A DNA stretch of 64,000 nt from Corynespora cassiicola. Lineage: Eukaryota; Ascomycota; Dothideomycetes; Pleosporales; Corynesporascaceae. The position numbers were made by a program, and so were the translations under genes. The notes below the pieces were generated by a model that searched no databases, was not told where the DNA came from, and saw only the letters and a program-made list of their open reading frames with translations. The DNA is taken from contig JAEUWY010000006.1 in the NCBI GenBank assembly GCA_022059125.1, positions 2,976,001-3,040,000 of the forward strand, in the 5' to 3' direction. Below, one piece after another: positions 1 to 64,000 of the stretch (position 1 is the first letter of the stretch; each line of letters starts with the position of its first letter).

Positions 1-2349
1 CTTTTGCGGTGAGAGTTGAGACTAGGTATCGCCTGAGTGCTTTTGTAGTTTGTCCTTTTGCCCTTTCGTATTCTATATGATCGCCCAGGGTTTTGTAGAC
101 CTCTAGAGGCTCTCCGAGATCGCAGTATGAATCGGCAAGGTTGTTGAGAAGCCGCGGAAACATCGTATCCTGAGGTGAAATTTGTTGCAAGCAGAAATTC
201 AACATTTCCACGACGAGGGTAAAAGAATGGTTTGCTCTGTAAATTTTGCAGACTGTGAGTTGTCTAGCAAAAATGCCGGCCAAACCCAGTGACGAAAACT
301 GTGGTTCGGGTTTCCAGTCGTCCACCTCTTCCAGCGCATCTGTGTATTTCCCTTGCTGTAGCAAATTTTCCAAGTGCGATCTATGAAGTTGTCCAAGCAA
401 CGCATATGACCTTTTGTCAAAGCTCTCAAATGGTTGGCGGTAATAACAGGAGATACAAGAGGGCCGAGGCATCCCACAATCGCAACAAAAGTCATGTACA
501 ATACGCTCAGAGCCGTCGAATTCTGAGTTGAGCCGAAGAAAAACACTGCGCTCATAAGCTATCCTAACCTTCTGGTGCAAGTCAAGACCTATCTCTGCGA
601 ATTTCTCCACAGTATCCAATGCCTGAGATCGAAATAGAGGCAACTTGGATGCTGCCAACAGCACTTCGGATGCTTCCCCTCTAACACATGGTAACTCAAA
701 AACTCTGGACTGGCACGTATCCAAGGCTTGTAGAAATAGAGGGAAGAGAACAGTCACCAATGCCGAATATGTTGGAGATGTCTCCCACGCATCCTCTCTT
801 GGGAAAACATAGCAAATCAACTGGAAGATCTGCAATGAGTTCTCATTGTCGAGAGTGTGGGTAAGGTCAGGATTGCCTTCTATAAGTCCTTCGCTCACCG
901 ACCCACTTTCGTTAATATCTAAGACAATATCAACGAGCCGTTGGTCAATACCAGAATTGCGAACGATAACTTCGTAAACCTCGCCGTTTTCGTCCCATCT
1001 CTTCTGAGGTAAGCGTACACGTTGAAATAATATTTCGGGAAATTCAAAGGCAGTTACTGCCGCTCTGAGTGGATCGTTAGGAGAAGAGGCGAGGCTGAGA
1101 GGAAGGTCCGATGCCTGAGGAAAATCTCCAAGTGGCGATTTGCGACGTTCCTGCCTCTCATGGATTGTGGTGTTTTCTTGTTGGATATGACCAATGTTGT
1201 CATGATCATGCATGGGATGCATGGGGCTAAGCCGATCATACGCAGGTTGGTTTTGAGTCTCTGATCATATGTGAGAAGTAGTCAATTGGATTGTTACAAA
1301 AGTGATCCAAATTACCAGTTGTTTCTAGGCGTCTTTTTTTTGATGTTGTTTTACCGCGCTTTGATAGGACTGGTACTGCAATCTGTTCGATGACGACTTG
1401 CCAAGGCCCAATTTGGAGTTCACGAATGGTCCTTGCAGCCTTTTCAGCTTGACTTACAAGGTTCACGTCAAGCTTGTTGAGTTCTGTTTTGATCGGTAAG
1501 AGAAATTTTGTTAATTTGTCCAATGTTCTTGGAATGTTTTGAGTTGCACTTCAGTATCTTAGATCTACTGCTTGGAATAGGCAAATATTTACTTACCTAT
1601 TGCTGGCAAGATAATCTGGAATCAGAACCCAAATCCCTTCTCCTAAGATGTCTCCAATGAGATGATATAGATTTCCAAGCTTCGTCCACTCAATCATCTC
1701 TTCGGCAAATTCGGCGTCTCCGCATACATGCTCTATAGTCTTTTTGACATATCGGCGGATTGTATCTCCTTTCGGTAAGTTCGAGTTTTCAGATGGGCGA
1801 TCGCCAAACTTCAGGACAAGATCTCGAAAGAAAAGACTGTTAAAAATCCATCGTATGTTGTCCTCTTGCCTGCGAGATTCTATCGTTTTCATCTCGTCCG
1901 CTTTCTGGAGAATCATCGATTTCAGGCGCATGATTGCTGTGGGGGGGTTGTTGATTGGAAAGGTACGCACAGCTAGCGATGACTCCAAATTCCACGATTT
2001 GAAAAACGCCGCAGGGTCATGCGCCCACTCACAAATCTTACACTTCAGCGCATCGTTAGGCTGTACGTTCAGATTTTGCAAAGTTTTGTTAGCTCTTCCG
2101 ATTCTGCCCTCACCATTTTTCTTGATGACAGCAGCGACAACCTCCCGAATTTCCTTTCAAAATCAGATGCTAATATTTATTTCACTCAAAAACACTCACG
2201 GGCTGCTCAAGAACTCGTTGAAGAACATCCTTGAGAGATTCGTCAGGCTCATGGTGCTCTAAAAGGCGCATAAAATCTCCTAATGTAATATTCATAGTGG
2301 TGCGTTCAATAGAGTTGGAGGAGAGAGGTGGCGAAGCTGAAAGACACAT
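1..2349 (-). CDS. TPR-like repeat protein, 3' end beyond window
   Basis: The gene has four exons by my reconstruction: 2349-2200, 2153-1597, 1548-1316 and 1260 to beyond position 1. Introns are 46-55 nt (GTGAGT..AAG, GTAAGT..AAG, GTAATT..CAG) and all phases agree. The last exon is one open frame of about 420 codons with no stop before the window edge. At least 733 codons are present. The product is soluble with no signal peptide or P-loop. The C-terminal part has helical-repeat character, with segments such as LENLLQQGKYTDALEEVDDW and LLNNLADSYCDLGEP that resemble TPR-like repeats of fungal proteins of unknown role. The middle is charged and low in complexity (around HERQERRKS). Alternative start at 2295. 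Function is not known. Confidence 0.68.
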
Positions 2350-4900
2350 TCTCTTAGTCATCGAATAGACTAAGCCCGAAAAAAATTCCGAAACGTACAA
2401 TCACATTTCGGGAGATACGTTCCGTTAGCGTATATTTAACCGAACTCTAGCCTGGAAGATTGATAAGCGCAGCGGCAAGTGTCCCTCTGGACAGTTGAAT
2501 ATTCTAAGACGGAACGGAAACCGATATATCCTTGAAAACATGCTCCTTTCTAGAGTGACATGTCCCGTAGCTGCCTATGGCTGCTTATCTGTATGCTCTC
2601 TAAATTCTACATCGCTCTCCAGTTATACTGTTCTTAGGGTCGTCATGGAATTATCAAAGTGATGCGCTCTTGGGACAGCGCCTGGACAATAAACGTAAGC
2701 GCGCTGCCATGTACGACGCCAACCAATAAATTTACTATAACCGCCATTTCCATCCTCAACCGCACACTAGGTTCCTCAGCTGGAATGTGCCGTACGAAAT
2801 CGTTTGTTAAATGACTCCGGCTTTTTTGTATCATTTCAGCAAAATGTTCACCCCGTAATATCGAAGTTGCCTATAGCGATAAAAGGTATCTAAGGTAAGT
2901 ACCGGTTGGAGTCCCGACCACGATGGCCTATTACAGTGTTCGTAAAGCGAGGTCAAGTGTTATTGCAGGTAGAGAGTTTCATCGGTTATCTACTAATTTC
3001 TTCCTATCTCACCACAATCGTGGTCTCAGCGAACATAGTATGCTTTTATGCTGATTTGTCCATTTTGTGTTCTTGTGGCGACGACTCAGACGTAATACAA
3101 TTTTCAATGGCATTCGGATCTACGGTGTGTATCAATACAAGAAGAGGAAAGATCATCGTTGCTAAGGCTTGGTTTGCATACGCCTTGAAAAAAACGAAGG
3201 GAGATTGTAATTGAGCTTATCTATATTGGAATCAATTTGCGGTCACATCCGTGCTGAGACAGTGTTCAACACATGAATGACGCTGAAAGTCGGTTAAGAT
3301 TTATCAATACTTAGTATGCAATCCGGCTCCATGAGAATCGGTCACATGGAGCCAACATCTCTAGGTTCTCCAAACAGAATGGCAGCGAGCATACGACCCA
3401 GATGGGGCATGTAGAACAATATATGAATACGCAGTGAATGTGATGACATATCTCTCCTCTCTTACACTTTATCCAAGCAATACAGCAAACAATACGAAAG
3501 AGATGTCTTTGAAGAGAAGATGAAATAAAAAAATGTCATGATTGCTAAAAAGTGCCTCTGTGCGCATAACATGCATTGTTGTGACGATGAGATGTTGAAG
3601 CTGAATTAAGACTTGTACGAAGGTTTCAATCCAAAAAGGCGGTTGTTAAGTAGGAAACTCAAGTCATTCTTCTTCAACTTTCCTCCCTCAAGAGACAAAG
3701 TTGGCAGAAAGCCAATTTAGGATGCTTGCAATCTGTTGCATTTCTATAAAAAATTCCCTAGAGTATTGGTATGATAAGGTACGCCTTTAAAGTTTTCTTA
3801 GATGAAAGTTGATGGGTTTAACATTTGAAATATGGCGGGGATATGCTGGGCAAGTAAACATCTTTGGGCACGGGATGACGGTTGGACCTCATTCATCAAT
3901 ACCGTAACATCACACATCTTATTTTCGGCATTCCCAAGTCAATATTACTTCTGGATTTTTTTTTTCGAATATCTTAGCTTGCGTATACTCATTCCCTAGA
4001 CTTATCATGCTATATTGGAATTTAACCCAATCTCGGTATATCAGACGGCTTGACATGTTAGACAACTACATGGCGGTAAACCCAGATTGATGAAACTATT
4101 GTCGAATTTTGAACTAATATATGAAAGCTTTAGATATCACTCTAGCATTTGAAATCGAGTCACATATTATGAAATGATGATGACGGCTGAGATTGCACGA
4201 TAATGCTTAATATTAGTGATGTGTATATTAAACAATCTTCTAAGCTGATGTCTTTAGGTGGAACACATGCCCACTGTCTAGGGGCTGAATTAGTTGTAGA
4301 TATGTATAGCTTAGTTGATAATACGAAATTCAACGTGAGCGCCACTATAAGGAGTTGCCTGATCTACCGATCCAGATAAGATGAGAACATTGCTACATCA
4401 CCAACGCGGCCATCTATCCACACTGTGACAATAACTGATATAAAGTCATAAAAGTAAAATAAATGGAAAATTCAACGCTGAAAGCCAACCCGTATGTAGC
4501 TTACAGGAATCTTCGAACCATAGCCTCAGTAAATCCTTTTGGATGCATCGACATACAACTCAAAACTCAAAACCGCTTGCCTCAATATCTTACGAACGTA
4601 TTCTATATAGCTGGTGTCATTTTTATTTATTTAGTATACCTAAGTGGTGACGTTAATTCGTATCTCGAACGATACACACTTCCAAAACCCGTCAAGTTGG
4701 TCGTTTAACTGTTTGGATATATTCAAGCACGAAATTTAAGCCGTGTTATTATTGGCAGACGACTTTGATTTTCAATAAGGGGTCGCATAGATTTCTGCGA
4801 GAGCAAATTTGAAAACGAGGGAGGAAAAAGAGGCTTGAGCATGGGCGGCAGCAGCAAGGTAGAATCGAGAAGCCCCGGTGCCGGTCAATTTGCTTCATTT
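2350..4900. other. Intergenic stretch without a supported gene
   Basis: Only short isolated ORFs occur here (102 aa at 2906-3214, 81 aa at 4463-4708). None has a recognisable domain, convincing splice partners or neighbours in frame. I see no repeat or inverted repeat of note. Confidence 0.4.
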
Positions 4901-4908
4901 GACCATCC

Positions 4909-4917
4909 TATATATAT
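4909..4917 (+). promoter_or_regulatory. TATA box candidate
   Basis: TATATATAT-type box about 315 bp upstream of the start codon at 5224. Allowing for the 5'UTR intron at 5156-5200, it is placed plausibly for this small gene. Confidence 0.4.
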
Positions 4918-5155
4918 TGAGAAGCCATTTACCGGTCAACTCTCTTTCTGAGCAGTTGAACCACTCTCAGTCATCTCAGCTTTTCAGACGTACGGTTAGT
5001 TTGCTCATCACGGTGCATCCGAGTGTTCATTGCTGCTATTGACCTCCGTTATTCACTCTTTTTCTATCATCGAGCTCCCCAACAACAATCCCAACCTGTA
5101 TCGAGCCAGCTCGTTGTCTTCATTGAGTCTTGAACTAATCATCAGAGCTACTGAG

Positions 5156-5200
5156 GTAAGTGCAACCATTTTCTCGGGCCCTAGACTGACTTTCAACAAG
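5156..5200 (+). other. 5'UTR intron candidate of the gene at 5224
   Basis: A 45-nt segment starting GTAAGT and ending AACAAG, with a CTGAC branch-site match about 15 nt before its end. It lies 23 nt upstream of the ATG. Splicing here would not affect the coding frame and supports the idea that 5224 begins a real transcript. Confidence 0.5.
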
Positions 5201-5223
5201 AACCGCACGTCCAATCACCAGCC

Positions 5224-5466
5224 ATGAACAACAATATCAATACAAACGACGCTAATAACAACAATGACAAAACCATCTCTACCTCTGATCGCCTTGCCGA
5301 TTCCGATCAAGCAGAACAAGATTTATCTAAGCCAATGGTGAATGGGACGGGTAGTCAAAGCAACGGCAGTACCGAGGCGACCTCTGGCAGTGGCACCTCA
5401 CAGACCTCTATTCCCACTGCAGATCATTTTCTGCCCTTGATTACTCGGAATAGCTACGACAACTAG
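5224..5466 (+). CDS. Small Asn/Ser-rich protein, unknown function
   Basis: An 80-residue ORF preceded by a TATA box and a likely 5'UTR intron. The protein is mostly disordered: an Asn-rich start (MNNNINTNDANNNN) and a Ser/Thr/Gly-rich middle. The exception is the C-terminal IPTADHFLPLI. That motif recurs at the C-terminus of the 418-residue protein encoded 1 kb away on the other strand (VPSADCFLPFI), so the two are probably related by duplication or bind the same partner. No known domain. It could be a remnant of a longer paralogue. Confidence 0.55.
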   Translation: MNNNINTNDANNNNDKTISTSDRLADSDQAEQDLSKPMVNGTGSQSNGSTEATSGSGTSQTSIPTADHFLPLITRNSYDN

Positions 5467-5526
5467 GCTTTTGACAAGATACACAAATGCTCTAGAGTGA
5501 AGCGTTGATATTCAATGGAAACATTC

Positions 5527-5573
5527 TCTGCAGTGTTTGCGGCGTTTGCAGTGTTTGCAACGTTTGCAGTCCT
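5527..5573 (+). repeat. Short tandem GTTTGCRRY-type repeat
   Basis: About four imperfect 9-bp units based on GTTTGCAGT and GTTTGCGGC in the space between two small genes. Slippage product; no function assigned. Confidence 0.5.
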
Positions 5574-5664
5574 TAAAACACAGTTTTTCCGTTACGACGT
5601 GCTGTTATATAGACCAGCCCCGCTTCACATGATAGGTCTCTTGCCGCTTCCTGACACATTGCAC

Positions 5665-5672
5665 TATAAATA
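5665..5672 (+). promoter_or_regulatory. TATA box for the gene at 5734
   Basis: TATAAATA about 62 bp upstream of the ATG at 5734. A pyrimidine-rich leader (ctactatctctatctgc) runs up to the start codon, as is common for fungal transcription start regions. Confidence 0.55.
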
Positions 5673-5733
5673 ACCTCCGCTTCTCTTAACTGCTGCCATA
5701 CATTCTCGCACTACTATCTCTATCTGCTTCATC

Positions 5734-6286
5734 ATGCCCGATTTTTGGATTCTGCCATCTCCCCCGCCTTTCGAGGAACTCATCGATAAGGTGGCTGTGT
5801 CACTGGACAAAAAAGAGGGCGTACTTGTCGAAAAAAGTGGGTCTTGCTTTCGTCAGTATGCGAATGCTGAGACTGCGGCTCTGGCTGAAGAGTACATTCA
5901 AAGCCTAGTATGCGCCACCCGCCCCCCCTTTGCGAACAGATTGCTCACACTTCCAGTAGCAAAGCCGTATTCAGGATGAAACAAAAGCAGAATTCGATCG
6001 ATTTACGAGAATTCCGGCTACTCTTATTAACGAAAAAGGCCGGATGGCGATACCTCTGAATCATGTAGGCTCCATCATACCCATCCTGCACAAGGGCGAT
6101 ACATCCAGCGAAATCAAAATCGGGATCACAACTAGCAGATACAAAAAAATACTTGACATGTCGCCAAATACAACCGTTGTGTTTTCCGACGCTATCAGTT
6201 TCCACATACCAGGCCGTGTACCTTTTACACTAATTCTCCACCCAAAGAGATGCGAAGCAGAGGAGCTGGAACTTCCGGCGACATAG
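5734..6286 (+). CDS. Hypothetical protein, two exons
   Basis: Exons 5734-5907 and 5975-6286 are joined by a 67-nt GTATGC..TTCAG intron in phase 0, giving 161 residues. The splice joins YIQSL to DETKAEFDRF and restores one continuous frame; without it the first ORF stops at once. The protein is compact and mixed alpha/beta in character, with an acidic first half and a hydrophobic core (NHVGSIIPILHKG, SFHIPGRVPFTLILH). There is no signal peptide or membrane span, and I recognise no family. Its stop lies 5 bp from the stop of the convergent gene at 6292, and it sits between two genes that share a C-terminal motif, so the three may form a cargo cluster. Confidence 0.6.
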
Positions 6287-6291
6287 CTATC

Positions 6292-7691
6292 CTATAAATT
6301 GAAAACGGTGTCTTCTAGGTCGCTATCATTAATGAATGGGAGAAAACAGTCTGCAGATGGGACGTTCTCTGCTTGATCCGTACTGAAGAGGGGGTCATCA
6401 AAAAAGGTTCTGATCATATCGTTCTGGCAAGCCCGAGGGGATTCGTTATTTGGAGCTGTCGCTGGAGTCGATGTTTGTTTTCTAGAAGCTGGGAGCAACA
6501 TGTTTCTTTGAGGATCGACGGAAGAGTGCGAGGGAGCTGTCGAGGCCACGTCAAACGCGTCTGCATCTGTATTATTGAGTCGATTAAACGTTAGTCGTTG
6601 AACCTCCTGCATCCCTCCCAACGAACTTGTTACATCCGCATCCAGCCCTGAAGCCTGTGCAGGTCTGTCAAAGGGCAAAGGTGATGATCGTGCGTTCTGC
6701 ATACCGGTGATAGAACCTTGCGATACAACGGGATGAGAAAGCGAGCGCCGCATTTGTTGCCCTGAAGCAGTTTCCGAGCAACAATGTCGCTTCTCCACGT
6801 TGGGTGCTTCATTGCTCTTCCTCTTGGGCGGACCAGGCCACTGGTGCGAGCTAAAGCTGACTTCTTGATACGTTTAGTAACCTTACTGTACCTGGCATCT
6901 TGTTACTTGCCTTGCTTTAGGCAAAGCACCTTCTCTTTCACCCAAGGGCCAAAGCGCTTGCTATCCTCAAACAAGTCTGCGTTCAGGCTCTTGAATGCTT
7001 CCTCGCAGACTTCCTGGGAAACATGTTCCCAACTGAAAATGATGAGTTCTGGCGCATAATCTTTTTTCGATTCACTCACTCGTTGCCTCTTCCAAGCAAG
7101 CAAATTACACCCGAGAAATCAAGATCGGAATCAACCGTATACTTTTCGCCAAGATACCTCTTCGCGCATAGATGTGCTATGTTCCTCCACCTTTTCCCGA
7201 TTTTGAGGATGTCATACAGCTTTTTTCGGATTTTGTCAGCGTCAAGGTCAATCACAACGCCAGCAACCCTAGACACCAAGTCGTCCACAGCCCGACCTTC
7301 AGGATGCAATTCCGACAGTGCGACGCAGACGATTCGCTTCGCCACTCGAGCGAGAAATTCACCATGACTGAGGCGATGATGAATGAGGAAGAGCCTGGCG
7401 GCAACATCATTGGTGTTCGACTCGTTGAAGTCGGGAAGAAGAGATTGTCCCAGCAGCTGATCGTTTTTCAAAAGATTCTTAGAATCTTTGTTCGGATACG
7501 AATTCTTTAGTTTTTCTATGATGCCCGGGGCCGGAGCGCTGAAAATCCACGGAGCTTGGGATTTGGCCTGACGGAGAAGTTCGATCTTGAAGATTAGCAT
7601 ACACTGCTTTGGCAAGCCACAACACACCCACCTCTGCTGTCTCAAGTTGGTTAAACTTGCCGGCTTTGAGTTTGCTACATAGGCAAGACAT
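6292..7691 (-). CDS. Hypothetical protein with NLS-like patch, four exons
   Basis: Exons 7691-7632, 7585-7080, 7032-6907 and 6856-6292 have introns of 46, 47 and 50 nt (GTGGGT..AAG, GTGAGT..CAG, GTAACA..CAG; the last has a TACTAAAC branch site). All phases agree and give 418 residues. Residues about 1-230 look globular and helical; a basic PPKRKS patch near residue 240 could be a nuclear localisation signal. The last 170 residues are Ser/Pro-rich and disordered and end in an acidic tail containing VPSADCFLPFI, shared with the small protein at 5224. It is divergent from the zinc-finger gene at 7926, with about 235 bp between start codons. Nuclear function is possible but unproven; the family is unknown to me. 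Confidence 0.6.
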
Positions 7692-7925
7692 GTCGTGCAG
7701 CGGATAGCGTGCGAGGTGCAGTGCAGTGCGAGCATGACTGACTGCCAAGGACCTTCCCCTCACGCTAAACTAGATTGGTACGAGTTTAGGATGCCACCTA
7801 GATTCGCACTGATCAAGCCTAGTGTGCTCTTTCAGCTTCGTCCCGTCCAGGACCATTTTGAGCTTAGCAAAACCCCGAAATTAAGACTATCACACTGGAG
7901 AAAGAGCCATGCTTTGATATATATC

Positions 7926-9384
7926 ATGCAGATGCCTCCAATAAGGCGATGGAATCCATCACCGCTGCCTTGCCGCGTCCTTCAGTCCTTCACCGGTCGT
8001 CTTTTACGACATCGACTTCCAATGGCTGTACAGCGGCAAAACCTCCTTCTTTCATACTGCCGCACGGTCGATACTTCACAGGCTGGGCAAGTTAGCCGCG
8101 AGACAGCTGGACGTGAGGGTAGAAGCGCTGAGGAAAACGCTGCGTATAGTCCTGCTCCTTTTACGACTACCTGTCCGCCTCCTGTAACCTTCCTTGCATC
8201 TGTCCCATCACAAAACCTTCCTACAAGGCGGAAAGATGATGAAAATCATCAAGAAGCGCCTATTTGGATGCAAAATATCCGGCCTCAACATCTAGCTACC
8301 ATTGTATCTGTAATCGCCACCAGTTCAGGTGGATCCGATAAGTACTGGTGAGTTACCACGCAGTCAATGCTCGCAACCTAATTCTCGATGCAGCAGCTCT
8401 CTCTTTTCGTTTTTGCGACAACAACCTCCTAGCGCGATTGCTCCTCCATTATCAAACTTTCATGCGTTTGATCCGCACAACAAATCGACACAAACTACTC
8501 ATATTAACACCAATGAATCCACCGACTCGCAAGAAACACGGTTTTCTTGTAGAAAAGTTCCCTGCCATGGTCGCGTGTCCTTCCAGTCAATAGGCGAGCT
8601 TGAAAAGCACGTCCAAGAAAGCCACCCACCCAAAAATAAATGGCTTTGCTTGTATAAAGAATGCAAAAAGTCCAAATTGCCAGGATTTCCCAAGACCTCC
8701 CATCGCGATCGACACATGAGGAAAGAACATGGATGGAATCCCTTCTCGATGTTGGTGTGTTATCATCTATCGTTCAATGTGGTTAGAAACTGATCATCTG
8801 TCTGCTCTTAGAATCCAGAAGGGCTTGCGCATACTGAGCCATCAACGTCCGCAATTGACCTTGCTTCTTACCCGAACCAAGATGCCGTCGCCGACAACCA
8901 TACTTCTAGGCTTGGGAAACGGAAGGGTGTTTCGGAAGAGAGCACACCGTACGAAAGAACTGTGAAAACAAAAACTCAGGACAACGGCATGGACCCATAT
9001 TCGGAGATTGCTGCATATAAAGACTATCGGATCCATGCGCTACAAGGTCTTTCACATGAAGGGTTTATAGAGGGCCAGAAGCGGGCTATTGATGCAGGTG
9101 CGGTGTACAAAGTGAAGAAACTGATCAGGGTCCATATTGTAGGATGGCTCAGCAACAAAGTTTGTGTACAGATTGTTAGTCCCCCCATTGAGGAGCTCAA
9201 ATCGTCAGGCACACCAATATGCTTGGTCAAAAAGGAAGGCTATGTGGTTGGAGGATTGATCTTGATGCCTTCGAGTGACTGTGTACGTCTTCCTATAGAA
9301 GAAGAGTACACCAAGATAGTTTACCTGGAAGGGCTAGAAAGATCTCATATCGAAGTCTTGAAGAATTACTTCAAGATCAATTGA
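7926..9384 (+). CDS. C2H2-type zinc-finger protein, three exons
   Basis: Exons 7926-8347, 8394-8754 and 8812-9384 (introns 46 and 57 nt, GTGAGT..GCAG and GTGTGT..TTAG) give about 451 residues with consistent phase. A Ser/Pro-rich first exon is followed by a zinc-finger region. The first finger has FSCRKVPC then the pair HVQESH; the second has CLYKEC then HMRKEH. A basic LGKRKG patch follows. The last 140 residues form a separate globular region (from about MDPYSEIAAY to KNYFKIN). A DNA-binding regulator is the natural reading, though no target is visible. The start is uncertain: the frame is open upstream to 7695 and other ATGs exist in exon 1. Confidence 0.6.
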
Positions 9385-10581
9385 GCGCCAAGTTTTTCTA
9401 GAGTTGGAGACCAATCTATTTCTGCGAGTGCCAAATGGTCGAGCTGCTGAACCTCCTGCCTGTCAAGGCCCAGGTGAGATGGAAAGACCGATTCGGTCTG
9501 TATCTATACGCATTGACCACAGAGTCAGAGCGGCTCTCTTCTACCCAGGTAGGTTTAGAAGGTGCCCAGGGTTGCCGATCGCTGAGACGGCCCATTTCTG
9601 TATTCGTCTAGTTTAACTTGCATAACCAACAGAACAAAAATCGCAATGGTGCGAGGAATTGCTTTTCATGCAATCATGCATGAACACGAATACTTGAACA
9701 GAGCTACTCTTTACACGGTCCGTTGAAGCGAATGGCTTGCCATAAGGCCCCAACTTGAGGGGTGCCACGCGAAAAAGAAAAAGACCAAGGCTGTTACATC
9801 GCAGCAGGGGGTTGGACGTTTCGATCATGACAAATGATAAGAGCAAGGACGCATCATGCGCACTTTTTATCGAGGTTGAGGCGTTTCTATTTTACCGTTT
9901 TATCAAACTTCTCGGCTATTCACTGGTTAGTCGCCTACATACGCGCGTGACAATGAAAGAGCAAATCTTAAAAGCAGTTAATTGGAAAGTCAGTTTTTGT
10001 CGCATACAAGAATCTATCTGACCTCCCCTAGAAATACATAGTTGCTAAAACCACAATCGTGGTCGAAAAAGAAGTCAGAGAGAAAGAAGAGTTCGTCACA
10101 AAGATTGCCATATCGGATCTAATGAGCAATTATGCTAGAGGGCTACGGAGTTCCAAGACTGGATGAAGCAGTGACTTGGATTGATGATTTGGGACGGTCT
10201 GTGTGGTCTCAAGGAAATGGTATTTGATCTGTGGTCTCCCAATCTTACTGGTAGATCTGCATTCGTATCGCGTTCGATATCTTGTCGTCACGGTATTGAA
10301 GCTGGCTTGACCTTACAAACGGACAACGTTCCTTTTTAGCCGCAAATTAGCTATGTACTGGAGTAAACACCATGACCCCGCCTAACGCTAGCAAGTTTTC
10401 AGAGCTGTATCCCCGTTCCTGCATGATAGACCTAGTCAGCCCCTGAAAGCTGCTTCACTGATAATAATTCGTGACAAGCCTAAATCTCGCTGACACCTTA
10501 CAATAATCTCGTAGTTGAGTTCACGATTGAATAGACTCCCTTGAGAGTCTCGCGATTCTTTATTTTCTTTGCTGCGCTAAA
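9385..10581. other. Intergenic stretch
   Basis: Short ORFs of 70-88 codons only, without domain or splice support. No repeat was noted. Confidence 0.4.
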
Positions 10582-11394
10582 ATGTCTGCAAGCGATCAGC
10601 AGAAACACAACAACTCCACAAAATTGCAGAATAATCCGGGGTAAGGCATAATTTTTTGACGTAAGTACGTTTGATTGATATCAAATAGTTATCAAAAGCT
10701 ATGCACCATCGAAAATCAGCTGGGGACTATCGAGAAGATACTAATTCCCCACGAGGATCTCTTCAAAAAGATACTGGAATGCTTAGAGGGGAGCTCATCA
10801 TCGGCCAAGCCTATTTATTCAACATCGTCAACATGTGTAGAGAGAAAGGAGCAGAAGGCTGAGATCGAACCAAAAGTAGAACTCTCAGAACCTCTACTCT
10901 GTAACCAAAATCAGGGTGCCATATGCGGAGCCTTCACATTCCAAGGTGAATACGCCACCAGAGATGTTTACGTGGACATACAACAAGTCGGAATCAATAT
11001 GGCTCTGATGTTTCGGATATGCCTTCCGACTCCTATATCGACTCAAGTAAAAGAAAGCAGTCTGCCGGCTTTTACTCATGTCTTGACCATGTTTGCGTGC
11101 TTCTCCGGCTGGACTTTAGACGAGTCGCTGAAGAATGAGTCCAGGAATATCCTCTATCACGGCATTGCACCATGGGCGGCATCATTTTTTCCTGCAATTT
11201 CTCCAGGTGTGTTGAGGCATTTTTTCAAGATACTGAGTTATCTTGGGCGAAAAGTTCTGCTGCAAGGAGAAAAAAGCGGGCATCTGTACGGTTGTTTTAA
11301 CGATGGTGTCAGTGGTTACAAATTGATCATTCACAACGGGCAAGAGACTTGGATTGTATGCAGCTGGGAGGTAGCAGGACTTCTGGATCAATGA
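10582..11394 (+). CDS. Hypothetical protein, two exons
   Basis: Exon 1 is 10582-10640 (59 nt) and exon 2 is 10689-11394. The 48-nt intron starts GTAAGG and ends AAATAG. The join changes an otherwise startless frame into a 254-residue protein beginning MSASDQQKHNN. Residues about 20-50 are amphipathic helical (NQLGTIEKILIPHEDLFKKI). A Ser/Glu/Lys-rich linker follows, and then a globular domain of about 150 residues with several Trp and Cys (ACFSGWTLDESL, LYHGIAPWAASFF). No known domain is recognised; there is no signal peptide. Confidence 0.58.
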
Positions 11395-13487
11395 ACTATG
11401 TCCTGCGGTACTTCAATTCTTCGAACTGTGGATCGACGAGCACAACACGACCATAGTTTCTCGCTGCCCCTCTTTCTCTTGCTATATAGCCTTTTCATAA
11501 GTATAATTCAGATTTATCGATTCATTACATATCCATTCCTACGATAGCAGTCAGTAGATTGGCCGATCACAAGCTTCCAGTCGGTGAGGCCTATTATGCT
11601 CTACCGGAAGGGAAAATTGGCTGCTTGGTCGCATTTGTATCACGCAATCCTCAACATGAGTGGTCATAAACCCGTACAACTCTTGTCCTTCGAAGTACAT
11701 TACACTTAATAATGTTAAACTGCACTAAGAACGCCCGTGATACGCTAGTGAGACCGTCTCTTGCAGAAATGATTTTTTTAATTATTGCAATTCACATATG
11801 ACTCTGCAAGAGAGGAACGGCGGGACAAATGGCGATAAGACGTATATAGCGACGACTCGTTTTTAAGCTTTTCTTCGCGATCCCTAACTATCAACAAATG
11901 ATCAGAATGTAGTCGGAACTAGACATGATTGGAGATTATCGCTTTTTGAGAGCAAAACATTAGAAAAATCCTTGTCAGCATCTTTAGCCTGTGCAAAAAG
12001 ATGAAATGCGAACCAATTTTGTGGTTTCTGGCCATCGTGCCTGAATCAGGACTACCAACAGAAAATTTTGCAACCATATGCTTCTTACTCAACTAAACAT
12101 GGCCTCGGTCACCGATTGCGAAAATTTTTACCTCATAAATTTGGTTATTCTATTGGAAGCAGGAAGGATCGATGTTAATGCTCACATGATAGCCAGAAAA
12201 TGCACAACATCTAGTGAGGAAAATGGGCCGCTGCCTGTCAATCTACAAGCCGGATCGAATTTCCTAGAGGGTCAATGCGTTTTCTGTTCATCTCAGACTC
12301 TCAATCAACAAAAATAAATGTGTTGATATGCACCAGTCTAATGCAGGATTAACCTGGCAGTGGCTAGGGATGGGCTGTAGAGAAGATGAGACGGTAATGA
12401 AGGTGAGGGCCAACTATCGGTCATCAGTGATTACTATTCAGAGGATAATAATTCTATGTATACAACTGCGCGTGGTTCTATTGGGTAGAATTGTTCACTG
12501 GGCCACTGCTCCAATCCGCTCCACCCCCTCCTTTCTATTCGCACTAAAATCCGTCTACAGTCACACAGCGCTTGGTTTTGTCTATCTTATATCGATATTC
12601 GATACGGAAAACCCGAAAAGCTGGACAGTGTACCAAAGAAATTGCGCCATTGAAACCAAAAGTATTACCCGTATCAACCCCTGTCTTTGATCTCTTCGTA
12701 GTTTACACATGAATGTATCCTGTTCGAGATATAAACCTTGCAAAGTACATCATTCAAACCTTGCGAAGCCGCAGAGAAATAAGATTTTACAAGTTGCCTC
12801 CAAAAAGCAAATATCAGGGCTCTTTCTAATTTTATAGACATTAATAAACCTAGTCATATCCTGCTTTGATCAGTGTCGACCCTTACCCTGCTTGAAGGAA
12901 GAGTATGAGTTTGCCCGCAGTACATCAACAAGCAGCTATGAATGGATTTTAGTAAGAATCTATTTCTAATCTATGTACGACTGTATTGACCAGATTTCAG
13001 TCCGTTCGGCCAGAGAATCACCTTCACCAATCCGGTCGTCCTTCTTAGCATCATCATCATAGTCTCCATTCTCATTTTCATCATCAAAAATGGAAACATA
13101 GTGGCTTTCGATAACTAGCGAGCAAGAAGCAATCTAGTGCTATGTTATCGTATCTTGCGAGCCTCGAATATGTGATTGTTAAAAGCATGTTACGGAATCG
13201 GGATTGTCGGAATCGGAAACAAATGCGCAGCCCGCTGTTCTTGTCAATGTAGCCGGGTGGATATTCCTCTCCTGCCATCATCATTCAATGTAATTCAAAG
13301 ATTCGTGTAGTCCTGAAGCTCTTCTAGCTCTTTGGGCTTATTGAGACATCTTTTGGTATTGCTCTTCAGATTAAAATCATCTATGAACCAATCTCATGAC
13401 CTGTTCTCGTTTTGGAAGTCGAAACAAGACTGAAGTCATTTGACCGCTTTGGCCTTGATAATATGCTAGAAATGTCCATAGACCTAT
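11395..13487. other. Intergenic stretch up to the Copia element
   Basis: About 2.1 kb with small ORFs only (79 aa at 12078, 120 aa at 12328). Neither shows conservation-like features or splice partners. I see no gene here. Confidence 0.45.
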
Positions 13488-13661
13488 CTAAAGTATAGGT
13501 GTGGGGAAGAAGAATGAAGACTGAGTTGATTGCTATAGATAACTACCGCTCTGTACTTATATCCTCCATGGACTAGGGTCTGTCTGAAGTGCGTGGGATG
13601 GTAGGTTTCATATACCAAAAGCAAACATACCACAACGATGCTAGTCACGTGAAGGTCAACA
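13488..13661 (-). repeat. Copia 3' LTR
   Basis: A 174-bp direct repeat of 18954-19128 with about six differences. Read on the minus strand it starts TGTTGACC and ends at CTTTAG. The adjacent purine run (a G7 tract on the minus strand, about 13662-13675) is the polypurine tract just inside this LTR. Confidence 0.9.
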
Positions 13662-13775
13662 CACCCCCCCAGCTTGAAGCGAATGTGGAAAGCTGTGTGA
13701 AAGCTAAAACCAATGCAGAGAAGCAGTTTAAACAGTAATGAATGTTGGATATGCAATCCGTGGCGTTCCATGTAC

Positions 13776-16700
13776 TCACTGCCATTTCGTGAGGTCTGCC
13801 GGAAGCCCCTGGGAGACAATGAGAGAGTCCTTTTCCAGTTCGAGCGAAATATCGACGAGTCCAACCTGATGTACGAAATCGCGATGTTTCTGTCGAGGAA
13901 GAATCTTGGTGAAGCCGTCTGCTAGCATCTTGGTAGTGGGCACCCATTGTACAGCAAGGCGACCACGCTCAACTTCCTGTCGAGCCCAAAAACCTTCAAC
14001 ATTAACGTGCTTCATACGGGTCTGATATCTGTCTGAAGGTTTGTTGACGATCCCGACTGTTTGCTGATTGTCACAATATAGGGTAGGCAGAAGACCGGAA
14101 TCGAAGCGTATGCCGTGAAGGAAGAACTCCCAGGCTCTTAGCTCGGTAGCGGCGTGGCCAAGGGATACCACTTCTGCCTCGGTCGTGGACTTGACGACTG
14201 CACGTTGTATAGTTGCCCGCCAGTCTATGGGCATGCCGCTGAGCATGAACACATAGCCCTCGGAGCTGCGAAGCGTGTCCGGCTCGTCTGCAAAGGAAGC
14301 ATCGGATGCGCCATAAAATGTTTTGGTGTCAATCTCACGTCCGTCTGCCTGGATTGCCAGTGTCTGCGTGCCGATGATGTATCTCCAGACGTGGATGGCA
14401 GCAGCGACGTGTTTTTGTCCTGGATTCTGAAGGTGTCGTGCCAGCACCGAGTGAGCGCGCGCGACATCCGGGCGCGTAAATGACGCGAGGTAAGCGAGCG
14501 AGCCGACTAGCTGCTGGTACAGCTTGGTGCGGGACTCGCTCTGCGGTTCCGTGGATTTTGGTAACCAATTCTCTTTCAACGGAACGTCGGGGTAGTAGGT
14601 GTTCGTGCTGGACCTCAGCTTGAACCTGGCGGCAACCTTGTCGATGAATGAATCTTGGATGAGCCAGATGCGATGCGTGTCCCAATCTCGGACAACGCGC
14701 ATGCCAAGAAACCACTTGAGTTGGCCGAGCTTTCTAATATCGTAGATCCTTAGAAGCTTATCTTCAAACTGTTGGTGCACGTGTAGGTTGCTCGGGTGCA
14801 CGAGAATTACAATGTCATCTACGTAGAAGAAGACGATGAGGTGCTTGTTAGTCCAGACGCATGGCGCGTTGTCTACCGGTTGAAGACCGAGATTGCGTAG
14901 CGTGTTGCGAAGCTCTTGGTACCAGAGAAGAGGTGCTTCGCGCAGCCCATACAAAGCGCGGCAAAGCAGCAGTATCTTCCCGTGCTCGCCCTTGAACCCC
15001 TCTGGCGTCCAGACGAAGAGACGGCGAAGTACTTTGGCGTTGAGGAAAGCGTTGCTGACGTCATACTGAAACATCAACAGTCCGAATGCGGCTGCCAAGG
15101 CCACAAGCGCGCGGAAGTGCTTGGTAGCGAGCGTGGCGGCATACGGATCCGCGAACGCTGCGTCGAGGTCTCCTCTCACAACCAGCCGAGCCTTGAACTT
15201 GGCCAGGTATCCATCTTCGTCGAATTTGTAGGTGAACACCCACATGAGTGGCAGGATCTCACCATCTGCGGTCTCCGGCTCGTGATCTGTGCGAGCGAAG
15301 CACTCCTTTTTCCAACAGCCATCGAACTCGACCTTAGACGCTTCGACGAACTCAGGCCCGAACGTGTGGGTCGCCAGGTCCTTGTAGCGCTTAGGTGGAG
15401 GCGGGAGCTGGTCTCTGTGGAGCGTCTTGCCTTCCTCGAGGCGATCTCGCAGGACCTGTGGAGAGAGGGTGAGTGCAGCAGCGAAGGTCGCATAGTGGGC
15501 TGCTGCGGTTGATGGCGGAGGCGGCGTGTGGCCTCGCCTATGGTTTCTTCGTGGCGGAAAGATGGTTATGCCCTCGGCTTGTGGAGCTGGGCGCCTTTCT
15601 CTTCTGCCCTGAATGATGTTGCGGACATCACCGATGCCTGGATGATAGGCTTGAGGAGCATTGTTCGAATGTCGATCCGGTACATAGCCTGGTAAGTCAG
15701 TCGCTGAACGCATACCTTGGTAGGAAGAAGTTGGCTCTGTAGCTGTAGCCGTATCGTTCCTGTTCACGGGTCCAGCCCCTCCTGGTGTCAAAGTACCGCT
15801 TGCTGTGCTTCGGTAGCCTCTCAGACCAGCGAGTGAAGGGTCTGGCGTAGGATACGTGATCGGTTCGTTCATGTCCTGCTCAATCTGCGCATCGACTTCT
15901 TCTTGGATGTGCTCGTCGACATCAGCATCGCCGGATGGTAGAGGCATCATGAGATCCTCGGTGGTGGCGTCGATGAGGTCCTGCTCGACATCCAGAAGAC
16001 TGACTACCTCGCGCAGGTCTTGCTTGTCCTCCTTCTCCGAATGATCGTTCTTGTACAGAATCGATCGATCGAACACAACATCTCGCGTGCGCACGACGCG
16101 GTCAAGCTCAGGGACCCAAATCCGAAATATGTTGGTGGAATTGTACCCAAGAAGATAACCAAGTCGTACCCTGGAGCGCAATCGATCTGCTCTTTTGAGG
16201 TCTTTGCGGTGGACATATGCTCTGCAACCGATGGGTGCAAAGTGAGCAATCGACGGTGGTCGGCCGTGGACTGCCTCAAAGCTGGATCTGAACCCAAGCT
16301 TGTCGATGGGAGTCACGTTCTGTAGATGTGCGCCAGTGACGAAGAGCTCGTTGGCGAACTTCTGTGGAAGGCCAGAGTCAAGGTGGAGAGCTCTCATCCG
16401 CTTCACGAGCGTGTCTCCAGCCTTCTCCGTGTGGCCGTTCTGTTGGGGTGTATCGGCTGAGCGAGGCTCTACCTTGATTCCTGCAGCGCGACAGGCGTCA
16501 TAGAGGTCGTTGCCGTACCCGGTGTCGTTGTCGATGCGAAGAACGATAACGCAGTAGTTGTATTGGCGCTGTATGCGAACGACGAGTGCCTTGAGTGTGG
16601 GTACCAGTACATGCTGAGCCCTCGTGGCTAGCGTAGTGGCTTCGTGCCATTCGGTGTACTCACACACTGCGTGCAGGCCGTATTTGTCGCCGTTGTAGCT

Positions 16701-18626
16701 GTCTGTCCCTCTTGGGCAGAGCTGGACGAGGTCTATGCCTATGCGATAGAAAGGTCGTGTCGCCGGGTCGGACGATGAGCGACGAGAGATCAGCTGGTGC
16801 ATCTTCGTCTCGATGCAGATTCTGCACTTCGTCCAGGTCGGTACCGGTTCATGGCCCACGAGTTCCACGCCAACCACATTGTCAGCAAGATGTTTGATTG
16901 CTTCTGCTCCTGGATGACCCAGCAGCTGGTGGGCCTCGGGTGCAGTCAGCTTCAACACCGGACGTGGGTCGACCGAGGGTCGAAAGCGTGCTGCCATGAC
17001 GGCGAGTGAGCTGAGCTCAGGTCGAGATGATGGGTTGGCGTCGATTAACCAGTGGCCATTGTCAAAGTCCAGATGGCAAAAGACATTCTGAGGTGTTTTC
17101 AGGTACAGCAAGTCCCGTCCTGAGTCGAAATGTATGCCCTGGGAACGACAGCGCGACAGCCCTAGGATGTTGGCAAAGAATCCTTCCACGTAGGCAACCA
17201 TGGTAAGGCGTACAGGCAACGATCCGGAAGTGCCTTTAGCCTCTAGGATGACTTCACCCCATTCCTGTATCCGCATGGCCTGTCCTCCAGCGAAGACAAT
17301 CTCCCCATCTGCGGCTTCTCTGAGTGTCTTCCAGCCAAACTCTTTGGTGTTGCACACATGGATGTTGGATCCGGGATCTAGAATCCATCGATTCATCAGG
17401 TGTGGAATGGGTGGATCCTTCTTCACTGCTGCTGAGAGCACGACAGCTTGAAGGGCGTACGTGTGGGGGACACCTTCTATCGCTCGACCATCATCCATGG
17501 CGAATGGAGTCGATACCGAACGAGCGACAGTGTCTGTTTGCACCGCACTTGAACCTACCTTAGATCCTATCCTTTCCTCTACGAGTCTTTGGATCCTTTG
17601 TTTCTTGTCCTTGTTCTTGAGGGCTGCTTTGACCTTTTCTTCCTTGGCTTGGTCCACCCTGGACCCCATGGGTACTCGCTCTGGAGCTAGGATAGCTAGG
17701 ATGATCTTGCATTCGCTGTAGAAGTGGTAGTCTCCGCACAGACATTTTGGTTTCCTTCGATTCGCGGCTTGAGGTGCGCGTTCTCGCTGCTCGCTCGCGG
17801 GCTGTGCAGCCTGAAGAGAAGCGCCAAATGTGCCAAGCGAAGATGCAACTGGATTGACTCGACGATGGAAGTTCCTGAAGCTCGCAATGAGGTCTCGGAC
17901 TGTCGGAAGTCTTCTACCGTCCTCATGAGCATCGTAAAGTTTGTCGAGTTGGTTGGTGGCCCAGGAGTCCTGGATCGGCTTCACCGCAATGAGGAACTCT
18001 TCCTGTGCGCGTAGACTGGCAACTTCCGCCATGCTGAGGTCGGAGCATTGGTCTGTGATGGTGATCCATTCTTCCAGCCACTTCTCGATACCGCGACCCC
18101 GTGGACTCTTCAACAGATCTCTGTATTTCGTTTGCAGTTCCCGCTCTCGGGTCCTGTCACTGGGGCAGAGATGTTGCTTCAAGGTCGTCAGTCGGTCGTA
18201 AGCAGTAGTCCTGTCCTTGAGGAGATAGAGGTGGCGCTGCGCAACCGTAGCTAAGATCTCCGAGGCAAGCGCCTTGAGAGCGCGATTCTTCTTCTCCCAC
18301 TGTGGAGATTCGTAGTTGAACGTATCAAGGGCATCGTGATAGTCTTCCTGCTCCTGTTTCCCGAGCTGAGAGTGTCTAGTCGCATTTTCCTTGAAGTCGG
18401 TAAGACGCGGGCGCGTAGGCTGTGGCCCAAGGTCTTGTGGCGGTTTGCTGGGATCGCAATGTTCCCAGACGTCGTTTTGCTCGGCCCTATCGCGGCGGAG
18501 CATGAGCCAATCGGCCCAGTCAGATGGCTTGTCGAGGATCACCGTCGTCTTGGTGATAAGCCCTGAGGAGTCGGTTATGGTCGACATGGTTGTGACCGAT
18601 GGTGGATGTGCGGCGCGAATAGGCAA
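13776..18626 (-). CDS. Copia Gag-Pol polyprotein
   Basis: A single 1616-codon frame. Order seen: Gag (residues 1 to about 300) ending in a Cys/His cluster CLCGDYHFYSEC; aspartic protease with WILDPGSNIHV near 410; integrase with an HQLLGH...CRIC zinc motif near 570-620 and a DDE core (GIDLVQL, RIDNDTGYG, QNGHTEKAG); reverse transcriptase with DVSNAFLNAKV and the catalytic YVDDI; RNase H with GASDASFA, STTEAE and YCDNQQT. This domain order (IN before RT) defines Copia rather than Gypsy. The protease has DPG where DSG/DTG is usual; I cannot say whether that affects activity. Start could be the first or the second Met (residue 14). Confidence 0.95.
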   Translation of the reverse strand: MPIRAAHPPSVTTMSTITDSSGLITKTTVILDKPSDWADWLMLRRDRAEQNDVWEHCDPSKPPQDLGPQPTRPRLTDFKENATRHSQLGKQEQEDYHDALDTFNYESPQWEKKNRALKALASEILATVAQRHLYLLKDRTTAYDRLTTLKQHLCPSDRTRERELQTKYRDLLKSPRGRGIEKWLEEWITITDQCSDLSMAEVASLRAQEEFLIAVKPIQDSWATNQLDKLYDAHEDGRRLPTVRDLIASFRNFHRRVNPVASSLGTFGASLQAAQPASEQRERAPQAANRRKPKCLCGDYHFYSECKIILAILAPERVPMGSRVDQAKEEKVKAALKNKDKKQRIQRLVEERIGSKVGSSAVQTDTVARSVSTPFAMDDGRAIEGVPHTYALQAVVLSAAVKKDPPIPHLMNRWILDPGSNIHVCNTKEFGWKTLREAADGEIVFAGGQAMRIQEWGEVILEAKGTSGSLPVRLTMVAYVEGFFANILGLSRCRSQGIHFDSGRDLLYLKTPQNVFCHLDFDNGHWLIDANPSSRPELSSLAVMAARFRPSVDPRPVLKLTAPEAHQLLGHPGAEAIKHLADNVVGVELVGHEPVPTWTKCRICIETKMHQLISRRSSSDPATRPFYRIGIDLVQLCPRGTDSYNGDKYGLHAVCEYTEWHEATTLATRAQHVLVPTLKALVVRIQRQYNYCVIVLRIDNDTGYGNDLYDACRAAGIKVEPRSADTPQQNGHTEKAGDTLVKRMRALHLDSGLPQKFANELFVTGAHLQNVTPIDKLGFRSSFEAVHGRPPSIAHFAPIGCRAYVHRKDLKRADRLRSRVRLGYLLGYNSTNIFRIWVPELDRVVRTRDVVFDRSILYKNDHSEKEDKQDLREVVSLLDVEQDLIDATTEDLMMPLPSGDADVDEHIQEEVDAQIEQDMNEPITYPTPDPSLAGLRGYRSTASGTLTPGGAGPVNRNDTATATEPTSSYQGMRSATDLPGYVPDRHSNNAPQAYHPGIGDVRNIIQGRRERRPAPQAEGITIFPPRRNHRRGHTPPPPSTAAAHYATFAAALTLSPQVLRDRLEEGKTLHRDQLPPPPKRYKDLATHTFGPEFVEASKVEFDGCWKKECFARTDHEPETADGEILPLMWVFTYKFDEDGYLAKFKARLVVRGDLDAAFADPYAATLATKHFRALVALAAAFGLLMFQYDVSNAFLNAKVLRRLFVWTPEGFKGEHGKILLLCRALYGLREAPLLWYQELRNTLRNLGLQPVDNAPCVWTNKHLIVFFYVDDIVILVHPSNLHVHQQFEDKLLRIYDIRKLGQLKWFLGMRVVRDWDTHRIWLIQDSFIDKVAARFKLRSSTNTYYPDVPLKENWLPKSTEPQSESRTKLYQQLVGSLAYLASFTRPDVARAHSVLARHLQNPGQKHVAAAIHVWRYIIGTQTLAIQADGREIDTKTFYGASDASFADEPDTLRSSEGYVFMLSGMPIDWRATIQRAVVKSTTEAEVVSLGHAATELRAWEFFLHGIRFDSGLLPTLYCDNQQTVGIVNKPSDRYQTRMKHVNVEGFWARQEVERGRLAVQWVPTTKMLADGFTKILPRQKHRDFVHQVGLVDISLELEKDSLIVSQGLPADLTKWQ

Positions 18627-18940
18627 TTCGAGCCGTATAGGTCGCTGCAGATGTAGCCGAACAGAGGCAATCGGGCACTCTGAACGCTGGTAGTGTGCAC
18701 AGGTGATGCGTGTCTATCGCTGTGGCTGCTAGTGCACAGGACTCGTGTATGGACGCAGATGGGTCGCTGTACGATCGCTGTGGCTAATGCACGCTGCACA
18801 GAAGACAGCAGTCAGACGCTGTGACTGACCTTTGATTGCGAGGCTCAGGCTCGGCAATCAGCATGTGTGTGCTGAGCGACAACGAAGTGCTCAGTAGCTA
18901 GGTGAACGCAGTAATTGGCAACTTGCTAGAAAGCGTGTTC

Positions 18941-18953
18941 CGGGCTCATAACT
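18941..18953 (-). other. Copia primer-binding site
   Basis: Directly inside the 5' LTR the minus strand reads GTTATGAGCCCGG. Its complement contains CTCATAA, an anticodon-loop sequence of initiator tRNA-Met. Drosophila copia is known to prime from a tRNA-iMet half-molecule at this arm, and the same arrangement is inferred here. A near copy (GTTACGAGCCCGG) follows the LTR ending at 36266. Confidence 0.65.
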
Positions 18954-19128
18954 CTAAAGTATGGGTGTGGGGAAGAAGAATGAAGACTGAGTTGATTGCT
19001 ATAGATAACTACCGTTCTGTACTTATATCCTCCATGGACTAGGGTCTGTCTGATGTGCGTGGGATGGTAGGTTTCATATACCAAAAGCAAACATACCACA
19101 ACTATGCTTAGTCACGTGAAGGCCAACA
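18954..19128 (-). repeat. Copia 5' LTR
   Basis: A 175-bp LTR starting TGTTGGCC on the minus strand, almost identical to 13488-13661. It contains a TATA-like stretch and carries the element's promoter by family rule. Confidence 0.9.
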
Positions 19129-19847
19129 TATTACAATCAATGTGCTATGGAGAGATGAATTGTTGGGCTGAGACTACTTCATTCATCAAGTGTAGTCCAC
19201 GGACGGCTATGGCTATGTGTAGCATTATCGATCCCTCATCCTAACTCTATATATAATGGATCTTTATCCCAGTATTGTATTTGATATGAAACTAGACGTG
19301 AAAGCCCTCATAATGAGGTGCCTAATCTAAGGTGCTAACAGGGTAGGAATAGTCCTATATAAACCTTCAGGCTGACCATCTACTCGTCCCGTAATACTAT
19401 TATACGCTGAGCGTTTGAAAACGCGTTGTTTTTCTATCTTTAAAATGTTACATTTCTGATATCATGGCTCGAGAATCAAGGAGATTATCAGCAACTTTTA
19501 GATTCTTTCAAATCCTATCCTCACCCTTCCACGTAGCGAAATTCCCATGGTTCTGAACTACACACACCATTTTTCTCGGAAATATTTTATGTTTTGATTT
19601 GGAAATGAAATAGACAAAATGAAAGTCATTTATGACTGTTTCCTCATAAAACTTGCTAGTCACTACGCTACTAGCTATGCTTATGCACCATAATAAACTC
19701 ACTTCGTCTCTTTTAGGTCATTTTAATCAACTAATACCTAAAAACAACTGTATTGGCTATTTTCTTGTTCACAAAATAAATTTTCCTGTTGACACACTAG
19801 ATCTTTTGGTCCAATACTAAGGAAGACTGATTTTCCTATCTGCATAG
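19129..19847. other. Intergenic stretch
   Basis: Right flank of the Copia element, moderately AT-rich, with one 64-codon ORF and no support for a gene. Confidence 0.45.
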
Positions 19848-20786
19848 CTACACTGACTCGTAGCCATATTGACAAGTCGTCTCGCTCTTCAAAACATCTT
19901 GAAAAGGGATAGCCAGGCCATAGTATTGTGTGAGTCTGTTGATGAAGCCTATCAAGCGTGCATTTTCCTCAACTAAATTTACATTCTGCATATAGAGCTG
20001 TTTGTTCTCTTCGACTTTGAGTGAAAGATTTCTTTCGAGTTCTAAAAGGTTTTCTGAAAAACCGATCAGTAGCTTTGTAGTGAATTTGGAATTGGAAGTC
20101 AACCCACTATTTTTCTTTTGACGACTTTTCCGGGCTGCAGCCCTGTTGCGTAGCTTGCGACGCTCCACACTACTCAACCTTCTGTCATCTTCACTAGCGA
20201 GTAGATTTTCTTTCTCTTCCATATTCCTATCGATCCTTCTATCTGTAGTAGTGGATAGAACAGATGGCTCATGAGAGAAGTCACCCCGAGAGGCGAATTT
20301 ATTGCTCTTCTGGGGTTGGTTCGTAACGTTCTCCATGGGCTCTTCACTGTAGGGATCGAAGGCGAGAGAGAAACCGCGTCGAACCAATAGGTCCGATATC
20401 AAATGGTGCTGTAATTGCGAAGGCTGCAAATGTGAGGTTTTTTTCTCCAGTTGTTGATGTGGTGGTACATCAAACGTAAAATCCAGCCCTTGCTCCTGGT
20501 TTTTAGGCCTGTACTTAATGGTGTCTTGAGTATTTAGAGACAGGTCGACTTCAAAGTCGGCAAATTCCGGCATAGAAAAAATGACTGGCTGGCAAGAAGA
20601 CGTGGGGGCAAAACCGTCTAGTGTTTTGTTCATGGCCCAGCCTCTCACATCGTTGGTATGAGAGAGGGTAAAGCTCTGGGAACCTCGCATCGCGCAGGGT
20701 TCTAGGTTGAAACCGATAGATTTCCCCCCATAGCTCGGTATCATATCCTGCTGGGTGTTCATGGTTGTGCTAATATCCGTAGACAT
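19848..20786 (-). CDS. bZIP transcription factor
   Basis: The frame reads 312 codons unspliced. A 54-nt in-frame intron (20107-20054, GTGGGT..TTTCAG) very likely interrupts it, leaving 294 residues. Removing it places exactly nine residues between the last Arg of the basic region (NRAAARKSR) and the first zipper Leu, the canonical bZIP spacing; unspliced it is about 18 residues too long. The zipper follows with Leu or other hydrophobic residues in heptads and Asn at several a positions, ending near LIGFINRLTQYYG. The N-terminal 200 residues are Gln/Ser/Pro-rich and probably an activation region. It acts in the nucleus; target genes are unknown. It could regulate neighbouring cargo such as the ferric reductase, but nothing in the sequence shows that. 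Confidence 0.88.
   Translation of the reverse strand: MSTDISTTMNTQQDMIPSYGGKSIGFNLEPCAMRGSQSFTLSHTNDVRGWAMNKTLDGFAPTSSCQPVIFSMPEFADFEVDLSLNTQDTIKYRPKNQEQGLDFTFDVPPHQQLEKKTSHLQPSQLQHHLISDLLVRRGFSLAFDPYSEEPMENVTNQPQKSNKFASRGDFSHEPSVLSTTTDRRIDRNMEEKENLLASEDDRRLSSVERRKLRNRAAARKSRQKKNSGLTSNSKFTTKLLIGFSENLLELERNLSLKVEENKQLYMQNVNLVEENARLIGFINRLTQYYGLAIPFQDVLKSETTCQYGYESV
20054..20107 (-). other. In-frame 54-nt intron in the bZIP gene
   Basis: Donor GTGGGT, acceptor TTTCAG, length divisible by three and free of stops, so an ORF finder reads straight through it. The GCTACTGATC stretch near its 3' end is an acceptable branch site. Confidence 0.75.
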
Positions 20787-22117
20787 AACACAATTTGCTT
20801 CGTCGTTATGCGTTGGATAAGTAGAAAAATAGATGCCGTACTGGAGGAGTTAGCAACTGAACATGAAAGAGTTAGAAAATTACACACCGGTTTCTGTTCA
20901 TCCATGAAATTGAAGCCCTAGTAATCTACGGCGGTATATATTTAGGCTAAAAAGTCATCTCGTGGCTGTTAGCTGTCAGAACCGATTCTCTGAGCCTTCG
21001 GACGTGTGTTTCTTATATGCTATCTTCTTGCCATGGCGGTCAGTATTTCCCGATTGAGACTCGCACAAGGCCCTCGCATTTTCTCCTAAATGAACTCTTC
21101 ATGGTTTTTGAGCGATTAACTCCAGTAGCCTAGCAGCTCCGCCACAGTCGGATGACATGGGAGGTATCATGAACCATGACTTTATGCACTCCCCGCATCA
21201 AGTACAGGGCGTGCAACATACTACTAATCAGAGGCTTCTTTTCCATCTACATGGGGTTAGGAGCTTTGAACTGGCAAGGAAGACTTTTTTCCCGGGACTG
21301 ACCGCGAACCAAAAGAAGTATGGTATCAGCTAGAGATACAGGGTGGTACATCATGCCAATACAGCCGGGGAAGGGGGCTCGGTTTTGAGATAAAGGTAAC
21401 AAACAGACGTTTCCAAGGCTTCTGACTCCAAGAATCCCGACATTTGAGACCTAGACTCGGATATCTAACCTAATATTGCATAGAAAGGAGTAAGATTTGT
21501 TGACATGGTTGGCCTGATAGCGATACAATCGGTAGTTGCGCCCAATCTCGCAGGGTGATGCAACAAATCTCAAGGTATAGCTTCCGAGGCATAAGGAGCA
21601 TTCCATGCATCGTCATCCCTGTAAATTTAGTCTGTACTCTATGGCAGACTTGAACGGTCGTCGCGCATCTGATTATCATTCCTGGTGTCCTTCCGCGTAA
21701 GGGAAGTAACGCCGTCTGTACCGGACAACATCTCATCCATGCGTTGAAGTATTCAAGATCATAGTGAACACATTGACAAGGGCGAATCATATACGATACA
21801 AAGCTGAAGGCTACGCTATCCAGGGGACTTCGAAGCGGGGAAATGGAGCTAGGATCTACATACACTGAACACTGCCGCTGACGCCCAATTAAGACAATCT
21901 CCGTGCCTTTTTCATGCAAATGTAAGATACTGCATAATGAGCTATTGATTCGGGGCATCGGAGCCAGGCCTGACTTAGGGAAAGGGTGCTGCGCCTGCGC
22001 CGATCATACCGATAGTGGCTGGATGTGATGTATAGTGAGACAGCCACCTGTCTGGTACCACGCAATATACAAGTCCAGTCACTAGGTGAAATCGTTGAAG
22101 ACTATTCATCAATAAGC
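20787..22117. other. Intergenic stretch
   Basis: The first 200 bp include the bZIP promoter. A 162-codon ORF on the minus strand (21470-21958) has no domain, is Cys/Met-rich in an unbiological way and lacks splice partners. No supported gene. Confidence 0.45.
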
Positions 22118-23175
22118 CTAGCGCCGGGCAGTATCAGAGGTCAGGCTTTCCAAACGAAACGCCTGCGTAGCACCATTCTCATTCGATGAAGACACATAAT
22201 GCCTGTTTCCTGAGAACCTGAGAGTGTTACGTTTGATACTTGCCGAGCAAAGTACCAAAGGGCTCAATAAATTTGCAATCATACAAACCTATTTGTGTCA
22301 GACCTTTCGTTGAAGTATGCTTGAAACTTACAAGTAATACAATCAAAAATGGCAGTTCGATGTGGCCTTTTTCCCAGATGGTAGATATGCTGAGAGAAAT
22401 TGCTCCAGCAATTTGGAAACATGCCGCAGTGAAATTTGCGAATCTCAATCTGGTAAGGAATCTTACAGTCTCTGGGTCAGATTCTTGAAGCCCTGTCTGA
22501 ATACGTGCTTTCATCCACTGGTGTGGAGCTGCTGAAGATAGGTAAGATGCGACTGCTAGATGAAAAAGCAGAACAGACACAAAAATAACGTCTACAGTCG
22601 AATCTCTAAGTGTTTTTTTTAGCAGAAAACCAAAGTTATGTGAATATTGATATCAGCCCCACCTGACAAGATAGAAGACGACAGATGTCGCAGACATTGC
22701 CAACGTAAACATGACGTAGGTTAAACGGATTAACCAATTGGAATACAAAAAATAGCGTAGGATACAGGGAAGCTATAGAATTTAGCTGTCCAGATCTTAT
22801 TTCGGGTTTTAGGTTTCTTGCATTTGTGCCTCCTTGCAACTGCAGACTATACAGTATTACCAGCTTCATCCAATGGACAGTATGGTGGGTAGCAAGCGAA
22901 ATCAGGATTGCCGTCACACTAGCTATGGAAAAGCCGACTTGGATGATGTTGAAAAAAGCTTCTAGAACTCTTTCCCAAACATAGTCGTACTCTGATATTC
23001 CATTAGTGGATTCCTGTGAGATTAGAAGACGATAAATGAACAAGAGGGAAGCGCAGATGATGGCTAGCAAACAAGGGATGAAAATGATAAGAATTCCCGT
23101 CATGTCGAGTGCTATGGAAAAGACAGAGGACATCAGATAACCGTGGACAGTCCAGTGTCTAAATAGGCCGGTCAT
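22118..23175 (-). CDS. Polytopic membrane protein, unknown family
   Basis: The first exon begins at ATG 23175 and runs to about 22650. A second segment runs to 22332 and a last exon is 22288-22118. The final intron (22289-22331, GTAAGT..AAATAG, 43 nt) is clear and gives a 57-codon end, ...DTARR. The intron between about 22650 and 22580 is not resolved: the acceptor CACTTAG is good but two donors compete. Hydrophobic spans near FSIALDMTGILIIFIPCLLA, ASVTAILISL, LYPTLFFVFQL, VSVLLFHLAVASYL, FQIAGAISLSI and FLIVLLVCMIANLL suggest six or seven membrane helices. There is no signature of a transporter or a receptor family that I know. Confidence 0.58.
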
Positions 23176-24899
23176 TATCCTGCTGTTTGAAATTTGCCAC
23201 CAGGATGCATCAATGAGCGTTATGATGATCTGTTACACTGTCATCAAGAGTGTATACTTGGATAGGATGTGGGGACATGCTGGGGCGTTTACATCACTGT
23301 GCCATGATACTACCCTGGCATGATTGGACTTTGCTTGGACCGGCTGACGTGTCTTCATGACATGCCACCCGACAGAACACGCATGCTTGTACAGGCTGAG
23401 GTCACTTCCATGACATGATTTCGAAACAAAATAGACTTTACGCACGGATAGAAGCCTCGCTTCAGGTCGCTATACAATTTGTAGACTTTGATGGGTTGCC
23501 TGAGAGTATCGCGAGTGTTCGTTATTATCGCTGTTAGCTTAGGCTCAACCCTGTGATATCTGACAATTAAGTTTCTGTGATATTCCTCGTATATGGTATC
23601 CTGCTGCTTAATAGTTGAGTTTTTTTTCGCTTGTCTAAATAGCATGAGGGACTGCTCTCCAATACCATCCTGGTGCACTAGCTAATTTTTCCGAACATGG
23701 TGCATATGTTTAGAATCTTTATGATTATAGACATCCAGGTCTTATATGACTAAACCGATACGCCATGGAATGAGCTGATGAAATGGCACCGAGAAACAGA
23801 TTGGCCGTTAGAACCTAGTAATAGCAGGGTTGGTCACGCGTGTCCCGCATTTCAGTATTACTTCCGAGTGGAATAGGGGTATGCATAGATATATGACTAA
23901 CCAATATATTGGAGTGCCGGGTGTTCGAAGGGTACTAAAATACTTACTGCATTCTTAAGTAATAGATGCCAAGTAAATGAGAATATAAAAACGCCTGAGG
24001 AAATCAACCCCTTTTGCTCCAACTTCTAGCTTGACTCCCTGGCTCACGTTGTCTCCTGCATTTTCAATTACTGATTGATGGGCAGTGTCCAACTCCCAGC
24101 TTTCATCCTCGGGTGATTCAACCACAACGATCCCATACGATAGTTTGTATGCTTATATGATATGACACCCTTTCAAAATTTACAGACTCTGCTAATGGCC
24201 TGTACCTGGTGAGAGACTTACAAAAGAAAGATACAATGGACGTAGAATTATTCTACCGATGTACTGATTCTTTCATTTCGAATCTAATCTCTTATGGACG
24301 TAGCCTGGCTCAAATTCACCAAGTCACGATAGCAATGGTATATTCAAATCGCCTTCTGAGTCATAGAGTAATAATGAAGAAAAAATGTGGGAAAAAAAGC
24401 CCCGTTCAATGATCGAATCAGATTTAGAGGACGGGACTCTATGCACGAGGGAAGGTTATCCCAGGCCAGTCAACCATCAAGGCCAGGAGCGGAATAAACA
24501 GCTGATTACAAAGAAAAAGCCAGATATTTATATCTTGATAAATGTGGGATTACTGAGGGCTGATATTGTCGTAAATTCTCTGGAAAGCATGCTAGAGAAA
24601 ACCAGGCAGCTCGAAGACAGGTTGAAAGCCCTTGAAGAAGAAAGAATAGGAAAGCCAGGTACGCTTAAGGAGCCAGCAAAGAGAAACCACCTTACAGATT
24701 AAGCCAAGATTTATTCCGAGCTCACATATAATAAAACATGAAGATGTATATTTAGAACACCTTGAGTAGTTATGTATACCAATATAGTGTTAAAATGGTT
24801 AATCCAAAGAAAACTATTGACTTTTTGCAGTACCCGCATTCATTCCATGCTTTTTCTATCGCAAACGGAAAGGGAAAGTATGGATGGCAAGTATGCTGT
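23176..24899. other. Mostly non-coding; weak coiled-coil ORF at 24385-24702
   Basis: A plus-strand ORF of 105 codons ends with a coiled-coil-like segment (SLESMLEKTRQLEDRLKALE) and may be the tail of a degraded gene. I could not connect it to upstream exons. The rest of the stretch shows nothing. Confidence 0.3.
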
Positions 24900-25083
24900 C
24901 TAAAGCATGGTTGCGGGGAAGAAGAATGAAGACTGGGTAAATTCTTACAAATAGTCAAGGCTCTGTATTTATTATTTTATCCATAGACGAGGATTTCTTT
25001 TCAGGGGCACGGGATAGTATGTTTCGCATGCTAAAAGCAGACAGACCATAAGAACACCGATCACCTGAAGGTGAGCACGACAT
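24897..25083 (-). repeat. Diverged solo LTR of the 13.5-kb Copia family
   Basis: Aligns along its length with the Copia LTRs: it shares the CTAAAG start, the GGGGAAGAAGAATGAAGACT block, the GGGATRGTAKGTTTC block and a CACCTGAAGGT end near 25075. It is clearly older than the element at 13.5 kb. No internal sequence adjoins it, so it is a solo LTR left by LTR-LTR recombination. Confidence 0.75.
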
Positions 25084-25212
25084 GATTGTAGTATTAAAGA
25101 CATTGTAAACGATTGTTCGAAGCTGACGTGTTAGCTGTTGGAAGCGATAGTGACGAAAGAAATGATTGCGTTGCTGCATAAGCTTGGCTGGCAACGGATA
25201 TATATAAGGCTA

Positions 25213-25267
25213 GCGTGATTTGTCCCCCGTTTTTGAGATTTGTCCCCCCTTTGAGATTTGTCCCCCG
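25213..25267 (+). repeat. Three tandem GAGATTTGTCCCCC motifs
   Basis: Three closely spaced copies of GATTTGTCCCCC with T-rich spacers immediately left of the MULE gene. They may be part of the MULE terminus, but I did not find a matching inverted copy on the right side. Confidence 0.45.
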
Positions 25268-25407
25268 CGCTAGTGATGGTGGAAATGAACTACTTAATCA
25301 GGTTTAGTGCGTAATCTATCAACGCGACCACAGCGCGACATCTACGCGGTCTGGACTTCTTCGCATCCTCCTCAGTATCATAGTTGGTTATCTCTAGTCT
25401 TGTGTAC

Positions 25408-27602
25408 ATGGCCATGGATGCCATTCCAGCCCCTCCTGAATCTATCTGTGACTCCTATAAAGAAGTATATGATGCTCTCAAGACACATGGCATGCAACAT
25501 GGCTACGGCTTTGTTCTTAAGCGGAGCAAACCTCACAATTCAGATGTTAAAACGCGATATTACTATCATTGTGATCAATTTCGAAACTACCAGTCGAATT
25601 CCAAAAAACTGAACACAAGCACACGCTCAAGAGAATGCCCCTTCAAGCTGGTCATCTTCAAGATGAAGCATAGCGAGCAATGGAAGCTAGACATCCTAGA
25701 CAAGCATCACAAACGCCCTTCATCAATTGATACCAGCGCGCACAATGTGTATCGCAGGCGCACAACAGCACAGAAGGAGGTGATAGAGCTGATGACCTAG
25801 GCGGGGGCGCGACCGATGCAGATTCTCGCCACAATTCAAAGCGAAGACCAAGGCACACTGATTTCCGCCACCGGCATCCGGAGCGAGAGGAAGGCAATCA
25901 AGGAGAGACACTTAGGTGGGCGGAGTCCAATGGAAGCATTGCTCGACAATCTATCTACAGCAGACCGGGTTTTTGCTCTGAAGAAGGATAGCAACAATCG
26001 CATTCAAAATCTCTTCTCCGCCCACCAGAAGCAGGTCGAGCTGCTACTGGCAAATCCTGACGTCCTTCTAATGGACTGCACTTATCGGACCAACAGATAC
26101 AGACTTCCGCTGCTCCACATACTGGGCTGCACTAACCTGCAGACGTTCTTCTCTGCTGGATTCTGCTTCCTCAGCAATGAGACATATGCAGATTACCATT
26201 GGGTGATCGCCAGCTTCCTCCTCAAGACAGGTGTGCAACGCCCACGTGTGTTCATCAGTGATCAAGAAGAAGCATTGAAAGCATCAGCTCGCGCGCTACT
26301 TCCTGGGGTTCCTCAACTTTTGTGCGTGTGGCACATCAACAAGAACGTGCAGGCGAAAGCACAACAGACCTGGCGAGATGCTGATGGTGTGACGAAAGAG
26401 GAAAAGCAGAAGATCGCTGATCAAAGAGCTTTGTTCATGAAACGCTGGACTCAGGTATGCTGGTTCTGGCCAAGGGGATCGCTCCAAGAGGAGCTATGCC
26501 TTAGAATTAAACAATCTTTAGCTAATCAGAGTAGCTAGTCTATGCCAAAAGACCCTTGGAGTTTCAGTTCAAGTGGAACGACCTACTGAAAGACTACAGC
26601 TACCAGCTGGAGCTTTGCAGGTACCTGCAAGAAAATCAATACCTTACACGCACTGAGTGGACAGCAGCTTGGACATCTCATCACCGACACTACAGCACAA
26701 TCACGAGCTCGCCCGTTGAAGGAATGCACAAAATCTTGAAGGAATACCTCATGACCTCGACAGGTGACCTACTTCGTGTTGTTGGGAGGATCGAGCAGAT
26801 GGTCAAGAGTCAGTACAGTAAGTACGTGAAGGAAATTGCATCTTCTAAACATAGAACCAAATTTCAGCACAAGATAGAGTCAATGCCGTTGTTCTCACCT
26901 GGCATCCACGAAGTCCTGACTCCGCTGGCCATTGAACGCATCAGGCAACCCGATCTACTGCGCCAGAAAGAGCAAAGACAGCGTCGCGGAGGGCATCCTT
27001 GTTCGGGTCTTTTTGAGAAAACAAACGGCCTCCCGTGCCGTCGTACGTTGCAAGAGGTAATGGCTGCTAGATCAACACTTTGACTAGATCATCTTTATGA
27101 TGATGATTGGCGCTATCAACGTGAGCATGGACCATCGATACGCTCGACCTCTAGACCGTATCAGACCGTCCTTGAGCCACTCCCCGCTCAAACGAGAGGG
27201 GCACCTAGGAGGAACGAAGCATCAACTCACCGAAATCCGTCAACTTTTGAGCGAAGCGTACCGCCTTCCGTTCCTCAATTTCAGACTTACCATCAATCCC
27301 AGGGTCAAACACTGGCTGAAGCCCTGCAGCAAGTCAGTACCTCCGTGACTGTTTCGATTCCCACATCTGGTCCAGGTTCAGGTCCTGTGACCACCTGCAT
27401 ATCTTTGTCAATTCCTGCACCTGCACCTTTACCTCCTCCCGCTCTCATTCCTTCATCTCCGCCCGTCGCTGTTGCCGTGTCAGTGACTACGGCTCCGCCT
27501 CTTGCCTGGCAACCTCCAACGTTGGAGGAATTCTTAGCCGACGTCGAGAGTCGACGGGGCCAGCGCGTCCTATATCATTGCTGTCACCAATTGGGGGTGT
27601 GA
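25408..27602 (+). pseudogene. MULE transposase, two nonsense codons
   Basis: Mutator-like transposase with an N-terminal FAR1-like zinc-binding region (residues about 20-110). The MULE DDE domain follows (LLMDCTYRTNRYRLPLL, then VFISDQEEAL) with TSSPVEGMHK further on. A degenerate SWIM-type motif (CSGLF...GLPCRRT, Arg where His is usual) and a Pro-rich tail end it. One intron, 26455-26534 (GTATGC..AGTAG), in phase 0. The frame is otherwise open except for TAG at 25798-25800 and TGA at 27081-27083. Both can be explained by single C-to-T changes (CAG to TAG, CGA to TGA), so the copy is recently dead rather than decayed. Element ends are not resolved. Confidence 0.82.
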
Positions 27603-27657
27603 GAGTTATCGTATTGTCAAGGCGGTATCTAAGACTAAGTAGTGACGCTAGCTAGTC

Positions 27658-28240
27658 ATGTGCATCGGTCACATGACCACTGCCTTCATCGCCCATCTTG
27701 ACAATTGCAACGACATAATTTCAGCAACCATCTTCCGGGCAGAGACAGGCCAGGAGGAGGACCCTACCGAGCTGGTAGAAGCGCGGAATATGGCTCTCGC
27801 TATCCAGGGGCTTTTTAAGAACTGCACTCCCACTCTGGCTTGGAACTATCATTTTGGAGATATGGATGCTTTTTATACTGAGAGATTTGCACAAGTCGCT
27901 GCCCAAAATACGCTTGTTGAACCTCAACATGTATCGGAACGGCGGTCTTCTTCGAATTCAAATTTAGATTGAAGCGCCCTGCGAGGCTTAGAGACACGGT
28001 TTTCTTTCATCGAACTCCTTATTTAGCCCTCCGAGCATCAAGGAAATTGATGAGGTCACAAGTGGACAGGGGGATTCCCGCTGATAAGCTGATTTACGAC
28101 ATATACAAAACAGTCGATGACACAGTTGGGATGGCGATGACCCTTACAGAAGGGCGATATTCTGAGAGAGATGCGACTGTAGAATATTTCAGAGCAAATT
28201 GCAAATTTGTTGGTATCAGAACAAAAGACTCCGAGCGTCC
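27658..28240 (+). pseudogene. Hypothetical coding remnant interrupted by a solo LTR
   Basis: Two overlapping frames (27658-27972 and 27969-28240) each have protein-like composition, for example TELVEARNMALAIQGLFKNC and then RGIPADKLIYDIYKTVDDTV. They may be exons of one gene, though I found no splice that keeps phase. The second frame is cut at 28241 by an LTR. No family is recognised. Confidence 0.35.
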
Positions 28241-28367
28241 TGTCAAAATATCACGGTGGCTGAAGCATATATGTAACAGGTGTTGCATACGCATATACAT
28301 ATATATATACACATATAAGGCATCCCATCTATCTACATAGCAATCAACTCAATCACTTGCTTCAACA
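28241..28367 (+). repeat. Solo LTR, family 2 (TGTCAAAATATCACGG...TTCAACA)
   Basis: 127 bp with TG...CA ends. Flanks are CGTCC and GGTCC, four of five bases matching as a target duplication. An inverted relative occupies 37560-37680. Confidence 0.7.
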
Positions 28368-28743
28368 GGTCCAGAGTGCGAAGCTGCCGCGGCACGGCAG
28401 GTGTCGCTCCGCGCAGGGACAGTGTTAGAGAATGGAAAGAAGAAGTGATGTTTTCTATCTAATATGTACAAGCAGTACTATATACTACTTCACATGTAGT
28501 GACAATGTTTGGGACTGACGCTATCACAATCAGTGACTGTGTCAGTCTAAAACATCACAGTCACGTGAGGTGGGGGGTGTCCCAAATCCACAGACAAACG
28601 TTAATTCATTCTCAATAAGTTGATGAGTTAGAGGCAATCAAATAAAACCGCATCGTTCCCTGAAAGACGTACGAAGGCAAACACAACGGTCAAAGATGGG
28701 CTGTAAATGCAAAGCCATGACTTAATGAACTAAATGTCAACTA

Positions 28744-28884
28744 ACGTCCATCCCTCCGTGGCGGAAATATCTGTGTGCCGGACCAGCCAATCAGGTCGTT
28801 CAAGTCACAGATTTCTGCACAAAATTTGCGGTCTGATTGGACGGTTCTAGCACACAGGGACTTTTGTCACGGATGGATGGACGT
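28744..28884. mobile_element. Palindromic MITE with TA duplication
   Basis: A 141-bp element with imperfect inverted repeats of about 55 bp: the left starts ACGTCCATCCCTCCGTG and the right arm reads back ACGTCCATCCATCCGTG. TA lies directly on both sides (28742-28743 and 28885-28886), as for Tc1/mariner-derived MITEs. No coding capacity. Confidence 0.75.
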
Positions 28885-29016
28885 TAACGCTATCTAGCTA
28901 CAGAAACAATCCAGTCAATATTCTTCTTCTTTAGTTACACATGTATGACTAAGAGGATAATGGTGCTATAACAACCACTAAGATGAACATTCACCTATAT
29001 CTTGAGATATACTCTC

Positions 29017-30856
29017 TCAAGTTGGCTGGTATTCAAGCTCGAATAAGACAATTTTTTCCTCCACGTAACTACGCATGAGATCTCTCGCTCGGTCTCGGAT
29101 AGAAAAAGTCGCAGAAACTAATGACGGTCAGCAGCATGGCCTTTTCTTGCCTTGATAGCATCTGGTATCTCACCCAGTACCGCCATATTTTCTTGTTCTT
29201 TCGTTTCCACCTGCACCCGCTTGATATATTTTCCAGCCCGCTCTTCTTCGAAAATCACCTTTAAGTCCGGCGCTAGGCCGTAGTAGACGTCAACCCGCCG
29301 GCCCACTGGGATCTTATACTTTTTACCTGATGTGATGTATATAGAGATAGTCAGTATCTGCTCTAGGTCAGTATTTGGGAGTTTCGCTTCCGGCAAACTA
29401 TACATACATAACCTTCATCTAAGGTATCGCTCTTCAAAGAAGCATTGAGCAAAGGCTCCAATATGGCAATCTCATCTGCTTTGAATCAGTATGAGGTATG
29501 TAATATTGACCAAGCGGGGCAATAACCATCTGTCTCTAGTTGCCATATCAATCGGATTCGACGATTGCGAGATTTACAAGCATTGTAGTCGTATATGAGT
29601 TTCCTGAGATAAGGTAGCTGTGATGCTATACCGAAGCCGCTAGCAATCATGAGAACAGTTTCATAGTTGCTGGCTGGAACGCTGAGCCCATGCGGTCCGC
29701 TAAAGAAAGCAAGGTAGGACTGTAATCCATTGACAAGTATGTCACTTTGCAAAAATCCGTCTTCTCTCTCTTCATTGAGAAGCTTTTGATCAACCCTCCG
29801 TGTTTTGAGTATTTTTTCGTTCTCTTTGCCTACTTTTAGCAGCTTGTGTGTCAACCCATGGCAGGGCTCTATGAGGAGGTGGAGATATTGCTGTTCTCCC
29901 TCCGACCAAGACGTCACAACGAAGGGATGGCTTTGCAGAAAAGACATCAAGCTGACTGCTGGAATCCATAGCCCTACGTACTGTCCTGCTTTAACCCTGA
30001 CACGGCGGGACAAGTGCAGTCGAATCTTTACCGCATCACCATCACGAATGATGTAAGCCTGTGAAAGACCGGTTCCCATGGCCTTATTTCTATACAAAAG
30101 GTGCATGGACTGTAGAAATAGCATCGACAAGAAAGAAGCCGCTAGAATGTAAAGATTCAAACGGGTGAGAAATGGCTGGAGCTCCAGGTGGCGCCAGACA
30201 GAAAAGGCAATAAGAGCTGCTAGTGCCTGGTGTATCCGAAGAAAAACTTCGTATGAGTATCGGCGGAAAATTGGACAAGAGAACAATAGAAGAAGACTCA
30301 GCGACGCTGCACCCTACACGCTGTCAGTGGTTTCAGGAGATAGGGAACTAACAATGAGACTTACCACAAGGCCCCACATGTTGTGTGCTATCTCTAAAGG
30401 GAATGGCGTTTGAGTGGTCATCATGATCGCAACATGAAAAGCTAGAAGAGGGAATGATAATATGCCGGCCAAGCGATGAATGCGTCGGAATGTAAATAAC
30501 GAAATACCGAAAACATCTGCAAGAAAGCTGAGGTGTGGACCAGCAAAAGCTGGGATCAGATTAACCAACGAAAGATTGGCAGCACGTGCCCCAGCTACAT
30601 GGATCGACGGAGATTGGAACCAGAGACAGAAGGTGTTCGCCGCGAAAAGTAATACTGGCACGAGGATTTCTGATCGATTTAGTGTTCCTGTGTAGCGATT
30701 CCTTTGGATTAGTTGAGGGTAGACGAGATACCGGAGCACTAAGTGTTGGACGTAAGCAATGCATTTCATTATGTGGGAACGAGCATTTAAAAGTAAAAGA
30801 AGTATGAAATAGCTGGCCATAAACATAGCATACGCATGAATATTATTAATGGTCAT
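29017..30856 (-). CDS. Ferric-chelate reductase (FRE family), five exons
   Basis: Exons 30856-30365, 30313-29527, 29475-29413, 29362-29174 and 29117-29017; four introns of 50-56 nt, all in phase, giving 543 residues. The family transfers electrons from NADPH through FAD and two haems across the membrane to reduce Fe(III) outside. Visible are the membrane domain with paired haem His (RRIHRLAG...AFHVAIM and FLRIHQ...VWRHL), FAD-binding HPFVVTSW, NADPH-binding IASGFGIASQLPYLR and the conserved end LFELEYQP. The last exon is missed by simple ORF reading because a 56-nt intron (GTGAGA..CATTAG, GCTGAC branch) separates it. The pseudokinase lies 241 bp upstream on the same strand. FRE genes are recurrent Starship cargo. 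The gene appears intact; the middle introns are the least certain. Confidence 0.9.
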
Positions 30857-31097
30857 TTCGATAGCAGCTAAACAAAAACTTATGGAAAAACTGTCAGAAG
30901 AACACCGACTCTTTAAATGCTGCTCTAGTGGAAGCGAACAACCTTTGTAAACAGAATTGTGTTCCTAAATGCTGACCTTCTTACCAATACGGGATATTGT
31001 TCGACAAATGGACCAACATATGGGCTTCTGTTTAAAAATAGACGTCTTAAGTACAATTTGCACGGATCATGAAAGAAAGCCCAGATTCGGTCCAGAA

Positions 31098-32179
31098 TTA
31101 GGTACGGAAGTGAGTGGATAATAAAGTCATCCATACTAATCTCTTAATATGTTCTTGTTTCCAGGGAAGCTTAAGCAATGGGTGCTGATCGACGTTAGCT
31201 TCTATAGTAAAAACATGCAGAAAAATCACCTTCTTCAATTCTTCTACAGATATTGCAGAAGTGGTGACTGCAACGAAGTCGACAGCAGCAAAATCCCAAC
31301 GATATGGATCAGCAATACTGACTGTTTCCCTTCTGTTGACACTTTCGCCCATTAAAACAGCGGTGATGTGCTTCAGTGCTCTGATATCTGGATTTTCATT
31401 CTTCTCCGATACGCGAGAGTGGCAGCATTCAAAGCCCGCTAATAGACTAGATCAGTAAACCGTTGCACAGATATATACGTGACTGACCTATCTTGACCTC
31501 CCCCTTTCTACTGACTAATATATTAGAGCATGTTAACGAGCCATGCTCCAGACCATTATCGGATAGATAGACAAGACCGTTAACCACCTTTTGGAGTTAG
31601 CTATCTATCGAAATAGCCATTACTACTATCCAAAAGACGTACTTGTCCCAATATCGCCGCTAGACGGATTGTATCGATGCGATTGGATATTTTACTCAAA
31701 TCGTGAAGGGAGATGGGCATATGCTCGAACACGACATGAGTCGCTTCCTCGAATTGGAAGATATCAACTACAGTAACGAAGTTGGGGTGCCAAATTTTCT
31801 GTATCATTTGAAGTTTATCCTCATCCAGGGTACCTAGAAAGTGTCGAATGGAATATTCCTCGTAAGGGAAAGCCCTTCTTTCTGCATAAGTGACCCAGAA
31901 GTCAACACCGAGTCTTAGAGAGTGAATCTCTTCGTAGCTTGACCATGGAGATACTTTTCTTACAGCCCTACACGCATTGACAGGGAGTCGAGCGAGCTGT
32001 GGTTGTCGTCCTCCGGGAAATGTCGTTTCACGACGAGGCCGAGCACTTTTTGCAATTAGTGGAGGGAAGGTGACTGCTTCTGACTGTTCGATACTATCAC
32101 AAGTTTTTTCTCGCTCCTTGAAATCTTCATGCAGATGGCGCAACGATTCGACGTTGATCTGGGTGTGGCGCTTGTCCAT
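31098..32179 (-). CDS. Fungal protein-kinase-like protein, probable pseudokinase
   Basis: Exons 32179-31643, 31587-31488, 31438-31230 and 31184-31098 (introns 55, 49 and 45 nt with clear CTAAC-type branch sites in two) give 310 residues. The kinase fold is seen in YSIRHFLGTL, the hinge-like THVVFEHMPISL, GLVYLSDNGLEHGSLTCSNI in place of the catalytic loop, and the C-lobe end HPLLKLPWKQEHIKRLVW. The loop has HG where active kinases have HRD, and the DFG position reads AGF, so the metal-binding Asp is missing. There is no glycine-rich loop. Related degenerate kinases are numerous in fungal genomes. Catalysis is unlikely; the role is unknown. Confidence 0.75.
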
Positions 32180-32930
32180 ATTCGACGAAACTGTGAAGAA
32201 GAAGGTGAACCCAAGCAGACTTGAATAGAGGGTGGCAAAATACAGGAATTTAACTCCCGTTGTGGTAGATGACTTTACTATAAATAAAGAGATCTCTCAT
32301 CAAGCGATTGTCTCCAGAATACTCCCATGCCAAGGAGTTATGTACTAAATGGTCGCATGCCGAGTGGTTTTACCCCGTTTAATCATGTCATGATGGGATC
32401 TATTTTTATTCTCGGGGATAAATGTTATTGGCCAAAAAACTCTATTCTGGTTTGACCCCAAGTGGTTTCTCCACCCTAGTCTAATTTTCTTACCCCAGGA
32501 CCTTTCTTCCTTAGTGATCTTTCGCTAATTTTAACATCACATGAGATAAACCCAAAAATAAGCCCAGTGAACTAGTACATGCTTTAAAATGCGCGAGGAG
32601 CCTAAAATTATCTCCACTTAGAGTAGACATGACTCACAGCCTAGGCTATCAAAGCGCTACTGATCAAAAGTGAGGTTAACTTATAAATCACTTGAAGTGA
32701 ATATAACTATGATGACATCCACAAAGAACAGCATCATCTTTTATTTATGCAGAACAAGTCGGTTTATATTCACCAGTATATCCTTACTCCTTTATGCGTG
32801 TAAAACACCTGCAACACAGTCTAGAAATAACGTATGTTTCTATCTTCTTTTCCATTCGCAATCTATTGACTCTATTTCATGCAAATAAGTCAATATACCT
32901 TCTTCCATACAAGACTCCGCAAACTTAACA
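32180..32930. other. Intergenic region between divergent genes
   Basis: 750 bp between the start codons of the pseudokinase (minus) and the DUF3723 gene (plus). AT-rich in places. No gene or repeat seen. Confidence 0.5.
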
Positions 32931-35348
32931 ATGCCACGCTGCTCGAAAACGAGTTCAAATGACTTTCTCCATTGGGAAAGAAGACTAACAGAGGAGAGAA
33001 AGGCTAAATATAGAGGAACGGCGAGTGTCAAGTTTGAAGTACTTGATTTTCAGCATGAAAAAGATATCAAAGATGAAAAAAGGATTGACCATTTCTTTAT
33101 GGAAAAAGATTGTGATCGGCTCGATTTCCAGAACCACATACCCGCTCTCATCGATCAGCAGTCTCTTGACGCTGCTATCCAGTATTCAGGTCTACAGAAT
33201 AGTTCGCTGATGTCTGAAAAAAGAGAGAATTTCCTGAAACTAGAGTTTCCTCCCGGTATCCGACTAGAATGCCTTCAAGGCCTCCATAGAACTCAGGCAG
33301 CTGCAATCCACCTTCCTGGCATGGAAAAACGATGGATTGTTGAGTTATTACTCAAAGGTTGGACACTCCCGCCTCATACTAAAAGATACTAGGCCACTGA
33401 CTATATCCTAAGACATTAGTGAAGACTTGAAGATGCACCTTATTGAAAAATATTCACGCGAAAGGCAGCCAAATGATGGGGAATTTTACAGCAAAATCCG
33501 TCGCTATCAGCAATCTGGCAACGATTTCTTTGAGAAGCGTTGGATGGCTCGATTAGAACGTATAGCCCCTCGAAAAAGGAAGAACTTGACAAGAATCTTG
33601 AGCAATAACGCATATGTGTCTGCGTTCGATGGCCAGCTAGCTATGCCCGGGCTTGGAGGAGGTATGAAGCTTAGTACATTGCATACAATGCTTGCCATGC
33701 GATGTGACGAGGTATGGGCTCGGGAAGAATCTTGCGCAAATATTTTCGGTTAGTAACACTAGCAGGAAATTCTTCGCTATCTCAATTACATCAACGATAC
33801 ATGGTCTAGGATACTACTCAGAGACACTGAAACGATGAAGAAACTGGACAGATTTACGGTTGAAGTAGTCCAGCTTACAGCTCCAGGAGCTTGTCCACGG
33901 GATAAAGAGAAATTGCATGGTATGCTAGAGAAAGGTCACATTTTCCAGGCTTTCAGCACGCCGGAGCGTGAAAGAATCTGGAGGGAAGTATTAGCCGTAT
34001 CAGTGGATCGCTTGATACCCTCACTACACAGTTTTTTTGCGGACCTCAATTACCTACAAGGTCCGGCAGAATGCATCAAGCAACTCTACGACTCACCCCA
34101 GGATCTAATGCATACCACACTGAAACATTATTTCTCCGACAAGAACCAACAAAACAACACCTGTATAGTCCAAATTTCAGAATCAAAGTTTGTGACCAGA
34201 CCAGGAAGTGCTACAGATCGGCTTGACCTTGGGTACAGGCAGATATGGTTAAGCGCGATGCGAGAATACAAATGCATTCCACCACGACCGAAAAAGGTAG
34301 CAAGAGACCTAGTAGCCAAGCCAACTCTCAACGAAAACGAGTTGGCCTCATCCAGATTTGCAAATCTTTCTTATCGACTAGGCTTTGAAACTAACCAAAT
34401 CCGAAAGTTAGCCCAGCGATCTGGTGACAGAGAGATTGCTCGCAATGCCCTGCTAAAAGCTCGAAACCAAAAACAGTTCTTATACGACTCTTCAATTTTT
34501 GAAGAGTCCGTGCAGAGCATAGTAAAATTCTTCAACCTCGCCACGGAAATACCAGTAGAAGAAGAAGCCAACATGGTATCTAAAGTTCGCTATCTGCATG
34601 ACCCGCGGCAGCGTTGTGGACTTCCTAGAGACCGAGACTATCAGGATGATCGTTTTGTACTTTTCTTGGATAGAATTCACGATGGAAAAAGAAAAGAATC
34701 TGGAATAACGCCATTCTTTGTCCGCAGATCCGTTTACCTAGCCTTTTTCGGACCGTTCTATGCTACTAATGGTAATATTTCGATGGCCTTTCATGAAGAC
34801 ATAGGTGGAAGCATATCGGAGTGTGATAAAAGAAAGCAGACTCAGCGTGAGCAGCGTGAGCAGGCTGAGCTTGAAGTGCGAGAAAGAGCCGAGGTAAAGC
34901 AATCTGAGTTGCAAACTATCTCAACGCCGTCAACTGCCGCAGTTGTGGAGCAGACGAGTTGGAAAGAGCCACATCATGCTCAAATTTCCGTCAGTGAGCC
35001 ACATGTAAGACCCAGACTACGACCTTTATTTTCGACTTACTCATCAGCATACAGCACACAAATAACACTGTCTCAAAAGTTTGCATTAATTTCATGATCT
35101 GGAAAGAGGGAGAATGGAAAGTCGACCATGCTGTGCTTGATGACCCCAGAAACGAATGGGAGTTCAGGAGAGTGGCAATCAAATACATAAATAAGGGGAT
35201 GGAGATTTTGGATCAAAACAAGAGGACGTTGAATATCGAAACGTTTTTGGAGGATGTCATTAAAGACAAGTCAAACGCTGTATATGTGGCCAGACGAACC
35301 CCTTTAAACACGAAATCACAGGAACGGAAAAAAAGGCTGCTGCATTGA
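32931..35348 (+). CDS. DUF3723 family protein, four exons
   Basis: Exons 32931-33357, 33413-33711, 33766-34993 and 35080-35348 (introns 55, 54 and 86 nt, all in phase) give 740 residues. Family motifs run through the joins: LQGLHRTQAAAIHLP, EKYSRERQPNDGEFYSKIR, PGLGGGMKLSTLHTMLAMRC, LTAPGACPRDKEKL, IFQAFSTPERERIW and LIPSLHSFFADLNYLQ. A Gln/Glu-rich stretch near residue 570-600 is followed by the C-terminal WKEGEWKVDHAVLDD region. DUF3723 has no known biochemical role; it is one of the families most often found as Starship cargo. The gene appears intact. The third intron (34994-35079) is the least certain, since a second donor at CAT|GTAAGA gives the wrong phase. Confidence 0.88.
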
Positions 35349-35386
35349 TCATTACGAGTATTTTCTATCGAAAAGGGTTGGGCACT

Positions 35387-35524
35387 TGTTGAATATCACG
35401 ATTCTGAGATGTGACGTATATGGGGGCACTGCGACTCAACAGTACTAGTCTCTTGGCACTTGTATATACATCAGCTCTTCTGCAGTCTCTCAAAAATCAA
35501 TGCAACATAACAACCCAACCAACA
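35387..35524 (+). repeat. Solo LTR A, family 1 (TGTTGAATATCACG...CAACA)
   Basis: 138 bp, TG...CA ends, with a perfect 5-bp target duplication GCACT on both sides (35382-35386 and 35525-35529). It inserted 38 bp after the DUF3723 stop. Confidence 0.88.
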
Positions 35525-35624
35525 GCACTAACGTGACATGTGACATATGTATGTGATATCCTGCCTTTTAGATATGACAGTGAATTCAATCACTTACTTC
35601 AGACCATTTTCTGAAGATCGGGCG

Positions 35625-35984
35625 TTGTCTGCGGACCAGCCGTTGTCTGCGGACCAGCCGTTGTCTGCGGACCAGCCGTTGTCTGCGGACCAGCCGTTGT
35701 CTGCGGACCAGCCGTTGTCTGCGGACCAGCCGTTGTCTGCGGACCAGCCGTTGTCTGCGGACCAGCCGTTGTCTGCGGACCAGCCGTTGTCTGTGGACCG
35801 GGCGTTGTCTGTGGACCGGGCGTTGTCTGTGGACCGGGCGTTGTCTGTGGACCGGGCGTTGTCTGTGGACCGGGCGTTGTCTGTGGACCGGGCGTTGTCT
35901 GTGGACCGGGCGTTGTCTGTGGACCGGGCGTTGTCTGCGGACCAGCCTTTGTCTGCGGACCAGCCTTTGTCTGCGGACCTGTTG
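35625..35984 (+). repeat. 18-bp minisatellite, 20 units in three blocks
   Basis: Units of 18 bp based on TTGTCTGCGGACCAGCCG. Nine units carry GCGGACCAG, the next eight carry GTGGACCGG, and the last three return to GCGGACCAG (two of them with CCTTTG). As 18 is a multiple of three and no unit contains a stop, frames stay open on both strands and yield artefactual repeat proteins. It lies between two LTRs of the same family. Confidence 0.92.
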
Positions 35985-36266
35985 AATATCACTGTTGATT
36001 TGGTTGTTATGTTGCATTTTTTTTTTTGAGAGACTGTAGAAGAGCTGATATATATATACAGTGCCAAGAGACTAGTACTGTGGAGTCGCAGTGCCCCCAT
36101 ATACGTCACATCTCAGAATCGTGATATTCAACAATCACGATTCTGAGATGTGACGTATATGGGGGCACTGCGACTCCACAGTACTAGTCTCTTGGCACTG
36201 TATATATATATATCAGCTCTTCTACAGTCTGTCAAAAATCAATGCAACATAACAACCCAACCAACA
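35980..36266 (+). repeat. LTR C, family 1, interrupted by LTR B; followed by a PBS
   Basis: LTR C starts TGTTGAATATCAC at 35980, is interrupted at 35993 and resumes after a duplicated ATCAC to end CAACA at 36266. GTTACGAGCCCGG, nearly the primer-binding site of the 13.5-kb Copia, lies just beyond. This marks C as the 5' LTR of an otherwise lost Copia-type element. I see no target duplication (GGACC versus GGTTA), as expected if the rest was deleted. Confidence 0.75.
35993..36133 (-). repeat. LTR B, family 1, nested inverted inside LTR C
   Basis: A 141-bp LTR in reverse orientation with a perfect 5-bp target duplication ATCAC (35988-35992 and 36134-36138), both copies belonging to the interrupted LTR C. 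B and C differ little, so together they form a near-perfect inverted repeat of about 130 bp per arm. Confidence 0.85.
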
Positions 36267-36671
36267 GGTTACGAGCCCGGGCTCTGCACGCAAGTGAGAT
36301 CGGAACTACAGAAATCTACAGCTAAGCTTCCGCAGCTGGACAATACCTCTCTTTAGCGATTTCCAACTAACTCGCTAGAAATGCCGAACTTAAAAAGAGC
36401 CAGAAAAAGTAGTGATGATGATGAATTTCTGTCAACGGAAAGCTGATACTCTAATTTCTATCTCATTCATTTACGTCAGTGGCCATGTCACTCTCCTGAG
36501 GTCGGCCCTTCACAAATCCGGGGCAGCCGAAAAACCAATTGGAACGCCACGGCTGCGACAATGCCACGGCCAAGGAACGATACCAAAAGAAAGAAGACAC
36601 GAACTATGAACTAGCCGCGTAAGCCCTAAAATACTTCATCAGAACGTGATGTAGCAAGCAATGGGATAAAA

Positions 36672-37304
36672 ATGTCGGCCTCAATTACTGGATCCTTGAT
36701 GGACCTCCTCCAACTATCAACTATAACCCAAAAGAAACCACCACGGCCACGAAGAAAACAGCAACGAAAACCTCACCGCTGGACGAATGAAGAACTAAAT
36801 CTCATTTGTTATCTTCGGCTGCATCGCGGCTGGGGCTGAAGCCAGATTCAAAGAACGTTTTTCTCGTCGGCAACGGCTGGTGCAGTAAGACTCATCTATA
36901 CCCACACACCGACCGAAAAACGCATGCACCGCGCATCAGCAGCATCATCTACGATTGTCAGCCCTGCAGCTATTGCTAATCTGAGGAGTGCCACCGGTCA
37001 AAAAATCTCTATATCCACCTCCTCATCTAAACGGGGACCAAGTCACTCAACTTCAGCTACATCCAGCTCCGTTCGGACTATAAATGAAGTGCAACTAGTC
37101 GCCCAAGCTACACCAAGCATTGAAAACAATTGGGCAACCTCAGCCGACAATAGCACTACTAGGCATTACAACCTGCGACCAAACAGACCTAACAATTTCA
37201 GGAAGAGTAGGTCGCCGTGTCGGGTTGATCGTTCACGTTTTCCCCGCTTCTCTGAGGCATACGAAACCCACTGCGAGCAAGATACTGCTTCTGACGCAGA
37301 ATAA
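36672..37304 (+). pseudogene. Myb/SANT-like protein, broken by TGA
   Basis: A 211-codon frame from ATG 36672 broken only by TGA at 36837-36839 (codon 56). A basic N-terminus (KKPPRPRRKQQRKPH) is followed by RWTNEELNLICYLRLHRGWG, then the TGA, then SQIQRTFF and a helix with the spacing of a Myb-like/SANT domain. The rest is Ser/Thr-rich and disordered, ending near HYNLRPNRP and an acidic tail. The stop is where family members carry a tryptophan-like position, so TGG to TGA is the likely change. Similar sequence appears again at about 38090-38175. Confidence 0.6.
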
Positions 37305-37404
37305 TCTCCACCTTTCCGATCTTCTTCATCAGAATCGTCTGTGTGCAGTCCCTCCGTCCCCTTGACTCAACTTAGTGACGTATCTAGCCTAGATCTCTTT
37401 GGGC

Positions 37405-37500
37405 TAGAAGTACTAGTCTCTTGGCATTGTATATATATATCGGCTCTTCCAAGGTCTCTCAAGGAATAAAAAATGCAAAAAACAACAACCCAATCAACAG
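37405..37500 (+). repeat. LTR D, diverged family 1 copy, 5' truncated
   Basis: Aligns with the 3' two-thirds of LTRs A-C (AGTACTAGTCTCTTGGCA..., CTCTTCC..., AACAACCCAATCAACA) and lacks the first 45 bp. Confidence 0.7.
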
Positions 37501-37559
37501 AGCCGGTCCTTGCCTGTGGATCAGATATCACGTGCAACAGATGCTAGATGCGCATGCAT

Positions 37560-37680
37560 TGTTGAAGCAAGTGATTCTTGTTAATTATAATGTAGGTAGG
37601 TGGAACGCCTTATATATACATATATATTTGCATATCCAGCACCAGTTTCATCTATGTTTCAGCCACCGTGATATTTGACA
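37560..37680 (-). repeat. Solo LTR, family 2, inverted
   Basis: 121 bp, TG...CA on both strands; reverse relative of 28241-28367. Flanks are TGCAT and CGCAT, four of five bases matching. A partial forward copy (3' part, ending CTTGCTTCAACA) follows at about 37685-37746. Confidence 0.7.
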
Positions 37681-37817
37681 CGCATATATATGTACCATCC
37701 TGCCTGTTAGACACAAGCAATCAATAAGAATCACTTGCTTCAACAGATCGTGAGTCAAAATTTGGACATGACGGGATCTGAGACTCTATACTCACAATTC
37801 AGCTTTCGCAGGAAGTT

Positions 37818-38066
37818 ATGAAAATGGCGACAAATAAGCCGACATTCACAGTGCGGAAACTCAGTATAATAGAGATTGAAATTGTAAAAAAGGGGGCAAA
37901 CCGGATCAACGCCCCTCACTCAAAGAAAAAGAAAAGAAAGAAAGCGAAAAGTGTCTCGATATCACAGATGCCCCAACTCGACACTCCTGTGACTAATCTA
38001 TCCGAAACACCAAGACGGAAGAAATGGAATCGATTTACATGTGACCCAAGCTACTCTACTAGATGA
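37818..38066 (+). CDS. Small Lys-rich hypothetical protein
   Basis: 82 codons with a strongly basic centre (SKKKKRKKAKS). No domain; a similar basic start precedes the Myb-like remnant, so this may be the 5' part of a second broken copy. Weak call. Confidence 0.3.
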   Translation: MKMATNKPTFTVRKLSIIEIEIVKKGANRINAPHSKKKKRKKAKSVSISQMPQLDTPVTNLSETPRRKKWNRFTCDPSYSTR

Positions 38067-38089
38067 ACAAGCAGCATATAAGTCAACGG

Positions 38090-38220
38090 AATAGAACATA
38101 TCAGCCCCAATCACGAGATCCTTGGTGGACCTTCACTTATCAACGTCTCCAAAGAAACCACCACGACCAGCACAAAGACCCCTGCTCCGACGGCAGGAGC
38201 CAAGAGCAAAAAAGTGTCGG
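38090..38220 (+). pseudogene. Fragment of a second Myb-like gene copy
   Basis: DNA from about 38100 aligns with 36675-36770, sharing the GGATCCTTGATGGACCT-like block and AAAGAAACCACCACGRCCA. The SANT part is not recognisable downstream, so only the 5' end was kept. Confidence 0.5.
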
Positions 38221-39396
38221 GACTCGCCGAAGAGTCTACAAAGTCACAATATCAAGAAATGGCAAGAAGAGCGGGTCACTATCATCGACTTCAATATGAC
38301 GAAGGTTGCCGGTTTACAGAGGTAACAAGGGTAAGAATCATCAACAACGATGTGTTCCAAGAGCTGCTGGAAGAACGAGGAAAATGCGGATAAAATACAT
38401 ATTTGAGAAAGTAGCATCCCCTGTACGTTTGTAAGAGGCTGCAAGCAAAGAAGAGTAGTGGAATCATGACGAAAGCTATTACGAGACTGCCCAGTGGTAT
38501 CGCGTACCGCTGTGAACTATTCATGGCGCTTGAGTTACGCGAAAATGAGAAGCATGTAAGGGAAAAAGGCTGCGTATGCGGCTTGAAAATCGATGTCCAT
38601 CAGATGTGCGTTCGTCATGAACTGAGTTTAGCGTGATTCGAATAAAGAATGGAGGTACTGAAAACAGGCCCTAAGCTATACGGGCCTATTATTGGGCAGA
38701 CAATACAGCTCTTACGTATTGTGCTGCAAGTTGATAGGGACCCAGTATCTGGCTTTCAGGGTCCCAGTAGCGGGAACGTACTATAGTCCCTCATGTTATC
38801 GAATGTGAAAGCTACAGTCATAGCAGCCAGTAGGCGTCTCAATAGGCCAGGTGCTATGAGAGCGGTAGAGCAAACCCTCGGTGAAGGCTCAAGAAGAGCA
38901 GCATGGAATGAAACAGTAGGTCTTGCGCGCCGACGCACGTTTGCTGCACATACACCAACGTTTGTCCTCTAGTGGTATGCTCTTGCTGAATTCTGCCTGC
39001 TTCTCTCAACTAGCATCCGGTTAGTGAGCGCCAAGATACACCGCCTCCAACCCCATCTGAACAGTCAGCCTAGAGAGCTTTGCCCGCCTGACTAGTGCTT
39101 TTGCGCGCGACCCTTTGTCAAGCCGTTCTTATCTCAACAGCGTCCTGCTCTGTCTGGCTGCAATGGCTATCCCTCTCCCAGAAACAATGCATATCAAACT
39201 GATTCAAGGATCTAGCATGGGTATACGGAATGAACTTGTCTAACCATCAATTGCTTCTTCAGCTTTGAAACCCAGACCACAAAAGTTTCATCAGCCACCG
39301 CCTACAAGACAGTACCCTTTGTCTCCATCCTGCGCGGTGGAGTTCCCGGTACAAAGATCCCTGTGGTAAAGGTCACGTCCTTCTGAAGCCCTATAC
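38221..39396. other. Gene-poor stretch between cargo and captain 3' end
   Basis: Only ORFs under 80 codons. A 7-bp hairpin (GGGACCC...GGGTCCC) lies near 38737-38765. No supported gene. Confidence 0.45.
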
Positions 39397-41803
39397 CTAT
39401 GTCACTATACCGTGTACATCCAAGGCATGACGCTGGAAGTGCATCTTGTCCTGGAGAGATATCTTGCAGAGCTCACAGCTAGGACGGACCCCTCCCCTGA
39501 TGTACTGCAAGTGCTTCCGCTTGAAATGTCTGCTGACATCGCCTCCGCGGCCGAATTCGTAGACGCGTTCTTTGATGGGCAGGTTAGGGTTGCCCACGCA
39601 CTTGAAACACCTCTTTGGCCTCTTCTCTTTGTACACAGATACCTTTGCCGCTTCTAACACCTCTCGGTCGCGCTCTGGCTGACTTTTACCTGGCGGAGCA
39701 TCCTTTCCACTCTGTCGCTTCCTTCGAATGGGGTTCATGACACCCTCTTCAATGCCACAGTATCGCGTAACGGCACGGATTGCCTTGTTCCGTCGGCGAA
39801 GTTCCTCCTCCAGACTGAGCCCGGGCTTTGCCAGCATGGCGTCGACCAGCTCCTGCTGGGCAGAGGGCAAGACATCGTGCACCTCTTCGAACTTGTCTTT
39901 CGGTTCTATGCCGGCCAGCTGCTGCTCCACATCACGCACGGACTGTTCGTACTCCCAACGCTCCTTGACGTCCTGGAGAAGGGCGTGCCGCTGCCGCTGC
40001 CTTTCCCGGTTGATCTTGCGGCCGAGCACTTTGTACTGCGAGTGCTTTACGGCGTCCTTGCGGGCACGTCTGAGTCGCTCTCGCTGTGCGATCAAAGAAT
40101 GGACGGCGGGATGTTCGTTCACGGATGCAGATTGTTCTGCCGTGAGCCGGCGTGGCCGACGCCGATCGACAGATCGGCTCATGGTACAAGCCGCCCGCAT
40201 GAGCGCGTCTCGGGGCTGCATGCCTCGCACCACTGCCTGCACGTCGACCGTGATGCGTCGTGACAGGTAGTGCTTCAAAAACGTCTTGATACTGGCGTGC
40301 CCCATCATCAAGTTCTGCATCTGGTCCTTGACGTTGCCTATGCAATGTGTCAGGACTGTGTGGTCCCTGCAGCAACTCGCTAAGCTTACCATCTTCATTG
40401 AAGGCTTTCCCTCCCGCATATCTCAGCGAATAAGGGCGAGCGACCTGAGCAAACCCCGTGATCTGCCCTAGATCTCGGATCCAGGGCAGCAAAGTGGAAT
40501 AGGGAAGTGGTTCGTCGGGAGAGATGGTCCAGCCGTTCGAAGTCTTCACTGCTTTGCGGAACACCGGGATATCGTCCAGACTCTTGTTGAGACGCAGGGG
40601 AAGCTCGTTGCGGCAGGGCGGGATGTGGAGCCTAGTCAGCTCCTCTTCCGAGGTCAAGTTGTAGGCTGCAAATGCTTGGTCGTGAAAGAGCATCCCCAGG
40701 AGGATGACATGTGGACTGAAGATGAGGGAATCATCGTACATGATTTCAGGGAGAGGAAACGTGTTCCTGCACAGCCTATCAGTGCTCGTCAGGGTACAAG
40801 GTGTTAGATGGGGTACACTCTACATGTCTTTGACTCCGAGAAACTGTTTCGTGAATTCGAAGGTGAATTCTAGAAAGATCAGGTGAGGGCCGCCCTCTGG
40901 GTCTCGGCGTAGTGTGGCTTGGATATGCCGGTAGTGGAGGCCGAGGAGAGCCTTTGGCCGGTTCGCAGTCCAGCCGCCGAGTTGTAGATAGAGCTGAGCT
41001 TGCATCCGATAGCGCCCGTGGCAATACCGCTTCTCCGTCGTGACCAGATTCGTTCGCAGCACTAGGGTCAGGTCCTCGACATACATGCAGGCTTTGTCGC
41101 GACCGATCGCCACCAGGCCGTGTTTCTTTGCCAGCTTCCTCAGCACCTGTGCTCGAGGTCAGACATGGCGCGCGCGTTGCCCTCCGACGGGAGACTCTGG
41201 GGCTGGCTAGTCATACCTTGTGCATGCTCCGGTTCATCTTCGGATCGAGCTTGACCCCGGTCGACCTTTCGTATACGAGACGGAAAACCTTCCAGTACGT
41301 CCCGAGGGAACTCTCGACCTTAGTTCTTCGGCGTCTCCTCTCTGACTCCCCCCAGCGCTGGCCGAGGAGCCAGTCGAAGAACGTGAACAGAGTACCGAGT
41401 GAGACGGTCTCGTAGTTCCGGAGCCCGTCTTGGCGCAGATACGTCCAGCACCTGAGCCTGTATCAGCGGCGGATTGCTCCACCGTGGGATGTCTCTCGGT
41501 CTGGAGTGTGACCTACCGGTGCCATTCGTTCTCGATGCGGTCGAGAAGGCGGGTCGTGCTGTCCTTGTAGTCCTCCTTGGTGTATTCCCGTTCGTCGAAT
41601 GTTTCCAGTTGCTGGATGTAATACTCGGGCGGATGGCCGTCATCGTCAGAGAGCCGTGCTTCCTCTCTGAAATCTCTACCTAGCTCATCGTTTTCACTAT
41701 CGTCGAAGGTTTGCACATCCGTTAGGTCCATATCTGAACTGTTGTCCACGTTAGACTCGGCGTATTCGCTTCCGGAGTCCTTGTGCGATGAACGTCGTGG
41801 CAT
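39397..41803 (-). CDS. Starship captain: DUF3435 tyrosine recombinase, five exons
   Basis: Exons 41803-41517, 41451-41217, 41146-40824, 40766-40390 and 40337-39397; introns 65, 70, 57 and 52 nt, all in phase, giving 720 residues. Captains cut and join Starship ends at short target sites. Visible family blocks: YKDSTTRLLDRIENEWHRCW, FTFFDWLLGQRW, SLGTYWKVFRLVYERSTG, the Arg block ANRPKALLGLHYRHI, LIFSPHVILLGMLF, the second Arg block RPYSLRYAGGKAFNEDG, and GHASIKTFLKHYLSRR with the likely catalytic His and nucleophilic Tyr. A Cys/His zinc-finger-like region follows at the C-terminus (CFKCVGNP...HFKRKH, CELCKI...HALDVHG). No stop or frameshift is seen, so the gene looks intact. The same frame is open to an ATG at 42094, so a 97-residue longer N-terminus with poly-Ala/Gln is possible. 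Confidence 0.93.
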
Positions 41804-42034
41804 GGTGTGCCAGTGCAGGTTGGTTGCGAGAACAATCGACGGCACACTTTTGCGCGCAGCGATGCGGGGGAAGGAAGAAGGCGCGGCCTCGGTCTCGGTC
41901 TCCTCTATGTGTGCCTTATGCAGAGGAAGGGAGAAGAAGGAGGGCGAAGACGAGTTAAATACATCGATGCCGTCTGTGTCGCCATCATGACTGCTACGCT
42001 GACGACTACATCGAGCGTAAGCGGGCGTGACGAG

Positions 42035-42060
42035 TGCTGCTGCTGCTGCTGCTGCTGCTG
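42035..42060 (+). repeat. (CTG)n / (CAG)n triplet repeat
   Basis: Nearly nine TGC/CTG triplets upstream of the captain start, in its 5'UTR or in the alternative N-terminal extension. Confidence 0.85.
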
Positions 42061-42223
42061 AGGAGTCCTGGACTCGACATGGCACGGCTGACATGCAACG
42101 AGACTCTCAGGGCTAACTCGAACCTTACCCCTTGCATGGACGCAGGGCTCGACGCTAACTGTACTGGGAATCCCGAAGGGCACGTGCGCGGGAGGGGTGT
42201 TCGGAGGGTTTAGGGAGTTTTTG

Positions 42224-42283
42224 CGGCAAGCCAGCGCCCGAAAACGGCTTCACCACCCGCCAAATTCGGCCGCCAGCTTGCCG
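42224..42283. promoter_or_regulatory. Subterminal inverted repeats at the Starship end
   Basis: CGGCAAGCCAGCG at 42224-42236 and CGCCAGCTTGCCG at 42271-42283 are inverted copies with 11 of 13 matches, 17-76 bp from the inferred edge. Paired sites this close to a transposon end are good candidates for recombinase binding. That role is inference. Confidence 0.5.
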
Positions 42284-42297
42284 TCGGATTGTTTAAG

Positions 42298-42304
42298 AGA
42301 GTAA
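42298..42304 (-). other. Starship insertion junction with TTAC motif
   Basis: GC content collapses here and homology to the second Gypsy copy begins at GTAA (42301). On the captain strand this reads TTAC followed inward by TCTCTTAA, fitting a TTAC(N7)A pattern. The matching unoccupied place in the second Gypsy copy (51399-51402) is also TTAC(N7)A. Confidence 0.6.
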
Positions 42305-42529
42305 AAAAATACTAAAAAAAATACTTTAATAAAAAAAAAAGTATATTTTTTAGTAATAAAAAATAAAGTGTTTATATTAAACAGATATATACACTTAATA
42401 AAGCTAAAAAAAAAGCTAAATTAGAAATATATAGAACTAGAGACTATTATAGCTTAGATTAGACTAGATGTATATAAAGTAAATTTATTTAAACTATAAA
42501 GTATTTACCCGGTTTTCTATATATTATTA

Positions 42530-44656
42530 CAGAGAGGTAATATTAAAACAGTTTAATCGAAAAAATAGCAGTTTTTAAACTAATATAACTTTTTAACTAA
42601 ACTAGCTATAAAAATAAAAAAAAATTAATTTAATAGAAGTTTATTGAAACTTTTTATTAATAAAGAAAAAATTAGAGTTTATATTAAAGTTATAAGGTTA
42701 TAAATAAGCTTAAAGTAGAGGTAAAAAAAAGCATAAATTTAAAAGCTGATTTATTTTTTATTTAAAAATTTTTTTAAACTTTTTATTTTACGCTAACTTA
42801 ACTAAACTTAGTATATATTACGTAAGCAAAAAACTAGAGCTAAAAAATTAATTAAATATTAAAAAAATAAAGTTTAAAAAAATAAAGTTTTGCTTATATA
42901 AGCATTTATTATATAATAATAAACTAGTTAAATTAGTATATAAAGAAATATTTCAGAAAAAAAATTCTGAATCTCTATTTCCTTTTAACAAAAATAAGAT
43001 AAAACCTCACTTTTCAAACTATAAAGAAAAAGTTAATCTTTTATTAAAAGCCAATATACCTATTATAACTATTTTTAATATATTAAATAAAAATAAAAGT
43101 AGTATTTATGCTACTATACAACAAATTAATAAAAAAAAAATTATTTAATAGCTTAAATAAATAACAAAATAAAGATAAATTAAGCTATTAGAAAGAGATA
43201 AAAGAATTATTAATAGGGATTTAATTAAAAGCCCTAAAAAAACAAATAAAAGAATATTATTAGAAAATAATATAAAAATATCTAAAAGAAGTTTATAAAG
43301 ATATTTAAAAGAAGAAAATTATAGTATAAGTATTAGTACTAAAAAGCCGTATTTAAATAAAAAAAAAGCTAAAAAAAAATTAGAATATACTAAAAAAATA
43401 TTAAAAAATATAAAAAATATAAATTTAAAAAAAATTATATTTTCTGATAAGTTAGTAATAGAAAGAGACTTAGGTTCTAGGCAGAAATATATAAAAAAAA
43501 AGAAATAAAAGAGTAGGAGCTGAATTAGCTTTTATAAAACTAAATTATAAGTTAAAAAAAAAATTTAAAAAATTAAAATTAATTAAAAATTAATTATAAT
43601 TTTTTAATTTAATTACTTTTTTAAAAAATTTAGTACTAATTAAATTATAGCTCGAGATATTGTTATATTAGTATAAAAAGCTATTTAGATAGAAGAAAGA
43701 TCAGAATTAGTATTTATTAAAACACTTAATTCTAAAAATAATTTTAATAATACGGATTATATATAAAAAGTATTAAAACTTATTATTAAAAAACAAATAA
43801 AACCCGGTTAGTTTATATACCTTTTTTTTATTTTTTTATTAAATTTATTATTTAATTAAATTTATTTAATTAAATATTAAATTATAAAATTAATATAAAT
43901 ACTAATTAGTTTATAGACTAGAAATTTTAATAAAATAATTTAAAAATTTATACAGCTAAACCAGTTTTAAAATAGTTTAAAAGAAATAAAATTAAATTAT
44001 TTAAACATTTAGCTTATAGCCTAGACTTAGCACCTATAGAAAACGTCTAGGCTATATTAAAAAATAATTTAAAAAAATTAAATTCTAATTTATTAGGCGA
44101 AAAAGATAATAAAAAAGATAATACTTTATTTATAAACGCTATAAATAAAAAATAGAATTTAATTCTATAAAAAATAATAGATAATTATATATTATTTTTA
44201 CCTAGGCGTTGGGAAGCTGTTAATAAAGCTAATAGATATTATACAAAATATTAATAATTTAATTAATTATTAATTTATTTATATAGTTGGATTTTTTAAA
44301 ATCTTTTTTTCTACTATTATTATTATTTTTTTTTAAATAAAAAACTTATAAAAAAATTTGTTTTACAGATATAAATAGTATATAAATTTATAATAATTAA
44401 ATAAAAAAATTAAATTGTACGCTAGATAAAAAATAAATTAGCACTTAATTTTGTATTTTCTTTTACCTCTACTTTAAGCTTATTTATAACCTTATAACTT
44501 TAATATAAACTCTAATTTTTTCTTTATTAATAAAAAGTTTTAATAAATTTCTATTAAATTAATTTTTTTTATTTTTATAGCTAGTTTAGTTAAAAAGTTA
44601 TATTAGTTTAAAAACTGCTATTTTTTCGATTAAACTATTTTAATGTCACCTCTCTG
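42530..44656 (+). mobile_element. Tc1/mariner element copy 1, RIP-degraded
   Basis: 2127 bp with terminal repeats CAGAGAGGT... of about 195 bp and TA duplications (42528-42529, 44657-44658). The transposase frame (about 42999-44252, plus) parallels copy 2, but its ATG is ATA and it has many stops. It inserted into Gypsy copy 1; the empty site is seen at about 53747-53752 in copy 2. Confidence 0.88.
42999..44252 (+). pseudogene. Tc1-type transposase remnant
   Basis: Homologous along its length to the better preserved minus-strand copy at 52544-53104 and its downstream exons. Start codon ATG changed to ATA and numerous TAA/TAG codons at former Gln and Trp positions. The C-terminal LAPIENV-type motif is still legible near 44,031-44,055. 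Confidence 0.75.
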
Positions 44657-45843
44657 TACTAAAAAAATATACTAAAAAAATAATAATATAACTTTAAAGC
44701 GAACTATTAGTAAATATATTACGCATAATAAATAATAATATCTATTTTATTAAAATAGTACTAAATTAGAGAGAATCTTTAGTTAATATTTATAAATATT
44801 TAGTAAAATAAAAAAGTTACTTTAAACATTTTTTTTTTTAGAAATGTAAACTAAATATAAACGCTAGCGCGATTAATAATTTTTAAAAATAAAAAAATAT
44901 TTAAAGTAGATAAATAAAAAAAAGTAAATAAGCTACTTTATACTATAAAGCTCTATTATAGCCTATAATAGACTGATATATTTAAAAAAAAGCTAGATAA
45001 CTTTTAAGTAAGCTAGTATCCGGAGATTTAGCTAAAAAAAAAAAAAATATAGCTACTTTTACTTTATATTTTTTTCTAAAAAAAATATTAGATTTTTTAT
45101 ATAAAAAAGTGTTTAATAGCGCTATAATTTTAAGAAAATACAGAATTAAAAACTATATAAAAAAGTTGAAAAAACTTATAGAAATGTTACTAGCCTATTA
45201 TAGCCTAAAATAATTTATAAAAAACTAAAAAATATTATAAAAAGATATAAAAAAAAAATTAAAGTAAAAAAATTTATATTATAAAAAACTATTTAAAAAC
45301 TAGGTAAAGAGCTACTAAAAACTCCGGGTATTATCTATATACTCTAAAAAAAACTATAAAATTAAAAAAAAAGCTAAAAAAAAACTAATTTAGATTTTTC
45401 TACGCTATAATACTTTATAAAAATCTATACTAATTTATACTATTATATATTAACTAAATATAGACTGCAGTAAAAGGCTTAATCTATTTTTAAAACTTTT
45501 TAATTTTTTTTATAAAAGTATTTTTTTTATTTTTTAGAGCACGCGCACGTTTAGCTTTAAAATTAATAATTTAAATTTTTTTTTTTTTTTAGCTAGCTAT
45601 AGTAGCTAAACTAAAAATAGCTTTACTACTATAACTTTTAAAAAAACGTTAGTATAAGCTATTATAGCGTATAATAGATTATTTTACTTTTTTTCTAGGC
45701 GTATTACTATTTTTTTAGTTAGTTTTAATTTAAACAAATATAAAAGTTTTAAAAATATACTTTTTAGTTTTTACTTTAGTAGTAATATTTTTAAAGTTTT
45801 ATTTACGTTTACTAAAGCGTATTTTAAACTACAGAGTATTATT

Positions 45844-47466
45844 AATAAAAACTATTTTCTATTTTTTTTTATTATTTCTATTTTGTTATTAACGAGCAGT
45901 AAGTATATTATTTTATTTCTATTCTATTTTAGTTAGCACGTACTACTTATTACATAATTTTATATATTTTATAATATTATTTTATTACGTAACGTAACGT
46001 TAATACGTAACTTACACTTTTACTTTAAATAATAATAAATACTTATTTTAATAATTTTTTTTATTTCTAATTTATAATAACTATAACTATAACTGTATAA
46101 TTTTTAAATATATTTTTAATTTTTAATTTTTTATATCTGTGTTGCGTAGTTTATATAATTACTACTATTTATATACGTATATTTCTGTTTCTGCTTTATT
46201 TTCTAATACTATTATTTTTTACTATTTTAATTATTTCGCGTACGTTTTTTACTATTATAGTTATATAAATATTATAGCAGAGTTATATATAGTATAGTTA
46301 CGTATAATATAGCTTACAGCAGTTATAGTAAAAGCTTTAAAAAAAAGTAGATTAATTAATTAAATAAAAAAACTATTAACGTTAAAAGCTGTTTTTTATA
46401 AATATTACTTTTTATAAATATTATTCTTTATAAATATTATTTTCTACAGATACCGTCGCGTACTTAAATATTTTTTTTTATTTTAAAAAAATATTTAGCT
46501 AAAAAATAAAAAAATATTACCCGCTATATAAAACGTATATTTAAATATAGTAATAAATATATAGAAATAGTTAGCGTGCGTAATTTTACGTCTACTAAAT
46601 TTTTTTTTTAAAATTCTATATATAAAGTTTTATAAAATTATTATAATAAAAAAAATACACGCGGCAATAAAAATTACTATAATAATATTAGTAATACTAG
46701 TAATATTTACAGTTTAGAAGACTGTAAAAGTAAAATTTATATTACTATACTAATTAGTTTACTATAGCTACTAATTTTAAAAACTTATAGTTAACTATAA
46801 GCTAGCTTATAGTTTATAGTCTATAAACTAACTACAGTAATTAGCTATAATTTTAATATAAGTTTTAAAACTTACGCGTACAGATATAAAATATAATAAA
46901 ATTTAAAAAATAGTAATAGCTTTTTTTTATAATACTTACTTAGACAGATATTTATAAAAGTTAAATTTTTGCGATGTTAAAGCTTTTACTTAAAGCTTTT
47001 ATCTAGAGCTTATAGTAATTTATTAAAAATATTTTACTTTACGCAACTACGCTTTACGTTTAATACTTTAATAACTATAAATTATAATTTTTATAAATTA
47101 CGTTATTTTTAAATAAATTTTTAGAGCTTTAAAGCTTTAGAGCTTTAGAGCTTTAAAGCTTAAAACTTTAAAGTTTTAAAATAGTATTTTTGTTTTTAGC
47201 TATTACTTTTATAATTTATAATCTGTAATTTATAACTTGCGTAGTTATAAATTTACAGGCTAGTAAACTAGTAAGTTTATAAAATAAAAATTACTTATTT
47301 ACTTATTAATAACTTAATTATTTTTTATTACTTTTAGTTACTGTTTTATTAAATGCCTAACTAGTATTATTTCTGTTTTTTTTTTATTAATTTATATTTA
47401 CTGTTTAGTTTTAGCCTAGCACAGCTGAGAAAAAGAAACTTCTGTAGCTCTTTTAATAAAAACTAT
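45844..47466. mobile_element. 1.6-kb insertion in Gypsy copy 1, unknown class
   Basis: Absent from Gypsy copy 2, which reads straight through at about 54,897. Bounded by the perfect 12-bp direct repeat AATAAAAACTAT at 45844-45855 and 47455-47466, best read as a target duplication. I see no terminal inverted repeats or coding motif; RIP has erased its identity. Confidence 0.6.
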
Positions 47467-50400
47467 ATTATTATATAGTATTAAATAAGTATTATAAAAA
47501 ATAAACTTTTTATAAAGTATTAAAGTGGCCTAAAATACTTTAAAATAAAAATTTTTAAAAAAATTATTATAAAAAATATTTAGAAAGCGCTTTACAGATA
47601 TAAATTAATTTAAACTACTAAATTTTTATTTTATTATTTTAAAAGTAGACTTTTTTATAATAAGCTTTTTTAGTAACTATTTTAGCTTTATTAAAAACTA
47701 TAGTAATTTAAACTATCTAGTAACCGCAGCAGATTTTAAGCAGAAAATTATAAATTATATTATATTTATTATAAAAAATTTTAAAAATTTAAAAATAAGT
47801 TAGAAAGCTTTATAATAGCTAAAAATAGTTTAAAATAGCTATAAAAAGAATAGAAACTTACTGTATAACACTTCTAGTTACTAATAAAGTACTTAAAATA
47901 CCGCTTAAACAGTAATGCTTTACTTTTATCTATTTTAACTAACTATTTTATATAAAAATTTTTAGTAAACTTATTAAAAACAAAATATAAATAACTAACC
48001 TGTCTAAAAAATTAATACTCTTTTTTACTAAAAAAAAAAATATAATAGATATAAACGTAATAGGTAAATCTGCTATTATTTAAAATATTATTTCTAATTT
48101 TAGTAAAGTTTATAATAGATAATAATAAAATAAAATAAGTTATTAGAAAGCAGAAAAATTTAAAATAGTCTAATTATTACGTATACGGTTTTTAAACTAG
48201 TTAGTTAAAACTATAATATAATAAAAAGTATAATAAAGTGCAGTATTTTATAATACTTTAAAATAAAAAGTGTAAGAAAATCTTAAAAAACTTACTAAAT
48301 TAAGAATAAAAAAAAAAAAAAACTAAAAGCTAGAAAGTGTTAGAAAAACTTTTTATATATTTTTAAAAAGTGTTTTTATTTTTTTTTATTAGAACTTTTT
48401 TACCGCAACTTTTTTTAATATTTTACTTTTTTACTTTTATTTTTTTTACTAAAGTAAAATAACTTTAATTTAATTTTAAAAAAGTAAAACTAATTATAAT
48501 TATATTTACTATAGTTTATAGTAGCCTACTAAAAGATAAAATATTAAATTTTAATTTTTATAGTAAATAAAAAAAACTGCTATAAACTATAGCAAACTCT
48601 AATAAATTAGATTAATAAATTTTAACTACTAAATTAAATAACTGAAGTTACTGTACTTTATTATAAACAGTAATAAAATAAAATATCTAAACTAAATATA
48701 ATTTTTTAACTATAAAGTTGCTATATTCTGCTATAAACTACTAAAAATCTAAAAATATAAACTGTATTTTTTAAATAAAAACTAAAATATAAAATAAATA
48801 TCTATAATTACTATTACTTTTATTTACAGATATAATAGTATATAAAATTATATACTGTTAAAAAAAAAGATAATATAAAACTATATTTTATTATAATTTA
48901 TTATAGCTTATTATAAAGTATTTTAAGTTAGCTTAGTTATAAGTGCGATAGTATATATTTTTAAATTACTGTAAGCTGTTTTAGCAGTAATTTTTTTTTT
49001 TATATAATAATATATAATTTAGTTTTTTTTACCTGTCTATCTGCATTATTATAACTTTTACACTCTACTTTAGGTTTATATCTAACAACTTATAGCTAAA
49101 TTTTTAAAAAAATTATTAAAAGTAAAATAGTTTATAAAGCTAAATATCTAGAAAGCGTACTACAGAATACATATTTAAAAAAAATAATAAATAAAAAACA
49201 GCTTTTAAAATAAAATATAGTTATTTTAAATACTTTATAATACTTTTTAGCCTAACTAACGTTTCTGCTATTTTTTAATTTTATATTAACTAAATTTTAG
49301 CAGAGCTAGTTAATATAATATATATTATATATTTAGATAATATTCTAGTTTATTCTAATATAGAAAAAGCTTATATAAGTTATATTAGAGAAGTTTTGAA
49401 AAAACTAAAATAAACTAAATTATATATAAAATTTAATAAGTGTAAATTCCACACATAACAGATAAAATATCTAAAATATATAATATATTTAAAAAAAATT
49501 AAAGTTAATTTAGAAAGAGTTAAAATAATTTAAAACTGGCTAATACTAAAAACAGTAAAAAATATTAAAGTATTTATTAGTTTTATAAATTACTATAAAA
49601 ATTTTATTACTAACTTTTTTTAAATTATTTTACTATTAACTAAAATAATTTAAAAAAAGCTAAACGCGGCTAAAAGCAGCCACACCTAAAAAAAAAGTAT
49701 AAAAATTAATTTTAATTAAAAAGTAAAATAGGCTTTTATATAAATAAAAAATGCTTTTTTTTAATTTTAATTTTAGCTTATTTTAATTTTTAAAAATTAA
49801 TAAAAATTAAAGTAAACGCTTTAGAAAACGCAATTTATAGTATTATAAGTTAAAAAAACTTAAACTAGAATAGAAAAAGCTAATAGAAACTCATTAAGTT
49901 CTTTTTAAGAAAAATAGACTAAGCTAAATATAATTATAATACTTATAACAAAAAATTACTTATAATAAATAAAAGTTTATTTTATTAATAATATTATTTT
50001 TAAAAAATACTATTTAAGCTTTTTACAGACTATAATAACTTTAAATAATTTATAAAAATAAAAATACTTAACTACTACTAAATTAGAGTATATAAAAAAT
50101 TTATAAAGTATAATTTTATTATAATTTATTATTTAGAGAAGCTAAACTCTACGGACAGCTTATTAAAAAAACTAAATTATATAAAAAAAGCTTAATAATA
50201 ATTACAGAAAAATAAAAAAGCCTATATAGAGCTACTATAAGCTATAATAACCCGGAAATTTCTATAAAACTTTATAATACTAGTAATAATTATAAAATTA
50301 TCTAAAAAGTATATAGATAGTACTAGAATATTTTAAATAAAATATTAGAGGTTTTTAGAACTCTGTATTAAAAAAAAACTACTTAAAAAAATAAAAAAAA

Positions 50401-51449
50401 ATAAAAAAAATAGAAAAAAAAGTTTTTAAAAAAAATAAAAATATTTTAATTTTAGACTTTTACAGTAAAAATAGTAAAAAAAATAAATAAAAAACTTTTT
50501 TTTAAAAAAAAAATAACTTTTTACTTTTACTTTAAAATAATATTAAATAACTGATTAGTTAAAATTACAACTAAGTATAGATTAAAAAAAAGCTAAAGTA
50601 TTTTAAAAATACTATAATAGCTTAATAGTAAATTACTTTAAAGTAAAAAAAACGCTAGAGACAATTAGACGTAAGTACTATTAGAAAAAAATTAAAAAAA
50701 ATATAAAAACGTACTGTAATAACTATTTAAAATATAAAAAATTAATTATAACTAAATACTGCTTTTATAGCTTATTAAATTTTTTTTTAGTTTTTAATAA
50801 ACTGTAGTTAAACGTTATAATAAACTTTATTACTAAACTTTTTTTATTAAAGTACTTTAGCTAAGTATATAACTTAATACTAATAGTAGTAAACTAATTA
50901 ATAAAAATAATTTATTATATACTAGTTTAAGCGAATTAGACTGCTTAAAACTTAGCTTAAATTTAAATAAAAAAAATAATTTAACTTTATAAAACTCTAA
51001 AAAATATTATTTTAGATTAAAAACTTTTAATAAATTCTAAGTATTAAAATATTTTTTATTACTATTTAAATACTTTAAAAAATTTATTTTTTATTTATTA
51101 TTTTAAAACAGATAAATAAACAGAAAAATAGAATTAAATTTTAAAACAGTATTTTAAATACTATTATTACCTAAAATAAAATAACTAAATAATTTAGTTA
51201 TTAATTATAAAATTTATGTATAATAACAGCGTACACGTAACTACTATAATTATATTATTTTAAATATACTATAAAGCAGATTTAAAAGCGCTAAACTAGC
51301 TTAAAATACTTTTAAATAGCAGAAAATTATATTTAAAAAATAATTTAGTAGTAAAAGTACTTATTTTACAAACAGAATATTACTAGAAAATTAAAGTAGT
51401 AAATAAATACTAAAAAAAGTACTCTTAAAAAAAAAATATCTTTTTAGTA

Positions 51450-53570
51450 CAGAGGGGTGACATTAAAAAAAAACCAAAAAAAAAGTTATACTTTTTAAAC
51501 TATTATAACTCTGTAACTAGATCAGCTATTAAAATAAAAGAAAATTAATTTTAAAGAGATTTAGAGGCTTTAAATTTGTATCAAAAGAAATATATAGCTT
51601 ATATAATATTTATTACTTAAAAATTTAAAGTAAAAGTATAGTAAAAAAAAATGCAAACTTAAAAGCTGATTTATTTTTTTTCTAGCGTAAAATTTTTACT
51701 TTTTATTTTATTATTTTAAAGTTGTATATAGTATATACTTGTAATTTTTTTTAAAAAATATTTTTTTTATTTTTTTAAAAAAAAATTAATAGTAGAATTT
51801 TTTTTTAAAAAAAATTAAATTATATAAATAAATTAATAATTAATTAAATTATTAATATTTTGTATAATACCCGTTAGCTTTATTAACTGCCTCCCAACGT
51901 CTAGGTAAAGATAATATACAATTATCTATTATTTTTTGTGGAATTAAATTCTATTCTTTATTTATAGCGTTTATAAATAAAGTATTATCTTTTTTATTAT
52001 TTTTTTTGCCTAATAAATTAGGATTTAATTTTTTTAAATTATTTTTTAATATAGTTTAGATGTTTTCTATAGGTGCTAAATTTAGGCTATAAACTAAATA
52101 TTTAAATAATTTAATTTTATTTCTTTTAAACTATTTTAAAACTAGTTTAGCTGTATAAGTTTTTTAATTATTTTATTAAAATTTCGAGTTTATGAACTAA
52201 TTAGTATTTATATTAATTTTATAATTTAATAATTAATAAAAGTTAATTTAATTAAATAATAAATTTAATAAAAAAAAGGTATATAAACTAACCGGGTTTT
52301 ATATGTTTTTTAATAATAGGTTTTAATACTTTTTGTATATAATCTGTATTATTAAAATTATTTTTAGAATTAGGTGTTTTAATAAACACTAATTCTGATC
52401 TTCCTCCTATCCAAATAGCTCCCCATACTGATATAACAATATCTCGAGCTATAATTTAATTAGTACTAATTTTTTTAAAAAGTAATTAAATTAAAAAATT
52501 ATAATTAATTTTTAATTAATTTTAATTTTTTTAATTTTTTTTTTTACTTACAGTTTGATTTTATAAAAGCTAATTCAGCTCCTACTCTTTTATTTCTCTT
52601 CTTTCTTATATATTCTTGTCTAGAACCTAGGCCTCTTTCTATTGCTGACTCATCAGAAAATATAATTTTTTTTAAATTTATATTTTCTAAATTTTTTAAT
52701 TGTTTTTTTGCGTATTTTAATCTTATTTTAGCTTTTTTTTTATTTAAATACGGCTTTTTAGTACTAATATTTATACTATAATTTTCTTCTTTTAAATATC
52801 TTTGTAAGCTTCTTTTAGATATTTTTATATTATTTTCTAGTAATATTCTTTTATTTGTTTTTTTAGGGCTTTTAATTAAATCCCTGTTAATAATTCTTTT
52901 ATCTTTTTTAAATAGCTTAATTTTATCTTGATTTCTTTCTTTTTTTAAGCTATTAAATAATTTATTTTTTTTATTTATTCTTTGTATAGTATTTTTAATA
53001 CTTATTTTGTTTTTATTTAATATATTAGAAATAGTTATAATAGGTGTATTGGCTTTTAATAAAAGATTAACTTTTTCTTCATAGTCTGAAAATTGAGGTT
53101 CCATCTTATCTTTGTTCAGAGGAAATAGAGATTCAGAATTTTTTTCTGAAATACTTATTTATATACTAATTTAACTAGTTTATTATTATATAATTAGTGC
53201 TTATATAAGCAAAACTTTATTTTTTAAACTTTATTTTTTAAATATTAAATTAAATTTCTAGCTCCAGTTTTTTGCTTACGTAATATAGACTAAGCTTAAT
53301 TAAGTTAGCGTAAAATAAAAAGTTTTAATAATTTTTTAAATAAAAAATAAATCAGCTTTTAAATTTATACTTTTTTTTACTATACTTTTACTTTAAATTT
53401 TTAAGTAATAAACATTATATAAGCTATATATCATTTTTAATACAGAGAACAAGCCTTTAAATCTCTTTAAAATTATGTTTTTTTTATATTAATAGCTAGT
53501 CTAGTAACAGAGTTATACTAGTTTAAAAAGTATAACTTTTTTTTGGTTTTTTTTTAATGTCACCCCTCTG
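51450..53570 (-). mobile_element. Tc1/mariner element copy 2
   Basis: 2121 bp with terminal repeats CAGAGGGGTGACATT... of over 200 bp and TA duplications at 51448-51449 and 53571-53572. It is a different subfamily from copy 1, since the TIRs differ beyond the first ten bases. Less damaged than its surroundings. The empty site for this insertion is seen at 42344-42350 in Gypsy copy 1. Confidence 0.9.
51860..53104 (-). pseudogene. Tc1/mariner transposase, first exon open, third exon broken
   Basis: Exon 1 (53104 to about 52550) is open for about 185 codons: an N-terminal helix-turn-helix region and FSDES with the first catalytic Asp. It ends at a GTAAGT donor at about 52549. Exon 2 (about 52453-52290), open with its Trp codons intact, contains VWGAIWIGGRSE. 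A second donor GTTAGT follows. Exon 3 (to about 51865) is damaged: the QQDN-like block reads stop-stop-Asn-Asn, so the second catalytic Asp is lost through GAT to AAT, while LPRRWEAVNKA near the end is readable. An ORF caller sees only exon 1, which is not a complete protein. Known relatives cut and paste at TA. Confidence 0.82.
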
Positions 53571-53572
53571 TA

Positions 53573-56500
53573 ATAAAAAATAAAGTGTTTATATTAAATA
53601 GGTATATACGCTTAATAAAGCTAAAAAAAAACTAAATTAAAAATATATAAGACTAGAAACTATTATAGCCTAAATTAAACTAGATATATATAAAGTAAAC
53701 TTATTTAAACTATAAAGCATTTACTTAGTTTTTTTAAATATTATTACTAAAAAAATATACTAAAAAAATAATAATATAACTTTAAAGCGAACTACTAGTA
53801 GACATATTATATATAATAAATAATAATATTTATTTTATTAAAAAAGTGCTAGATTAAAGAGAATTTCTAGTTAGCACTTAAAAATATTTAGTGAAATAAA
53901 AAAATTACTTTAAAATTTAATTTTTTTAAAAATTTAAATTAAATATAAATACTAGCGTAAATAATAATTTTTAAAAATAAAAAAGTATTAAAAGCTAATA
54001 AATAAAAAAGAGTAAATAAACTACTTTACGCTATAAAGCTCTATTATAGCCTATAATAAACTAATATACTTAGAAAAAAGCCAGATAACTTTTAAATAAG
54101 CTAGTATCCGGAAATTTAGCTAAAAAAATATTAAGTTTTCTATATAAAAAACTATTTAATAGCACTATAATTTTAAAAAAACACAGAATTAAAAACTATA
54201 CGAAAAGGTTAAAAAAACTTATAGAAATATTACTAGCCTATTATAGCCTAAAATAATTTATAAAAGACTAAAAAAATATTATAAAAAAATATAAAAGAAA
54301 ATATTAAAGTAAAAAAACTTATATTATAAAAAATTATTTAAAAACTAGATAGAGGGCTACTAAAAACTCCGGATATTATCTATATACTTTAAAAAAAATT
54401 TTAACACTAAAAAAAAAGTTAAAAAAAACTAACTTAGATTTTTTTTACGCTATAATACTTTATAAAAGTTTATAATAATTTATACTACTATATATTAATT
54501 AGGTATAAGCCGCAGTAAGAGGCTTAATTTATTTTTAAAACTTTTTAATTTTTTTTATAAAAGTATTTTTTTTATTTTTTAGAATACGCGCACGTTTAGT
54601 TTTAAAATTAATAATTTAAATTTTTAAATTTTTTTTTCTAAATAGCTATAGCAGTTAAATTAAAAATAATTTTACTACTATAACTTTAAAAAAAATATTA
54701 GTGTAAATTATTATAGCGTATAATAGGCTATTTTACTTTTTTTTAGGCGTATTACTATTTTTCTAGTTAACTTTAATTTAGACAGATATAAAAGCTTTAA
54801 AAATACGTTTTTTAGTTTTTATTTTAGTAGTAATATTTTTAAAATTTTATTTATATTTATTAAAGCGTATTTTAAACTGCGGAGTATTATTAGTAGAAAC
54901 TATACTATTATAAAATATTAAATATATATTATAAAAAATAAACTTTTTATAAAGTGTCAGAATAGATTAAAATACTTTAAAATAAAATTTTTTAGAAAAA
55001 TTACTATAAAAAATATTTAAAAAACGCTTTATAGATATAAATTAACTTAAACTATAAATTTTTTTTTCTGTATTATTAAAGTAGACTTTTTTATAATAAG
55101 CTTTTTAAGTAACTATTTTAGTTTTATTAAAAATTTTAATAAACTAAATTATATAGTAACTGCGGCGGATTTTAAGCAGAAAATTATAAATTATATTATA
55201 TTTATTATAAAAATTTTTAAGTATCTAAAAATAAGTTAAAAAGCTTTATAATAGCTAAAAACAGTTTAAAATAGCTATAAAAAAAATAGAAATTTACTGT
55301 ATAATATTTTTAGTTACTAATAAAGCACCTAAAACACTATTTAAATAGTAATATTTTTTTTTTATTTTAACTAACTATTTTTTATAAAAATTTTTAGTAA
55401 ATTTATTAGAAACAGAATATAAATAACTAATCTACTTAAAAAATTAATATTTTTTTTTACTAAAAAAAAATATATAATAAATATAAATATAATAGGTAAA
55501 TCTGCTATTATTTAAAATATTATTTTTAACTTTAATAAAGTTTATAATAAATAATAATAAAGTAAAATAAATTACTAAAAAGTAAAAAAGTTTAAAATAG
55601 TCTAATTATTATAAATAGAGTTTCTAAACTAATTAGTTAGAACTATAATATAATAAAATAGAATATTATAAAATATTATAGAGTATTATAAACTGTAATA
55701 CTTTATAATATTTTATAATAAAAAATATAATAAAGTATAGTATTTTATAATACTTTAAAATAAAAAATGTAAAAAAATTTAAAAAAACTTACTAAATTAA
55801 AAAAAAAAAAAAAACTAAAAGCTAAAAAGTATTAAAAAAACTTTTTATATATTTTTAAAAAGTATTTTTATTTTTTTTCTGTTAGAACTTCTTTACCGTA
55901 ACTTTTTTTAATATTTTATTTTTTTTATTTTTATTTTTTTTACTAAAATAAAATAATTTTAATTTAATTTTAAAAAAGTAAAACTAGTTATAATTATATC
56001 TACTATAGTCTATAGTAGCCTACTAAAAAATAAAATATTAAATTTTAATTTTTATAGTAAATAGAAAAAACTGCTGTAAACTATAGTAAACTCTAATAAA
56101 TTAAATTAATAAATTTTAACTACTAAATTAAATAACTAAAGTTATTATATTTTATTATAGACAGTAATAAAACAGAATATTTAAACTAAATATAATTTTT
56201 AAACTATAAAGTTACTATATTTTATTATAAACTGCTAGAAACTTAAAAGTATAAACTATACTTTTTAAATAAAAACTAAAATATAGAATAGATATTTATA
56301 ATTATTATTTTTTTTATCTACGGGTATAACAGTGTATAAAATTATATACTATTAAAAAAAAGTAATATAAAGCTGTATTTTATTATAACTTATTATAGTT
56401 TATTATAAAGTGTTTTAGATTAGCTTAGTTATAAGTGTAATAGTATATATTTTTAAATTACTGTAAACTGTTTTAGCAGCAATTTATTTTTTTTTTCTAT

Positions 56501-57450
56501 ATAATAATATATAATTTAGTTCTTTTTACCTGTCTATCCGTATTGTTGTAATTTTTATACTCTACTTTAGGTTCGTGCCTGATAATAACCTAGAAAAGCT
56601 ACTTAATATCTATAAAAATTAATATAATTATAAAAGTATTTAAAACATTTTTTAATTTTATAAAAATATTTTAAGTAAAACATTAAAAAGTAAAAAGCTT
56701 TATAATAATATTTTTAGAAAAAAAATTTTCTAAAAAAAGAAACAGAAAAAAATTCTAGTAAGTTTAAAATAAATTTAAAAAAATAACTTTAGAAAAAACT
56801 TTAAACTTTTAAAAAAATAAACTAAAAAATTTAGCTATATAAAATATATTTATAAAATAATTATAAAATAAAAAAAAATTATAAAAAAATTATAATAGTT
56901 TATAAACAGAATATTTTAAAGTAAAAAAAACTTTAAAAAAATAAAATAAAAATACTACTAAAAAAATTTAGAAAAGATATAAAAATGTATTATAATAATT
57001 ATTTAAAATATAAAAAATTAATTATAGCTAGATACTGCCTTTACAGTTTATTAATTTTTTTCTAAAATTTTTAGTAAACTATAGTTAATTATTATAATAA
57101 ACTTTATTACAGAATTACTTTGATTCGAATATATTAGCTAAATTTATAATATAATATTTATAGTAGTAAACTATTTAATTAAAATAGCTTACTATATTTT
57201 AGTAAAAGCTAATTAGACTGCTTTTAATTTAGTATAAATATAATTAAAAAAATAATCTGCTTATAGTACTTTAAAAAATATTATATTAGATTAAAAACTA
57301 ATTAAATAAATTTAAAAATTTAAAATACTTTCTGCTACTACTTAAACTTATTTAAAATTTTATTATTTATATACTATTTAGAAATAAATAAACAGACTAA
57401 AAAGTAGAATTAAATACTTAAATAGCATTTATACTATTACTATTATTTAA
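53573..57450 (+). mobile_element. Relict Gypsy retrotransposon, copy 2, internally deleted
   Basis: Begins at about 51398 before Tc1 copy 2 and continues from 53573. It aligns with copy 1 to about 56,575 (copy 1 position 49,075), skips the RT region and resumes at the integrase remnant near 56,990. It lacks the 1.6-kb insertion and Tc1 copy 1. Dead. Confidence 0.7.
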
Positions 57451-59400
57451 AAGAATGTATATTTTATGAAAAAAGTAATTAATAAAATTTTTTTTTATAG
57501 AAATATAAAAATATCTAGTAAAATAAAAAAAACTATTTTAAAGAAAATATTAAAAAAAAAGTTTAAAAAAGAGTATAATAGTTTACAAAATACCGTTTAT
57601 ACTAAAAAAAAAGTATAAAAATTATTTTTAGCTTTTTAAAGATAAAAAGAATTATTTTAGCCCATAATAGACTAGAAAATTATTAAAAAAAAAATAGAAT
57701 TTTCGCCACTTCTAACCCGTTTTAAACTACTTTAAATTATTTTAAACTATAATAAACTAAAAAAAGAATAACGATTAGATAGAAATACCTAGTATTAAAA
57801 AAAAGCTATTTTTATCTATAAAGATTTTTCTAAAAAAAAAAAATCTATTTTAAATTTTTATACTTAGATGTTTAACACCACTATTTTTTTTAAAAAAAAA
57901 TTAGAAAAGTTAGAAATTAATTGTTTAAATTTTTTAGTAAATTTATTTTTTTTATTAAAAAATATCTAAAAACGCTAATTTTTAAGCTTTATAATCTGCT
58001 AAAAAAGTTTGAATTTTTTTATTTAATTTTTAATTTAGTATTAAAAGCAGTTTAGCTTATCTAAATCTAAAAAAATAAATAAAGTAAACTAGTTTATAAT
58101 AGCTTATAATAATACAGTTTATTTTTTTCTAGAAAGTATTAGAGTTAACAGTATTATTTTTAATTTTATTATTTATAAACTTATTAAAAAAATATATATT
58201 AGCTTTCATTTTAGTAGTTATAATTTTTTTATTACGTTTATAACTGCTAAAAACTATTTTAAATATAGAAAAATCTACAGAACTGATAATACTGTTATAA
58301 AGTTTTAAGTAAATAAAGTAAAAAATAATCTTTTTATAATAAGTTAGAATAATTTACTTTTACCTACTAAAAAGTAAAATAAACTATTTACTAGTTAAGT
58401 TACTTAAAAATAAACTTATAAATTTTAACTAATTCAAATTTTTTTATTTAAAGCTAATTAGAAATATATATAACTATTTTTCTAAAAGCAGATATATTAA
58501 TAGTTTTTTTATACTTTTTATTACGGAGATAAACTAAAATAAAATTAATTTTATTAAAATTATTAGTAATAGCTTTAGAAATTTAAAAGAAGTTATAATA
58601 TATTATTATAACTTAAAATTTTTTAAAAAAAGCTAAACACTTATAGTATAGTACTTCTAGTTATCTATAAAGTATTAAAAATACTTTTTATAAAGTAAAA
58701 CTATATTATTATTAGTTTAGTACGTTTATTTCCTATAAGGATATTTATTACTTTTATTAACTATAAATATAAAATATCTAATTTATTAAAGAAAATAATA
58801 TTTACTTTTAGTAAAAAAAAGTAATATATAAAGTATAAATATAATAGATATGTTAACTATTATTTAAAATATTATTTCTAACTACAGTAGAGTTTATAAT
58901 AACTTGTTATAAACTATAATAAATTAAAATAAAAAAAATAAAATAATAAGTCTAAATTACATTTTAGAAAACTTAGTTAGTTAAAAACTATATAAAAAAA
59001 GCAAAAGTAAAATATTATAAAGTATATTACTTTATAATACTTTTTAATAATTTATTTTTTAGAATAAAAAGCTAAAAATAAATTTTAAAAGTTAGATATT
59101 TAAAAAAATAGAAAAAAAAATTAAATTAAAAAAAGTTAAAAAAGTTTTTTTTATATTTTTTAATTAGTAAAAATTTAAAGTATTTACAGACAGTAAACTT
59201 TACTACTATTTTACTTTACTTTTTACTTAAATTTTTTTTTATTTCTAAAAAACGTATATAAATAGCTTATAAAAAGCTATTTTTTTTAAAAAAACATATA
59301 TAATAAACTATTATAATATATAAAAAGAAAGTAAAAAGTAAAAGCAGTTTTTTTCTTACTTACTTTTACTTTTTTTTAATTTAGTTATTTAATATAATTA
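57451..59400 (+). mobile_element. Partial third Gypsy-related copy
   Basis: Segments such as 58,780-58,920 align with 48,010-48,120 of copy 1 (a Gag-side region). More diverged than copies 1 and 2. Limits approximate. Confidence 0.5.
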
Positions 59401-61279
59401 CTTTTAAAAGCAGAAATAGTAATAAAAAAATAATACAAAATTTTAGACGTAGTTATAATCTATAAAAGTATTATAAGCTATAAACGTAGGCTAATAGCAG
59501 AGCTAACAGAGTTGTACTACTATAGCTAGTTACGTAATATACTTAATTAATTAATCTATTTAGTAGTACTAAGTAACTAAACCGAGCTAAGTAACAGCTT
59601 TAGGTATATATATATAGTTTACATAATTATATTTTATAATTATATTTACTTTATTAGTAAATTTATTATTTAGAATTAACTAATAATTTATTATACTCTA
59701 TTGCTAATATAGAGATTTATATAGTATATTACACTTTATTTTACTTACGTAATTTTACTAGTGTTTATTTCTAAATATTAACTTAAGCAGCTATTTACTT
59801 TTTAATTTTACTTATAGTTTATAGTATAGCTTTAATATTATAAATATTTTTTAAAATAAGTACTATTTTAAAATTATGCGTATTTTTAACTTTAACTAAT
59901 AGTAATATTAGTACTAAAGCTACTACTAGTATACTTATATAATTTAATATAGCAGATAATATTTTTATTAAAGTAGTAATATTTAATTTTTACTATAAAA
60001 AATAAAATAAATTTAAAAACTAGCTTTTATAGTTTAACTTTTTTTTAATTTTAAAAAAAAACGTATTATATTTACAGCTACGTATATAAAAAGTTAAATA
60101 CTTTAATAAATTAAACTAGCTTTTATTAAGTATAAAAACACTAAAGCTAATAATAATATTAATTAATAGATAAATTTTTTTTAATAAATTTAAAAAAAAC
60201 ATTAAATAAGTTTTTAAATTTTTTAACAAAAATATAATTACTAAATAAGCTATTTAATATTTTAAGTAATAAGTTTTAGCTGCTAACTACGTTAATAAAT
60301 TTTAGTAATTATTAATTTTTACTAAATAAAATAATAAGTATTTATAATAATATATTATTAAAAACTTAAATTTAATATTAAAAAAAAACTTATATATTTT
60401 AAAGCTTAATTTAATACGCTTAAATAATTTATAAATAAATTTATTAATATTAATTAAAAACTATATAAATTACGTATAAAATTATACTAAAACTAGAATC
60501 TATAATATAAATAACGTACTAAACTAAGCTACAGTCAAAAATTCTGTAATACTAATATTAGTAAATAAGTTGAATATAAAGTAATATATTTTACTTATAA
60601 CACTTATAATAACAAACTAATAGTTTTTAGTAATATCTAAAGATTAAAATAAAAAAATAAAAAATAAAAAATTAGAAAAAAATTTAAAAACAGTAATTAT
60701 AAAGTTATTATTTTTATAAATAAGTTAGTTAATACACAGAAAAACTTTAGTATAAATAATAATATTTTTATTTTTTTAAATATAAAACTTTTCTTACTTT
60801 TATAATAAAATATTAGCTACTATATTTATAAAGTTAGATTAGTAAGTAATTTTACAGTATACTTTTATAAGTTTATTAGCTTACTAAACTTTCTTTTATA
60901 ATAGTAGCTGTTTTATACTAAAGTATTTTAATATATAATAATTAGTTAGAATTTTAAAAAAATAGTACAGGCTAATTAGCTAGTTATTTTAGTATTTAAT
61001 AACTCTAATAACTGCTAATATTTTTTTATTATAAATATTATAGTTTATTTCTGCAGTAGTTATAGTTTTAAAAAAATTAATAACTAAATACTATTTTTTA
61101 TTATTCTACTTTTACGTAAAAACGCCAGCTAAAACTTTATTACTAGTATTAATTTTTAATTAAATTATCTAAATTAGAAAATATTATATAATAATATTAT
61201 TTAAAATAAAAGCTTTTTTAAAACGTTTAAATACAGCGCTTTTTTTTTCTAAAAATATAAAAAGCGCCTGTTTTTATTA
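59401..61279. other. AT-rich sequence, unassigned
   Basis: No ORF of note and no repeat I could match by eye to the neighbouring elements. Confidence 0.4.
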
Positions 61280-63078
61280 GCTAAGCTCGGCTACAAGCAT
61301 CCCGGCTACATCTTATTCCGGCCACTCCGGAGCAACTTGGCCACCACAATCAATTTCAACTACTTTTAACACCAGCTATCTATAATAGACGCTAGAGAAC
61401 TAGCTATACAAAGCGCTATCGCTGATTTTAATATAGGCTTTTTTAACAGCTAGCGAGCAGCTGCTAAAACGTACAGCTTTTTTTAATTTATACTATAAAG
61501 CTGTATAAAAAACTAGATACGTAAAACTGTAAGCGGTTAATACTAATAACAGCTAAGCTTTAAGTAAAAAAAGTTTTTTATTAAATAAATTTTTAAAAAA
61601 AAAGCTTTAAAATAATTTTTTTTATATGCTTAGGCCTGTAAAATACCTATCTAAATTCTCTATATAAATAGTAATTAAACTTTTTTTAGTAAGCGCTAAA
61701 TTATTAACTTTATTAATTATAATTTATAGATAGTTTTAATTATAAATAAAAAGTTTAAAGCTTTAAAAGCTAATACTGCTACTCTAGCTTAGGTACAGGT
61801 TTTTTTAGAGCTATTTAAACATATAAAACTAAAACTAAATATCTAGTTTAAAAACTTATATAATATAGATAAAAGTAGATTAGGTTTAGAGATATATACA
61901 AACAGCTAAGTTTTTACTAGCTTATAAAAAAAAAAAACTTACGTTAAAAGCCTAAAAAATTATAAGTAAATTACTATACTTAAGTGTATTTTAGTTATAA
62001 AAGCTAAGCTAAGTTTAGTAGTAATTTTTAAAAACTAAATATTTTAAATAATATAGTTCCCGGCCGAATTAATTTTTTATTAGTTTTATATAATTTTAAA
62101 AAATAGCTAAATATTAAATAAAATCGGCTGCGAGTAGCTATAGCGTATATTTATACTAAAAACAGTTTATAGCTAGTTTTAGCTTTAGATACTTATACTA
62201 AATAGCTATAGCAGCTATATTAGTCTAAATTTTTTTTAGCTGTGTAAGCAGAATTAGATTTTTTTTTTTTTATTTTTATATACTATATATCTTCTCCAGC
62301 TTTTTAATTTTACTAAATTCTCTGTTATTAAATTAAAATATTATTAAGCTATTCTAGCTCTGGCTATAATTAATAATACAGCTCCTATTAAAAAAAACGT
62401 TTTATTACTTACTATAGCTAAGCTAGAAAGTAAAGCTTTACTAAATATGTAATTTAAACTAGCTAAAAAGCAGCTAGCTTATTACTATTTAATATTAATT
62501 ACGTGCTAAAATTTTTCTAAATAATAACTTAGCTAGCTATTCTGCTAGTTTAAAAAAAAGCTGTATTATTAATAGAAAATTTTATAACTACTTTTTAGAA
62601 GTTTTAAAACTTTTATTAAACTTAGTAAAAAGTTTAAATAACTAAAAAAGTTAGCCGTAGAACCTAGCTGTTACTTTATAAAGTTAAAAAAAGTTTTTTA
62701 AAAGCTAATATAAAAGCTGCAGATTTTAAAGCTAAAAATTAAAAGCTAAAAAACTAGCTAGCTACGCTTAGGCCTTAAAGCTCTTATTATTAAATTTATA
62801 TAAACTCTAATTAATAATTTATAGATATTAAGAATATAAAAGCTGTAATAGGCTAATTAGTAGCTTAGCCGGCTTAGCCGGCTCACTAAAATAATTATAC
62901 AGAAAAAAAAAAGCTTTTAAAAATACTACGGTAGTTACTGCAGAAACCCTCTAGTTTATATATTTTAAATAGCGAGCTTAGTAGCAATATACGTGTTTTT
63001 ACGAAGTAGCTTATTTTTTTAGCTGTAGCCGGAATAGAGGTTAGCCGGGATGCTTATAGCTGAGCTTAAGTTAAAAAA
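61280..63078 (+). mobile_element. pogo/Fot1-type DNA transposon, RIP-degraded
   Basis: About 1.8 kb with inverted ends of about 45 bp: left AAGCTCGGCTACAAGCATCC, right (reversed) AAGCTCAGCTATAAGCATCC, both followed by CGGCT and ATTCCGGC. Inside the left end a frame from 61,387 reads IDARELAIQSAIADFN, then a stop and RAAAKT, fitting the psq-type helix-turn-helix that opens Fot1/pogo transposases, with the start ATG changed to ATA. A YNIDKSRLGL segment near 61,860 fits the WNxDExG start of the DDE domain with Glu to Lys. Exact TA duplication not certain. Confidence 0.78.
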
Positions 63079-64000
63079 TAAATAATTCTGCTATAGTTTT
63101 TAATTTAGTTATAGTAGAAGTTATAAAAACTAAAAAAAGCTTTACAGCTTTTTAAAAATAGTTAGCTTTTTTTATTTTAAAATAGCTTCTGTTTTTTTTA
63201 AAAAAAATTATATTTTATTAGTAAAAATAATAAAGTTTAAAATTTTAGTTTACTTTACAGTAAAATTACTTTTTTTTATATTAACTTATTAATAGAATTT
63301 TTTTAACTATTTTACAACTTTTTATACGTATTTTTTATATTTTAAAAAATTAAATAAGTATATTAGAATATTGTCTATATAGATAGTACAGAACTTATTA
63401 ATATAATTACTAAAACGTAGCAGGTCTGTTATAAAAACTAAAAAATATTATATAATATTTATAATTACTATACTAAAAATAAAAAGTAGTTAAATTTTTT
63501 AAAAATTTATTTATATAAATACAGTAAAAAGTTTAGTAAATATTAAGTTTAGTAAAAATTTTAGATTTTTCTAAAAGTATAAAAAATTTTTAAATTAGTA
63601 GTACTATTATTACGTTTTTTTTAGTAAAAATATTTAATTTTTAATAGTTAATACAGAATTTTTATTTTTTACTAGATTTTTTAGTAAAAAGTATAGGCGA
63701 AATATAAAATATATCGCTAGTAATAATAAAATTTTATTTAATATAAGTATTTAGCCAAACTTTTAGTAGTTATAAATATTTAACTAATATATTATATAAT
63801 AGGCTAGTTACTAGCGTGTCTACGCTTTAAATAAATTTAATTTTATAATTAATATTAAAGTAATAAAATATAAAAATATTTAAGTTAATTTTAAAAAACT
63901 AGCTAACGCGGAGATCTGCCCAGCTTAAATAAAATAACTTTTTTTCTAATTTTTTAGTAATATTAGATTTTTTTTTTTACTAGTTTTTTTATAATTATTT
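63079..64000. other. AT-rich sequence, unassigned
   Basis: Continuation of the RIP compartment. No feature recognised. Confidence 0.4.

Follow-up and report, generated by a model that had tools for sequence, protein, structure and literature searches.

The occurrence of a tyrosine recombinase gene beside an abrupt change in base composition on Corynespora cassiicola contig C6 raises the question of whether the 64,000-nucleotide window analysed here (the whole stretch of DNA examined) holds at least 42 kb of a Starship that may have moved recently, as an initial annotation had proposed, or the remains of one. Characteristic features of Starships include terminal inverted repeats and a short direct repeat at each end. 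The C6 element belongs to the known Starship superfamily, and its identity as a Starship, claimed in the initial annotation, is borne out by the captain, the junction at a TTAC and a terminal repeat matching a 3' end. We consider it fairly probable that the window contains the 5' portion of a Starship resembling Hephaestus, parted from its 3' end by a rearrangement and with its captain still open. The element looks like an old rearranged remnant rather than a freshly moved whole Starship.

The 5' edge was placed between positions 42,300 and 42,301, where a GC content of 0.57 at 41-42 kb gives way to one of 0.14 at 43-44 kb (11.5-23.2% per kb from 43 kb on), and where the RIP index per 2 kb is 0.18-0.53 in the right flank compared with at least 1.05 left of the edge. 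By GC content, RIP index and repeat matches, the flank (42,305-64,000) consists of RIP-mutated repeats that lie outside the element and formed its insertion target. It is a multi-copy repeat, labelled a Gypsy relict in the initial annotation, that is interrupted at the edge. Of the 29 other copies with at least 84% identity, 28 continue past this point, reaching 734-750 of 750, and the only one that stops (at 707 of 750) lies on contig C13. Alignment of 16 uninterrupted copies across the junction, which are paralogous repeat copies inside one assembly and not allelic empty sites, located the TTAC of the target at 42,301-42,304 (minus strand), in agreement with the clean TTAC junction in a degraded repeat described initially. 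The motif TTAC(N7)A, the canonical Hephaestus target as cited in an excerpt of PMC12153272, was found at the matching site in 11 of the 16 copies, and in four of the remaining five the difference is a TTAT of the RIP type. Placing the edges of Starships is difficult unless several strains are compared, and a multi-copy target aged by RIP offers paralogous empty sites within a single genome; because of these sites, a single assembly sufficed to locate the 5' edge, determine the motif and spot further ends of the family.

The captain, a DUF3435 tyrosine recombinase of 720 aa, is encoded on the minus strand by five exons with four introns of 52-70 bp each, in a reading frame that is open over 41,803-39,397. 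Its start codon lies about 500 bp inside the edge and the gene is directed inward (leftward), as initially described; it covers positions 1-418 of 418 of the Pfam DUF3435 model (E 3.9e-138). The catalytic pattern comprises R237, Y394, R397, H421 and Y431, with residue roles taken from the Sanctuary captain in an excerpt of PMC12506042, and all five are retained in the relative on contig C22. A sequence comparison with the PDB gave no match. Judged from its open frame and catalytic residues, the captain is apparently intact. It would have catalysed the insertion, joining the element to the TTAC(N7)A site in a copy of the degraded repeat, and might still work on ends supplied in trans.

Inside the edge lies the 5' terminal repeat AAACAATCNGACGGCAAGC (42,276-42,294, minus strand), which over its 18 specified bases recurs exactly once elsewhere in 44.35 Mb, at C13:124,831-124,849, with one further match carrying two mismatches (reversed control, 0). 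The two-mismatch match at C2:2,820,448 was dropped, the surrounding DNA having no AT-rich flank. The C13 match marks a 3' end on a different contig that abuts the complementary half of the flanking repeat at the same site. Thus, the second repeat half and second TTAC that had been predicted do exist, joined to a Starship 3' end, but on C13 and not further left on C6; this half may be the partner of the very copy on C6. Another 3' end, diverged (76%), is carried by C2, and TTAC is present at the C6 5' edge as well as at the C13 and C2 3' ends. Both the C6 and the C13 junctions carry TTACTCT, which none of the 16 uninterrupted copies does, and the 5' end on C22 and the 3' end on C2 occupy roughly the same position in another repeat. 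Tentatively, such complementary pairs of ends on different contigs (C6/C13 and C22/C2) might reflect cuts by translocation, or captains whose recognition of a particular repeat position extends far past TTAC(N7)A and whose crossover core is the 7-base TTACTCT. If cut by translocation, Starships would be recurrent breakpoints of chromosome rearrangement, and if the paired ends are real splits, Starships would become testable as such breakpoints.

On C6 itself, searches by terminal repeat, homology and pattern found no canonical 3' end nearby. No terminal repeat with up to two mismatches occurs on the contig except at the 5' edge, the C13 3' end has no homologue there (its three matches are on C13, C2 and C23), and the 242 kb on the left side of the edge yielded no 3' repeat flanked by AT-rich DNA. 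The initial observation that no AT-rich flank recurs to the left held over a wider range, with no AT-rich block in 1-42,300 nor in the next 200 kb, where the single strongly AT-rich patch measures 350 bp (at -177 kb); a left end with such a flank within the 242 kb was rejected on this composition scan. Eleven nearby sequences resembling the 3'-end pattern, with two or three mismatches, were also dropped (flank GC 0.40-0.60). With one mismatch the pattern gave 21 matches against 10 in the reversed control, 18 of the one-mismatch matches being additional to the element's own 5' edge; a candidate at C6:338,277, in the right orientation and about 2.7 Mb distant, may count against truncation. A more diverged 3' end on C6 could be missed, since divergence of 3' ends is evident from the one on C2 (76%).

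Genes for DUF3723 proteins, ferric reductases, patatin-like phosphatases and NLRs are typical auxiliary genes of Starships. Pfam matches revealed the first two beside the captain, as initially reported, but each with a reservation; the gene models are predictions from simple purpose-written programs. The DUF3723 gene (33,099-35,348, plus strand) matches PF12520 on one frame (E 1.9e-91) and in further pieces, and the matched stretches contain stops, some of which the predicted four-exon model places within introns. The ferric-reductase-like gene (29,121-30,964, minus strand; intron 30,364-30,314) has FAD_binding_8 (40.5 bits) and NAD_binding_6 (23.8 bits) matches above the cut-off, with the Ferric_reduct domain below it (24.2 and 18.4 bits vs 28) and no family match for the last exon candidate; a frame break by a stop at 30.3 kb was rejected, the stop lying, by eye, inside a 51-bp GTAAGT...TAG intron. 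Protein-kinase-like pieces in two frames (31,450-32,296, minus strand) reached 23.1 bits for PF07714, at the cut-off, on one 49-aa frame, PF00069 staying below its cut-off. The longer frames scanned in the window included no patatin or NLR family, and Rfam gave no match.

How far the element extends to the left was assessed from a block common to the C13 Starship (19,130-25,207). Window 19,130-24,770 is 94.7% identical to C13:113,889-119,532 and 25,089-25,207 is 91% identical to C13:119,650-119,768, with no long genome match for 19,200-24,770 other than C13. Within the block, a frame of 333 codons whose product has a bZIP-like basic region (19,848-20,849, minus strand; bZIP_1 17.4 bits, below the cut-off of 27.6) is open in both copies, with a dN/dS of 0.28 against the C13 copy. 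At the end of the block a MULE-type transposon with frame breaks has inserted (25,208-27,949, plus strand; PF10551, E 6.6e-24); 25,207-27,181 has a 95% copy at -124 kb, and a C7 match reaches about 27,949. To the left, the match with the C13 Starship extends no further than 19,130, stopping exactly at a Copia retrotransposon (13,487-19,131, minus strand; 1603-aa frame, RVT_2 E 1.2e-35) with LTRs 96.6% identical and flanking bases that differ, no target duplication being visible by eye. On C13, 108,300-113,885 has no long counterpart, its longest other match being 266 bp on C5 (79%).

The Copia is therefore probably a rearrangement joint and the left limit of demonstrable Starship DNA. A later rearrangement, most likely an exchange at this Copia copy on C6, would have removed the 3' end from the stretch, although the change could instead have occurred on C13. 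The common block is oriented + on both contigs though the element ends have opposite polarity, so that this reading must assume an inversion. An inversion between the window Copia and an inverted copy at -176.9 kb found no support: C13 DNA past the break lacks any long match at that place, and the flanks of the inverted copy do match each other. Secure Starship DNA thus spans about 19,130-42,300, interrupted by the MULE. The initial view that at least 42 kb of cargo extend to position 1 could not be upheld, given the end of homology at a Copia without target duplication and the lack of a 3' repeat with an AT-rich flank in 242 kb, even if a longer element may exist beyond the homology stop. Distance from the captain should not be equated with cargo: the demonstrable element stops at a probable joint 23 kb in. 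Nor is recent movement supported: the partner of the 5' edge was not found on the contig, and the piece common to C13 has drifted to 94-95% identity.

Alternatively, the 5' end on C6 and the 3' end on C13 could belong to one insertion that was split internally, by a translocation or by misassembly. Such a split would account for ends at the same site next to complementary halves of the same repeat, for the shared TTACTCT, for the lack of any DUF3435 match on C13 and of a nearby 3' end on C6, and for a C13 start without telomere repeats. However, C6 and C13 each carry the common block, and a single element would need two of them, inverted, and TTACTCT could derive from the element through the crossover core. 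We regard a split insertion as unlikely.

A large intact Starship could run through the Copia and beyond 242 kb to a 3' end that has diverged and lies farther to the left on C6: known sizes reach about 700 kb according to an excerpt of PMC12134995, the region to the left is rich in transposons and accessory-type genes, and another DUF3723 gene lies at C6:2,673,282-2,674,913. The lack of a second AT-rich flank to -200 kb, of a further terminal repeat (up to two mismatches) on C6 and of a C13-type 3' end on that contig, together with Copia flanks that do not match, make this distinctly improbable. That the DUF3435 gene stands alone outside any Starship is scarcely credible, even if the same excerpt of PMC12134995 describes solo DUF3435 genes as commoner than captains, because the flank breaks off precisely at a TTAC(N7)A site, a 3' end carries the terminal repeat too, and the gene has DUF3723 and ferric-reductase genes as neighbours.

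The preferred reading, a 5' part parted from its 3' end, places the element near known systems. It shares the TTAC(N7)A target with Hephaestus of Paecilomyces variotii and Nebuchadnezzar of Aspergillus fumigatus (excerpt of PMC12153272) and the inward-facing DUF3435 captain at the 5' end with Hephaestus-family Starships, but differs in having no 3' end found beside it and in sitting in a RIP-mutated repeat. Like the derelict Prometheus copies affected by RIP (as excerpted from PMC11623301), it is a remnant and probably immobile as placed. Those derelicts are heavily RIP-mutated, whereas the C6 element side is not (index at least 1.05) and seems rearranged with an open captain frame. Sanctuary, as described in part of PMC12506042, differs in captain and cargo, yet its R260, Y424, R427 and Y458, compared unaligned with R237, Y394, R397 and Y431 on C6, follow the same R, Y-x-x-R, Y pattern.

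An exact 5' junction at 42,300/42,301, a target motif, matching ends, a break in homology and an open captain frame are shown here, and the window probably holds the 5' part of a Starship, a giant fungal mobile element. As the initial annotation had proposed, the captain gene is open: it encodes a DUF3435 tyrosine recombinase (41,803-39,397, minus strand), whose five exons give a spliced frame of 720 aa that covers the whole Pfam DUF3435 model (E 3.9e-138) and carries R237, Y394-x-x-R397, H421 and Y431. A relative on contig C22 keeps all of these residues; it is 45-46% identical in the two longest stretches of the alignment and 26% in a third. The captain tyrosine recombinase is described as the enzyme that moves Starships (PMC12153272, PMC12506042), and the catalytic residues listed for the Sanctuary captain are R260, Y424, R427 and Y458 (PMC12506042). 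All our evidence is internal to one genome (44.35 Mb, 23 contigs), and flanks of 200 kb on the left and 6 kb on the right were added to the window, which lies on contig C6. Genome-wide there were 11 DUF3435 matches, at six loci, with none of the 11 on contig C13. Elsewhere, DUF3435 and DUF3723 occur together inside 28 kb at C8:1,285,572-1,313,174, possibly another Starship, and two DUF3723 genes with near-equal scores and exon spacing (C6:2,673,282-2,674,913 and C3:51,331-52,962) contain no stops within their matched stretches.

To the right of the edge lies RIP-mutated repeat DNA, with a GC content of 11.5-23.2% per kb from 43 kb onward and a RIP index, (CA+TG)/(AC+GT) per 2 kb, of 0.18-0.53, compared with at least 1.05 everywhere on the left. 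This repeat is widespread in the genome: the matches listed in DNA searches include 29 other copies at 84% identity or more, 28 of which continue across the edge (reaching 734-750 of 750), while one, on C13, ends at 707 of 750. The site was read in 15 of the 28 and in the second copy of the window; these 16 are uninterrupted by selection, having been picked for running through, and are paralogous empty sites, not allelic ones, the informative part being the sequence of the site itself. On the element strand it reads TTAC(N7)A in 11 of the 16, the motif described as the canonical target of the Starship family Hephaestus (PMC12153272), TTAT, a RIP-type change, in four and TTGC in one. A repeat of about 2.1 kb with many genomic copies occurs twice in the window, inverted and at 86% identity (42,518-44,670 and 51,436-53,582).

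The end sequence AAACAATCNGACGGCAAGC has two exact genomic matches, at the C6 edge and at C13:124,831-124,849, and a third with two mismatches, compared with none for the reversed control. The C13 repeat end adjoins the opposite half of the repeat family flanking the C6 edge, at the same site, and C13:124,831-124,849 is therefore a 3' end. TTACTCT stands at both junctions and in none of the 16 uninterrupted copies; this shared motif by itself suggests a candidate crossover core of 7 bases. When the 3.45 kb leading up to the C13 end were searched against the genome, the hits besides the query itself were C2:4,890,787-4,890,962 (76%) and 35 bp of C23. The C2 match breaks off at TTAC, beyond which the DNA is AT-rich. 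The pattern GTAA(N7)GACGGCAAGC matches exactly at the C13 and C2 3' ends and nowhere else. Allowing one mismatch gives 21 matches genome-wide against 10 in the reversed control; the one-mismatch matches include the C6 5' edge itself and C6:338,277 (left-end orientation, about 2.7 Mb away). The C22 captain starts less than 1 kb from an AT-rich edge, and, aligned to a second repeat whose window copy passes through 46,356-46,361, the C22 and C2 flanks meet it at almost identical positions; this pairing is less exact than that of C6 and C13, about 40 C22 bases before the edge being unaligned. A frame at C13:121,888-122,532, some 2.3 kb inward of the 3' end on that contig, matches the chromodomain family (PF00385) with 28.8 bits, which exceeds the cut-off.

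C6 and C13 also share a block: 19,130-24,770 aligns with C13:113,889-119,532 at 94.7% identity, and for 19,200-24,770 the genome search gave no further long counterpart. A further stretch (25,089-25,207) matches C13 at 91%, after which a MULE-type transposon, from 25,208 on, halts the homology at the right. Within the block, a frame of 333 codons is open in both copies, with a dN/dS of 0.28, and has a basic region resembling bZIP (17.4 bits, below the Pfam cut-off). Two more frames have dN/dS values of 0.25 and 0.79; all three are rough estimates from frames delimited stop to stop. The left limit of the homology falls exactly at a Copia element (13,487-19,131). The bases flanking this Copia, read by eye, differ from each other; those of a related Copia at -176.9 kb (negative positions denote C6 left of the window) match. 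On this sequence pattern, we read the window Copia as a putative rearrangement joint.

The C6 and C13 ends may belong to one insertion that was split or to two insertions. The block lies in plus orientation on both contigs although the element ends have opposite polarity, and an inversion must therefore be assumed. C13 starts with repetitive coding sequence and C22 without telomere repeats, its far end being telomeric, with TTAGGG 13 times in the final 600 bases, so that assembly breaks within elements are possible. The element probably parted later from its 3' end through exchange at a Copia, although the change may have occurred on C13, not C6. The C13 sequence beyond the homology break has no long counterpart elsewhere in the genome, and C13:96,001-106,000 shares with the C6 region just two repeat-like pieces, one of 766 bp (76%) and one of 124 bp (86%). 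The element may also be longer than 19,130-42,300 and continue leftward. The proposal that all DNA to position 1 is cargo gained no positive support; the 242 kb left of the edge contained neither an AT-rich flank nor a 3'-end pattern with such a flank at up to three mismatches.

Two Copia elements (13,487-19,131 and C6 -176,899 to -171,257) and a LINE-like element (C6 -64,777 to -59,758) have long open frames and a composition that is not RIP-like; near heavily RIP-mutated blocks, they look as if RIP had weakened or as if they were newcomers. Metabolic genes at about -26 to -4.7 kb on C6 form a run that resembles part of a biosynthetic cluster: three frames encode cytochrome P450, one of them as a fusion with a flavodoxin domain, and there are a short-chain dehydrogenase, an amine oxidase, an NADH:flavin oxidoreductase and an EthD match below threshold. 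Further left on C6 are two inverted, near-identical pairs, one of 2.9 kb (-199,999 to -197,065 and -195,229 to -192,295, 99.97%) and one of 2.1 kb (-87,479 to -85,344 and -79,985 to -77,850, 99.7%), and a 99-bp tandem repeat within a predicted gene of 1,266 aa (-146.3 to -143.9 kb).
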